A DNA stretch of 64,000 nucleotides from positions 33,982,296-34,046,295 of the forward strand of contig NC_091945.1 in NCBI RefSeq assembly GCF_041260155.1. The letters are read 5' to 3'. Position numbers and translations under genes: made by a program. This document shows positions 1 through 64,000 of this stretch, one piece after another (the first letter of the stretch is position 1; every line of letters begins with the position of its first letter). The DNA is from Ptychodera flava (lineage: Eukaryota > Hemichordata > Enteropneusta > Ptychoderidae). The notes beneath the pieces are model-generated. The model saw only the letters and a program-made list of their open reading frames with translations. It had not been told where the DNA came from and did no database searches.

Positions 1-84
<84 letters not shown>
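1..84. repeat. (TA)n microsatellite
   Basis: The window opens in an almost pure TA dinucleotide run with two short interruptions. It may extend beyond the left edge. Confidence 0.95.
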
Positions 85-90
<6 letters not shown>

Positions 91-134
91 GTCCACCTTT
101 TGTTTTACCTATATCGCGCGCCGGGGGGGGGGGG

Positions 135-230
135 TCACCCTGTTTTCGAAATTTGGAATAGGGGGGGTCACCCTGTTTTCAAAATTTGGAATAGGGGGGG
201 TCAACCAGTTTTTGACGTCGGCAAAAAATA
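135..230. repeat. 33-bp G-rich direct repeat
   Basis: Repeats begin at 135, 168 and 201. Each starts TCACCC or TCAACC, continues TGTTTTCGAAATTTGGAATA with small changes and ends in a run of seven Gs. A C-run near 238-250 mirrors the G-runs, so the ends may pair. No gene is seen here. Confidence 0.8.
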
Positions 231-1155
231 ATCCACCGCCCCCCCCCCCCAGGCTGAAGAAACTGACCAGTCCCCTAGAAGAGCCAAACATTGTTTTTTC
301 GCCGTCATTTCGAAAGGTGAAAGGTTTCATATGAGAGACAGATCGTACAACACACAGAATGTTTGTCGATGATCCTCAAAGTCATTTTTGTGCCCCTATG
401 TTTAATCTGCTACCTAATAACGACCTCAATTATTTCTCACTATACCTGTTGCGAATTTCTTTGACCTGCACTTTACCTGGTCCAGGAAATATTGATTGCA
501 GAGGGAGGCTAACACACACATTTTGTTCATCAAGGCTCACACTGACATTCGTGGCATACATGATACTGTACTCAAGATCGTCATATATTGGATCACACAT
601 ATATTGATTTAGAATCTTTATTTAACATTCGATTCACAGCAATTTCCTAGTATGTAAATTAATGTACAAACTGCCATCATTTGAACAATATCGAAAAGAT
701 GGGAATATTCATTTAACGAACAATTAAACGGGAATTCATAGCTACCGGAAAACTCTGGGTATACTGTGTGCACGAAATGAAGACTGAAGCAGCTAGTCTC
801 TATTGTCATTTGTTCGAGAGTTCATTCATTTTTTGTACACTTTATGAAATGTTATTTTGCCCTTATTTGACATGAAATATCTTGCATAATTTTATTTACG
901 TCTTTCAAGTGGTGCCGTAATGGCCTTTCCCTTGAACTTTGTAAGCTTTTAGGATCCTGTGTGATGTACATGTAAGTTTATAGCGAGACGATGATGACTT
1001 TGTCGGATACATTATTGCATTACATTTTCAAAGTATATCCCGCAGTGTGTTACCTATGCTTTACAATGTATTTAATATGAGTATTCGATAATGCTGGCAC
1101 TAAAGTATTGATAATTAAACCACACAGTCATGCTACCATATAGCAGTATTTCGTT

Positions 1156-2034
1156 TCAGTGGTCTGTGTTATGGTTATATAAGCAATGTTCAAAAGTCCA
1201 TTCCTCCCCTCGACGTTGAAAACCAAGTTTTGTGTGCAAAGCCACTGACGCTTCACGAAATGGTGCTATTGCAATGAATGGAATTTCATGTGATTGCAGG
1301 ACCATTTGTGCTAATCTAGCGGTCAAAATACTGGCCAAGCCCTGTCTTCGGTAATCTGGTACTGTATAGGTCATTCCAATATCACCGTATTCTTTGACAA
1401 CTGCCCAAGAAATCGGGTCTCCCTTTTCATTATAGATTGCTAGATGCTGTTGATGTTTGATGGTATTTTCAAATCTTGACACTGGAGGGGGATCACCGTA
1501 TCCCCAAGCAGCATACATTACTTTTCCATGTTTCTGTTGTAATGGAGCGATTGTAAAGCTTTTTGGAAGCTGCTTATTACCCATATCAAGTATGGATTCA
1601 TTTGTGCAATCGAAGACATAAGAATATACAGAATCGCGATACTGCAGTTTTATACCGAATTCCTTGTCAAGCAGTTTTGTGATAGACTGATCGTGGGCTG
1701 ATTTGAAAAGCATGCAGACACATTTCGTATCCTTTTGCAAGGAAATTATCCCAGGCATGCGCAGCAGGACTTCCAAGTTTGTAGAATCCAGTGTATATAA
1801 AAAGTACCATAGTTCAGGTTTGTCGTCTCCCTCGTCATGTGCATACCATATGGCCACTACACTGGTTATATATTTGACGTCTTCGCTGTCCACGTACACA
1901 TCAAGTTTTGGCCACTTGTTGTCCGTTCTGTTACTATTCTTAAGGAGATAGTAAATACTTAGGCAGTCTGGCGATTTTTCTTTAAATATCTGTGCTAGTG
2001 CCCCGATTTCTGATAATGTCAGCTTTCTTGTCAT
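1156..2034 (-). CDS. Glycine N-acyltransferase-like protein (GNAT fold), gene 1
   Basis: An open frame of 292 codons, close to the roughly 295 residues usual for vertebrate GLYAT. Family members transfer an acyl group from acyl-CoA to the amino group of glycine or another amino acid; vertebrate forms are mitochondrial. The N-terminal half looks like the Gly_acyl_tr_N domain. The C-terminal half has the GNAT CoA-binding motif RRQGLA at about residues 229-234, after the strand IGMTYTVPDY. Conserved blocks DVYVDSED and RFENTIKHQQHLA recur in all paralogues here. I chose the ATG at 2034 because a pyrimidine tract ending CCCTACCAG lies just upstream, so the 18 codons before it are probably intron, and the two other genes start at the matching Met (MIPKL versus MTRKL). 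AAATAAA-like sequence on the minus strand near 890 could be the poly(A) signal. The acyl acceptor cannot be told from sequence. Confidence 0.85.
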   Translation of the reverse strand: MTRKLTLSEIGALAQIFKEKSPDCLSIYYLLKNSNRTDNKWPKLDVYVDSEDVKYITSVVAIWYAHDEGDDKPELWYFLYTLDSTNLEVLLRMPGIISLQKDTKCVCMLFKSAHDQSITKLLDKEFGIKLQYRDSVYSYVFDCTNESILDMGNKQLPKSFTIAPLQQKHGKVMYAAWGYGDPPPVSRFENTIKHQQHLAIYNEKGDPISWAVVKEYGDIGMTYTVPDYRRQGLASILTARLAQMVLQSHEIPFIAIAPFREASVALHTKLGFQRRGEEWTFEHCLYNHNTDH

Positions 2035-2066
2035 ATTGCTGGTAGGGAGAAATAACAACAAAGACA
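2035..2066 (-). promoter_or_regulatory. Putative 3' splice site just before GLYAT gene 1 ATG
   Basis: Read on the minus strand, a T-rich tract with TTGTTGTTATTTCTCCC runs into TACCAG, followed four bases later by the ATG. The other two open GLYAT genes have ACAG followed by GAACA and then ATG. This implies a 5' non-coding exon upstream and decides the start codon. Confidence 0.6.
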
Positions 2067-2129
2067 AAGTGTGACAGCTTTGCATCAAGTTTCGCTGATG
2101 ATATATTTGTTTTGTGAGTTATGTGTCGT

Positions 2130-3200
2130 GTAGTTCAACCACTTACATTAACTACGCATTTTGCGTACAGCACGGAGTCAAAGCCCAGTTCCAATGGGGA
2201 CAAGCAGATAGGTGAGGTTTTAGGCATTAATGAACAACAAGTATGAACTGAAAAATACCTCGAATTAACAAATGCATCAAAGCAAAGAAACGCATGAGTA
2301 TCATTCATGTACACATGTCGTGATGTATCTTGATCCACGCCGTTTGTGATTTAAATTATACATACTAAATACACGTCAGAAGAATCCCCAAGTCGCTGTA
2401 GTTCGCATTAGGGAGCTTGCAGTAAATACAAGTATTGTAGTTGACACTAGAAACGTGGGGCATGCCGATCCTCCGACACATGGGTGGCCTCCCAATGCCA
2501 TTTTTACAATTTTCCTCCCCTTTTCTCAAATTATAAACTATGTCCCTCTCTTCCTCAACTTTGGTGGAATTAATTTATGGTTGACAGATAGAACCGCTAT
2601 CTCTTATCTATCTGAAAGAAAGAGGAGGGAGGGAAAGGGAGAGAGCGATTTCTTATTCGTCTAAAATGTCAGTCAGAATTAGGTTTGATAGTACTTCAAA
2701 ATAGGCAGTTGGTCTTGACATGTCATGTTAAATTGCTGGCTGGAGTTCTATTTTCCGTAATACTTCTACGAGATGGTTTTCCTTTCCGAAAAAGTGCCCT
2801 TTCCCAATCCATCTTGTTAAGTGTTTGCCTAAAAAGCGAAACAACTCAATTCTTTCAGCTGTCCTTATCAATGAAAGCCGGGAATCTAAATATCCATGTG
2901 ATCCAGCCTTAAATATTCGTATCACAATCAACCTGCGACTATATGATATGTCTGCTTTGTGAGCTTTGCGTCGCTTCACTACGCATTTGCGTACAGTACT
3001 GAGCCAAACTACAGTTCAAAAGTGGACAAGCAGATAGGTGAGGTTATAGGCATTAACATGGAGCTAGAAAAGGTCCTTTTTAGCTCCATGGCATTAAATA
3101 AGCAACAAGTGTCAGCTGAGAAATACCTAGTATTCGCAAAGCGTCACAAAGCTGGGTACTGTTGTGACGTGTCTGAGAACTGAATGTCCATGTGATCCAG
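2130..3200. repeat. Diverged ~270-bp repeat units upstream of GLYAT gene 1
   Basis: Two diverged units lie at about 2130-2340 and 2940-3215. Each holds a stretch like GGACAAGCAGATAGGTGAGG followed by a segment ending near AAATACCT. The same unit occurs at about 54045-54240, 54780-54980 and 55030-55260. The segment 2350-2930 between them holds no recognisable gene. Confidence 0.65.
3057..3089. mobile_element. 33-bp palindromic insertion with 8-bp direct repeats
   Basis: The sequence ATGGAGCTAGAAAAGG is followed almost at once by its inverse. GGCATTAA flanks it at 3049-3056 and 3090-3097. The related units at 2225 and 54905 have one copy of the flank (with small changes) and no palindrome. This looks like a minimal hAT-like MITE or a footprint. 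Confidence 0.7.
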
Positions 3201-3265
3201 CCATAAATATTCTTGTCAAAACAATCTGCCACCATATATAATTCACCCACGCGCTTATCGTTAAG

Positions 3266-3431
3266 TAGCTGTGGGTCCATAGCTGTGGTGTTTTCGGGCG
3301 GGATTTGTGCCTTTTACGGGCTGGTTTTGACTTTTACGTGTGGTGGCGGGGTCAAAAACGTAAAAGTCAAAACCAGCCCGTAAAAGGCACAAATCCCGTC
3401 CGAAAACACCACCGCTATGGACCCACAGCTA
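3266..3431. mobile_element. Palindromic MITE, 166 bp, TAG...CTA ends
   Basis: The element is a near-perfect foldback: TAGCTGTGGGTCCATAGC at the left is inverted at the right, and the arms continue through a segment containing AAAAGTCAAAACCAGCCCGT. Direct repeats ATCGTTAAG (3257-3265) and ATCGTTAAC (3432-3440) flank it. Block alpha-2 has a single uninterrupted ATCGTTAAC at 55308-55316, an empty site. TAG/CTA ends with 8-9 bp target repeats suggest a hAT-type or Mutator-type transposase acting in trans. Confidence 0.9.
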
Positions 3432-3707
3432 ATCGTTAACCACGCACTTCCATTCTGTAAACCCATTCAAATGCGATGCCATAGTCTGGATACTTGTACA
3501 AAAAGATGATTAAATTTGAATAACACATTTGCTAACGTTTGCCCCCATTGCCCAACGTACTGTTCTATACAGAGAAATGAACTCTGCAGCCAACGCCAGT
3601 CACGGGACATTTGCAAATGACAAGAATCGCCCATAGTGCTTTGGAGTATATAATTATCAACTCTCCAAAACTATGGCTGAGTCGGTCGAGGAGAAAATCA
3701 CACATAC

Positions 3708-3855
3708 CTGATTTTTAGACAAATAGATAATCAGGATGATGAACTCTGGGAAATACCAACCAATCTTAGACGATTGCAGGATCTTGTACAGACCGAAAAT
3801 GTCGGTATATACATACGGGACCGGGTTTATACAGTTTATCATGTGATCTGTGGAC
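3708..3855 (-). other. Candidate exon with CAG|GTATGTG donor
   Basis: On the minus strand an open stretch of about 45 codons from the ATG at 3842 ends exactly at CAG followed by GTATGTG. The predicted peptide is hydrophobic near its end (WYFPEFIILIIYLSKNQ). The copy in alpha-2 keeps the donor and the open frame but has about nine replacements in 45 residues. It lies 1.7 kb upstream of GLYAT gene 1 on the same strand. Joining it to the acceptor at 2039 would put the GLYAT ATG out of its frame, so it could be a 5' UTR exon, or an exon of an unrelated gene. I do not recognise the peptide. Confidence 0.35.
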
Positions 3856-3859
3856 AGGT

Positions 3860-6800
3860 CATACGATAACCTATATGTTGTTAAGTGTCAATGACACCGC
3901 GACAATACGTTTACTGAGCCATGAGTTCACTTCAATAATGTTGAAGATCGCGGGGGTCGCGGCAGTCGCTTGTAGGTCGATACTCGGTGAAGATCCCTGT
4001 ACAATGATGTAAGCATCAAAGGTATATAAGGCATTAGGCCATTAGTTATAACAAACGTGTAAAAATGATTTTCTTTACATATTTATGATAATGAATATTG
4101 TTGATAACAATTTAATATTTTGTCATAATGATTATTGTATACTACAAAAATACCGCAATGATACGGTGTCGCTCACATTTGATCAGAATTGGTACATACC
4201 AGTATGGGTACCAAAGATCAACAATTAATGTTGTTTCTATCTGTTCAGTGCAGGAAAATTCTATGTTGATGTTATGACAATGATTTCTGCACTCTAAGTA
4301 CGGTACAACCAGAAAAACAACAAGAAATATTTAAACCAGAAAAAACAAGAATGACAAAAGTAAATAAGTTCTGAAACTTTAGGTACAGGAGGTCAACTTT
4401 AGATACATGCATAGCAGAAACAGCTCGTCCCTCTCAGTTTGCGCAGGTCTGTTAATATGTAACAGTTCATAAACAATGACAGAAAATGACTCAAGGTCAG
4501 TGGAGTAGCCTGTTTCAGTCATTGGCATGCCACCACTCCTGCACATTTGCAGGATTTCCCTTTTTCTTTCCTCATTTGCACATTTTTGACACTGACATGT
4601 TCATTTGGACAACGTCACATCTCAATCCCTGCATCTACCTGTACACCAAATACTGAGATGGTAGCTTTGACGGTGTAGGAGCTTTTGCGTGTGACGGACA
4701 TACATCCGCACATACATACCCACATACATACATAAAGACATACAGAAGCCACCGAGTCACCATATAAGCTCTTTTTGGTATTTATATACATACCAAATAT
4801 AAGCTAAAAATACTCAACGGCACTCGGATACTGAACGATTATTTATGCTAAATTCGTAATCCAGGCCAAAATTAACACCAGTTTACATACATAGGCATCA
4901 CAATTTTCTGTACAGACAGTAAAATCCATGATATCTTTGAGGGTCATTGGTAATTATATGCTAATCTCCGAAATATAATTCAAAATATAATTGCTCAAGC
5001 TGTAGGATACACGCAGGGTATGTTCCTCATCGAACTGTATGGCAGATTACACACTGACTAATATTTTCGTCGCTGATGGATAGAATATAAACGGGGCATT
5101 ATTTGGCATTGCAAATTTGTGTCATTCTTATATGACAATCCGTTGTACAACAAATCTGAATGTTATCGTTGTTTTGAGTGCATATAGTATGATTTTTGAT
5201 ACAGGTACAGCAATGCATTGTGGGATAACCGGTAAAAGGTCTATACCTTACCGATGCAGCGCCGTTTTTATCCCTTGCCGATCTTATCCCCACGCCTGTG
5301 CAGACTATCCAATTTAGTTTCTATTCATAAAACAACCCGAATATCTACCGGAACCTGAAGCCATTTTCTGTCAGCTGTTTTTATTTTCTTGTGTGGTATA
5401 TGATTTTTAAGGCGCACCTCATCATAGCTTGGGGTATCCTATAGGCTGCAGAATATTTACGCCTGTCATATTTGATGCAAAAATATTTCTAGCATGGCAA
5501 TCGGAATGTGCAACTTTGGAAAGTTACGCCTTTAACGTCAGTCATATGAATGTCTCTAGACGCCATTTTTTGTCTTGTTTAGACTTGCATCTCTTTCTCC
5601 CTTTAGAAAAATGCTGATATTTTGGCAAATAACTATGTCTAGTCAAACCACAGGGGCGCGTTGTAACCATGCCATGCACTACATGAATTATCACGAGTGT
5701 TGGTACTATGAGTACCCATTTTCTAACATTATGACCCGATCTTTTACAACATTGTTTTCCGTGTTCGCTTGTTCATAATAACATATTAATTATTAATAAA
5801 TGTTTATGTTTCCATCTGATTGTAAAAATAGTCTTTTCAATTTTAAGTGCATTGCCGCTGTTCTTATTGGACTTTCTTATGAGTGTGTGTACAACTATTC
5901 ATAGTACCCAAATTCGCTAGAGGTTGCAGCGTGCGCACGACACAACTCTGAAAATAACGCGTCCCTGTGAATCAAACTGTCAACAAATGCCCTATACAAG
6001 TACGTTCAATGACTGAAAATGTATCAGTCACTGAAGAATCAATAGTCATGGCCCCCTGGGCAGATTTTCACCCATTTTATTTTTATCACTTCTTAAAAGT
6101 ACAAAATATTTTAATACAATTGAGAATGAAAATTCGACATTACATATCAATGCATAATCTGCAATAGTAACAATAGTTTTGATTTTATGACGAGGGTCGA
6201 ACACAGCAACAGAACGATTCGGTAACTAAAGCGGCCAATCTGCCCGGCGAAGCATGTGTGGGGATAAGATCGGCAGGGCCAAGTTTGTGGAGATCACGCG
6301 AGCACGTACTTTATTACGAAAACAGATGGTCATTTTGAGTGGCCACATGACTGCTGGCAAAGTAACCAGTGTTACCTCAAGACAAACTGCTTGTATGACC
6401 GTTTTAGGTCAAGGCCGATAAGGGGGCGTTCATTTATTGTGGCCAGTAATTTCCTGCTGAGATCGTATACGCATACGCAAATGTACCGCAAGGTCAGATG
6501 CGAAGTGGACGCAGTTCTGATTGTACTGCCATCATCTCACACAAAAAATATCATGATGCGTTATAACCCGCTGAAATGATTTATTTCACATAATCATCGG
6601 CTTGAATCAAGTGTAAGCTGCATCTTCGTTTAATGTCTAGCTTGCACCTTTGCCTTGTCGTACCAGATCAAAACCCAGGCGAGAACCCATTATTTTAGCT
6701 CTGCTGACACAATTACTGACAATGATTGCGTCTATAGACCTTGTCAAAGTAAGACATGCTTATATGGCAGATGATACTTTTATCAAGGAAATGATGGAAT

Positions 6801-8283
6801 AACTTAATGAAATGAATTCGGAGAACAGAAGTCTTTCATCCGAAATACTTTGTGCACTGAAGCAAGGCTTATTGACTTGGTAAGCATTTTTTGCAAAACG
6901 AAGCGACATGCTCTCCTCTCCAAATCTTTGTGCAGTGTGAAAAACATGATCTCTCATGATCTCATGATAATTCATTCTCACTGAACCTTGCCTTATATGG
7001 AGCCAAACACGGTGAATACCAACATATGAGAGGGAACTCGTATGTTATTGGTCGGAAAGTGACAGGACACAAAAAGTTAAGTCGCCTCTACTCTCCATGT
7101 AGAGGTAATGTCATTTCCCATGGCATATTAATCATTAAAGGGTATGTATCAGGCAAAATCAATTTATTTAGTCTAGTATTTATCACTTAACACAATGAAG
7201 AAATGCGAATTTCCTTTTGGAAGACATTACACATGAGCATTGTTGAAATGCGTTTGCGGATCGACCAGGCTTTCACATCAAAATGTGCACTATTGCCTAA
7301 AGGTAGTAGGCGCCTCGAACTTAAAAGGCGTAACCTTTTGACGAAATTTTACTCCATGAAACTTCAACCATTTTCTTACCAAATCAAGAACAAAGGAAAC
7401 AAATTATATAACATTTACCCATGTTTGAAATTCAAAATGGTCGCCGTCCCTGTTTAACTTTATGGATAAACAAAAAAAAAATCGATTTTTGAAAAACTAA
7501 AACGGTGAAAATTGTTCTTACTCCTAGAGCTTTAAAATGAGCCCCAACGTGTGATAGGCCAGAAAAATATTGAAAAATATTGAGAGTTCGAATATCTGTC
7601 CCCGAGGCGTATTCTACTTTAGTGAAAGGTGTTGTAACAGCCACGTATATGTATTGATATTGTTGCGAAATCTAATTGAGTTTTGGGACTTAAAACGCGT
7701 TTGACCCTTCACTTCCTAACAGTATCTTCTTGAGAACCAGGCGGTCTGGTGCACAGCCTTGCAGGTAAGGTGAATGGTAACTCGCGGAACGGTTTTAAAG
7801 ACTTTTATACAAGATTTTTGTCAAAATCTTACATATTTTCAAGTCAGTAATCCTTGAAATTCGTTGAAATTCAGTGTTTCATACTCTGTTCGTCGTTGCA
7901 TTAAACTACACTGATCATGTGACGGCATTCTTAAAGTAGGCCTACTGTCGAATCTCCATTTTTGCACACAAATGTAATACAAGTTTAAACGTTGCAAACT
8001 CTTGTTGTGAATTCAGACGAACTGATAATGGAAATGGCACTTTTCTTTAAAATCCGAGTTATGATTGCATACCGCGACTTAGCAGTGAACAGAGTAAGGC
8101 AGTATACAAACTGGTCTTTATACCACGGTGTCAGTGACACTGGTCTACAGAATCCACCAAAATATAATTTGGTTGATTCTGACAATATACAACGGAATCA
8201 ATAAGAGAATCCATTGGTCTCCAGTGAAGAGAATACAGTAGTAGAATACATAATGGATTCTACCAGAATCCTGTGAAACCCTC
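3860..8283. other. Non-genic stretch
   Basis: No reading frame here shows domain similarity or length beyond chance. Contents are AT-rich single-copy sequence, a patchy ACATAC repeat at about 4690-4735 and two short fully AT stretches near 4080-4140 and 5785-5810. No RNA gene or transposon end was recognised. Confidence 0.6.
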
Positions 8284-8286
8284 TAA

Positions 8287-8575
8287 GGGAGCCTTCAGTA
8301 ATTACAAGGTGGGGTGGGTCGGGGAAATTTGGGGGAGGGTCACTCCTTAGATGACTGTCCAGGGGGGAGGTCATTTTTTACAAACGTATCTTGGGAGGAG
8401 GGTCACTTTTACAAAAGCTTCACAAGCAAAGAAGATGCAGTGGTATCCCACAACAGTTAAAAATGATGAAAGACAAGAGACAAAAATATATGGGACAGGT
8501 GGCAAAGTGTATATCAATTTTCAAATGTCTATAAATGCACAAATATTATTAGCTTTATGTTTTATATTAGGTATT
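8287..8575. mobile_element. TAA-target MITE family H1, one end plus part of the body
   Basis: TAA (8284-8286) is followed by GGGAGCCTTCAGTAATTACA and a G-rich subterminal segment, as in copies at 25837, 30883 and 44084. The body from about 8410 (AAGCTTCACAAGCAAAGAAG) matches 31260-31440. The opposite end is not present. TAA target site and GGG-start ends are typical of PIF/Harbinger non-autonomous elements. Confidence 0.75.
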
Positions 8576-8639
8576 ATATCACACCAGTATATTGATGGCG
8601 CAAATGCAGCGATCTGATTGGTTGAGACGCGAAAAGAAC

Positions 8640-8664
8640 CGTGGTATATTGGCGATATACCACG
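8640..8664. repeat. 25-bp palindrome
   Basis: CGTGGTATAT and its exact inverse ATATACCACG enclose a five-base loop. It stands about 110 bp before the Crypton-like region and may belong to that element's terminal structure. Confidence 0.8.
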
Positions 8665-8744
8665 ACTGGCACACGCGCGAGCTCTTGGCAAGAGCCAAAC
8701 TCCTTCTTTTGACGTTCTATCGAGAATTTCAATATACTGTTATG

Positions 8745-8815
8745 ATATATTATTACACCTCACTCATTCAGCGTGCACTGCCATTGGTTAAACACGACTC
8801 ACGTGACATGTAAAA
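8745..8815. other. Possible end of the Crypton-like element
   Basis: A stretch with ATATTATTACACC, then ATTGGTTAAAC and TCACGTGAC resembles in order the left end of the foldback units at 45686 and 46214 (ATATTACCATGCC, GATTGGTTGAGC, CCACGTGACTG). The similarity is short and spaced. Confidence 0.35.
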
Positions 8816-8819
8816 GAAC

Positions 8820-8882
8820 GTGATGATGCCCTATGCGAATATGATGATGCCCTCTGCGAACTTGATGATGCCCTCTGCATTT
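8820..8882. repeat. 21-bp tandem repeat, three copies
   Basis: The unit GATGATGCCCTCTGCGAACTT is repeated three times with few changes. It lies directly upstream of the Crypton-like coding remnant, so it may be part of that element's 5' region. Confidence 0.85.
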
Positions 8883-8976
8883 GATATTACATGGATGACG
8901 TCATTTTACTTACTGCGCATCCTTTCTGCGCAAAACAAATTGTCGTTCGCTTGTTGTACTTTGCAGTTGGCAACTT

Positions 8977-9230
8977 ATGACTGCAAAACATCATGCAGAG
9001 CTGTCACCGGCACAGTTAGACGATATTTTGATGCAAGTAAACAGCAAACGAACGAAAATGGCAACAAGGAATGCAATTTCTGTGTTCAGCGACTATGCAA
9101 GCAACAAATTTGGATACGCCACAGAGGAGATCGGCAAACTTTAGCGGCAACCCTAGACTCGGCACTGACAACATTTTACGCTGAGGTCCGGACTCAGAAG
9201 GCGCACTGTACTCGAAGAACTGAGAAACGT
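8977..9230 (+). pseudogene. Crypton / DUF3504-type recombinase, N-terminal remnant
   Basis: The ATG at 8977 opens 55 codons ending at 9144, containing LSPAQLDDILMQ, KRTKMATRNAISVFSDYA and YATEEIGKL. A second frame then supplies LDSALTTFYAEVRTQ and a third gives EGALYSKN. That order (acidic helix, KRTK-type segment, a helix ending FYAE, then LYSK) is typical of the N-terminal part of the KIAA1958/QRICH1/ZMYM-like DUF3504 proteins derived from Crypton tyrosine recombinases. At least two frameshifts and the loss of the whole catalytic C-terminus make it a pseudogene. A LINE 3' end follows directly from about 9285. Confidence 0.6.
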
Positions 9231-9284
9231 GCCCACTGCTGTTATCTAAATTGTCTACATTACTTATTATTGAGTCATAATTAG

Positions 9285-10019
9285 TGTTATCATTTTGCAT
9301 AGTAAATTTTGGCATTTGCCTACTAAGACGTTTGTACAAATTCATTCCACTCCATCTCAGAAAAACTTTGTATTTCGGTTTGATACAATCAGCCTTAGAC
9401 TATTGTTGTGTTGTACGGGAAATACGACTGCCAAGAATATTGACAGAGTGTATAAATTACAGAGAGCGCTTAGACTTCTTCTCATTCTGCTTTTATGACT
9501 TACACTGATCTCCTTTTTGAGTTGGCTGATGTTTTATGTATCAAGCAACGTATTTTTTTAATTTTACCTGTATTTTAACATATAAATGTATCATGAATTT
9601 AGCGCCATCTTATCTTATAGAAGCAATCGTTCCACTCAGAAATGTTCATGATTATCACACACGTGCAGCTTCCACTTTGAAATTGCTAATTTCGAAATTC
9701 AGCACTGCATGTGGAGAGGAACGGTGGCTGTGCGTGCTGCAGAACACTGGAATTCATTACCAGACACTATAAGATGTAGCACTAATCTTAATGTTTTTAA
9801 AAGTCAATTAAAAACTTTTATCCTGGCAAATGTAGAAAAATAACTTTTTATGTTGCTTTTATTTGCATTTGTATTATTTTTAGTCCTCACAGTTTATTGC
9901 TGTTATTGTTCGAAGGAGCCCATGGAAGAATACAACCTTATTAGGTCATCTCCCCGATTTATGCTTGTAAATGGAAAATCCTTCATTGTGAATAAATAAA
10001 TAAATAAATTAATTAATTT
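9285..10019 (+). mobile_element. LINE 3' end (Jockey/L2-like), 5'-truncated
   Basis: Frame-shifting pieces encode the end of a reverse transcriptase: LYFGLIQSALDYC, NIDRVYKLQRALRLLL, then NLAPSYLIEAIVPL and a degraded form of the common LINE ending with WNSLPDT. This is the usual C-terminal order of CR1/L2-group ORF2. A 3' UTR follows and the copy ends in an (AATA)n tail at about 9994-10019. The catalytic RT domain and endonuclease are absent, as expected for incomplete reverse transcription. Confidence 0.7.
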
Positions 10020-11595
10020 ATTAATCAGTAGATATTCAAGAGATTGCATGCTGAGTCATTTACTTACTTCTGAATGAAATTACAATGTTAATGTCTTTCA
10101 ACTTAAGTCATTTACTGTTACAGTAATAATCTTGTGTCAGCCCAGCCATCAGCTTCGCAACAAGTGCCATCTCGCTGGTGCCCTAGTTCTCTGATGACAT
10201 TCATAATTAAAATTGTGATTGGCGATTTTCAGATCCCCACAAAAAAGTTTTTCTTTCACCCTAACGCGCTGCTGCTAAGGACGCCAAGGCGCGGCGGGGT
10301 ACATATTCTTCCATCAATAATCCCATCGCTTTGAACCGAAACAGGTGTTTTCGATTAAATACATTGAAAGACCAGGTTCACAAAGCACATTTGAATTTGG
10401 TTTGTTGTTCACAAGGATATATCCTGGTGATAATAAACTGGCATTTTGCCATCCAAAGGACTTCTGTCAGGATGATGAACTTTTCTATCTTGAAGAATTT
10501 AACAAGTTCTTCATGTAAAGGTTATAGCTTTGTTGATACTCCTTATTATGATTGGCTATGACAATCAGTATGAAGTATGAAGCAACTGATCTTCAAGTAC
10601 TCAGCACAGCCTCTGGACGGACGAAGGTGTTAAAGTCATCTTTTGGCTGCAACATGTGCTTTGACATGTGTCGTTGTTGAAATGTAATCTCCCCTTTTGT
10701 TATGTGTATTGCCTATTTTTTTTTAATTGTTAACATACATTCATGAAATGAACCTTTGATAGCAGACGTGTCTGCCATCAGCATGAAATTCTATGTCAGA
10801 GTGAGAGGAAAGCAAGCAAAGCATGAAAAAATACACAGGAGAAGTTAAAATCTAAGTGTTATCAGAATTATTCAATGGCAGGAGGTAAGATGCAAAAGAG
10901 CATGTAATGTCAAAACTGCAGGAACCTGAGTAGATAACGTTACTGAGTACCCGCTGTTGTTAACACTCAACAATCCGATAGTAGTCTTGTGGTGCAAAAT
11001 AGATATTAACCTTTGTCATTCTCATATTCTGTAGGAAAACAAAATGACAACACAATATACGAAATTTTATCTGAATGGGCAAATTCTTTTTATTCAACAT
11101 GTAACAATTTCCAAAAGTTTATTTCAAATTTTAACGATTAAATAGTTTTCCCGTCACAGATCCTTCTGCTGGTGTTCAAACAGTTTCAATGGTGAAAATG
11201 TGTGAAAACAGTTGTTCTTTGAATTAGGTGTGGCGATTATGATTGCCATGGGATACAGACTCGTGAGACTTGATTACTGTAACAAAATTACAAAAAGAGA
11301 GCGAATGCCTTCTTTTCATTACGTAATTGTTTATGCAGATCCGACATTTCAAGGGGACTGTAGTCTTCTCTGTTTGTAATTTACTTCGAAATTTTTCAGC
11401 TGTACTTGTATATGTATATTTGGGTATAATTTTCCTCTTTTCAGCCATACATTTTGCAGTTACTGATGACCTTCAACTCTTTCACCATGTGTTTGCATCT
11501 CTTCTTTTCTCACCGGACAATGTCTAAAAAAGAAATGATAACAACTTAAGTCAATTTTTGCGGCAAATTCTAAAGACTGGCTTGTATATTTCCTT
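10020..11595. other. Non-genic stretch
   Basis: No frame has family similarity. The sequence is AT-rich, with several T-runs (about 10714 and 11590) and no recognisable repeat ends. Confidence 0.55.
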
Positions 11596-11599
11596 CTTT

Positions 11600-12290
11600 C
11601 TTTCTTTACTATTTAGTTATTCTTTACTTATTTATTTATTTTTATCCCCCGCAAACGCTGTCAATGCTGGACAAGGCCCCACATCACTGGTAGTGATGCT
11701 GTGCCCCGGCCAGCTACAACACCGGCAAAATTAAGGAATACCCAACTCATGTCTCTGTGGGTGAAATGGGCCACCAAATGGGTGACCATTTAATGAAAAA
11801 CTGTAACTGTAAAATACATCAAACAGGCCACTAATTGATGACACACAAACATAGTACAAAACGTGTGACCTTACAATAACTAACCTACTTATACGTGTGA
11901 TAAAGTTGTAAAGGTGAGATACATCAATTAGGCCACAAAATTGGTGACCAATAAACTGACACACGAACAAATTTCCTTACAATGATTAACATGCTCATAA
12001 CTGTGAAATACATAAAGTGGGCCACAAAATGGGTGACCAATTAACAGTCTAACAAAGAATTCACCTACATAGGTAACTCATTTAATCTTGCCCCAATCTT
12101 GTGGGGCCCAAACACAAATCCATACATGGTAAAATGTGGTGGAAAGGGGAGGAGGAGGGCGTTGTTAAAGTTCAGATGAGGTCCAGCTGCCGAAATGGCA
12201 GTCTTGCCTGGAGGACCGTCTCAGGGCAAAAGAGGATAGGACAAGCCTACACGATGACCTCTTGACCCCCGCCACAGGTGGCGCTGTATG
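11600..12290 (-). mobile_element. Possible non-LTR element with three internal repeats
   Basis: At 11600-11645 the minus strand shows an (AAATA)n-like tail next to a GGGGATAAAA end, as in a SINE or LINE 3' terminus. Inside, a diverged unit containing GGCCACAAAATGGGTGACCA recurs at about 11767, 11933 and 12020, each near ATACATNAA and GACACACAAAC-like words. A GC-richer part with a short inverted repeat (CTGCCGAAATGGCAG) follows at about 12188. No coding frame supports a class. Confidence 0.4.
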
Positions 12291-12294
12291 AACG

Positions 12295-13905
12295 TTTACA
12301 GGAGATAAAATTCCTTACTTTTGTAACTTCTTATTTATTTGTTGGCTATTTACATTTGTTTTCATATGCAAGGATTTAAATCTCTCAGTAAATTTGCGCA
12401 GAATTTCTCCATTCCTTACGTATTTCTATCTTTCTTTCTCAAATAGATTTTTCATTTCGACCATATAACATATTAAGCGAGGTGTCTTGGAATATATACA
12501 TATAAATCTTTCGTGTGTAACATAAATAGCACAATATATGTCTCAAAAATTAGTTCTACATCAACAAGTGTACACTAAAAGCAATGTTTTCTCCGTGAAA
12601 ATCTCACAGAATTACAATGGGACTGTCTTGACAATCTGACAAGGTATACAGAATTGTTGCAGACAACTTTACATTGAAATTCTCAAACTCTGATATTTCT
12701 AAACATTTGAATATTTGTATTCTACAATGTCGTATCTTAAAGAAAATAAGAATAATAAGAATAATTTCATGCTTTAAAATGATAAAGGTTTAGAAACGTC
12801 ATCTGTCAGCGCATACCACATTAAAATCCCCTCGAGATTAAGCCCGGCATATGACGAAAAGGTTCCAGATTGAAATTATAGTTACAAAGATGAGTTAACT
12901 GTATAAACTTACACGATGTTGTGGAAAAACTTCCAAGCAGAAAATACACTATTCATTAATCGCAGAAGCTCTATTATCTTTGAAGCAAATACCAGATTTC
13001 CTACTTTCGACGGACGTTTTTGGTATTTCCAAAAATAAATTTTTAAAAGTCACGTCGTTTGCGGTTTTCATAAACGACGTTGGTTCTGAAATTACAGCTG
13101 CTCTATGAAGACTTTACAAATTACCATACAAAAGTAAAGTAGGTCCAAAAATTTAACGATCGCTCGTATGGAAAAGTATCAAAGTTATATCTTGGGAAAT
13201 CATGCGAAATTACGTGTCTGTGACTCCCTCACAGAGAAGTACACTCTAGAAAGTGGGTCTCTGCGGCCATTTCGTGAGCAGCCTCTTGAGTAGCCTAGCC
13301 TCATGCCCTATTGGTATATCATGAGATTTTCACCGTGTGTATTAATATTTCGTATTGCACACAAATCAGAGAAGACTTTGCTTGTATTTATACAAAGTCT
13401 CTGCCTGTATATACTAAACAAGATTTCTACGTGTTTTACCCTTGTACATGTTTTGAGATTTCTCCATAACTAACCGAAAAACAAAACTTTAGTGACTTTC
13501 CCTGATGATCATGCTGTTTGGCAGCTGGCCTTTCAACGTTTCACTCTTTCTTATACCAGCGCAATTCTAATAAACAACTATTCTAATTCACACATTCCAA
13601 CATAACATCATTATAGGGTCATTTGCGCAAGCAATTATTTATCCTTCGTAAAGGTAACTTGTTTTCAAATTTCTACGTTCTCTGACCTGATTCTTACTAA
13701 AATAGAGTGACATCCTATATCTCTTATACTTAAAGAGTTCTCTTACAAGTGTATAACTTTAAATGCGTTATGTACGATTAATCTTTCATACGTATTTTTT
13801 TAATGTTTTTCGATTTGAAGGCTGGTGTTTTCGAAGCCGAAGTGAACGGTATTGTGTTCACGGCTTTTATAATACCGAAAATTATAAATTCATAGTCACC
13901 AGTAC
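12295..13905. other. Non-genic stretch
   Basis: No gene, RNA or transposon end recognised. AT-rich single-copy sequence. Confidence 0.55.
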
Positions 13906-13910
13906 AGAAA

Positions 13911-14162
13911 TTTGCGAGAAATTAGCGAGAAATGGACAATTTCTCGCATTTTTGCGAGAAGTGTGCGAGAATTTTGCTTTCTCGCAATCAGCCAGCAAAA
14001 ACTGTGTTTTCTCGTTCTGCATCTACCAGAAATTGAATTCTCGCAATCTAGCAAGAAATTAGTGGCAAATTCTCGCAAATTAAATGCGAGAATGTATGTG
14101 TTCTCGCATACTTCTCGCTAAAAAGCGAGAAAGTGTCTACATCTCGCAAATTTCTCGCAAAA
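13911..14162. repeat. Dense array of GCGAGAA / TTCTCGC motifs
   Basis: I count thirteen exact copies of GCGAGAA or its inverse within about 250 bp, in mixed orientation and uneven spacing, many forming local inverted pairs such as TTCTCGCATTTTTGCGAGAA. Overlapping frames on both strands are by-products of the motif. It is not a simple tandem repeat. Confidence 0.9.
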
Positions 14163-14169
14163 TTCTCTA

Positions 14170-15010
14170 CTAGTGAGTGTACAGCACCAGAACCTGTAAA
14201 TCAATGGACAAAGGACTGATGGTTCCGCTTTTATTTTTCATTTTGAAAACCACAAGATCGTAAAGTTGCAATTGTAGAAACGATTACGTATCTTAATTAT
14301 TTGCGAAAAAAAGTTTACCAATGCGGACGGAAACATAGCTGGGGACGAAAATACTGACCTCTTTCAGTAAAGAATTTCAAAACACATCTCTATGTAATAT
14401 TATATTTCTCCTTACTTCAAGTACCCTCAGATGATGGGCCTTTGGGTCGTGAAAATGACAGAAAGTAAAATCGAATTATGTAGTTGTAAACAGAGACAAC
14501 AGCGTGGCAAAGATTGCAAGTTTATATGTGTCAGTAAGTTTATTTAAGTCAATTACCGATCTGATTTCATTCACGATGACAACGTTTCCAACTTCACGTT
14601 GTTGCACTGTTCATGCGTATATCATCTCTACATCTGAGTTTATTAACTAACATTGACTTACAAACATTGACTTAACCTCCCGAAAAAGATGTTATTGTCT
14701 GTTGTCTTACGTAAACGCTTCTACACAAATACTGAGATCAGAAGTCATTTGATAGTATCTGTAATTCAAAGGCATTACAATTTTGTAAGTAAAGAGTATG
14801 AGATGACGATTGGGTTATTAACTAACTTTTTTGTGGTATTACTACCGTGTGATTATAGTGTTTCTCATATACGTACTCTCAGCGATTTAAGATTAAATTA
14901 CGACTAATTTTATTTTGACTTTGTGATGACCTGTTTTAGAGTTGTGTAAACCTTGCTCGAACTCTGTTGGGATTGATTTGGTATGATTATACTTCTACTA
15001 ATAGGAATAA
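14170..15010. other. Non-genic stretch
   Basis: AT-rich sequence without recognisable coding or repeat structure. Confidence 0.5.
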
Positions 15011-15016
15011 CGGCGG

Positions 15017-15282
15017 TCATTGTTTCCACATTGCAATTTCATCTGGAAATGTATCCTTAGTTGCATGAGTTTTGTAAAAATGGGTGGCAATAAAACCTGT
15101 ATGAAATAATCCTGTACGTACCCCTTCAGGCATTCCAAGCTTTACTTCTATACTTCTACAAAAAGCTCTGGCAAATATATTATCTGACGCTGAGGCACTT
15201 CCATCGCCACCGTCTTGCTTTCCAGTACTTGCACCGCTTCCCATATTTCCAAAGAAGGCGTCAAATAAAGGCAAAAATCTTG
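15017..15282 (-). CDS. Candidate terminal coding exon, function unknown
   Basis: On the minus strand a strong 3' splice site (T-run, then ATATTTGTTTCAG) ends at 15283. The exon then reads open in one frame for about 88 codons to a stop at 15017, starting two bases into a codon. The peptide has a Gly/Ser/Ala-rich opening (MGSGASTGKQDGG) and a compact end with LGMPEGVRTGLFHTGF and a final MWKQ. I do not recognise the family. Codon third positions favour A and T, like the GLYAT genes. No matching upstream exon was found on this strand up to about 16.7 kb, so it may be the last exon of a gene with a long intron, or chance. Confidence 0.4.
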
Positions 15283-15929
15283 CTGAAACAAATATAAAAA
15301 AAAATAGCGAATGTAAGAGAGGAAACTTCCAAAATAAAACGGTGGCTCACTTATAAAACGTCAATATACACTGTATAATGAAACTAACAAGAAATGACTA
15401 CTTGCATGTACATGCATCGTAATCACAAAAACCGTTACGCTCACTTTTTGCTGGACAACTGTTACTTCAAAAGTACTTACGCTAGACGGTAAGATCAGCT
15501 CGAGCTTATGAGGTTCTTATGGCCAAGTTGACGGAATTTGTGACATAGTGTCTTGTGCCATAAATACTGAAGTCATCATGATTGGGTGACCAATCATTAA
15601 ACAGACTATAAATTATAAAAATTAAACGCCAATCGTTTTCCTTTTAAGCCTGGAGACGACTACACGAAAGTTTATTTAGATTAGATCCTCAAAAATACTA
15701 AAATTTCAGAAGTTCTGAATGTTCGTTAAGATGGAAAAGTTTTCTTTTCAAACTCATTTTTGAAACAGTTGATTTAATTTTTTAAATATGTTGCCAAGAA
15801 TTTTGGATTTTGAATGCCGATTATATTATTAAAGCGACCTACCAAGAATGCATGAGCAACTGTATGAGAGAGATTTTAAAAGATCGAGGTGTATTCATGT
15901 CTTACTATTTTAATCGGTGTTCTTTAACT

Positions 15930-16230
15930 AGCACCTTGATTTGACTAAAGAGTTGTTAGAAATCGATGTGTGCATCGAATGTTTGTTTATAGAATCAAAC
16001 AATTTTCTTTCAGCTGAAAACGAGCATTACAAAAAACGGTATTTCAAGATCACATACTTGAAAGGTTGAGTATTAAAACGCATTCGACGTCAAGTGGGAT
16101 GAAGCCGTGAAATGTCTATTTGTCGGCAAATACTGAAATCCCGAACCAAGTCGGGTACAGTACTTTATCATTATTAACTTCAATATATGAGAGGACTGGA
16201 ATGTTCAATGAACTCTTGAGGAATCATATG
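15930..16230. repeat. Partial ~1.8-kb tandem unit U0
   Basis: Resembles 17845-18015 and 19925-20110: a word like CAGCTGAAAACGAG, then AAGATCACATACTTGA, then a stretch ending in GTCTATTTGTCGGCAAATA. It appears to be the 3' part of a unit whose earlier part is lost or too diverged to see. Confidence 0.5.
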
Positions 16231-18015
16231 GATAGAGTATGTTATTGAAAAAGTACTTCCTCTTTGCTTGAGGTCAAACTGTAGCCCAGTTTGCTATTTT
16301 CCGGCGTGATTTGATTGGATTTGAGTACCTTCATAGGTGATGATATGAACTCATAAGAAAATATTTCATAAACAAATTTCTTAGCACTTTTCAGACATTT
16401 TCGTATAGCATATTTTCATAACACTAATTATCCACACAAGTTGGTGACCTTCCATGCAAAGGATGTAAAATTCATGTTTGTTTTCTAGATAAAGATAAAA
16501 CGGCTAAAAAATTGATATTATTTAATTCAAGTTGAACAATATGTAACCTGACATTGCCTGGAGTGTAAAAACTATAAATAATCGACATTTTGGCAGCGAC
16601 ATGATTCATGATTATACATTTAAGACACGCCCGGGCGTTGTAAGTCAAGTTTATACCTTGAAATTCAATATTAGCTCGCAAAGCCTGGGCCAAAATTCAG
16701 CACAAAAGATAAAAATGGCATCATACTTTACTGCCCTTTTTTTCCTTAATCTTGTAAACAAAATCGCAAATCTTACATCCTCGGAATTACAGGTCGCTCA
16801 TTTATGTAGGAAATTAGCGTCAATAAATGATGCTGAACAAGCATTTCGTGAAAGGTAAGTGTTGTGATTTTTTCAAACTCATATTATCAGTTACGAAGAT
16901 GTTCTGATTCGACCAACCAACCCTAGACCGCAGGCAAGATGTGATACAGCCCCTCCTTGAGCGAAGAAGAACCACTTGTTCAATAACAATATTTTTCACA
17001 TAACTCAGTTAAAATTTCAATCTCATCATCTTTGTGAAGGTTATTAAGTAAGAATACGGGATGTATTAGTAAACTTAAGTGTAACAGCCCCAATGTGTTA
17101 AAACAAATACCATGCAAGTACCAATGTGATGATTCATTTGATGTTGAGATTGCACGACAGGTGAAGGCTGCAAAAGAAATAGAGCAATAGTGTATTTATC
17201 GTTATTTCGTGACTTCCACGGTGAAATAGCACAAGACTGGCAGCAACAATGTCAGTATGAATGATTTGATTCAGTAAAGTCGAAAAAATGTCAATAACAT
17301 GTGGAACAGAAGATATTGCTTGGCTTCACGCCTCTAAAGCCTGGTAGCTCGCTGCGACTCTGGAATGTACGTAACTATACAAATCACCCATTCTTTGTAA
17401 CAATATGTGTGGAGACAAAAGAATCAATAACACTTTTGTAAGGTTTGTTGTTCTTTGGTGTAGATTTCGTTTAACCAGGAAAGCCGGCATAAACGTAGTA
17501 AATTTGTCGTTTGAAATAACTTGTCATATGTTCAGAGTGTCCGGAGTCCTAAAAGAACAATTTGCACAGGAGGACGCAGTGGACTACAAAGTTGATATTA
17601 CAAGGACAATACAAAGGCACCACTGCGTATGAATTGTCCTATAAAAGACAATGCAACGCATGAGATTGAAAATAATACAAGATCAGATGTTTAATCATAG
17701 ACTCAGAGGAAGTATAGGAGCTCAGCCTGTAAAACTCAATTAATATTGCACATAAGTCAGCTACTCTTGATAAAGTGAACAAAAAAGTGGCCCTCAATTT
17801 TAAAAAATATTTGCTTTACGAAAATGTTGTCAGCAATTGATGTATGTGCTGTTTCAAACGACACAATTTTTTGTCAGTTGAAAACAAGTATGACAAAGTA
17901 GCTCAAGCTCACACACTTGATAACACCTTGTCGAATATTTCGACGAAGTAGACTTTGGGATAATAAAGTGTCTATTGTCAGCAAATATTCAATCACCAAC
18001 TAATTCGTATATGTT
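16230..18015. repeat. ~1.8-kb tandem unit U1 (module I)
   Basis: The unit begins near GTATGTTATTGAAAAAGTAC, followed by TTCCTCTTTGC, and its start recurs at about 18015, 20190, 40640 and 42530. A small frame at 16601-16858 (internal ATG at 16715, MASYFTALFF) ends at AGGTAAGTGTTGTG, a good donor that the copy at 41310 keeps; the frame itself is not kept there, so a coding role is doubtful. The common middle word GGCTGCAAAAGAAATAGAGC is at about 17166. No recognisable protein. Confidence 0.65.
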
Positions 18016-18299
18016 ATTGAACAAGTAGTTCCTCTTTCCTTACCGTCAAGCTGTAGCTCGCTGTGCTACTCTCTTGTGTGATTTGGTCGATTTAGAACAC
18101 CTTCATTGCTGATGGCATGAGGTCGTAGGAAAATACTTATATAAAAACAATCCCAACACTAAGTTTTTCAGAAATGTTTGCCAAGCATGTTTTCATGGGC
18201 AAAAATTACCTACATACCAACATAGGTGATGGTATGAACTCGTAAGAAATAATTTCATAATCAACAAAATTCTTAACACTTTACTTTCCGGACATGTTC

Positions 18300-18780
18300 G
18301 TCCAGCATATTTTAATATCACTAATTATCCACACATGTTGGTGACCTTTCATGCCAATGTTGTAAAAATAACGATTTGAACTAATTTGGGATAATTCGAT
18401 GGTGAAGTAACCCCGCCATGCATTGTAAAATTACATGTTGTTCAACTTCAAGTAAATAACATCAAATGTTTCACCCTTTTTATTTGATCGAGAAAACTGA
18501 CATCAATTTTAACACGATTGGAACTAATTTGGGATAATTCGATGTTTAAATTTTTCAAATTTCTAAAAAGTGTTAGGTGCCCTATAACTGACTTTTGCGA
18601 TGTTACCAATTACTCATAAAAACAAGTGTTTAACTTAAAAAGAAAAGCAGATGAGGTTACATTTGCAGATTAAATTGATATTACTTCACCATCGAATTAT
18701 CCCAAATTTGTTCAAATCGTTATTTTTACAACATTGGCATGGAAGGTCACAAACTTGTGTGGATAATTAGTATTATGAAA
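18300..18780. repeat. Long inverted repeat containing a MITE-like core
   Basis: Arms of about 150 bp: the left arm reads CTAATTATCCACACA, then CATGCCAATGTTG, then AACGATTTGAACTAATTTGG; the right arm repeats all of it inverted up to about 18780. Inside, GATTGGAACTAATTTGGGAT (about 18520) and GTTAGGTGCC match the MITE at 48885-49098. The outer parts of the arms are unit sequence that also occurs singly at 16425, so the palindrome looks like an inverted duplication formed around the MITE. Confidence 0.75.
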
Positions 18781-18786
18781 ATATGA

Positions 18787-18855
18787 TTGATTTCTACCAA
18801 CATGAGAAAAGATAATTTATACTCTTGTATCTTTTCTCATGTTGGTAGAAATCAA
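18787..18855. repeat. Perfect 28-bp stem hairpin
   Basis: TTGATTTCTACCAACATGAG and the next eight bases at 18787-18814 pair exactly with 18828-18855 across a 13-base loop. The stem adjoins the larger inverted repeat. Confidence 0.9.
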
Positions 18856-18940
18856 AGTATGTCATCTTATTGTTTCTTTCTGGCTTCGGTATCCGACAGC
18901 CACGATACTGTATAAATGGACACTCAGAAAGGCAGGGAGA

Positions 18941-19030
18941 TGGACCGACTCACGCAGGGACTGACTCGCGCATGGACCGACTCACGCAGGGGCCGACTCA
19001 CGCAGCCACACTCACAGGCAGACTCACAGA
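18941..19030. repeat. GACTCACGCAGG minisatellite
   Basis: Four or five imperfect ~20-bp copies centred on GACCGACTCACGCAGGG, degrading to CACTCACAGGCAGACTCACAG. It is GC-rich relative to its surroundings. Confidence 0.75.
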
Positions 19031-20189
19031 CTGATGTATCAGTTGCTGGGCCGTGAGCCCTGGCCATGGGTCCGTATTCAATAAACAACTTCAAGTTCGA
19101 CATCATCACTCATCGTCAGTTTCAGCTTCTTTCTTTGTCAGTGATTGTGACAGTGTCACAATCAATACCAAGCACCGATGTTCTGATTCACTTGAGTTTA
19201 AAATCGATAAGATCGCACCACAGAGGTAGGCCGCAAAAGAAATAGAGTAACAGCATATTCGTCGTTATTACATGACTTCCATCCTGAAATAGCACAAGAC
19301 TTGGTAGTAACAATGTCAGCATTAATGATTTAATTCAGTAAAATCGAAGCTATATCAGAAATGCGGATATTACTTGGCTACACACCACCAAACCTGTTGC
19401 TGTTTGCGGCTCTGGAATGTACACAAATACAATCTGAAATTCTTTGTAACAATGTGTGTTGAGACAAAATAATGAATAATACTTTTGTTAGACTCGTAAT
19501 TCTTTAATATAGATTTTGTTTAATTTGGAAAGATAGACGAAATAAATGTTTTTGTAGTGTCCTTGTAAATTTGTGTCGTATCAGGATTTTCAAATAATAT
19601 TCATTAGTCATATCCCTTCCTAGTCTTCTTAAAAACAATTTGGACAATACGCAAATGCAGAGGTCTACGAAGTTTATATTTGCAAGTACGATAAAGAGCA
19701 CCACTTTGTGTGAATTGTCCCATAGAAGACAAAGTAACAAGATATTGAAAATAATACAAGATCAGATGTTTAATCCTAGACACTGAGGAAGAAAAAGAGA
19801 TCGGCCTGTAAAGTACCAATCTCATTCAATTAATGTACATATAAGACGGATAATCTTGATGAGATTAACGCAGCAGTAGGCTCTTAGTTTTTAGTATCTT
19901 GTTTCACAAAAAACATTGTGAAGCAATTGATGTATGCGGTGTTCAAACAATCGCATATTTTTGTGAGTTGAAAACACGTATGACACAGTAGCTGTATTTC
20001 AAGCTCACATACTTGATAGCACCTGGTCGAATACTTCGACGAAATAGACGTTAAGTTGAGGATAAAGTCATAAAACGCCTATTGTCAGCAAGTATTTTAA
20101 TCTCGAACTAATCCATATGTACTGCCTTATGGGTAATAAACTTCAATAAACAATAAGACCGGAATATTAGGGGAGCTCACGTTAATAAA

Positions 20190-20911
20190 TTATTTCATTG
20201 AACAAGTATTTCCTCTTTCTTTTAAGGAGGGCTGAAGCTCCCTTTGCTACTCTCTGGCGTGATTTGGAAGATATGGAACACCTTCAATATTGCTGAATAT
20301 ATGAGCTCCAAACAAAATACAATCCTAACTAGCTTTTCGGAAATATACGTTCACAATATTTTCATGGACATAAATTATCTACACAAGACGACGACATGTG
20401 ATTGGGAAATTTAAAGTTAACAATTACGTTGGCTAGGTTAAAAGACAATGACCGTAAATTTTGATATCATTTTATAGCGACATTGTCTCCCAACCTTTGC
20501 CAAATTATGTTGAAATTTCAAGTATGAGCCTTGCAAACATATCACATTGTGTTTAAAAAGCCAATTCATAGTTGATTAGTAGACGTTTGTCTGGAGAACA
20601 TTCGGTTGAAGCAGGAATTAATATTTAGTAGAAAGTCAACAAAACGGTGCCTCACCATGCATTAATCAGCAAGAAGGACAAAGCCGTAAAAAGGACCTTA
20701 CATCGGTTGACATTATGTGTGGTTGATATTGGTTTGAACGATTGTGATTCGTAACTTTACTATTGTTTAGTCACTGATTTCACGGCCAAAGCAAATGAAT
20801 ATAAAATAGCTAAATTCATTCAAATGGTGCAATTTCTATCGCCAACGATTGGGAAGCTACTAATTTGAAGAAACTCAACAATAGAGACGATGATCACACA
20901 AAATAGCGTAT
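20190..20911. repeat. Tandem unit U3 (module I), cut by the LINE
   Basis: Aligns with 42530-43245 of module II: TAATAAATTATTTCATTGAA, then TTTTAAGGAGGGCTG, and the end ACAAAATAGCG. The LINE begins seven bases after the shared sequence. Confidence 0.7.
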
Positions 20912-21484
20912 TAAACTTTTCTTGTATGGTGGCGCTGTTGATCGGCAGCCTTTCAGATTGTCTCCTCTCTTTTTGGAGATTTTTTCGTTGTTTGGACGTG
21001 TTCCGTTCAAATTTTTATCTGCATAGTATTTTTAAAGTCTTCAAGCATCAATCCTGATCTGTCCTTCCATTCGTAAGGACTGTCATTCACCGTCATCGAG
21101 GATTTGCTTGGTACAATTGCTGGTGTTTTCATCATGGCAACCCGGTTCCCGTTCTCCTGGCTCGCCGTTCATGTCCATTGTCACGATGGAATCCGCTTAC
21201 GACCAATCATGTTGGAGTGCCTTTTAGACCACGAGGACGCAAAGCTGGGTTAAAACATCCCAAACCCAGCTTTCAAATTCCGTCTATTGTCAATACCAGC
21301 AATCGCACCTACAGGATGGTTCAACTTTCTTCAACAAGGGTGTTGCGGCAGATTCCGATCACCGTACATGCTGTTCCAGTTTTAGAAAACAAGCACGAAG
21401 CCATTCAAAGGATAACAACATGCAGAACAGCAACCCCAGCTGCCAAAACACGACATCCTTTTTATGTAAAAGTTCCAAGTTGTC

Positions 21485-22640
21485 TTTGAGTGTTCAAAAA
21501 CTTCAACTGAATGCTGCGTTGTGGAACGCTCGATCTGTCAATGGGAAGATCGGCGCTATAGTATCTACATTGATCGACGATAACCTGGACCTTTTAATCA
21601 TCACTGAGACGTGTGGCTAAAATGTGACGATGATCCCATAATTGCCGAATTTCATGCTTCCATCAGCGGGTATAACATCCATCAACATCATCGCATGAAA
21701 CGTAGGGGCGGCGGCGTGGCTGTCATAACACGTTCCAACCTTCAGGTCATTGAAAAACGATGTTGCGCATTCCAGTCATTCGAATCGTTGGGTATTACTT
21801 AGTCTGGCAGAGACCCTGCGATTCGCGTTCTTCCAAGCGTCAGTCAGTTGCACGCGCGCGCCCTTCAGAGACGCGACGCGAATCCCAGGGTCTGGACGTT
21901 CTTGCAAGCGACCGGTCGGATTTCTGCCTGATCCGGGTACTTTATGGAACTCCACACATCCGTTAATCAAAACAAAAATGACAAGTACCATAGCCAAATA
22001 AAATTAAAAATGAAAAATAAAAACATACCGCGTATATTGGTCTACCAGCTACTTGTATATATTCTCTCCACGCCGTTAGATAGGTTTTTCTTTTGACGTC
22101 ACTACCCTTATGAATATTCATATACTTGCAAGAACTGACAGTCGCTGTGTCTGGCAGCGCGTGCTCACAGCTGCACAGCGTAGCCTTCGAATGCAGGCTC
22201 AACTTTGGCGCGCGCAAAACAAGGCACAGCGACTGTGGAGAGTCTAGGTATTACTGTGCGTTCGTCCAGTCAGCTACTGAACATTCATGTCTTATATCGT
22301 CCACCACACTCATCGAAGAACACTTCTACAACAAATCAGTTTATTGCGGAATTCACATCTCTTCTTGAAAGCGAAGTACCATCGCCCGGACACCTCTTAA
22401 TCGCAGGTGACTTTAACTTCCATGTTGATGACACCAGTTCGCCAGACGCAGTCAAACTGCATGATTTGCTGGACTGTATGGGCTTACAACAGCATGTTCA
22501 CACTTCTACCCACGTTAAAGGACACACTCTTGATCTTCTCGTGACTCGAACAACTGGACCAGCATCTACATTCTGTCAGAACTGATGACTCGCTCATCTC
22601 TGACCACAGCCTCGTCCACCTCAAGCTGAAAGTACAGCGC
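21485..22640 (+). pseudogene. LINE ORF2 endonuclease domain
   Basis: APE-type motifs in order: NAALWNARSVNGK, DLLIITET, then RRGGGVAVI, then beyond the inserted element HVLYRPPHSS, LLIAGDFNFHVDD and finally SDHSLVHL. The catalytic Asp/Asn of GDFN and the terminal SDH histidine are present. Frame changes occur near 21615 and 22580, and the 447-bp insertion splits the domain between the two ESLGIT copies. Confidence 0.85.
21800..22246. mobile_element. 447-bp non-autonomous DNA transposon inside the LINE
   Basis: GGTATTACT at 21791-21799 and 22247-22255 is the target duplication, also visible as the repeated peptide ESLGIT. The element starts TAGTCTGGCAG and ends GAGAGTCTA. Each end has its own hairpin: 21811-21828 pairs with 21876-21893 (17 of 18), and 22139-22149 pairs exactly with 22225-22235. 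There is no coding capacity. TAG...CTA ends and a 9-bp target duplication match the element at 3266. Confidence 0.85.
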
Positions 22641-22860
22641 CCAGCAAATACGATGCTAAAGATCTCTCGTCGCAGCTATGACAAGATGGACGGTGCCGAT
22701 CTACATAACAAACTTTCATTAAAACTGTCGAATCGCCCACAGGATGCTGATATCGAAAGTCTTTCTTATTTTTTCCATGAGGCTGTCACAGAAGTTCTCA
22801 ATGACGTTGCTCCAATAACTGACAGACGTATAACCAACAAGGTAAGAGCACCATGGTACA

Positions 22861-24567
22861 GTGAGGAACTCAAGAAAGAAATTGCGACGGCTCGAGATGA
22901 AGTGGCGTAATTCACAGCTGGAGATTGATCGGCAGATTTTCATTCAAGAGCGATCTAAGTATGCCCGACTTTGTGATCAGATCAAGTCTCGTTACCACCG
23001 ATCGCGAATACAAGAAGCGGACAGTAAGAAACTCTTTACTATCATTGCTGAACTGTCATCTGTGAAATCGCGTTCTGCCAATTCCGAACCGGATAACATC
23101 AGTAAGGATGATCTGCCATCGAAATTTCTTGAATATTTCGAATCGAAGATATCAAAGCTCCGGAACGGGCTGTCTGTGCAAATTGACCAGTGTGATCATA
23201 CCAGACTACCATCCCACATTCTAATTAAATTCACTCCTGTTACAGTCGACAACGTTAAGGGCCTCATCAAGAATGCTCCATCAAAGTCGTGCGAACTTGA
23301 TGTCTTGCCGACTAAGTTACTCAAGAACTGTATGGACGTTGTAACACCTTTCCTTACACATCTTTACAACAGCTCCCTATCGTCAGGTATAGTTCCTAGC
23401 CGTTTCAAGACAGCTATTATCCTACCACTGTTGAAAAAACCCAATCTCGATAAAAACATACTGAAAAATTATAGACCTGTGTCTAACCTTCCCTTCATAT
23501 CAAAAATTCTGGAAAGAATTGTAGCCCTGCAATTACGCGATCACCTCACCAAGTTTCGTCTCTTCCCTCGTCATCAGAGTGCGTATCGTTCCTATCACAG
23601 CACGGAGACAGCCCTGCTTCGTGTACATAACGACATCATGTGTGCGCTAAACAAGAAAATGGACGTTGTTCTCATCATGTTGGATCTGTCGGCTGCGTTT
23701 GACACCATAGACCACGAAATCCTACTTCAAAGGCTTGAATCTCGTTTTGGCATTACGGGAACAGCTTTATCTTGGTTCCGCTCTTACCTTGAAAATCGGA
23801 CACAATCTGTAACAGCTGGGACTGCGTCATCCTCTAGCTCTCATGTGAAATATGGTGTTCCTCAGGGATCGGTGTTGGGACCACTTCTTTTTACGCTCTA
23901 CATAGCACCTTTAGAGGACATTATCGCGGAACACGGCCTTGAATGCATGATGTACGCGGATGACAGTCAAGTTTATGTTATTTGCAACACGCCGGCTGAT
24001 GTGCGCTCTTGTCTCGAACATTGCATTAGCAACATTCGGATCTGGATGAAGTCAAACATGCTGATATTAAATGACGACAAGACAGAGGTTATCCATTTCT
24101 CATCAAGGCTCAAATCGGACGTGTCGGTGATGGCCAATCTCAGGATTGGCGACTTTGACATCACACCCTCCACCTCTGTGCGGAATCTTGGTGTTCGGCT
24201 GAACAGTGACGGCTTTATGTCTGACCAAATCAACCAAATATGCAGGAACGGATATTATTCTCTATACCGTATCAGCAAGATCCGCAAATTACTTGACAGA
24301 AGTACCACCGAGACATTGATCCATGCCTTCGTCACATCCCAATTGGACTACTGCAATAGTCTCTTGTACGGAGTATCAAAAGAACAGCTTTCACGATTGC
24401 AGTCAGTTCAAAATGCTGCTGCACGTCTCGTTACACAATCACGCAAATTTGACCATATTACACCCGTGTTGATCGACCTGCATTGGCTTCCAATCGAAGC
24501 TCGAATAAGATTCAAGGTTCTGTTAATCACTTATAAAATATTAATGGTATTGCACCCATGTACTTGA
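22861..24567 (+). CDS. LINE ORF2 reverse transcriptase domain
   Basis: An open stretch of 568 codons covers the entire RT: KNYRPVSNLPFISKILERI (fingers), MLDLSAAFDTIDHE (motif A with its catalytic Asp), YGVPQGSVLGPLLF (motif B) and MMYADDSQVYV (motif C, catalytic YADD). It then continues through the thumb region QLDYCNSLLYG to LHWLPIEARIRFKVL. The first ~12 residues (MRNSRKK...) are out-of-frame readthrough: the true protein enters by a frameshift near 22895. The last ~80 residues lie in another frame at 24558-24797 (YLSDFIELYVP, APFLWNSLPSEIRS). All catalytic residues are present, so decay is recent or light. Confidence 0.9.
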   Translation: MRNSRKKLRRLEMKWRNSQLEIDRQIFIQERSKYARLCDQIKSRYHRSRIQEADSKKLFTIIAELSSVKSRSANSEPDNISKDDLPSKFLEYFESKISKLRNGLSVQIDQCDHTRLPSHILIKFTPVTVDNVKGLIKNAPSKSCELDVLPTKLLKNCMDVVTPFLTHLYNSSLSSGIVPSRFKTAIILPLLKKPNLDKNILKNYRPVSNLPFISKILERIVALQLRDHLTKFRLFPRHQSAYRSYHSTETALLRVHNDIMCALNKKMDVVLIMLDLSAAFDTIDHEILLQRLESRFGITGTALSWFRSYLENRTQSVTAGTASSSSSHVKYGVPQGSVLGPLLFTLYIAPLEDIIAEHGLECMMYADDSQVYVICNTPADVRSCLEHCISNIRIWMKSNMLILNDDKTEVIHFSSRLKSDVSVMANLRIGDFDITPSTSVRNLGVRLNSDGFMSDQINQICRNGYYSLYRISKIRKLLDRSTTETLIHAFVTSQLDYCNSLLYGVSKEQLSRLQSVQNAAARLVTQSRKFDHITPVLIDLHWLPIEARIRFKVLLITYKILMVLHPCT

Positions 24568-26060
24568 GCGACTTTATTGAGTTGTATGTTCCGGCAAGAA
24601 ATCTCCGGTCCATGGAAAAGCTACGTTTAGTCCCGCCAAAAGGGAAGTATAATAAGTCCTATGGCCATAGGGCCTTTTCTGTTCATGCTCCTTTCCTTTG
24701 GAATTCATTGCCATCAGAGATTCGCTCTGCAAAAAATGTTGAATGTTTTAAACGTGCTTTGAAGACTTACCTTTTTACTGAGTTTTATCAACTGTGATTT
24801 TTAGCCATTTTGCTCATTTTACGCTGTTTTTACTTCCTTTCCAAATTTCTTTGCGATATTTGTGACTTTTTATTTTAAAACTACCTTTGCTCTCATTTTA
24901 GTCATGTATTTTTTTTCCTTCAGTCATGTACAGCGCGCTGAGACGTATGTGTAGTGCGCTTTAAAGAAGTTTTTAATAATAATAATAATAATATAATAAT
25001 AAACTTACTCAAACTTCACGATTTATTCGTTCTACTGGCCACACACAAAATCAAAATATTTTGTTGGCGAGCGGTTACGTTTTCTCCATGAACGCATTTT
25101 ATGGAGTATTTTCGAGTATTTTCCTCGAAACGTAATGAGATTTGAGACGATTTAACGTTCAAGATATGTAATGCGATGTCATTCCCGGAACTCACCGGGA
25201 GAAGCGTATTTCTATACTCAATGACGAACAATCAAGGACAGCGATAGATACAGTCCATCTTCTCCGGTTTACATGATTGTCCTTGACATATCATCCAAAT
25301 AAGGAAATACCACAGTCATGCTGCTTTGTCATGCACAGGGACATAGATCTACGGTGATCCATGAAGAGAAGAAGCCATCTAGTCTTGTGGAGATCAGTGT
25401 TGATTATGTCGCCCTGATTAAAGTCTTACCAGTTGTGAGGTCAGGCTTGGCGTTAATTCGTCAAAACTACGGTAAAATAAGTTTCAACTTCTATGTACGA
25501 TAGATATAACGGAATATGTATGTGCATGTTTAATACCTTTAAAAACAACAATATTGCGCCCGGAATGGAAGCATAATGGGGTATGGACATTGAAGCAATT
25601 TTTTACCATATTTTACATTGTGTTGCTTACATAATCACAATCATACCAATCCATAATCCAGAAACAATAAGTCAAAATTCGTAATACATAGTCAGTTGTA
25701 AAAAACAAAAACACATAACAGCACAGAACAGACAGCAAAGCACCGGCATACACACAATAGTCAAATTCGTGAAAGAAAGATATATGGACCTCTTGCAAAG
25801 ACCAACGAATGTTGTCAAGTGCTTCGGAAATAGTAAGGGAGCCTTCAGTAATTACAGGGGAGGGGTGGGATGGGGAATTCCGTGCGCATCTGTACTGTAA
25901 AATGTGACCCCTCCCTCTTGTCAGACATTCTAAAACTTGACCCTCCCCTCAATGACTGCAGCATTCTCCCCAGGATTAACTGAACCAGTATCGGCTAAAT
26001 TACATAAAAATTGGTTTTATTAGCTCACGTGTGTAAACACGTGGGCTATTGTCATAGCGA

Positions 26061-26138
26061 TGTCTGTCTGTCTGTCCGTGTGTGTGTGTGTGTGTGTGTT
26101 AGTGTGTGTGTGTGTGTGTGTCTGTCTGTCTGTCTGTT
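26061..26138. repeat. (TGTC)n/(GT)n microsatellite
   Basis: TGTCTGTCTGTCTGTCCG, then two GT runs separated by TTA, then a second TGTC run. Confidence 0.95.
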
Positions 26139-26269
26139 TACACGATAACTCAAAAACGCCTGAACGGATTCAAGTCAGATTTGGTACACAGGTACCATGT
26201 GGTACTTGTAAGAACTGATTAGATTTTGGTCAGTGTGGCTTGCATATTAATGAAGTTATGCAATATCGA

Positions 26270-27715
26270 ATTTTTCCATACAATGGTTTCCCTATGGAGA
26301 CGGTAATGACAGTGTAGACATATATCAAGAAACACTGCACAAAATTTCATGAAACTTTTCACAGGTGACAATCTAAGAACATTATGATGATACTGTGAGT
26401 GTCATGTCAATTATCTTCTCATTTGCATATTTAATGAACTTTTGTTATTAGTGAGATAACTCTGAAATTCCTGCACCAAACTTGATGATACTTGCAACAA
26501 ATATTGATCTGATATATATCTAATTATAGTTAGAAGCATAAGGCAGTGTCAAGTTAATAAATAGCTCATTTGCATATTTTATGAAGGTTTGTAATTAGTC
26601 ATATAACTCCGATATAACTTCACCAAATGTGATGAAATTTGCTGCAGATACTGATCCGACTGATATCTAACTGTAGTGTAAAGCATTTAGTAGTGTAGAA
26701 TTAATTAAGGGTTCATTTGCATATTTAATGAACTTTGTAATTAGGTATATAACTCTGAAATTACAGCACCCAAGTCAGTGAAATTGGGTACAGATATTGT
26801 TTTGATAAATATCTAATTGTACTGAGAAGCATTTGGCAGTGTCAAGTTAATAAATAGGTCATTTGCATATTTTATGAAGTTTAGTAATTAGTGGTATAAC
26901 TCCAAAATAACTGCACCAAATGTGCTGAAACCTGCTGCAGATACTGATCCGACAGATGTCTAATTTTGGTGTAGAGCATTTAGTTGTGTGAAGTTAATTA
27001 AGGGTTCATTTGCATATTTAATGAACTTTGTAATTAGTGATTTTACTCCAAAATTAAAGCATTAAATTTGATGAAACTTGCTTCAGATGTTGGTCTGATA
27101 AATATCCAATTGTACTGAGAAGCATTGAGCAGTGTCAAGTTAATAATTAGCTCATTTTCATATTCCATGAAGTCTTATAATTAGTCATATAACTTCGAAA
27201 TAACTGCATCAAATGTGATGAACACTGCTGCACATACTGATACGACAGATATCTAACTGTGTTGTAAAGCATTTAGTAGTATAAAGTTAATAAAGTGTTC
27301 ATTTGCATATTTAATAAACTTTGTAATTAGGTATATAACTCTGAAATTTCGGCACTAAAATTTGGTGAAACGTGCTACAGATATTGACTTGATAAATATT
27401 TAATTGTGCTATGAATCATTGAACAGTGTCAAGTTAATGTAGGGTTTATTTGCATATTTAATGAACTTTGTAATAAGTGATATTACTCTAAAATTACAGC
27501 ATTAAATTAAATAAAACGTGTTACAAATGTTGATCTGATGGATATCTAATTGTCCCATAAAGCATTGAGCAGTGTCAAGTTAATTGACAGCTCATTCGCA
27601 TATTAAATAAAGTTTTGTAATTAGTGATTAAACTCTGAGAGTACTGTGCGAAGTTTAAAAAAATACCTGCTACATATAGTGATAACATATATCTCATTGT
27701 TCTGTGAAGCGTACT
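26270..27715. repeat. ~146-bp satellite array with alternating unit types
   Basis: The landmark ATTTGCATATTTTATGAA or ATTTGCATATTTAATGAA recurs at about 26421, 26578, 26715, 26861, 27008, 27153, 27301, 27448 and 27594. Spacings are 157, 137, 146, 147, 145, 148, 147 and 146. Units preceded by GTCAAGTTAATAA alternate with units preceded by AATTAAGGGTTC from 26578 to 27301, a two-unit higher-order repeat of about 293 bp; the pattern breaks at the last two units. Confidence 0.85.
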
Positions 27716-29230
27716 ACTATTAATGAACCTGTTGTAAAACACGTGAGCATATTCAGTTCATATCTGGTTTTATTATTATGTAAGTTAGCGACAGAAATTA
27801 CACGGTGGTCGCAATTTATCATACAAGCATTTTTGAAGAATATACATTTGCGGGAGGGTCACCACATTTTGCGCAACTAAAAGAAGGCAAGATGTGGCCG
27901 ATATAGTGCTTCACCCAAAAATACCAAATCATAATACATGGGAGTCTATCAGGTAAACTATTGACAATCCCCCCTCCTGAAGCAAAGCAAGCTATATCTA
28001 TACACTTATATATGTTTGATAATATATGTAAATTTACTTTGTTTGAATTCGGAAGTAAAACGTGCATGTGTCTACAAGAAGTTGGATTCACTGAACATGG
28101 AAGTCCATGGGGAAACTATGGGAAACTATGAATAAATTTTTCAAATACAAAACTAGGTATATCTGTGTATTTATGTACTCTTGATTATTGATATTAATGT
28201 ACTTGATTAAACGTGAGTGGTTACAAGTGGACAAGCGTGCAAGAAATTGGATTTTTGAATTTCACCGAAATGTTGATTGACTAATATGGTAGTCTATGAG
28301 AGAACTATGAACAATATTTTTCCAATATAAAACATACAGCTGACAATATCTGTGCATTTATAGACTTTTGATAATTTACATAAACTTTGGAACCTGTCCC
28401 ACATGATTTTTCCTCTTGTCTTTCATCAGTTTTAACTATCAATGTGTTTAATGTAGAATACCACTGCATCAGTCTTCTTTGCTCGTGAAGCTTGTCGATA
28501 ATGTGTATGTAAAAGAATCAATGTATTTCTTCGGTAATTTCCTATTGAGGAAATATTACATGGACAATCGAAGGTTTGACTGTAAAATGAGCTTCTGTTA
28601 AAGTGACCCTCCCCTCCCCCAAGATAGGTTTCTAAAAAGTGACCCTCCAAATTTCCCCCGGCCCACCCCGTCCTATAATTACTGAAAGCTGCCTAAGCGC
28701 ATCCTACCCCACATGTTGCACCTGCCACATATCAATCTATCAGTCAAATAGGTAGTGTCACCAACTAAGGACCAATATCACTGACGCCATCAGCGATCAT
28801 TTGTTGAAGACAGATATCATACTTGTCTACCAGCTTGTGACACCTGCCAAAAAAAGCGTTTAAATGTTGAGACAAGTCTTTCTCTTGTGTAACTTTAAAA
28901 GTTTGCAAGAGAGACGGCTATGTCTCTTTGCAAAATCACCATATGCAAATATGTTGCCGATGAGGAAATCAAGCATACCGATAATGTCTTCCTCGATATA
29001 AAAATCATTAGAATTAGTAATTTTCTGAACAAAATATGTAGAATACTAATACTACAAATTTGTAACGGCGTGAAGAGTTTAAGTAGAAAAATGCTTGGTG
29101 TTTCTCAAGCGTTATTTTAATTTATCATGTGGTATTGTGGTATAATATACTATGTGGAAAATCGAAAGCTTTGATATTATTTTTGAAATAGATCTTAAGT
29201 TGAACAAGCATTTTGGTAATCCAGCTAAAA

Positions 29231-30621
29231 AGTCCATTCCTCCCCTCGACGTTGAAAACCCAGTTTCGTATGCAAAACCACTGATGCTTCATTCAATCTC
29301 GAAGTTGTAATGCATGGTGTTTTATTATAGAAATATTTCTAGTAAGGGGCCTTTGATAATTAAATCGCGCGCATGGTAAACGCAATTTAAGGAGGAGGGG
29401 GTTTGGCTGTATTTCGGTTACCGTGCGCATAATCGCACTACACGTTATTACATCACAATATCCGGCCCGCGACACGCTTTTATGTATCGCAAAATACTAG
29501 GCTATATTGTTTGGCGAGAACCAGGCTCGTGCGGCACCAGCGATACACCAGCATTCCTTTGACATACATGCACGGTTCATCGTAGGAGTATAATAAAGTA
29601 ACAATCATTTTTTATACACTGTTTCAATTCATTTCATTCTGTTGGTTGCGTCATTGTCGAGTTGGCGCTGAACAAAGATTGATTTTAGAGGGGTATGCCG
29701 GGGTTGAGGTTGGTAGCGTATGCGTGACTTTATAGCGACATAATTACCGATTGTAGGTATGCTGAAACAGAATGAGGCTAGGTTGGATTTCAAACTTCCA
29801 AACATTCGTTTAAGAGAGGGGGAGGGGGTTAAGGCCAAGCGCACTTAGTTGAGTTTATCGTGCGCATGTTTGAATTATCCACGGTCGACGTCCCTAACTT
29901 GGCGGTCAAAATACTGGCAAAACCTTGCCTTTGGTAACTTGGTAACGTACATGCCATACCAATGTCACCGTATTCCTTGAAGATGATTCAAGACGTTGGG
30001 TCTTCTTTTTCATTATCGATCAAGTTACCATACTCCGTTGGTATCTTATCATTATATTTTCAAATCTGGATACTGGAGGAGGGTCGCCGTACAAGTATTC
30101 TCCGTGCATCATTTGAGCTGCAATGGGGCAATTTTGAAGTTTCTAGGAAGCTGTCTGTTCGCTGCATTTATTATGAATTCATTTAAATTATCGATAACAA
30201 GGGAATTTCACAGGTCTGGGTCAGGCACCCTAAATGTCACCTTGAACTTACTCTTGAACCGGTCGTCGACTGACTTGTCATTGGCAGATTTAAATCGAGC
30301 AACATTGACTTGGCATACTTCCGCCTAGGAATCAATCAAACCAGGCGTTCGAAGCAGTGCTTTTAACTTACTGGAATCCAGTGAGTACAAAAAGTACCAC
30401 AATTCAGCTCTGCTGTCTCCATCATCATGTGGGTACCATGTAACTATTACACTTGTTAGTCTTGCAAGATCTTCCCTGTCGACGTAGACATTGACTTTTG
30501 GCCGGTATTATCCGTCTTGAGACTGTTCTTCAGCAAGTAGTGGAGACTTAGACAGTCTGGAAAACATTTTTTAAACATCTGCGCAATTTTTTATTCCTTC
30601 TGATGTCACCCTATGTGTCAT
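29231..30621 (-). pseudogene. GLYAT-like pseudogene A
   Basis: The C-terminal end is at 29231-29330 (same words as gene 1: TCCATTCCTCCCCTCGACGT). The rest runs from 29898 to 30621 beyond an inserted element. Residual similarity covers the RRQG-type region, the RFENT region, the YFLYSLDS segment and the N-terminal start. Several frameshifts and stops are present and no long frame remains. The start still has a T-rich acceptor-like tract (CTTCCTAAG) before GGAACAATG. It shares its inserted element and most lesions with pseudogene B, so it was already broken when the module duplicated. Confidence 0.85.
29346..29894. mobile_element. TAA-target element family H2, 549 bp
   Basis: TAA at 29343-29345 and 29895-29897. 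Ends are GGGGCCTTTGATAATTAAA and, inverted, GGGAC...GGATAATTCAAA, continuing with related words (GCGCATGGTAAACGCAA against GCGCACGATAAACTCAA), so the inverted repeats are imperfect and about 50 bp. It interrupts the GLYAT pseudogene between the CoA-binding region and the C-terminus. The same insertion is in pseudogene B. Confidence 0.75.
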
Positions 30622-30882
30622 TGTTCCCTTAGGAAGAAAAAAAACAAGACAATAAGTTCGATAGTGCAAATGTACATTTTGGAAAGTTGGGAGGAGATAT
30701 GCCAGAAGGTACACCTGCTCGTTATATTGTTTAGATGCGTTATCCCAGAGTTCCAAAAAACCTGAACTGTGCCTGTAGAATCTAAACGTCTTTCTTTTTT
30801 CGTTATAATACCACATCTAGAACGAGGCATCTTTAGAGTATCGGTAGAGAATAAATATCAGAAATTTGAAGGTTCATCTGTT

Positions 30883-31677
30883 GGGAGCCTTCAGTATTAC
30901 GGGGGGGGATAGCCGGCGTAGCTGTGGAAATCCAGCTATCAAAGGTCAACCCTGCTACGGATATATCCGTAGCGGGTTGACCTTTGATAGCTGTGGAATT
31001 CCAGCTATCAAAGGTCAACCCTGCTACGGATATATCCGTAGCGGGTTGACCTTTTGATGACCTGCATAGACGCACGCTACCCCACCACAGAGAACTGCGT
31101 TTCAACAGCTAGGGCCGGGGAATTGGAGAGGGTACCTTTTATAAACCTATCTTGGGGAGGGTCACTTTTAACAGAAAGATGGTTTTACGGCCAAACATTT
31201 GAATGTCCATTTGATTTTTCCTGAATAGGAAATTGCCGACGAAATACAATGATTCTTTTAAACACATTCACATTATCGACAAGCTTCACAAGCAAAGAAG
31301 ACGCAATGGTATCCTACATTAAACACCTTGAACAGTTAAAACTGATGAAAGACAAGAGAAAAAAACATACGGGACAGATGGCAACGTGTATATCAATTAT
31401 CAAATGTCTATAAATGCACAGATATTGTTTTATGTTATATATTGGCAAAAAGTGATCATAGTTCTTTCATAGAGTACTATCATTATGTAAATTAGCTGAT
31501 ACCGTATTAGTTATTCCTTGGGAGAACACTGGAGTGATGGGAAGGGTCAAGTTTTAGAATGCCGGACAAAGGGGACGGTCACATTTTAGACACAAGAAGA
31601 GGGTAGGGTGATATTTTACAGTATAGGTGCGCACGGAATTCCCCCGGCCCACCACCACCTGTAATTACTGAAGGGTG
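30883..31677. mobile_element. TAA-target MITE family H1, inverted-order copy
   Basis: Left end GGGAGCCTTCAGTATTAC; right end GTAATTACTGAAGG with decay beyond it. The body (31090-31640) matches the inverse of 25850-25960 and 28340-28690, with AAGCTTCACAAGCAAAGAAG at about 31281. Two palindromes are inserted near the left end. The target repeat is not clear because the flanks are eroded. Confidence 0.7.
30935..31059. repeat. Two tandem 57-bp palindromes with AGGTCA half-sites
   Basis: Each unit is a palindrome centred on GGATATATCC, with arms GCTATCAAAGGTCAACCC and its inverse. Units are at 30935-30991 and 31004-31059. Each contains AGGTCA and its inverse TGACCT. The word TAGCTGTGG next to them also starts the MITE at 3266, so they may be the core of a related palindromic element. 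Confidence 0.85.
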
Positions 31678-31682
31678 ACATA

Positions 31683-31880
31683 ATAGTCTGATCCCCTACC
31701 ATTCTCACTGCTATCTTTGAGAAATTTAGACTTCTCACCGGTGAGCAGTGAGAAATGTACTCCTTGGTGAGATAATAGATTCTCTCCGGTGAGAATGATG
31801 GAAATTCTCCCCAAGCACTGTGAGAATGGTAATTTTTCGTTGAGAATCATTCAGACTCACCATTCACAGGTGAGAATTAC
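31683..31880. repeat. GTGAGAA / TTCTCAC motif cluster
   Basis: Six exact copies of GTGAGAA or its inverse plus several one-base variants lie in mixed orientation, including the palindromic TTCTCACCGGTGAG. It resembles the array at 13911, whose motif differs by one base. Confidence 0.8.
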
Positions 31881-31889
31881 CCAGATTGA

Positions 31890-33837
31890 TTCACACCAGT
31901 TAACAACAAATCTGGCTTTCTCGCTCCAGTCTCGCAATAGTGGTCGCAACATGCAGGGCTCTCGAAGAACTGTGCTTGCTTCGAACCCGAAAACTGTTCA
32001 AAATATAATACATACCGGGTAATTTAAGTCGATTACAGTCTCCATCAACACTTGACGTTGGGTAAAATGTGATGTAAAATATCCATAATTATATCAAAAA
32101 GCCCAAACGTTGTTTCATGTATAGTGATCGACAGGGCAGGTACGGCAGTTCAGCAATGACATTTAAATAAGGGGTCATGCTTATGAATAATTGATATCGT
32201 ATGAAAAGACCAAAGTCAGAAACCTGCCGACGTCCGACGCGGGGAATCAGGGGCAGCAAATGAAGCTGTTCCTGTAGACAATTGTTCGAAAGTGTTCGGT
32301 GATTCGGTAGAGCATTTATTCTATCGGAGGGCGGGGAAGATCAAGTCCTCTTACTAAGGACATAACCATATGTAAGGGCTGAGGGGAAGTGTTGTTATGG
32401 GCAGAGGGCAGTGTTTGTAGTAGCGAGACGCACATTATTAAAGAAGGGGATGGGAAAGAGCAAATTTTAAGAATGGAAAGCTTTTCCGTGATTCCAAGGA
32501 ATTATGACCAGCTTTTACTTTCCACTCCAAAATTTGTTTGCCCTAAATTCTTTTAATGCTAGATTTACACTTCAAAACATTGAAACGCATTGGGTACAAT
32601 TTCTTGAAATAAACTGGTTGGCTGCCCCAAGACCATCCATATACTTCTTCTAAACTATGGCTACTATGCATACTGGTTTCTGGAGTAACCTTGAATGACA
32701 GAGATTCAAAAGTGAAAAACTCTACCACACATCTGTCGAAACGAAAGGCACTCGATCCCTAGCTGAATTTATCAGACGATTGGGATGGAAAGGGATGGAA
32801 AAGCAACACGAGTGCAGTCACTGCACTTTAAGCGCCACTAGCTGTAACTTTTGAAATTTATTGACCTCAAAACACCTTCCTACTCTATCCTGGTTTTGTC
32901 TGAATTCTACCCTCTGAAGGGATGCTGGCTTAATTACTGCATAAGGAAACATTCCTTTGTGAAACGTTTGACAAAACTTAGTAATTTACAATTTTAACTT
33001 TCATTTTGATTTTCCGCCATTTTTCAAAAATTTGTAATATTACAAAGGAAACAGAACATACAGTGTCACAGCTGAAAACATTCACCCATCATGCATTAAC
33101 TTTGACTACTCTGTGTAGTTTATGTGAAGATTTCATTGCAGATATGCACAGTATCCACGGCTTTTGCTTTTTCGCATGGAGCAGTAATTTAATATTTGGG
33201 CAGACATTTAATCGCAGTGTATGTAATCTTTATCTTATTCAAAATTGCACATACAGTCCAAGCTGGTAGTTAATAATAAGTGTATACACACGGCTACATA
33301 AGTACATTCTAACAAACTTAATTTAGCTTGAGAGTAAAATCATAAAAATAATTCTAAAAGATACAGCTAGTGGGGCTTTAAGTTTCTGTAACTTGTAGGA
33401 CAATGGGAGTATACTTTTACAAGTATTATCTTTATTCTTTGGTTTTAAAAATGTAAACAATGCCAAAAGGAATCACAAGTAGTCTACACAATGCAATGTC
33501 TAAGTAGACAATGAACAAAAGTGCCACCATCTTTGAAGCACATTAGGAGAAAAATAAAACTCCAAATAAGCTAATGCAAGTTGCTGTTCCGCAGCCTGTT
33601 TCGCAGTAATGATGATAAATTTATATATTTAATTATTTGTCCCTGTAATAAATGTTGCAGTTTAGTACATTATATTTTTCTATGTCAGGGCTTATAGGTT
33701 TTTTCGCGTTTGAGCAACTGCATGTGAGTGTATGATTATTTTTCCGGTCATGACGCGATATAGTAAAGGAAAAATAATAAAATCACAGAAGATGTCACTT
33801 TTCTATAGATAACTTATTTTTATTTTGCTCTAAAGGA
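31890..33837. other. Sequence found only in module I, non-genic
   Basis: Module II passes straight from the GLYAT pseudogene to block gamma at about 48240, so this ~2 kb is an insertion here or a loss there. No frame, repeat end or RNA gene was recognised. Confidence 0.55.
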
Positions 33838-33933
33838 TGGCACTATACTATCAAAGGACTTGAGTTCTGATATTTGCATAACTAGTATTGAAATCTTAAC
33901 TGCATTGGGTTGCTTACACGTTTTACTATTGAA

Positions 33934-34053
33934 ATCTTATCAGCTCGTCCGTAACTTTCTCCACCATATTTTACTACTTTCTCATAAAGTCGGATCTTAT
34001 CAGCTCGTCCGTAACTTTCTCCACCATATTTTACTACTTTCTCATAAAGTCGG
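33934..34053. repeat. Perfect 60-bp tandem duplication
   Basis: The 60 bases starting ATCTTATCAGCTCGTCCGTA occur twice with no difference. Gamma-2 has one copy, at about 48335-48395, so this duplication is younger than the module duplication. Confidence 0.95.
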
Positions 34054-35445
34054 CAACTTCTTCTTCTTGTCGAAAGGTACCAACTCGATACAACTAGACA
34101 GGGACGCAGCAATGTTGAAGTTAATGTTAATAATCGTAGCTGCACTCCGAATCAGCAGTCTAGACCAACAAATGTTTATATTCCCATTATATTAAGTCTA
34201 GCAAAAGTCCTTACACATCAACGCTTTGCTTTATAAAGATGACATTAAACGACGTAATTTAAAATATAAAATACTTGACAGGAAGTAAATTTACATAGGC
34301 TAAAAAGAAGGAAACGTACACCTAGCAAAGTGAAAGACAATACCGCAAATACGAGATTGATATCCTTGTGACGGTGATCCCAACATCTAAAGCAATATAA
34401 CACTGTCAAATCCATCGGAAAGTTGTATCTCTGGTAGGAAAAGGTATATCATCAATACCTATTGTATGGAGCCAAAAGTTGACTGTAAATGTATAACCTT
34501 GTTCACCTTTGTCCGAAGGAGGTGCCGGCCAAATTGAATTACCAGTATCACTATCAAGATCGGTAAACACTTTGGTCAACGTTTAATTCAGCGTATCATT
34601 ATTGTATTTACTGTATTGTTTGGTGATTGAAATTTAAGTAGCGGTAATTGAACTTGACTTATATTGAAACAAATTAACTATTTTTGACTGATAAACATGT
34701 TTACCACACACATAGTCAATGAAAGTTACCGATAAAAATTTCAATTAATCCTTAAACATGGATAAAGTGTTAAAGATATTTGTCGATTAATCTATCATCT
34801 TATTTGTACTCAACGGAATTTCTTTTACATAAATTAAGTCCTCGGATGCCTTAGTATCGCTCGAGTATTTCATATATTAAAATGCGGATTTTTGAAATTG
34901 TAGATAAGCATAATATGGGGACTTCAATTGCAAGGGTTTTCAGCATACCATGTCCTATGGTTTGTCGTTATATATTTTTGCAAAGTTTAAATTGTCAAAC
35001 ATGCAACGGTACTGTGTATCCTAGGTGCGTAGCAGCGACAGAAGACTGCATCTATTCATCACTTTCAAGTGTATATAATGCAAACAGTTTTAGTTAAACT
35101 ACATGTTTATGGTTATTATCTTTGTATATTGAGCATCTACATCCAGATTGCTCAACCTTTTCAATTGAGGTACTTGACCAAATTTCCAGAAAGTACTTAT
35201 CCTGAAGATGCTTTACAAGACTAACCAATAATGGTGTCTGACTTGGATCATAGATGCAATCCATCAGCATTATCATAGCTTTTTTACTACGTAGGTATGG
35301 TTGCATTGAATACGTCATTGAATGAACCTGTGAATTCCAACATCAATTGGTATCAAGCGATGATTTTGCTACACATTACGTCCACCGTAATGGTATCAAA
35401 ACTAGCGGCAATTCTTTATGTGTGATCACTATATGTAGCGGTGTG

Positions 35446-36330
35446 TCATTTTCTTTGGGTCATATCCTGGTTATAAATAAAATATTCTATCGCCCACATC
35501 TCTCCTCGACGTTGAAAACCCAGTTTTGTGTGCAGAGCCTGCGATGCTTCATTAGATGGAGCAATGGCAACTAATGGTATTTCATTTGAATCTAAAACCA
35601 TCTGCACTAATTTGGAGGTCACAATACTTGCAAAACCTTGTCTCCGGTAACGGGGCATTGTATAGGTCATTCCAATTTCACCGTATTCTTTGACAACGGC
35701 CCAAGATATCGGTTCCCCAGTCTGATTAAACATTGCAAGATGTTGTTGGTGTTTGATGGTATTTTCAAATCTTGACAATGGAGGAGGTTGTCCGTAGGTA
35801 TACACTTCGCGAAGTACCCCTGCATGTTTGCGTTGTAATGGACCAACTTTAAAATCACGGGGAAGGGTTTTGGTCGCCATATTTATTATAGACTCGTTTA
35901 TGTTATCAAGAACATAAGAGTATCCAGAATCATAGAACTGGGATGTCGTACACAACTCCTTTTTCAATAATTCTCTGATTGATTTGTCATGAGCAGCTTT
36001 TAACAATACAAAATTAACTTTGGAATGCTTTTTTAAATCGAGCACGCAAGGCCCTCGTAGAAACGCTTTTAATTTTGCGACGTCCAACGCGTATAAAAAG
36101 TAATACGTTTCGGCACCGCCGTTTCTATCATCATTTGCATACCAGATGGCTACTACACTCGTCACTTTGGCAAGATCCTCGCTGTCTACGTAGACATCAA
36201 CTCTGGGCCACGTGTTTTCTGTCTTGACGCTATTCTTCAGTAAATAGTAGAGAGTTAGACAATCTGAAGAACATCCTTTAAACATCTGCACAAGCTCCTT
36301 GATTTCTGCTGACGTTAGCTTTGGTATCAT
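35446..36330 (-). CDS. Glycine N-acyltransferase-like protein, gene 2
   Basis: An open frame of 294 codons beginning MIPKLTSAEIKELVQMFKG. It has the same domain order as gene 1: an N-terminal Gly_acyl_tr_N-like half with DVYVDSEDLA, and a C-terminal GNAT half with RFENTIKHQQHLA, SWAVVKEYGEIGM and the CoA-binding motif RRQGFA. An ATG ten codons upstream (36360) also reads in frame, but the ACAG just before GAACAATG matches the acceptor in the other genes, so I chose 36330. It is closest to gene 3 and clearly diverged from gene 1. No lesion is seen, and the C-terminus ends FIYNQDMTQRK, like the gene 1 ending in length. Substrate is unknown. Confidence 0.85.
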   Translation of the reverse strand: MIPKLTSAEIKELVQMFKGCSSDCLTLYYLLKNSVKTENTWPRVDVYVDSEDLAKVTSVVAIWYANDDRNGGAETYYFLYALDVAKLKAFLRGPCVLDLKKHSKVNFVLLKAAHDKSIRELLKKELCTTSQFYDSGYSYVLDNINESIINMATKTLPRDFKVGPLQRKHAGVLREVYTYGQPPPLSRFENTIKHQQHLAMFNQTGEPISWAVVKEYGEIGMTYTMPRYRRQGFASIVTSKLVQMVLDSNEIPLVAIAPSNEASQALHTKLGFQRRGEMWAIEYFIYNQDMTQRK

Positions 36331-36519
36331 TGTTCCTGTGGAGGAATCATACACGGACATTACTCACAAATACACGAGTAGTAAGGCTCCGAGTTAAAAT
36401 TGTTGGAATAGGTTGCCATTCAATCAAATGTGTCTATAGAATAGCAAGTACGGACAAATTCTACATTTCATTAAAAAGTTACATTATTGCAAGTCATACA
36501 TCACGAGCAAAATTCTGAA

Positions 36520-36700
36520 TTTGTCATGGGCAGCTTCTATGATCCTGGATACTCTTATGTTCTCGATAACATAAACGAATCTATAATAAATGTGGTGACC
36601 AAAACCCTTCCCCGTGATTTTAAAGTGGGTCCATTACAACGCAAACATGCATGGGTACTTCGCGAAGTGTATACCTACGGACAACCTCCTCCATTGCCAA
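36520..36700 (+). pseudogene. Inverted GLYAT exon fragment upstream of gene 2
   Basis: From about 36534 to 36700 the plus strand matches the coding sense of gene 2 from YDSGYSYVLDNINES to TYGQPPPL, so it is inverted relative to gene 2. The preceding ~16 bases (TTTGTCATGGGCAGCTT) match gene 2 sequence in the opposite sense, giving a two-part patch. Gamma-2 has the same flanks at about 50920-50945 without it. It is a fragment without start or motif. Confidence 0.9.
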
Positions 36701-36747
36701 ATCACGAATTGCTGTGCATATTGTGATGTGTATACTTGATTAAAAAG

Positions 36748-37423
36748 AACCCCGTTTTTAGGTGTGGCTATAATATGAACACTGAAGGACTTGCTGACAT
36801 CGTACTTGTGTGATAATCTGATTAGCCCACTCTCTGCCCACTCTCTGCACGAACACCTTTCTGCACGAGCAGCTTCGTTGACTGCGCCTGCACATTGCAA
36901 ACAAAACTGACCTTTCCGAATGGCATTGAATAATGGCTAGATTCTAAGTTCTTTCGACTCTACACTGCACATTGCAAACAAAACTGACCTTTCCGAATGG
37001 CATTGAATAATGGCTAACATGGCGAACTTGATCAAGGAGGACAATACACATCTGACACATACCTGATATGTAACATTTGAAAGAGCGTCCGATAATCATT
37101 CTCTTTGTACAGCTGAACCCCGCTTTTAGGTGTGGCTATAATATGAACACTGAAGAACTTGCTGACATCGTACTTGTGTGATAATCTGATTAGCCCACTC
37201 TCTGCACGAACACCTTTCTGCACGAGCAGCTTCGTTGACTGCGCCTGCACATTGCAAACAAAACTGACCTTTCCGAATGGCATTGAATAATGGCTAGATT
37301 CTAAGTTCTTTCGACTCTACAACAACATGGCGAACTTGATCAAGGAGGACAATACACATCTGACACATACCTGATATGTAACATTTGAAAGAGCGTCCGA
37401 TAATCACTCTCTTTGTACAGCTG
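36748..37423. repeat. Tandem duplication upstream of GLYAT gene 2
   Basis: Unit 1 (36748-37115) and unit 2 (37116-37423) are nearly identical, starting AACCCCG and ending TTTGTACAGCTG. Unit 1 has a further internal duplication of about 50 bp around GACCTTTCCGAATGGCATTG. It lies 0.4-1.1 kb upstream of the gene 2 ATG, where promoter and 5' exon would be expected. Confidence 0.9.
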
Positions 37424-37576
37424 CAGCATTAACCTAGCCGAGTTAACAGCGGGACCAAGCGTGGTCCGACGACATAAATGTCGGTATCACTTGAAGACGA
37501 GTCACATGATAGTGACACAGTAGTGTGTCAAGGACAACCTGATACCGTATTCACTGGTCCATATCTCAAGTATAAA

Positions 37577-38401
37577 GGCGGCGTTCACAAACGCCTCTGG
37601 AGGGAGAGGGGGATTTACTGGGGGATTTAAAATATGAAGAGTGTGTCGGGAGCCATTTGAAGGGATTATTGAACTTAAAATGGGGGACACTAAATGAAAA
37701 TGTCTCTGATTGATATGTTAGATTGTCCACTTATAGCTGAAATGTTTGGCTAATTGTTTGGTGGTTTTCTGATACTGCAGTTTCTTGTTCTACTTCCTGA
37801 AGCGTGATGAAAAGCCACAGACGTGTGAAGTAAGTATGATATTATTTACAATTAAATTCAAGTCTGGACTAGAATTCATTTGTCATCAGTAACAATGATT
37901 ACAGCCTATATACAGCTACAGAGTATTTTTCCAAACAGAATATTTGTTATTCAAGCATGCTGTGGGAGAAGAACAAAAAACTGCGTTGATACGCAGAAGA
38001 AAAGATACTGAAACATTGGTCGAAAGTACAGCTAATTTCCCTTTCATACAATTATATCAATTATATGAGTTTTTCATGACAGCTGAGGGAAGTCGTCTTG
38101 TTTCCAAACGTTTTTCTACGTGATCGCTGTCTTTCTGTTATAGAAGATGAAGTTGTCCTTTAAGAGAAAATATGTCAAAATGGCGCCCTCCTTCTCTGTA
38201 AGAGAAACACACACACACACACACCACACACCCCGAAACCATCTCTCCATTTCAAAACCATGCAAGTTTTGTTTTAGGGTTGATTTCGAAACTATTAAGT
38301 CAGAGGGGGGGGGGGGCATTTGAACGCATTTGAGTGTGTTACTGGGATATTTTAAACAAATTATTTGGGGTCCCTCTCAACAGGTGTTTGGGAATGCAGC
38401 C
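37577..38401. mobile_element. Putative TIR DNA element, 825 bp
   Basis: The left end GGCGGCGTTCACAAACGCCT resembles the inverse of the right end (GGCTGCATTCCCAAACACCT), about 16 of 20 bases. TATAAA lies next to the left end and four bases beyond the right end. Inside are a CACA run (38206-38224) and a G-run (38301-38317). It is absent from module II. There is no coding capacity. Confidence 0.5.
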
Positions 38402-38917
38402 TACATATAAAGACTAGGTTCACACGCAAAGGAGAGGAAGGCGGGGCACCTTGAATAGCGGCATATTTCCTTGTGTCAATCAACTCGTATAATAGGCACT
38501 GTGAGTGCATGCTGTGAGGTGTAAATTCCATTCATAATGGCTGGTAAAGCACAAAAGACCGTGCTATGGCAGTCAAATCGTCCACCACTACCATGAATAG
38601 AGCTCTTCTGTCAGTGACTGGGGGTCATGTGCAAAAAGGGTTAGAGCAAGATCAGTAGCCTAATTATGAGGTCATCAAAACTCGGATATGATGTGGTTTC
38701 ATATCAAAACATTACGGTACCATAAATAAGCTTTTTATTGCTAGCTTTTGAACAAAGTCTTTTGTTTTTCTTTCCCTTGCACTTAATGCAGCATCATTGA
38801 TTTTAGTTCGGCATTTTAGCGTCTATGGCATGAATCCGCTTTGTAGTGTTCTTCACTCTACTTGAAAAGCATTGATTGACTGCTTATCATTACACATCGC
38901 GATAATTTTCACAAATG

Positions 38918-39182
38918 GAGGCACCGTGGACCAGTGGTCAGGGTAACGGACTCACCATCGGAGGATGGTGAATTCGGGACTCGGTTCATTCCTGGTAGAT
39001 CAAGAGTAGCAGATTCACTGTCGGAGGACGGTGAATTCGAGGCTCCAGCTCGGTATTATGCCCTAAAGCAAGGCACTTCACTCCTCAGTGCTCCATTGGG
39101 GTAGTAGGTGATGGGTACCTCATCCTTTAAATTGGCTTGCACCCGTCGGATGATGGACTAAATAAAATTTTAAAAATTCAGT
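38918..39182 (+). mobile_element. tRNA-derived SINE with V-SINE-like core
   Basis: A-box-like GTGGACCAGTGGTCAGGG at 38926 and B-box-like GGTTCATTCC at 38982 form a tRNA-type pol III head. The body contains GCAAGGCACTTCACTCCTC, a core shared by many vertebrate and deuterostome SINEs, and the tail is A/T-rich. A stretch around GTGAATTCGGGACTC recurs about 60 bp later as GTGAATTCGAGGCTC, so the head is partly doubled. Absent from gamma-2. Confidence 0.75.
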
Positions 39183-39727
39183 ACAAGAAGCGATGTGATG
39201 CAGTTCTGCAAAGGGCAGCCAGATTACAGTAATCTATTAACATTCTTTAACAAGAACATGAAGCAGAAAGGAGGTTGCGGGATGACGGAGAGTGTTTCAG
39301 AGGCCCCCTGCGTTTATGCTCCACCTTGTAATATTATACTATATTCAGAACATGACTTTTCTCTGTTTTCTCAGCTTCATTCGCTGTACCGTGCATATTA
39401 AATCGACAGGCGTGTTGTTAGAATGTACATAAAAACAACAAATGCTACATTCGCTTTCTGTCATGTCATCCGATTTAAGACTCTTCATTAATAGAGTGCG
39501 ACCTCAAATGCCCTGTTTCAGGTATTTGAATTTGAATTGCACGTTCGATCACGTTTGCCCAGTATGCCCTTTGTAAAAACAAGCATTCAGGTGCAGGCAC
39601 CTGGTAGATTCCGTCAATTTTACAAAATCATCACAAACATATTTCTGAGGCTGATATAGTGATTTTGCATATTTGTGACCATGACATTAAAAGAGGAGAA
39701 AGTGGAGCTGCTCGTAACTGCCCCAAC

Positions 39728-39729
<2 letters not shown>

Positions 39730-39792
<63 letters not shown>
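39730..39792. repeat. (GA)n microsatellite
   Basis: About 30 uninterrupted GA dinucleotides. Confidence 0.98.
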
Positions 39793-39794
<2 letters not shown>

Positions 39795-40639
39795 CATATC
39801 GAACGATTTTTCACCAGTGAATATATTCTATATTACCTTTAGAAAATAAAGGAATTGATATTGATGGGGAAAAAAATTAAATTTGCCCTCCCACGGAATT
39901 ATGATGCCCACTACTCTCCAGTTAGACTTGATTCAAGTCTGTGATTTGTGAATGTTTGAGTGGAGTGAACGCAATGATTTGTATTTTGCTTTCATGTGAA
40001 ACGCACGCGTGAGTGGAGTGGACGCGATGAGTCGGGTGAACGCTATACAACAGGGGAGTTTCACACGGAATCCGGCAGAAACTAACTCACTATACTGCGC
40101 AGACTCAAAGGTAACAAATTCAATCGCTCGGAAAACCTGGCCTGGGCTACCAAATTCCGAATGGGTTTGTACGAAATAGGAGAGACACGAGAGAAACTAG
40201 TATAAATTATTTAAAAAATTCACCGACTTGAACGAAGTCTACCCTCCAGTATCTATGGTCTATCCGCTCCCCACTTCCCAGAACAGTTTATGATCTAAAC
40301 TGCCCAATCTCCACCACTGAGAGTTCCCTATTGCCAATTACATGTACATATTCCCGCATGTACATTTATTTTTAATCTGTCGTTCACTTACTACATCAAA
40401 CTTTCGACATTGCTCCCTTCTAAGTTAGGCGCTTAATCTTTCCTGAAGTTTCTATCAACCACAGCATCCCCCTCCCTGTACCTATTTTTCGGTATTCACT
40501 GACAGGAATTTTCTCCCTGCCCACGGTATGAACTGAAAGTTCTTCCCCGCCCACCGTGAAAACTGATTTTCTCCCCTCCCGCTGGTTAGTTTTTAAAGTT
40601 GCCCAACCACTGATAATCTGCGCACCAACATATTTTGAA

Positions 40640-43250
40640 TGTAGTTCCTCTTTCCTTACCGTCAAGCTGTAGCTCACTTTGCTACTCTCTGGCGTGATTT
40701 GGTCGAATTAGAACACTGTTATTGCTGATGGCATGAGGTGGTAGGAAAATACAGCAATCCAAACCCAAAGCTTTTCAGAAATTTTTGCTCTGCATATTTT
40801 CATGGACACAAATTATCTACATACCATCAAAGGTGGTGGTATGAACTCGTAAGAAAATATTTCATATACAAAATTTTTAACACTTTGCCTTAAAAAATGT
40901 TCGTCCAGCATATTTTCATGAGAGCAATTTCAACACTACATACTCTCAACTGTTGTACAGTCCATTTTATTGCTCCACTTTTTGATTGATTGAATGTTGA
41001 ACATTACTAGTTGACCTTTCACTTTAGATAGAATTTTGACCGGATACGAGTCCATTAATTACCTTTGACATTGGCCCTCTTACACGAAACGATGCCTATG
41101 TAAGGTCCATATCTTGAAAATCAATATTAGTTTGCAAGGCCTTGGCGACAATTTAGCATAATCGATAAAAATGATATCTAACTTTACAGCCGTTTTTCTT
41201 TTATCTTGTAAGCAAAATTACAAATTTTACACCCTCGCAATTACAGGTCGTCAATTTGTGTAGTAAATTAGCGTCAATGAAACATGGTGAATGAACATTT
41301 CGTGACAGGTAAGTGTTGTGATTTTCTCAAGCTCATATTATCAGCTGATTCGACCAACCCACCCTACAGCGTAGCAAGATGCGATACAGCCTTGCCTTGA
41401 GCGAAGAGGAACCACTTTTTCAATAAAAATATTTTTCACATAAATCAGTTAAAAATCAGTCTAATCATTTACTTTCATGTGAAGCTTATGAAGTATGAAT
41501 ACGGGGTGTTTACCCAGTAATCTTAGTGTAACAGCTCCATCGTAATACAATGAATACCAAGTAGCGATGTTATGATTTACTTGAGATTAAAATCGATGTT
41601 GAGATCGCACGACAGGTGAAGGCTGCAAAAGAAATAGAGTAATAGTATATTCATCTTTATTACGTGACTTCTATCGGTCAAATAGTACAAGACTTGGCAG
41701 CAGGTATGTCAGTATGAATGATTTGATTCAGTAAAGTCTTGAACATGGCAGAACTCTGAAATAGAAGACACTGCTTGGCTTCACTCCTCTTTTTGCTTTC
41801 TGATGAACATAATTACAAATCACTCATTATAGTTGTACCAATATGTGTAGAGACAAAAGAATCAATAATACTTTTGTAAGGTCTGTTATTCTTTGGTGTA
41901 GATTTTGTTTAACTCGAAAGATGCCACAAACATTGTAAACGTGTGATTTCAAATCAGTTGTCATATGTTCCAAGTCTCCGGCCGCGGAGTCCTAACAATC
42001 AATTTGCACAGTAGGCAGCACAATAAAGTGTACCACTGTGTATGATATGTCCTATAGAAGACAATGTAACATGAGATTGAAAATATACAAGATCAGATGT
42101 TTAATCATTGACTAAGAGTAAGTGTAGGATCTCGGCCAGTAAAATTCAATTCACATTACATATAAGTCAGCTATACTCTTGATAAAATGAACAAAACAGT
42201 GGCTCTCCGTTTTAAATATCTTTGTTTTACGAAAACGTTGTCAGCAATTGATGTATGCGCTGTTTCCAACGATCGCAATTTTCTGTCCGTCGAAAACAAG
42301 TATGACGAAGTAGCTGTATTTCAAGCTCATCTACTTGATAGCACCTGGTCGAATATTTCGACGAAACAGACTTTAAGTGGGGGACTGAGAGAGCCATAAA
42401 ACGCCCATTGTCAGCAAGTAGTTTAATCTCGAACTAATTCATATGTAGCGTTCTATTGGCAATAACCTTCAATAAATGATAAGACCGGAATGATAGGTGA
42501 ACACTTACGTTAATAAATTATTTCATTGAACAAGTAGTTCCTCTTTCTTTTAAGGAGGGCTGCAGTTCGTTTTGCTACTCTCTTGGAAGAAATGGAACAT
42601 TCATTGCTGATGATATCAGCTCCAAACAAAGTACTTTATATAAAACAATCCTAACACTTAGCTTTTCGGAAATATTCGTTCACAATTTTTTCACGGACAC
42701 AAATTATCTACGCAAGACGACGACATGTGATCGGGAAATCTAAAGTTGACAACTACGTTTGCTAGATTGAAAGACAGTGGTCGTAAATTTTGATATCATT
42801 TCAATCAATCAATTTTACCGTAGACAACAGCTAAATGTCTCCAACTTTTTGCCGAATTATATTAAAATTTCAAGTATGAGCCTTGCAAACATATCACTTT
42901 GTGTTAAAAGGGCCAATTTCACAGTTGATGAATGGACTCTTGTCCGGAGAACATTCGGTTGAAGCAGGGATTAATATTTAGTAGAAGGTCAACAAACAGG
43001 TGCGTCACCATTAATCAGCAAGAAAGACAAAGCCGTTAAAAAGACCGTATATCAGTTGAGATAATGCAGTGTTGAAATTGGTTTGAACGATTGTGATCCG
43101 CAACTTTACTACTGTTTAGTCACCGATTTCACGGCCAAAGCAAATAAATAAAAAAATAGCTGAATTCATTAAATGGCACCGATTGGGAAACTAATTTGAA
43201 GGAGCTTAACGATAAAGACGATGGTCACACACAAAATAGCGTTTCAAGCT
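40640..43250. repeat. ~1.8-kb tandem units (module II)
   Basis: Unit starts at about 40640 and 42530 match the starts at 16230, 18015 and 20190. The conserved donor word GGTAAGTGTTGTGATTTT is at about 41309 and GGCTGCAAAAGAAATAGAGT at about 41620. The second unit runs without a break into block beta-2, giving the empty site for the LINE of module I at about 43243-43252. Confidence 0.7.
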
Positions 43251-44083
43251 TAGTCAAACTTCACAATTTATTCGGTTTACTGGCCACATACTACATCAAA
43301 ATATTTTGTTGGCGAGCGCTTACGTTTTCTCCATGAACGCATTTTATGGAGTATTTTCGAGTATTTTCCTCGAAACGTAATGAGATTTGAAACGATTTAA
43401 TGTTCAAGATATGTAATGCGATGTCATTCCCGGAACTCACCCGGAGAAGCGTATTTCTATACTCGAAGACGAAAAATCAAGGACAGCGATAGATACAGTC
43501 CATCTTCTCCGGTTTACATGTCTATGACATATTATCCAAATAGGAAAATGCTATGGTCATGCTGCTTTGTCATGCACAGGAACATAGATCTACGGTGATC
43601 CATGGAGAGAAGAAGCCATCTAGTCTTGTGGAGATCAGTGTTGATTATGTCGCCCTGATTAAAGTCTTACCAGTTGTGAGGTCAGGCTTGGCGGTAATTC
43701 GTCAAAACTACGGTATAATAAGTTTCAACTTCCATGTACGATATATATAACGCAATAAGTATGCGTATGTGTATGTGTATTACATTTAAAAACAACAATA
43801 TTGCGCCCGGAATGGAAGCATAATGGGGTATGGACATTGAAGCAATTTTTTACCATATTTTATATTGTGTTGCTCACATAATCACAATCATACCAATCCA
43901 TAATCCAGTAACAATAAGTCAAAATTCGTAATACATAGTCAGTTGTAAAAAACAAAAACACATAACAGCACAGAACAGACAGCAAAGCACCGGCATACAC
44001 ACAATAGTTAAATTTGTGAAAGAAAGATATATGGACCTCTTGCAAAGACCAACAAGTGATGTCAAGTGTTTCGGAAATAGTAA

Positions 44084-44579
44084 GGGAGTCTTCAGTGATT
44101 ACAGGGGAGGGGTGGGATGGGGAATTCCGTGCGCATCTGTACTGTAAAATGTGACCCCATCCTCTTGTTTAAATGTGACCCTCCCTCTTGTCAGACATTC
44201 TAAACCTTGACCCTCCCCTCGATGACTGCAGCATTCTGCAGCAATATAAAATATAAAGCTGACAATATCTGTGCATTTATAGACTTTGATAATTTACATA
44301 CACTTTGTAACCTGTCCCAAATGTTTTTTTCCTCTTTGTTTTCTTTCATCAGTTTTAGCTATCAATGTGTTTAATGTAGGATACCACTGCATCTTCTTTG
44401 CTTGTGAAGCTTGTCGATAATGTGTATTTAAAAGAATCAATGTATTTCGTCGGTGATTTCCTATTGAGGAAATATCACATGGACAATCGAAAAATGATCC
44501 TCCCCTTGGACGGGTTTCTAAAAAGTGACCCTCCCCAATTTCCCCGGCCCATCCCCTCCTATAATAACTGAAGGCTCCC
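44084..44579. mobile_element. TAA-target MITE family H1, short copy
   Basis: TAA at 44081-44083 and 44580-44582. Ends GGGAGTCTTCAGTGATTACA and, inverted, GGGAGCCTTCAGTTATTATA. It sits at the same site as 25837-28693 and lacks the satellite-carrying insert. Confidence 0.9.
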
Positions 44580-44831
44580 TAAGCGCATCCTGCCCTACAT
44601 GTTGCGCCTGCCATATATAAATCTCTAAGTCAAATACGTAGTGTCACCAACTAAGGACCAATATCACTGACGCCATCAGCGATCATTTGTCGAAGACAGA
44701 TATCATACTTATCTACCAGCTTGTGATACCTGCCAAAAAAGCGTTTAAATGTTGAGACAAGTCTTTCTCTTGTGTAACTTTAAAAGTTTGCAAGAGAGAC
44801 GGCTATGTCTCTTTGCAAAATCACCATATGA

Positions 44832-45262
44832 ACTGTATGCTCTTTCATGTTGAATAAGCTGGGAAATGTATAACCCAAAAGTTGGTGAGAGTGGATATTA
44901 CTGATGAGGTGTTGGAAATTGATGATACTACAGTTGAAATCATCTATCTTGTCTTAAAACCTGGTAGAAAGGTGACCATTTGAGTCAAATTCAAGGAAAA
45001 TATCCAGATATGAGGCAGAAGAGGTCGTTTCTGTAGTTTCTTTAATTTCCAATTCAAATCATTGCGAGATAGTCACTGAATCTGGAATTATTCATTGAAA
45101 TAACATCGTCTATGTATCTAAACGTTTGGTTGAAAGTTCCAGCTGCAGAGGCCTTTTTGATTAAGTAAAATTCTGCCTCGTATGAGTACAGAAATAAGTC
45201 AGCAAGCAAGCCGGGGGGCAGAATTAGAACCCATAGGAATTCCTACACTCTATTGGAAAATG
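44832..45262 (-). mobile_element. Reverse transcriptase fragment, probably Penelope-like
   Basis: Minus-strand reading shows RT words GIPMGSNSAP, LADLFLYSYEAEF and the catalytic FRYIDDV, followed by EIKETTETTSSASYLD. This order is known from Penelope-like and related retroelements of invertebrates. Only the central RT part remains; it is broken, with a few breaks, and truncated at both sides. Beta-1 has about 90 bp of unrelated sequence at this point (28945-29035), so the fragment probably arrived after duplication. Confidence 0.65.
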
Positions 45263-45685
45263 TAAATATGTAGAATACTAACACTACCTCTTTGTAACGG
45301 CATCAAGCATTTTTTAGAAACATGCTTGGTTGATGTTTCTCAAGCGTTATTTCAATTTATCGTGTGGTATTGTGGTATACAATGCGGGAAATCGAAAGTT
45401 TTGATATTATTTTTGAAATAGATCTTAAGTTGAACCAGATATTTTTGTAATACAGCTAAATAGTCCATTCCTCCCCTCCACGTTGAAAACCCAGTTTCGT
45501 ATGCAAAACCACTGATGCTTCATTCAATCTCGAAGTTGTAATGAATGGTGTTTCATTTTATTGTAGAAATATTTCTACTAAGGGGCCTTAAATAATTAAA
45601 GCAAGCGCATGGTAAACGCAATGGAGGGGTTTGGCTGTATTTCGGTTACCGTGCGCATAATCGCACTACACGTTATTATATCACA

Positions 45686-46735
45686 TTATATTACCATGCC
45701 CTACCTGTCACATTTTGATTGGTTGAGCTGAACCACGTGACTGACCACAAATACACAGTAATGGTCTGTTTACATGTCCGTGAATATGAAGAATACGATT
45801 AACAACTCAAAGTATCGAAACTTTATAGCTCAAACGTAAATCATAATCAATCACAAAACAAAATGGAGCACTTGTGGACCAAGTTGAGATACTTTTTTCT
45901 GAAAATATATCCGGATTTGTCAATTTTTACAGCGCGCGTGACAGTACGTCGCATATTGCTCAGTTCTGGCGCCCAATTGTCGTTCGCTTGGGAAATTTTC
46001 GCAAATTTTGACGGTTTTCTTCGGTTCGTTGATAATATAACGGAAATAACAGACTCCTCTCCGACCATTAACGTTTATTTATGGGCGCGGGCTCGAGGAA
46101 AGCCAAATTAACGGGCTTGGCAAGCCTCGCCCGTTAATTTTTGGCTTTCCTCTCGCCTTTGCCCATGGCATAAATAAACGTTAATGGTCAGCGCATCGTC
46201 CGTTATTTCTATATTATATTACCATGCCCTGCCCGTCGCATTTTGATTGGTCGAGCTGAACCACGTGACTGACCACAAATACACAGTAATGGTTCGTTTA
46301 CATGCCCGTGAATATGAATAATAAGATTAACAACTCAAAGTATCGTAACTTTACAGCTCAAACATAAATCATAATCAATCACAAAATAAAATGGAGCACT
46401 TGTAGGTCAAGTTGTGATACTTTTTTGAAAACATTTCCGGATTTGCCAATTTTTACAGCGTGCGTGACAGTGCGTCGCGTATTGCTCAGTTTCTGGGGCC
46501 CAGTTGTCGTTCGCTCCTGAAATTTTCAGAAATTTTGACGGTTTTCTTGGGTTCGCTGATAATATAATGGAAATAACAGACTCCGCTCTGACCATTAACG
46601 TTTATTTGTGGGCGCGGGCTCGAGGAAAGCCAAATTAACGGGCTCGGCAAGCCTCGCCCGTTAATTTTTGGCTTTCCTCTCGCCCTTGCCCACAAATAAA
46701 CGTTAATGGTCAGCGCGTCGCCCGTTATTTCTATA
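45686..46735. mobile_element. Tandem pair of ~525-bp foldback elements
   Basis: Unit 1 is 45686-46213 and unit 2 is 46214-46735. Both start TTATATTACCATGCCCT and end CGTTATTTCTATA. Each has a 3' hairpin, at 46063-46189 and 46590-46711, with arms ACCATTAACGTTTATTT and AAGCCAAATTAACGGGC and their inverses. The sister block has an empty site at about 29457-29460. Units differ at several percent of positions, so the pair is not a very recent duplication, or two copies inserted side by side. Frames here are short and not conserved. Confidence 0.9.
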
Positions 46736-47166
46736 ATATCCGGCCCGCGACACGCTTTTATGTATCGCAAAATACTGCGCTATATTGTTTGGCGAGAACC
46801 AGGCTAGTGCGGCACAAGTTATACACCAGCATTCCTTTGACATACATGCTGTTCATGCACTGTTCATCGTATACGAGTAAGATAACGTAACAATCATTTT
46901 GTATACACTGTTTCAATTCATTTTCATTCTGTTGGTTGCGTCATTGTCGAGTTGGCGCTGAACAAAGATTTATTTTAGAGGGGGTTATGCCGGGGTTGGG
47001 GTTGGTAGCGTATGCGTGATTTCATAGCGACATAATTACCGATTGTAGGTATGCTGAAAGAGAATGAGGCTGGGTTGGATTTTCGCACTTCCAAACTTTC
47101 ATTTAAGGGAGGGGAGGGGGTTAAGGCCAAGTGGTCTTAGTTGAGTTTACCGTGCCCATGTTTTAA

Positions 47167-47495
47167 AGGGACAAAGTCGCCCATTTTTTCATGAATTTTG
47201 TTTGATACGAGATACTGCTTTATATCATTTGACATGTTGAAAGATATTGATTAAATGGGTGACCATGCGTATATTCGACCCCGATTTTTGACAAATTAAA
47301 TGAAACCGTGGTGAAAATGAACTATTGGTCATGACCATTAATTCATTTTCGCCATGGTTTCATGTATCGTGTCTAAAACGGGGGTCGAATATATGCATGG
47401 TCACCCATTCATTCAGTATCTTTCAACATGTCAAACAATATAAGTAGTATCTCGTATCAAACAAAATTCATGATAAAATGGGCGACTTTGTCCCT
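47167..47495. mobile_element. Palindromic MITE with TTAA target
   Basis: TTAA at 47163-47166 and 47496-47499. The 329-bp insert is nearly palindromic throughout: AGGGACAAAGTCGCCCATTT at the left is inverted at the right end, and ATGGGTGACCATGC recurs inverted further in. The sister block has TTGA and no insert at 29870-29873. TTAA targeting with an AGGG start fits Kolobok or piggyBac-like transposases. Confidence 0.9.
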
Positions 47496-48884
47496 TTAAT
47501 TATCCACGGTCCCTAACTTGGCGGTCAAAATACTGGCAAAACCCTGCCTTTGGTAACTTGGTAACGTACATGCCATACCAATGTCACCGTATTTCTTGAA
47601 GATTGCTCAAGACATTGGGTCTTCTTTTTCATTATCGATCAAGTTACCAGACTCTGTTGGTATCTTATCATTATATTTTCAAATCTGGACACTGGAGGAG
47701 GGTCGCCGTACAAGTATTCTCCGTGCATCATTTGAGCTGCAATGGGGCAATTTTGAAGTTTCTAGGAAGCTGTCTGTTCATTTAAATTATCGATAACAAG
47801 GGAATGTACAGGTCTGGGTCAGGCACCTTAAATGTCACCTTGAACTTTACTCTTGAACCGATCGTCGACTGACTTGTCATTCGCAGATTTAAATCGTGCA
47901 ACATTGACTTGGCATACTTCCGCCTAGCAATCATTCAAACCAGGCATTCGAAACAGTGCTTTTAACTTAGTGGAATCCAGTGAGTATAAAAAGTACCACA
48001 ATTCAGCTCTGCTGTCTCCATCATCATGTGGGTACCATGTAACTATTACACTTGTTAGTCTTGCAAGATCTTCGCTGTCGACGTAAACATAAACTTTTGG
48101 CCACGTATTATCCGTCTTGAGACTGCCCTTCAGCAAATGATAGAACTTAGACAATGTCGCTAACATGTTTTAAACATCTGCACAAGTTTATTTATTCTTT
48201 CTGATGTCATCCTTTGTGTCATTTTCCTTGAGGAAGAAGGTGAAACCTGAACTTTAATGGATTTCACAATTCTATCAAAGGGCTTGAGTTCCAACGTTTT
48301 TAGTATCGAATGCTTACATATATTACGAATTAACTCCTATCGGCCCGTCCGTAACTTGCTCTACCCCATTTTACCGCTTTCCAGTAAAGTTGGTAACTTC
48401 CTCTTCTTCGGAGAATTTACTCGTCGAGACCGGATACAACTACAAAGGGACGCTGCAAAATTGAAGTTGATGACGTTTACTGTAGTAATTTGTAGCCGCA
48501 CTCAGCAGTCCAGACCATCAAATGTTTAAGCCCCGCTTAAGTCTTGCAAAAGTTTTCTCTACACATAAAAACTTTGATATATAAAGATAACATTGAAAGG
48601 CATACTTGCAAATCTAAAATACTTTACAGGAAGTAAATTTATATAGGCTAGATAGAAAGAAAAGTACTTGGTAGAATGAAATTTATAATACTGGATTGAT
48701 AGTCTGGTGACGGTTATATCGACATCTAAAGCAATATCGCACTGCCAATTTCATCAGAAGTGATACCTCTGGTAAACAGTTATACCATCAAGACATATGG
48801 AGCCAACAGCTGATTTTACATACGTAGCTTAAAGCTTGGTCACCTTTATCCTAATTAGGTGACGGCCGTATGGCAGTAGCAGTA

Positions 48885-49098
48885 AACACGATTGGAACTA
48901 ATTTGGGATAATTGGATTTTTATATTTTTCGAATTTCTCAAAAATGTTAGGTGCCGTATAGCTGAATGTTGCAATATTGCAAATTACTCATAAAAACAAG
49001 TGTGTACTGTGAAAAAGAAAAGCAGATGAGATTATGTTTGTAGATTAAATCGGCATTACTTTACCATCCAATTATCCCGAACTAGTTCCAATCGTGTT
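48885..49098. mobile_element. 214-bp MITE with AGTA target repeats
   Basis: Terminal inverted repeats AACACGATTGGAACTAATTT and beyond, about 33 bp with few mismatches. AGTA flanks it at 48881-48884 and 49099-49102. Gamma-1 lacks it at about 34545. A related core is in the inverted repeat at 18300-18780. Confidence 0.9.
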
Positions 49099-49831
49099 AG
49101 TATCACTCTGAAGATCGGTAAACACCTTGGTTCGCGTTTAACTAGTGTACCTTTGTTGTGTTTGCTCAAATGTTTTGTGATTGAAATTTAAGTAGTGGTA
49201 AATGAACTTGATTTACAATAGAATGAAAAAATTAATCTATTTGTGACTAACAAACTTGTTTACCATATAGTTAAAGTTATAGAAATCACAATTAACCGTA
49301 ACGCGTGGATAAAGTGTTCAGAGATGTTTGTCAATTAACCAATGATCTTAACTTTGTCCTCAAAGGAATTTCATTTACGTAAATAAAGTCGCTGAATGCC
49401 TTTGTACTTAACATATTTAAATATATATATATTTTGACACTGCTGATAATGTACAGAAAGGGGCTGCAATGCTTAGGATTTTCAACATGCCAAGTCATAT
49501 GGTCAGTTCTCATTTAATCATAACACTCTTGAGGGAGAACAATCGCTTGAACAACCATTTCAACCATTTCATTTGATGTTCTTTGATCATATTTTCAGAA
49601 ACTATTTCTTCTGACGATGTTTTACAAATCAGTTTATCTTTGTCTGACTCGGATTACAGAGATAATCAATCAGAATTATCCTAGTTTCTTGATTACATAG
49701 TATGACTGAATAGGATAAGTGTAAGGGATTGTATTCACCTGCGAATTCCATTATGAAATGGTATCAAGCGACGAATTTGCTATACATTGTGTCCATCTAA
49801 ATGGCATGAAAATTTACGAAATGATAGTTCT

Positions 49832-50734
49832 TTATGTATGATTGTCACATTGCGTTTCTTTGGATAACGTCATGGTTACATAAAAATATTCCATCGCCGT
49901 TATCGCTCCTCGACGTTGAAAACCTAGTTTTGTGTGCAGAGCCTGCGATGCTTCCTGCGATTGTGCGATAGAAACGAATGGAATTTCATTTGAATCTAAA
50001 ACCATTTGCGCTAATTTGGCGGTCACAATACTCGAAAACCCTAGCCTCCGGTATCGGGGCATTGTATAGCTCATTCCAATTTCACCGTATTCTTTGACAA
50101 CGGCCCAAGATATCGGTTCTCCAGTCTGATTAAATATTGCAAGATGTTGTTGGTGTTTGATGGTATTTTCAAATCTTGACAATGGAGGAGGTTGTCCGTA
50201 GGTATACACTTCGCGAAGTACCCCTGCATGTTTGCGTTGTAATGGACCAACTTTAAAATCACGGGGAAGGGTTTTGGTCGCCATATGTATTATAGACTCG
50301 TTTATGTTATCAAGGACATAAGAGTTTCCATAAAAATAGAACTGGGATGTCGTACACAACTCCTTGTTCAGTAATTCTCTGATTGATTTGTCATTGGCAG
50401 ATTTTAACAGTGCAAAATTAGCTTTGCAATGCTCTTTCAAATTTAGAACGCCAGGCCTTCGTATAAGCGCTTTTAATTTTGCGACGTCCAACGCGTATAA
50501 AAAGTAATACGTTTCGGCATCGCCGTTTCTATCATCATTTGCATACCAGATGGCTACTACACTCGTCAGTTTGACAAGATCCTCGCTGTCTACGTAGACA
50601 TCAATTTTGGGCCACGTGTTGTCCGTCTTGACACTATTCTTCAGTAAATAGTAGAGAGTTAGACAATCTGGAGAACATCCTTTAAACATCTGCACAAGCT
50701 CCTTGATTTCTGCTGACGTTAGCTTTGGTATCAT
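49832..50734 (-). CDS. Glycine N-acyltransferase-like protein, gene 3
   Basis: An open frame of 300 codons starting MIPKLTSAEIKELVQMFKG, the tandem-module sister of gene 2 and highly similar to it through residue ~280. Two features stand out. The CoA-binding loop reads RRLGFS instead of RRQGLA or RRQGFA, so the final small residue of the Q/RxxGxG/A motif is Ser. Near the C-terminus one extra T in a T-run after GGAATA shifts the frame, and the ending FIYNQDMTQRK of gene 2 is replaced by an unrelated tail (YVTMTLSKETQ...). The start is chosen by the CCCACAG acceptor-like sequence before GAACAATG. It may be a functional diverged enzyme or an early pseudogene. Confidence 0.8.
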   Translation of the reverse strand: MIPKLTSAEIKELVQMFKGCSPDCLTLYYLLKNSVKTDNTWPKIDVYVDSEDLVKLTSVVAIWYANDDRNGDAETYYFLYALDVAKLKALIRRPGVLNLKEHCKANFALLKSANDKSIRELLNKELCTTSQFYFYGNSYVLDNINESIIHMATKTLPRDFKVGPLQRKHAGVLREVYTYGQPPPLSRFENTIKHQQHLAIFNQTGEPISWAVVKEYGEIGMSYTMPRYRRLGFSSIVTAKLAQMVLDSNEIPFVSIAQSQEASQALHTKLGFQRRGAITAMEYFYVTMTLSKETQCDNHT

Positions 50735-51969
50735 TGTTCCTGTGGGAGGAATCACATACGGACATTACTCACAAATACATGAGTTGAAGAGTAGTAAGAC
50801 TAGATAGGTTGCCATTTAATCAAATCTCTCAATAAAATAGCAAGTTTGGACCAATTCTATATTTTCATTAAAAAGTTACATTATTGCAAGTCATACATCA
50901 CGGGCAAAGTTCTGAATTTCAAGGTAATAACATTGTGTCACGAGTTGATAGCATATTGTGATGTGTATTCGACTAAACAGACCGCCGTTTTTAGGTGTGC
51001 CTATCATTTTAACCAATTTTTGAAAGATTATATAAATTACCTGTCACGTGATAGTTATGTAAACAACAGCGACACTATTGTAACCAAAATGTTTCCCTAT
51101 ATATAGGCTTTCTGAAAATATATAAATTTCAGGGGTTCTGTCCTTATTAATCACTAGAGAATTGTAAGCTGAAAAAGGTATATTTCTTGTCTTGGAACCT
51201 TAAATCGAAATTAGTATTTTTAGAATACATAAAACAACAAATGTTTTTTTCGCTTTCTGTCATGCCATCCGATTTAAGACTCTTCATCAACAGATGCCCT
51301 GTTTCGGGTATTTGAATTTGAATTTTACATTCGATCACGTTTGCCCTTTGTGAAAACAAGCATATCAGGTGCAGGCAACTGGTAAATTCGGTCAATTTTA
51401 TAAAATCATCACAAACATATTTCTAGGGCTGATATATTGATTTCGCATATATGTGACTATGACATAAACATTTTGAGGGGAAAGTGGAGCTGTTCGTAAC
51501 TGCCCAAACCATTATAGGCGGAAACCTATGCCCTTCAATTGAATTTTGATGCCCCACTACCCTCCAGTATCTATTGTCTATCCGCTCCCACTGCAATTTA
51601 AGATCTAAACTGCCCAATCTCAGCCACCGAGAGTTCCCTATTGCCCATTATAGATCTACATATTCCGCATGTACATTTCATTTATGCAACGTTTATCCAT
51701 CGCCCACTTATCAAATTAAACTTTGGACATTGCTCCCCTGTAAGTTAGGCGCTTAATCTTCCCTGAATTTTTACCAACCACAGCATTCCCCTCCCTCTGA
51801 CTATTTTTCGGTAATCACTGTCAGAAATTTCTCCCTGCCCACGCTATGACCTGAAAGTTCTTCCCCGTCCACTGTGAAAACTGATTTTCTCCCCTCCCAC
51901 TGGTTAGTTTTTAAAGTAGCCCAACCACTGATAATCTGCGCACCGACATATTTTTCACGAACAGCTTTG

Positions 51970-52850
51970 TTGGCAACTTCTACTGTTTCCAACAATTGAT
52001 TGAAAAATATTCCATAATGAATTAATGATTGTTGACTTATTGCAATTCTTCGAGGAGAACATCTCAGCCTGTTATATATTATGAATTGTTGTTGACAGGG
52101 AAACTGAAGATAATGGATGGCTTAATTTGGCAATATCAAAGAAAGAAACTTATTCTGCAACATCCTGTCGACCATGCATACATTGACATTTATTTCAGCT
52201 TGGATACAAAGAACCTGATTTGTTCACATCACAGAGAATGGCAATTTTCTCGGAATCTTCTTCAAAGTATTGACACTGAGAAGGGTTCAAGTTCGTTGCA
52301 ACTCTAAAATATTTATTTCCAAGTGGACCAGGTTTACTAACCATCGTCAAAGATATAGCTACCTCTATGTCAGTCATACAATAGAAAGGAATTATAGATA
52401 AAACAATTCATCCAATTTTGTACGACAACAATATCTCTCATACGAGTACAATTTACATCTTGCAACAAATGTTACAAGAATTAACAACACACTCGGTTAC
52501 TTTTATTGCTTTTTAACAAAATTTTAACGACTAGTTCCTCTTTGACAGAAGTAAACTTTAGTGTTCGTTAAGATGTACATCTTGTGTCTTTGTATATCTC
52601 CTGTTCTTTACACCTTATTTCCTTGTGTAATTCTCTGTGTTTTAATTAACGCCCACCAGGTGTATGGAGCCCCGTGAGAGACATAAAGGGAATTATGAAG
52701 GAATGCGATACCTTGGTTACAACATGAGACATCGTTTCATAGATAAGGTTTATCCTCCTATGAGGATTAAAATTGGTTAGGCATATCAAAATAGGCATCC
52801 TTGGTAGACAGTAATCAATTTTTATTTTGAAAGTGATCTGGAAGAGACAC
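51970..52850. other. Non-genic stretch between modules
   Basis: Sequence between the end of gamma-2 and the start of alpha-2. No domain, repeat end or RNA gene recognised. Confidence 0.5.
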
Positions 52851-53632
52851 ACATTTTCGCCGTCATTTCAAAAGGTTAAAGTTTCCATACAAGAGAGAGA
52901 TCGTACAACACCCATGTTTTATCTGCCATTAGGTAGAACGGTTAATAACGATCTCAATCATTTGTCAATATACCTGTGTGAATCTCTTTGATCTACACTT
53001 TACCTGGTCCACTAAATTTTGATTGCAGTGAGAGGCTAACACAAAGTAATTTTGTTCATCAAGGTCTCACACTGACATTCATGACATACGTGACACTTCC
53101 TACGATTGTTATATATTGGAACACACATATATTGAATCTTTATTTGACATTCGATTTGCAGCAATTTCCATAGTATGTAAATTAATGTACAAACTGCCAT
53201 CATTTGAACAATATTGAAAAGATAGGAATTTACATTTGACGAACAATCAAACGGGAATCCATAGCAACTGGAAAATTGAAGACTTAAGCAGTTAAGTCTT
53301 TATTGTCTTTTGTTCCTGTTCATTCATTATTTTGGACTTTTTATGAAATATTATTTTGTCCTTATTTTACGTCAAACATCTTGCAGTTTTTATTTACGTC
53401 TTTCAAGTGGGGTCGTTTGAAAGCTTTAAGGACCCTGTGCGATGTACATATAAGTTTATAACGAGACAATGATGAATTTGTCGGATACATTATTGCATTA
53501 CATTTTCAAAGTATATCACGAAGTATGTTACCTATGTTTCACAATGTATTTAATATGAGTATTCGATAATGCTGGCACTAAAGTAAACCACACAGTCATG
53601 CTACCACATAGTAGTACTTCGTTTCAGTGGTC

Positions 53633-53880
53633 TATGTTATGGTTATATAGGCAATGTTCGAAAGTCCATTCCTCCCCTCGACGTTGAAAACCAAGTTTTG
53701 TGTGCAAAGCCACTGACGCTTCATGAAATGGTGCTATTGCAACGAATGGAATTTCATGTGATTGCAGGACCATTTGTGCTAGTCTAGCCGTCAAAATACT
53801 GGCTAAGCCCTGTCTTTGGTAATCTGGCACTGTATAGGTAATTCCAATATCACCGTATTCTTTGCTAACGGCCCAAGAGA
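53633..53880 (-). pseudogene. GLYAT-like C-terminal remnant (alpha-2)
   Basis: Nearly identical to the last ~80 codons of gene 1: YQRQGLASILTARLAQMVLQ, then FHEASVALHTKLGFQRRG and the same ending YNHN.DH. The reading frame ends upstream at a break near 53880, where sequence unrelated to GLYAT begins. No promoter, start or N-terminal domain remains. Confidence 0.9.
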
Positions 53881-53944
53881 TCAGAGTGTTCGCAGTCAGG
53901 GAAATGTAACAACTTAGTCCACTTATTGAACCAGTATTTTTTGA

Positions 53945-54040
53945 GAGTGGGGATTTGGCCGAGCGGTTCTGTCTGTTGCCTCTCCGCTAGGCGAGCGGAC
54001 GCCGTATGTTGTGAGTTCTGACCCGAGTGAAAGCTATAGC
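53945..54040 (+). mobile_element. tRNA-like SINE head
   Basis: TTTGGCCGAGCGG at 53955 matches a Leu/Ser-type A box and GAGTTCTGACCC near 54013 resembles a B box. The stem potential expected of a real tRNA is not complete, so I read it as a SINE head or a tRNA-derived repeat. It sits where the GLYAT 5' part was lost. Confidence 0.5.
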
Positions 54041-54714
54041 CGTATTACTACGCATCGGATTCAAAGCACAGTTCCAATGTGGACAAGTAGATAAGTGAGG
54101 TTTTAGGCATTAATAAGCAACAATTGTCAGCTGAGAATTAACTCGTATTAACAAAACGCCAAAAAGCAGGGAATGCGTGAGTATCACTCATGTACACATG
54201 TTTTGATCTGTGTTGATCCACGCCGTTTGTAATTTAAATATTACATACTAAATACACATCAGAAGAATCCCCAAGTCGCTGTAGTTTGCATTAGGGAGCT
54301 TCAGCAAGTACAAGTACTGTAATTGACAGAAGAAACGTAGGGCATGCCAATCCTCCGACACATGGGTGGCCTCCCAATCCTATTTTACAATGTATCTTCC
54401 CTCTCTTCCTCAATTTTGGTGGAATTAATTTATGATTATCATTGAACAGAACTGTATCCTATCTGAAAGAGAGATGAGGAAGGGGAGGGGAGAGTGATTT
54501 CTTATTGATCAAATAAATGTCAGGCAGAATTAGGTTTGACAGTACTTTAAATTAGCCGGTTGGTCTTGACATGCCATATACGAGCGTTCTATTTTACATA
54601 ATACTTCTACGGGACACTTTTGCTTTCGGAAGTGTTCCCTTCCCAAGCCATCTTGTTAAGTGATAGCCTAGAGAAGCGACACTCCAACATTCCTTCGCCT
54701 GTCCTTACCAAATG

Positions 54715-55260
54715 AAAGCCGGAGATCTATATATCAATGGTACCCAGCCTTAAATATTCGCGTCACGATCAACCTGCCACTAAATTATATGTCTGCTTTG
54801 TGAGCTTTGCGTCGCTCAGTTAAACCACGTACATTCACTGTACTTTTGCATAGAGCAAGGAGTCACAGTTCTGTTCGAAAGTGCACAAAGCAGATAGGTG
54901 AGGTTTTAAATATTAATGAGCAAGATGTATAAGCTGAGAAATACCATGAAGCAGGGAACTGTTGTGATGTGTTTGAGATCTAAATGTTCATATGATCCAG
55001 CCATAAATATATGCGTCACAATCAACCTGCCACTAAAAGATATGTCTGCTTTGTGAGATTTGCGTCGCTCCGTTAAACCACATACATTCACGATACATTG
55101 CATAGAGCACGGTGTCAAAGTTCTGTTCAATAGTGGACAAGCAGATAGGTAAGGTTGTGGGTATCAATAAGCAAGAAGTATAAGCTCAGAAATACCACAA
55201 ACCAAGGAACTTTCGTGATGTGTCTCAGATCTAAATGTCCATGTGATCCAGCCATAAATA
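54715..55260. repeat. ~265-bp tandem units in alpha-2
   Basis: Units carry CCAGCCNTAAATATNNNCGTCAC, then TATGTCTGCTTTGTGAG, then GGACAAGCAGATAGGT. Copies start at about 54745, 55000 and 55245 (partial). Confidence 0.75.
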
Positions 55261-55603
55261 TTCTTGTCACAATCAACTGCCACCATATATTATTCACCCA
55301 CGCGTTTATCGTTAACCACCCACTTCCATTCTGTAAATCCGTTCAAATGCGATGCCATACTCTGGATACTTGTATAATAAGATGATCAAATTTGAATAAC
55401 ACATTCGCTATAACGTTTGCCCCTATTGCCCACTTGCAGGAACAAACGTTACTTACTGTGCTACAAAGAGAAATAAACTTTGCAGCCAACGCCAGTCACG
55501 GGACATTTGCAAATGACAAGAATCGCCCATAGTGCTTTGGAGTATATAATTATCAACTCTCCAAAACTATGGCTGAGTCGGTCGAGGAGAAAATCACACA
55601 TAC

Positions 55604-55750
55604 CTGATTTTTAGACAAATAGATGATGAGGATGATAAACTCTGTGAAGTACCACTGAATCTTAGGCGATTGCAGGATCGTGTACAGACCAAAGATGTCG
55701 ATATATACATACGGGACCCGTTTTATACAGTGTATCATGTGACTGCTGGA
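55604..55750 (-). other. Second copy of the exon-like segment with GTATGTG donor
   Basis: Counterpart of 3708-3855. The donor CAG|GTATGTG and the open frame are retained, but the peptide is changed at about nine of 45 residues. In this block it has no GLYAT start downstream on the minus strand. Confidence 0.35.
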
Positions 55751-55789
55751 CAGGACACACTATAGCCTCTGTGTTCAGTGCAAAGGACA

Positions 55790-56505
55790 CCTTAACAACA
55801 AAGTAATAGTATTGAGACGACAGACACACAGTGTTGAGGTTCAAGGTCAACTACTTGAATACAAGTTGACGGGCTGTAAGACAAATTCCGCCACTGGGGT
55901 CGGACGAAATACAGAGCAATGTAGTAGTATAAGCATGTAGTGCAGAGATAGGAGCAAAGAGAGAGAAAAAATAAATTAAATGACGCTTGTCGATGGTTTA
56001 GGTGGAATGGTTGGAACGCTCGAAGGTCAGAGCTAAAAGCGGTGTACCCAAGTGTAGCTTCGTTCCGCGATAATCCCACACACAGCCTCAAACCCGCCCA
56101 TTTAAACTACAATAAAACAAGTATTATTGAACACTGCACTTAGGGAAAGGAAAAGAAACACACAAGTACAAAAACTAGAAATAAAAAGCTAATTCACGGT
56201 AGTTTTTTTTTGTATCATACCACAACATATTCAGTATAATTAACTCAAATCTTTTTGAACACAGCACAAAGTCACTCAGAAAAGAGCTCTATTCATGGTG
56301 TGTCTGATGTGGCGGACAATATGACTCCATAGCCAAATATTATTACGTTTGTTACCAGGACCTAGCAGGAAATCGATAACGTCTTTGACGGATTAAAGCG
56401 AAACCAAACAGACGTTAATGTAAGTTGCTATAGTAAAACATTCTTTTGGCAACATTCAAAAGTCGTCCGCAAACAAGCTGCAGTAGGTGCCGCCATAACG
56501 AAGCC
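55790..56505. other. Non-genic stretch
   Basis: A minus-strand frame at 55792-56091 has no recognisable family. Nothing else seen. Confidence 0.45.
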
Positions 56506-56761
56506 TATGTTCAGTTCAGTTCAGTTCAGTTTGAAAAAGGGATAAGATATCCGGTAAGGATAATTTTTACATCCCTTTGGTATGATTGTTGCGTTCGTAT
56601 TGTTGTTTGAAAGCACTTACTGACTTCGCATTACTACAGTGGCAGGCAGACTTTTACATTTATCCATGATCTTGGATATCAAGAAATATTTTTCACATTC
56701 AATTAACTGTGGGTTTAAGATGCTTAAAGTTGTGACCTCAAGTTATAGATAGAGTGGCTGG

Positions 56762-57085
56762 CTAGAGTGATTTGCTGATATTGTCGAATTTATTGAAAAT
56801 TTTAAAGATCTGTATCATGTCTCCCCTTATTCTTCTCTGTCCTAAAGTAGTTAGTCCAAACTGATTTAGTCTCTCTTGATATTCAAAGTTGCGCAGTTCT
56901 GGAATCAGCTTGGTGGCACGACGTTGGATTTTTTCTAGTTCTGCGATGTCTTTCTGAAGCCAGGGTAACCATGCTTGAATGGAGTACTCTAAACGAGGCC
57001 TGACTAGTTGTTTGTATAGTTTGTATCGAAGCTGTATGATTTCCTTTGTTTTCAGAGTCATTGTTCTCTTGATTAGACCCTCCAT
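56762..57085 (-). pseudogene. CR1-like RT C-terminal piece
   Basis: 107 open codons of the ORF2 tail of the minus-strand LINE. Characteristic words are LRYKLYKQLVRPRLEYSIQA, LEKIQRRATKLIPELRN and FGLTTLGQRRIRGDMI. It lacks the YADD motif, which would lie upstream in a complete element. Confidence 0.85.
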
Positions 57086-57975
57086 GCTATTAGCTTTCTT
57101 TGTAGCTTGAACACACTGTTGTGATGGCTTCAGGCTTCAGTGGATGATAACACCAAGGTCCTTTTATTCACTGGAATGCGTAAGTGGAATGTTATTCATA
57201 TTATGTGTGTGACCAGGGTTATATCTTGATGTGTCCATGATTCCGTTCTTGCAACTATATCGTAGATCTTGTCCTCTAATAATACACGAAGTTCGTCTTG
57301 TTTAGATAGCAAACGTGGGGCATTGGTATACATGCATGACACACTTCTTTTTACAGACTTTGACTTTTTTTGGCTGTGGTTAATGACTGGACTGCTTCTA
57401 GTATTTAGCATGTTCCATTCTTGAAAATATAAGTCTCTGTGGCATCTTCTTCATTTAAATTTAAAGTTAGTTCTCTCTCCCTATAAATTAACACCATCAG
57501 TATGTACATTATTTCATGAACGCTATCTTCTTGGGCAAATCGTTTTTTCATCTCTACTGTCACTCCTGTTCACCTGAACAATTTTTCCTCGTCGAATTCT
57601 CATACAAGTTTCGCCTGCCTCGATTCTCCTTGTCAGCTCCTTCTTCAGTGCTTGGTCCTGTTCCTGTCGTATTTTGGTCAAATCTGGTGTGATGTAGATA
57701 CTATTGAAATCTTCTGTTTGACTATCCTTTAGCTTTCACGAGTTCTTTAGTATTCTCATTCTATTGCTTGGCGTCTTTAATATTACTCTTTTTGGTCCTA
57801 TATGATTTTCGCCTTTTTTAAAACCAATACGCTGCACTGCATATAGTCATTTACTGTTATATCTGGTAGCCTCAGTTCGTCGAGTGTTTCGGCTACAGTT
57901 GCTCTGTCGTCTCTTCCACTCTCTTTACATCTCTTGATAATCACATCACCTTTCCTCTTTTCCTTCTTCATCTCC

Positions 57976-58453
57976 TCACGAATACACATTGGGTACAGTG
58001 ACTTTCGTTTGATTATATTCATCTTGATCGGACACGTTTTCTGTTAATTTGTTGACAGACTGACTCAGCATGCTCATGTCGTTTTCTATCTTCATTTGCC
58101 GTTGCTCAAAAATGCTCATCGACCTTAGTATGTTCACGGCACAGGAGTTGCATTTATTGCAATACCAGTGGACGGAGCTGTTTTCTTCGTTTGAGTTCTG
58201 AACCATGAAACTTGTATGTAGATTATTCGACTCCTTCACACATGATGACGTGCCAATAATTACAGATGCCACAAACAATAGCTTCGGAATTCGTCTTTAT
58301 CACTGGCCTCTTTTTTGCAGGATCAACATACAGGAGTTGTCGAAGTCGTTGAAGATTGAGTGGACGTCGACTTTGGCCTCTCCAAACTTGATCTACTCCC
58401 ACTTCAGTTTTCACGGCATACTTCACAGTACCTGTTTTTGCGGCGGTATACAA
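57976..58453 (-). pseudogene. CR1-like ORF1 with PHD-like finger
   Basis: Two overlapping frames cover a Cys-rich finger typical of CR1-group ORF1 proteins, separated by one frameshift near the CEGVE word. The C-terminal part is rich in Met, Gln, Asn and Lys (IFEQRQMKIENDMSMLSQSV), a plausible coiled coil. Further upstream codons toward 58560 may belong to the same frame. Confidence 0.65.
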
Positions 58454-58649
58454 TGCAGGATTCGAGGCACTATCTTTTTTTCCCCGAGGTCTCCGCTATG
58501 TAGTCGGTGCGGCAGCGGCCATCTTGAAATTTGTTGCGCAGGTGGCTTGTCGAGGTGGTTAACTTCGGCACCAATTTCCAAGAACTAGGATTCTGCTGAC
58601 CAAAATAGCAAGCTATCATTGCGACCTGGAGACTTTTAGATACTAGCTA

Positions 58650-60115
58650 TTCAGCTCAGAATTCGTATCTACACCGCCACTTTTACTTGACTACGAAAAG
58701 TTTTTCGGATTATGTAAGTTGTCCTTGGCAGGTATGAACTGTGTAGTTCATAGAGTCCATAAATTTCTTGAAAATTTGCTGATGTCACTTCTTGTAGACT
58801 TCGCTTATAGAAGTATAAATGTTAGATAAGAGATGAAAAGAGATGCACAAGTCATGTACACTTGATCAGACGCCGCAGTGAGTTCTAAGGCCTGACGATG
58901 TCAATCTAAATTTGACGAGTAATACGAGTGGGTAATAAGAGACGGTGAGGCATTACCTCGACCTTCAAACTTGACTTCAAGCCTTGTCTAGCCTAGGACC
59001 TTTGTCAGCACCTGTGATTTTATCAGTTGACCTTTAGTTTTTATGAGAAGGGAAACCGTTGCTTGACAAGTTTGAAGAATATAATCATATAGTTAAATTA
59101 CCTTATATAGCCTAAAGCTACACTTTTAATTTATATGGAGTAATATAATTGTCTTCTAAAAACTGAGTAATATATATAATTGTCTTCTAAAAACTTGTGA
59201 TCTATGCATACTTAAATCAATTATCAGATAAGTAAATAAGCTTGGCTGTGCTATTTTTATAACCTAATGGGAAAGATAGAGAAATTTAATTATCAAACTT
59301 AACATTGAAAGTGATGAAATTATGAAGCTATATAAGTTTGATTTATAGTTTTGATATCCATGTTGGTGATTACCAGAACTCATTACAAAAAATGTGATAC
59401 TATAGCTAGTTTTCATATAAATATTCCAAAATCATTTTAACAATAGTCCATGTCAACGACATTTAGATATTTTAGAGTTGTATTAAATGAGGAGATTGTT
59501 TATTCTTGCAAGTAATCACAGTCTATCGATAACTTTCAAAACGTATCTTGAAAATTATTGTTCGAGATATTGTCTTGCTATGTTTTTAACATCACCATTA
59601 TTTGAAACTGTGCTTGATAGTAAGAGTATCCAAAAACCCAAAAGACAAAAGCGAATCCCAAAGCTATGATAAAGAATAAACCATCAATGTGTTAATTGTC
59701 TTATAATGTAAATATTTTTATACTCAAATGCCTTTGTCACTAATACGTCTTAGTTAAAATTGTTTATATTTCAACTCGGGCGATTGCATTTTCAAAAAAA
59801 TTTCACAAATGTTTAGTGTTCAACTTCAGCAATCGCTTTGTGCGAAAGAGGATACTGTTTTGCGGTTTGATAGGTCTATCTGGCAAACAACCAGAAATGC
59901 TTTGCGATAAATTTTCTAGATTATTGTACAATTATTGTACAATTCATATAAACATTCCACATTGTAGCTAATGCGCTATACATACAGTTCTAGTTATACA
60001 TTTATAGTTCTACAGTTATAGTTCTAAACGCTGTTCCCTTTCCCCCTTTTTAGGTATGAGATAATGAATACTATGTAAACCTTCAACTTATATTCGTTCA
60101 CCATTGCCTTCACAA
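58650..60115. other. Non-genic AT-rich stretch
   Basis: It contains a short tandem duplication (TAATTGTCTTCTAAAAACT at about 59147 and 59179) and long AT-rich runs. No frame or repeat end recognised. Confidence 0.55.
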
Positions 60116-60155
60116 CATTCATGTTATTGGTCCTGTCGATAATGTTTTCCTGCAG

Positions 60156-60729
60156 ACGAAGGGCATCAGCTGGTTCCCGAAAAGCTTTAGAACAAAGTAG
60201 AAAATTGTCCCTCGAAAGTTTTATATACGACTTAAATAAAGAGGGAATGGAAATAGTCTCGTATATGGTATTTATCAAATCCCGCCAACCCTTAAGTCTC
60301 GATTTAGTCACAGCCGCCGCTAAAGTTCTACAAAGAAGACATCCGTTGTTGAAAATGAGAGTGATGGAGGGTTCTGACGCTAATGGACTGTCCCAATACT
60401 TTATTCCAATGAAAGAAGTAGGGGTAGATGTGGATGAGGTTACGGTTGTAAACTTGGAAGATTTCCATGCGAATGAGATGAAGACAAAGATAAATCTGTC
60501 AACAGGACCACTGTGGCGAATACGTTTGGTTAGATCGGGTGACAAGCAGCCTGAAAGTGGGTTGCAAAGAAGTGTTCTTGCAGTCTCATTCGTCCACTGC
60601 ATAGCCGATGGAAATTGTATCATTAGCTTTTTGGATGAACTAATGGATATCCTTTTCAATTGTCCCATGGAGCTGCTGTATGAATCGGTGTCTCATGATC
60701 AGTGGACGATCATAATTTTCCATTTTTAA
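60156..60729 (+). CDS. Condensation-type (HxxxD) acyltransferase, N-terminal part
   Basis: A plus-strand open frame of up to 202 codons (from an ATG at 60121). A good 3' splice site, GTTTTCCTGCAG, ends at 60155 inside this frame, so the exon more likely begins at 60156 and the protein starts in an upstream exon. The peptide has the opening of a condensation-domain or alcohol-acetyltransferase fold: PLSLDLVTAAAKVLQRRHPL, then INLSTGPLWRIRLV, then SFVHCIADGNCI, in which H159 and D163 (counted from 60121) form the catalytic HxxxDG motif. Enzymes of this superfamily move acyl groups from CoA or carrier proteins to alcohols or amines. Only about half of the usual ~430 residues is present. After LDELMDILFN the frame runs on without similarity to a stop, so the true exon probably ends near 60660, or the gene is truncated. 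It is a different acyltransferase fold from the GLYAT genes beside it. Confidence 0.65.
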
Positions 60730-61437
60730 AGTGTTTTTAAATAGTCCTAAAATTATTTACCGGTATTTGGAAAGGTTAAAGTTTTCATACTAGAGAAAAT
60801 CCACTCTCTGATACTCATGTTAAATCATGGAACAAAGTGAAAGCTCGATGACGCTCCTCAGACAGAGTAATCGTTTGTGTCCTCGTGTTTAATCTGCTAT
60901 TTTGACAGAACGGTACAATGACGACATCAATCATTTCTCACTACGCCTGTTGTGGATCCCTTTGATCTTAATTATATTAGTAAGTCGTAATTGCAGTGTT
61001 AGACTAACGCAAGCTGAGTGATTTTCTATCAAAGTCTGTAATTGACAATCAATGCATGCCATAATTTAAACTGTTCTAAAGATTGTAATGTATAGGCTGA
61101 TAAATATTTGAGTCTTTATATGACATTTAATGCAATTTCCATCGTACATAAATTAATGTACACACTGTCATTATTTGTAAAATATTAAAAAGATGGGAAT
61201 TTACATTTGAACAACATTTGACCAACAATAAAATGGGTATTTACAGCGACGGTTTTTTCAGCCATTCCACATTGAAATCTCTCTGTAACTTGCTGCCTAG
61301 GATTACCAAAGAAAAGCAACAAATCTCTCCTTCACATTATTTCAAATATCAACTTTTGAACAAGCTTCGATAAATCCTGGATACACAACACAGTATTTGC
61401 GAAAATGAAGACAAAGCAGCTAGTCTTTATTATTTTT

Positions 61438-61477
61438 TATTTGTTTGTTTGTTTGTTTGTTTGTTTGTTGTTTGTTT
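61438..61477. repeat. (GTTT)n microsatellite
   Basis: About nine GTTT units with one interruption. Confidence 0.95.
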
Positions 61478-61824
61478 ATGTGCTTGTTTGAGCTCTTTCA
61501 TTTTTGGTAATTTCATTATATTAAATTTAGTCCTTATTTTTACATGTAATATCTTGGATTACTTTATTTACGCGTTTCAATCGGTGCTACAATGACCTTC
61601 GCCTTGAAGTTAGTAATCGTTAAGGATTCTGTGTAATGTCCTTAAGTTTATAGCGAAACAACAATGACTACATGGTTCGATTGAATCATTGCATAACACT
61701 GTCAAAGTGCGCAGGTTATATAGTGCGTCAGCGATATTTTACAAGATGTTTCATGCAAGCACCAAAGTATTAATGATTCAACCATGCATGCTAGCATTAG
61801 CATTATTTCGTTCTCGGTTGCTAA

Positions 61825-62730
61825 GGGACCGTCTCAGATTGTCGCAGAAGTTCAAGAAACGAAATTTCTTCGTTTAGATCAAAACCCCCTCCCCCCTCCC
61901 CCTAAACGAAACTTCAAAAGTGTGAAATGTTTATGTCTGCCTGAGAGTACAATGTTGCATTTTGCTATAGCTACTAAAGACATATTCCCCTTGCCACATT
62001 ACAACATTAAACAAACCGAGGCTTGGTCTGCAATGCCCTAATGCCAGCACTTGCAAATGCAGTAACATCCGAGTAATCGTCATACGGTTCAGGCGATTTA
62101 CCCATATAAGGATATCCCTCACTCGTTATATAGGAAACCCGGTCCAGTTCTGGCCGTTCCAGTATGCATTGACTGTTTGATTGCGTTGTCGCAGACAGTT
62201 GCTTTGATTCCTTACAGAGAATTTGGGCTTCGGTTATATCAGTCTGTTTACATGGTGGTTTTTCCTCACCAGGTAGACATATAGCTGGAGTCACTCCGGC
62301 AAGAAACTTCGACATGGGGGCCCAGGCAAGTTCAATCATATTAAAACGACTATGACCAGGTGCATAACCCCGGTGCATAACAATTGAGAATAAAGAAATC
62401 TAGTGGTTAGAGCAGACGCTTATAGATAGCCCATTTTAAAAAATGATACTTTTTGTCTTTGAATAATTTGATGAATGAAAGGTTTAGGATACAATGTTAC
62501 TATAGGTAAATTGTGTTTGGGGAATGAACGAGATGGAAACAGTTACAAAGTTGTTGGCACGAGTGTGCATTTTTTTCTTTAATTTAAAATAAAACTGTTA
62601 CACGAAAACTTGTGATCACAAAATAAAAGTGCGAAAGTGAAGTTCACTAATTGAATGGAGGTCAAACCCCCTCCCCCCTAAACGAATAAATTTCGCTTTT
62701 TGAACTTCTGCGACAATCTGAGACGGTCCC
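61825..62730. mobile_element. 906-bp DNA transposon with ~52-bp TIRs
   Basis: Left end GGGACCGTCTCAGATTGTCG, continuing CAGAAGTTCAA and beyond, is repeated inverted at the right end with few changes over about 52 bp. Flanks are CTAA at the left and TTAC at the right, compatible with an eroded TTAA target. The short 61814-61820 and 62734-62741 stretches are also similar (TCTCGGT, GTTCCGGT), so a longer target repeat is an alternative. It contains a minus-strand transposase-like remnant. Confidence 0.85.
62007..62378 (-). pseudogene. DDE-like transposase C-terminal remnant
   Basis: 123 open codons inside the TIR element. The beginning GYAPGHSRFNMIELAWAPMS resembles the end of the catalytic core in many DDE/DDD-E transposases, where an Asn-x-Ile-Glu-x-x-Trp segment carries the last acidic residue (here E16). 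AGVTPAICLPGEEKPPCKQT follows, a combination known to me from uncharacterised proteins of cnidarians and invertebrate deuterostomes. The first two acidic residues are not present, so the copy is truncated. Family assignment (Kolobok-like or other) is open. Confidence 0.55.
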
Positions 62731-62744
62731 TTACGTTCCGGTGA

Positions 62745-63660
62745 TATAAACAGTGTTCAAAAGACCATTCCTCCCCCCGACGTTGAAAACCAAGTTTTGT
62801 ATCACAGACAAATATAGACACAGACTTGCAACGCGGCATGCCTTTTTTTCATGGTCGTCTCGGTAGACTTTTGCCTTTTCATATTAAAATGAGCTTCAAA
62901 GGTGTTAAACTTTTTGGAGACTTTGTTTGTGGTTGATAATTGCAAGAGATTATGCGAAAAATACGACGAGATGGCATTATGCTGCCAGTCGCGTAGCAAC
63001 CATAGTTACTTGTGAGCTCTCAGGGCAGAAACACTGCTTCACGCTAATCAAAACATAACACGCCAGCAGTTTCATAAACATGTCCTTCCTTGACGAACGT
63101 GTAAAAGACGGTATGACTGACCGTAAACCATTGAGTAAAACCAGACAGTATCGATAAAAGACTTGCAAATTTGGTTCAAACACACTCATTATGTATTCAT
63201 AAAAAATATGAGAGGAATTTTTAAAACGGTAAAACTCAATTTTCTGAAGCTCAAAAAACTCCCGTTTTCGCCAGCACGCCAATTCCGCTCAGCACCACAC
63301 GACAACAACAACACAAACTTACATACTTTCGAACATACTTTCGCTTCACAATTAGCGAAAATCCGAAAATTGCCGAAGGATGCATGGTCGGCACTCTTCG
63401 GAAAAGAGAGGCGAGAGCAACCTGAGGCGAGGCGAACATGGATGGGTTATGTAACCGCTTCACGCCTTAAACAATACCCGTTGCGAGTCTGTGTCTATAT
63501 TTGTCTGTAGTTGTATGCAAAGCTACTGAAGCTTCATGAGTTGATGCTATGGCAACGAATGGAATTTCGTTTGATTGCAGGACCATTCGTGCTAATCTAG
63601 CGGTCAAAATACTGGCCAAGCCCTGTCTTCGGTAATCTGGTACTGTATAGGTCATTCCCA
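62745..63660 (-). pseudogene. GLYAT-like C-terminal remnant (alpha-3), split by a transposon
   Basis: 63516-63660 reads VPDYRRQGLASILTARLARM and EIPFVAIASTHEASVALHT, very close to gene 1. The last part (FQRRG region to the stop) is at 62745-62802 on the other side of an inserted element. At 63660 the similarity to GLYAT stops at GMTYT. The remnant has the complete CoA-binding motif but no N-terminal half. Confidence 0.9.
62803..63510. mobile_element. 708-bp DNA transposon in the GLYAT remnant
   Basis: TTGTAT at 62797-62802 and 63511-63516 flanks it. Terminal inverted repeats of about 32 bp (ACAGACAAATATAGACACAG, then ACT and GCAACG) are almost perfect. Inside are several short frames without similarity. 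Gene 1 gives the uninterrupted reading (TTTTGTGTGCAAAGCC). Confidence 0.9.
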
Positions 63661-63664
63661 TCTC

Positions 63665-64000
63665 AGATGTAGAGTACGGCGACGTCTGTACTTTCGCGGT
63701 ATTCTCTTGCTGTCGCAGCTGAGGTCAGCGACAAAAAAACATCACGAAAGAAATTATCAAACATGATTTTTGAAAATTGAGGGTACCTTCTTAGACACAA
63801 GGTTATATTGAACTTTACTACTTTACATCAACAGACGTGGCTTCCTATCAATTCAGAACGACGCATCCTCGTAATCTATACATTGCTATCGGTTCGATAT
63901 CTTTGTAAATGTTGAAGAAGAACTGTGACAAGTACAAGTTTGAATTATAAATTGCGTTGAGGCAATATATCTTCACATTCCTATTAACTTACTTTCATTA
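63665..64000. other. Non-genic right edge
   Basis: The sequence leaves alpha similarity at about 63660. Nothing recognised to the end of the window. Confidence 0.5.

Follow-up and report, generated by a model that had tools for sequence, protein, structure and literature searches.

The window, meaning the whole 64-kb stretch of DNA analysed, contained two modules, A and B, each composed of satellite-like tandem units together with two GLYAT-like loci, the pseudogene beta and the gene gamma (Table 1). Self-BLAST of the window gave a direct and collinear chain leading from A 16.3–40.636 kb to B 40.82–51.954 kb, in which the longest single matching pieces reached 1.8 kb. This bore out the preliminary description of two direct modules at approximately 16–40.6 kb and 40.6–52 kb. 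Adjacent, collinear and in the same orientation, the modules form a tandem segmental duplication in the assembled sequence, where A adjoins B without gap letters. Both sit between delta blocks (275–3898, 52804–55791 and 60702–63665) which make the window a wider GLYAT-like array. The number of tandem units in A exceeded that in B by about one. No third beta-gamma module was seen by self-BLAST within the 64-kb window, in which neither Rfam at the gathering threshold nor ARAGORN gave a match.

Table 1. Features of the two modules and their surroundings (window coordinates; strand where assigned).
Feature	Position	Strand	Remarks
Module A (tandem units, beta, gamma)	15929–40636	+	Collinear with module B; begins at the earliest match to a tandem unit
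Module B (tandem units, beta, gamma)	40631–51954	+	A end 40239–40636 matches B end 51557–51954
Tandem units of A	15929–20918		About 2 units of ~1.9–2.1 kb and part of a third; internal inverted repeats
Tandem units of B	40631–43251		One unit plus a partial second one
LINE, A only	20919–25000	+	Endonuclease, reverse transcriptase, TAA-repeat tail, AAACTT target duplication
~440 bp nested in LINE	21800–22243		GGTATTACT at both flanks
Shared TAA-target element 1, copy A	25837–28693		Split by 25968–28322; terminal repeats, TAA flanks
Shared TAA-target element 1, copy B	44084–44579
A-only stretch with 147-bp satellite	25968–28322		Inside element 1; satellite at 26418–27646
Reverse-transcriptase element remnant, upstream part	28946–29031	-	Kept in A
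Reverse-transcriptase element remnant, downstream part	44831–45263	-	Kept in B
Beta pseudogene, copy A	29228–30660	-	Split by element 2
Beta pseudogene, copy B	45459–48246	-	Split by element 2
Shared TAA-target element 2, copy A	29346–29894
Shared TAA-target element 2, copy B	45582–47513		Holds two B-only inserts
Foldback-bearing dimer, B only	45686–46739		Direct repeat of a ~527-bp unit
TTAA-flanked palindrome, B only	47167–47494		Outer arms 97% over 58 nt
A-only 3.2-kb stretch	30639–33827		Holds third element-1 copy; from self-BLAST chain
Third element-1 family copy, A only	30884–31678	-	Outgroup
MITE, B only	48885–49098		AGTA flanks
Gamma gene, copy A	35446–36363	-	Single open frame, GLYAT-like (FR47 / Gly_acyl_tr_C)
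Gamma gene, copy B	49832–50764	-	Open; last ~16 residues altered by frame shift
Gamma A/B identical run, 151 bp	35732–35882	-
Inverted 166-bp copy of gamma A 35772–35937	36535–36700	+	Immediately upstream of gamma A; B lacks it
A-only 2.6-kb stretch	36781–39397		With most of direct repeat 36747–37115 / 37115–37423
Left stratum	A 16653–25050		0.160 differences per site
Low-divergence tract	A 25051–30525 (B 43296–48125)		172 of 2940 aligned sites differ, 0.059
High-divergence stratum	A 30526–35501 (B 48126–49905)		340 of 1375 aligned sites differ, 0.247

Judged by sequence, gamma, beta and delta are GLYAT-like. The Gly_acyl_tr_C / FR47 GNAT C-terminal domain scored above the Pfam cut-offs in all four GLYAT-like frames scanned, and the best solved match by sequence was 7pk0, a glycine N-acyltransferase (E = 8.3e-12). 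The three full-length frames gave no match at E 0.1 or below to the N-terminal Pfam GLYAT domain (Gly_acyl_tr_N), and therefore the proteins are called GLYAT-like. NCBIfam returned, for four proteins, matches below its curated cut-offs only, or none. The predicted structure of gamma was discarded (mean pLDDT 36.6, pTM 0.32). In the literature searched with GLYAT terms, trematode enzymes were the sole GLYAT subject among the matches listed. Gamma shows some constraint, as suggested by a dN/dS of 0.65 (0.44–1.07) between A and B, a value that the frame shift at the end of B inflates, and of 0.23–0.30 against the paralogue delta 1. The relative-rate test showed no imbalance between the two copies: of 61 differences, 25 fell to one and 21 to the other, with 15 unresolved (P = 0.66). 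Private changes of the inverted fragment and gamma A were split 8:0; taken as a sign of constraint on gamma A this split is unsafe, as it overlaps the exchange between the gamma copies. Element 2 interrupts both beta copies, which also agree in several indels and in two stops of the gamma-aligned frame; the present copies therefore descend from one already-dead beta.

Outside the tandem units, we counted 11 length differences of at least about 100 bp between A and B along the self-BLAST chain. The insertion record across the modules was readable, as had been claimed, and the four inserts named at the outset were all located, although they covered only four of the 11 differences. The LINE, with an endonuclease and a reverse transcriptase (PF14529 and PF00078 by Pfam), a 3' simple-repeat tail and a target duplication, is a non-LTR retrotransposon; AAACTT was present on both sides, and the empty site at B 43246–43251 read AAGCTT. 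The MITE had terminal repeats 94% complementary over 33 nt, AGTA on both sides, and an 85% relative at 18511–18720. The palindrome, located in the right end of element 2 of copy B, lay between two TTAA, and its empty site in A read TGAA, off by one base. The "foldback pair" of 45686–46735 corresponded to a real insert, but its arrangement was that of a direct tandem dimer with a right end at about 46739. Each unit terminated in a palindrome, the halves differed by a K2P of 0.084 (0.061–0.113), and the left, middle and right flanks read ATTAT, ATTAT and AATAT, with AATAT at the empty A site.

Seven length differences were absent from the original list: A 25968–28322, 30639–33827, 34975–35151, 36523–36701 (the inverted gene fragment), 36781–39397 and 39728–40238, and A 28946–29031 versus B 44831–45263. 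The first and the last of these were not clean insertions. The polarity of A 25968–28322 is mixed because B also lacks approximately 75 bp that the third element-1 copy has, and its reading as a clean insertion, with B continuous there, was dropped. Segments A 28946–29031 and B 44831–45263 read as complementary parts of one element, i.e., complementary deletions, and for this reason an insertion in B was rejected. From their motifs, we assume that these remnants belong to a reverse-transcriptase element family; Pfam found no family in the two reverse-transcriptase pieces of B 44831–45263. Among five other small frames submitted to Pfam, three had no match and two had one weak match below the cut-off.

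The two shared TAA-target elements (25837/44084 and 29346/45582) occupied the same host position in both modules, as described. Their terminal repeats start with GGG, with TAA on both sides, except for one element-1 end in A, which is GGC. The three-base TAA target duplication and GGG terminal inverted repeats are traits of PIF/Harbinger-type MITEs, whose structure both elements display apart from the GGC end. For element 1, the K2P was 0.081 between A and B, 0.230 between A and the third copy, and 0.217 between B and the third copy, and the corresponding site groupings were 62:14:14. This supports the view that element 1 inserted once at the common position and was then copied.

The comparison of A and B over 8191 aligned sites showed four strata, the same at both penalties tried, with 0.160, 0.059, 0.247 and 0.101 differences per site from left to right. 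With the stricter penalty, more than one segment was called in 0 of 200 homogeneous simulations, in 0 of 200 with a CV of 0.3 and in 8 of 200 with a CV of 0.5, and four segments in none. Divergence was low throughout the second stratum, which holds plain flank, both shared elements (dead) and most of the beta pseudogene; because of this content, constraint does not explain it. Such divergence steps beyond constraint are those expected of interlocus gene conversion, although the simulated rate varied independently by 100-bp windows, so that kilobase-scale rate variation could also contribute. The modules and their elements could thus be aligned as proposed, but their divergence gave four strata and not one clock. 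Since parts of the twin copies look very different in age, the block is not one simple transposon clock, and the "natural dating series" announced for it finds no support in its simple form. Each insert is datable only against its own stratum: the MITE at 48885 against 0.247, the foldback dimer and the TTAA palindrome against 0.059, whereas the LINE lies at a stratum edge. Similarly, it is not established that the shared elements came before the duplication. They lie in the tract at 0.059 between neighbours at 0.160 and 0.247, and were possibly copied into the second module afterwards. The claim weakens to a shared element being older than the last homogenisation of its tract, not necessarily than the duplication.

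The identical run in gamma was reached in 5 of 10000 shuffles. Delta 1 differed at 47 of the 151 sites across the run and at 219 of 694 outside, so that the outgroup paralogue varies normally where A and B are identical, as is characteristic of interlocus gene conversion. The dS of gamma, 0.133, was lower than the K2P of its own 3' flank (0.33) and close to that of the non-coding right end (0.13); gamma is low solely relative to its 3' side.

It is likely, on the strength of these sequence patterns, that an old tandem duplication was later turned into a mosaic by interlocus gene conversion or misaligned crossing-over between the modules. The duplication, the strata, the identical run and the inserts are shown directly by the sequence; we infer that the strata stem from recombination and not from local mutation rate, and propose the following order of events. 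The module would have duplicated in tandem long ago, and the copies would then have traded sequence. The most recent homogenisation would have covered the stretch that begins just beyond the right side of the LINE and runs to the 5' end of beta. At the right end and in parts of gamma, homogenisation may have been earlier or weaker, and the stretch 3' of gamma (33995–35445) would have undergone none, or the least. Transposons would have continued to land independently in each module, and the one-copy inserts inside the homogenised tract (the foldback dimer and the TTAA palindrome) would be younger than its homogenisation. The LINE also looks younger than this event. Over 2847 coding nt, its reading frame showed 4 frame changes and no stop, compared to 14.4 events predicted for an age equal to that of the tract split, which gives approximately 0.28 (0.08–0.71) of that age. 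It is conceivable, with the odds leaning clearly against it, that conversion or a crossover overwrote the beta region of one module from the other after duplication, carrying along two transposons and the disabling mutations. If so, homologous copying, and not transposition or fresh mutation, would have spread the transposons and killed a gene copy, and the two shared elements would post-date the duplication, in the opposite order to that first described. On the side against exchange, G+C differed among strata: the tandem units had 0.36 and the most diverged stratum 0.35, compared to 0.40–0.42 in the low tract, gamma and the right end, a difference that may be one of base composition instead of exchange. 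In the left stratum the aligned sequences are tandem-array units, and the choice of partner there may inflate divergence.

A second explanation, which we hold to be possible but rather doubtful, is a longer array of modules subjected to repeated unequal crossing-over, A and B being hybrids of more than two ancestral modules and the strata marking crossover points. It overlaps with the mosaic proposed above and differs only in the type of recombination, gene conversion being unneeded. The delta blocks of the wider array and the additional tandem unit of A agree with it, whereas self-BLAST showed no further beta-gamma module in the window and the short identical run in gamma resembles conversion more. 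A single tandem duplication without later exchange, the strata then reflecting local differences in mutation rate and constraint, would leave the dating series as first written. The simple order and orientation, the partial constraint on gamma and the unequal G+C fit this account, but it appears improbable given the four-fold step from 0.059 to 0.247 between adjoining pseudogene, transposon and non-coding stretches, and given a gamma run identical where the outgroup gene varies normally. It is still less probable that inserts acted as fences, the low tract being bounded by the breaks in homology due to the LINE and to the A-only stretch that begins at 30639. The best edges, A 25050 and A 30526, were indeed 50 and 113 bp from these inserts, and an edge exactly at the LINE lay within 3.3 lnL (20916–25088); however, from its decay the LINE was probably absent at that time, no large insert stands beside the third edge at A 35502, and the foldback and TTAA inserts inside the tract produced no step. 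Finally, the joining of two alleles or haplotypes by the assembler is very improbable: alleles of a very polymorphic species could differ by the 6% or so of the low stratum, but 6% followed by 25% in neighbouring stretches is unexpected for alleles, and the modules abut without gap letters, have unequal numbers of tandem units and different large inserts, and are flanked by delta blocks on one sequence.

The module pair is well preserved, yet it is ordinary genome evolution and no new mechanism is required. The duplication units of primate alpha-globin genes are similar, in that non-homologous inserts separate their homology blocks and divergence follows a gradient. They differ in that the sole edge insert with an estimable age here, the LINE, seems younger than the homogenisation. 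No title on this precedent was found among the literature matches listed. According to a human survey (PMC3790853), paralogues in segmental duplications also exchange tracts, which leads to patchy divergence and underestimated ages. Their mean track is 585 bp in that survey, whereas the low tract here covers 2.9 kb aligned (5.5 kb in A), with dead transposons and a pseudogene; it is long for one conversion, and several events or a crossover would therefore be needed. In the hsp70 clusters of Stratiomyidae (PMC3071340), tandem copies are also partly homogenised, their flanks have diverged, and large indels occur together with inserted transposons. There, homogeneity peaks in the coding sequences and decays outwards, whereas in the module pair the peak lies in a pseudogene and other non-coding DNA. 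In corals, likewise invertebrates, gene families have repeatedly undergone tandem duplication, attributed in PMC12314368 to non-allelic homologous recombination; that work deals with megabase-scale regions and phased haplotypes, compared to one unphased window here. The pair exemplifies how transposon insertions common to tandem paralogues may give the age of their last exchange instead of that of the duplication. Two clocks stand side by side in it, paralogue divergence and the decay of the LINE reading frame, and together they can test the order of events.

Self-comparison aligned the two GLYAT-bearing modules, A (16.3–40.636 kb) and B (40.82–51.954 kb), as an ordered chain in direct orientation. 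The end of A (40239–40636) matched the end of B (51557–51954), and B started directly where A ended. Within the stretches compared, no match was seen between the sequence past 51954 and the region where A meets B, or between the regions preceding A and following B; self-comparison within the window found no third beta-gamma module (beta being the pseudogene, gamma the gene). Judging from the sequence, the duplication is real. The two direct modules of the preliminary description were borne out by the ordered chain, the matching ends and the abutting junction, and the items checked were correct to within a few bases. That A and B are two alleles is not expected, by argument rather than test: they adjoin on one sequence, between blocks of another GLYAT-like family (delta), and a jump in allelic difference from 6% to 25% between adjoining stretches would be surprising.

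The K2P divergence between the modules was 0.198 and 0.229 in the tandem units, 0.031–0.099 across eight blocks of 25001–30638, 0.299, 0.308 and 0.333 in 33995–35445, 0.084 in the gamma coding sequence, 0.182 and 0.177 5' of gamma, and 0.129 and 0.136 at the right end. A single rate was rejected (dispersion of 6.05 over 81 windows). Optimal segmentation over 8191 aligned sites yielded four segments, unchanged between the two penalties applied (see table). At the stricter penalty, one segment was returned for 200/200 homogeneous control sets, for 200/200 with 30% rate variation and for 192/200 with 50% variation (two segments in five, three in three, four in none), the simulated variation being uncorrelated over kilobases.

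Positions of the genes, gene copies, divergence segments and inserts
Feature	Position	Strand or module	Description
delta 1	1156–2118	minus	GLYAT-like single open frame
gamma A	35446–36363	minus	GLYAT-like single open frame
gamma B	49832–50764	minus	GLYAT-like single open frame
beta	~29.2–30.7 kb and 45.5–48.2 kb	A and B	broken copies
delta 2	53627–53881		broken copy
delta 3	62723–63664		broken copy
Inverted gene fragment	36535–36700 (166 bp)	A	just upstream of gamma A; inverted copy of 35772–35937
Segment 1	16653–25050	A	336/2095 sites differ
Segment 2 (low)	25051–30525	A	172/2940 sites differ
Segment 3	30526–35501	A	340/1375 sites differ
Segment 4	35502–40636	A	179/1781 sites differ
LINE	20919–25000	A only	flanked AAACTT/AAACTT; tail of TAA repeats; encodes endonuclease and reverse transcriptase domains
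TTAA palindrome	47167–47494		flanked TTAA/TTAA, within the end of shared element 2; empty A site TGAA
MITE	48885–49098		AGTA on each side; relative at 18511–18720

We prefer exchange between the modules as the likely origin of these strata, because the low tract (segment 2) is made up of a pseudogene, the remains of two transposons and plain flank, where constraint is not expected to cause likeness. Stops at codons 111 and 221 of gamma (read in the gamma-aligned frame) are common to the two beta copies, as are several indels and element 2; both copies also bear private lesions. The dS between gamma A and gamma B was 0.133 (0.086–0.188), compared with a K2P of 0.33 in the adjoining 3' flank, and was near the 0.13 of the right end. 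Both genes are identical over 151 consecutive bp, where delta 1 differs at 47/151 sites, as it does elsewhere (219/694); such a run was reached in 5/10000 shuffles of all 845 columns and in 3/10000 of the 287 variable ones. According to a human survey of interlocus gene conversion, paralogue divergence is no reliable clock under exchange and the mean conversion track is 585 bp (PMC3790853), far shorter than the 2.9 kb aligned low tract, so that repeated conversion, or crossing-over of misaligned modules, is likelier than a single conversion event. The insertion record is readable, as the preliminary description held, but exchange would deprive its natural dating series of a reliable clock in paralogue divergence. 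The pair is a well-preserved but ordinary tandem duplication with paralogue exchange and transposon decay. The G+C content (16653–40636 versus module B) was 0.40–0.42 in the tract, gamma and right end, but lower in the tandem units (0.36) and lower again in the stratum that has diverged most (0.35). Biased conversion is a possible cause.

The left edge of the low tract falls at the LINE (best estimate A 25050; 20916–25088 lies within 3.3 lnL). On the right, 113 bp separate the edge, A 30526, from an A-only stretch starting at 30639; no large insert was found beside the third edge, A 35502. Inserts near two of three edges suggested that they had bounded the tract. The 2847 coding nt of the LINE contain four frame changes and no stops, where a single branch should have gathered 11.4 and 3.0 since the tract split (for the two classes together P is 0.0039, rate uncertainty included; for frame changes alone it is 0.028, conditional test). 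If the copy landed intact and indel rates are equal in coding and tract DNA, its age would be 0.28 (0.08–0.71) of that of the tract split; the LINE is therefore probably younger than the split and is unlikely to have been a fence. About 440 bp nested at 21800–22243 break up its endonuclease region.

Outside the tandem units, the chain contains 11 length differences of at least ~100 bp. Four of these had been named beforehand as inserts, and junction reading and repeat finding agreed with each. The foldback pair is a real insert, arranged as a direct dimer of ~527-bp units. Each unit has a palindrome at its end, and the three boundaries read ATTAT, ATTAT and AATAT. Its halves are 90% alike (BLAST), with a K2P of 0.084 (0.061–0.113). 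Had they been identical at insertion, their divergence should not exceed that of the low tract (0.060 per site). It equals or exceeds that value, so they probably differed already, as with two insertions or a ready-made dimer.

The TAA-target elements 1 and 2, shared by both modules, are flanked by TAA left and right, and their terminal repeats start with GGG, except at one A end of element 1 (GGC). The K2P of element 1 is 0.081 between A and B, and 0.230 (A) and 0.217 (B) to a third copy at 30884–31678; 62 sites group A with B, against 14 and 14 for the alternatives. Hence a single insertion was copied, either by the duplication or by later exchange. In A, element 1 carries 2.35 kb with a 147-bp satellite, where B is continuous. 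The third copy has ~75 bp there that B lacks, so B has lost sequence, and the satellite could have arrived before or after the A/B split; this difference is not a clean insertion. Likewise, A 28946–29031 and B 44831–45263 retain adjacent, non-overlapping parts of one apparent reverse-transcriptase element (peptides NDFYIEEDIIGMLDFLIGNIF in A; GIPMGSN and FRYIDDVISM in B), which we read as a complementary deletion pair, not a clean insertion. From its motifs, we take the element to be Penelope-like; two pieces of B 44831–45263 gave no Pfam match. Two-copy tandem repeats at 33934–34053 (60 bp, 100%) and 30919–31054 (69 bp, 98%) are very recent, given how old the sequence around them is.

The window (38.2% G+C; CpG observed/expected 0.85) contains, besides the LINE and other transposons, three GLYAT-like single open frames as the intact-looking genes identified, all on the minus strand. 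These features mark it as eukaryotic, and the GLYAT-like genes suggest an animal-like source. In each of the three frames, FR47 and Gly_acyl_tr_C domains scored above Pfam cut-offs; the N-terminal GLYAT domain was absent from their Pfam matches. The closest solved relative by sequence was 7pk0, a glycine N-acyltransferase (gamma A matched it at E 1.8e-10, a three-sequence profile at 8.3e-12). In gamma B, a frame shift at 49832–49885 replaces the last ~16 residues, and the gene may be on its way to loss of function. The inverted fragment is 95.2% identical to gamma A and 91.6% to gamma B, and carries the gamma A state at all six sites of its span where the two differ; B has 18 other bp at this place. 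A hypothetical transcript through the fragment and gamma A would form a long hairpin.

The delta blocks (275–3898, 52804–55791 and 60702–63665), a second duplicated GLYAT-like family, flank the modules on both sides. Of their genes, delta 1 is open, delta 2 is the C-terminal part alone and delta 3 is broken; ~700 bp bounded by terminal inverted repeats (ACAGACAAATATAGACACAGACT) interrupt the last of these at 62802–63511. A 216-codon open frame at 60079–60729 weakly matches a condensation domain (Pfam PF00668), barely clearing the cut-off at E 1.6e-7, and the opposite strand is also open, at 60024–60692.
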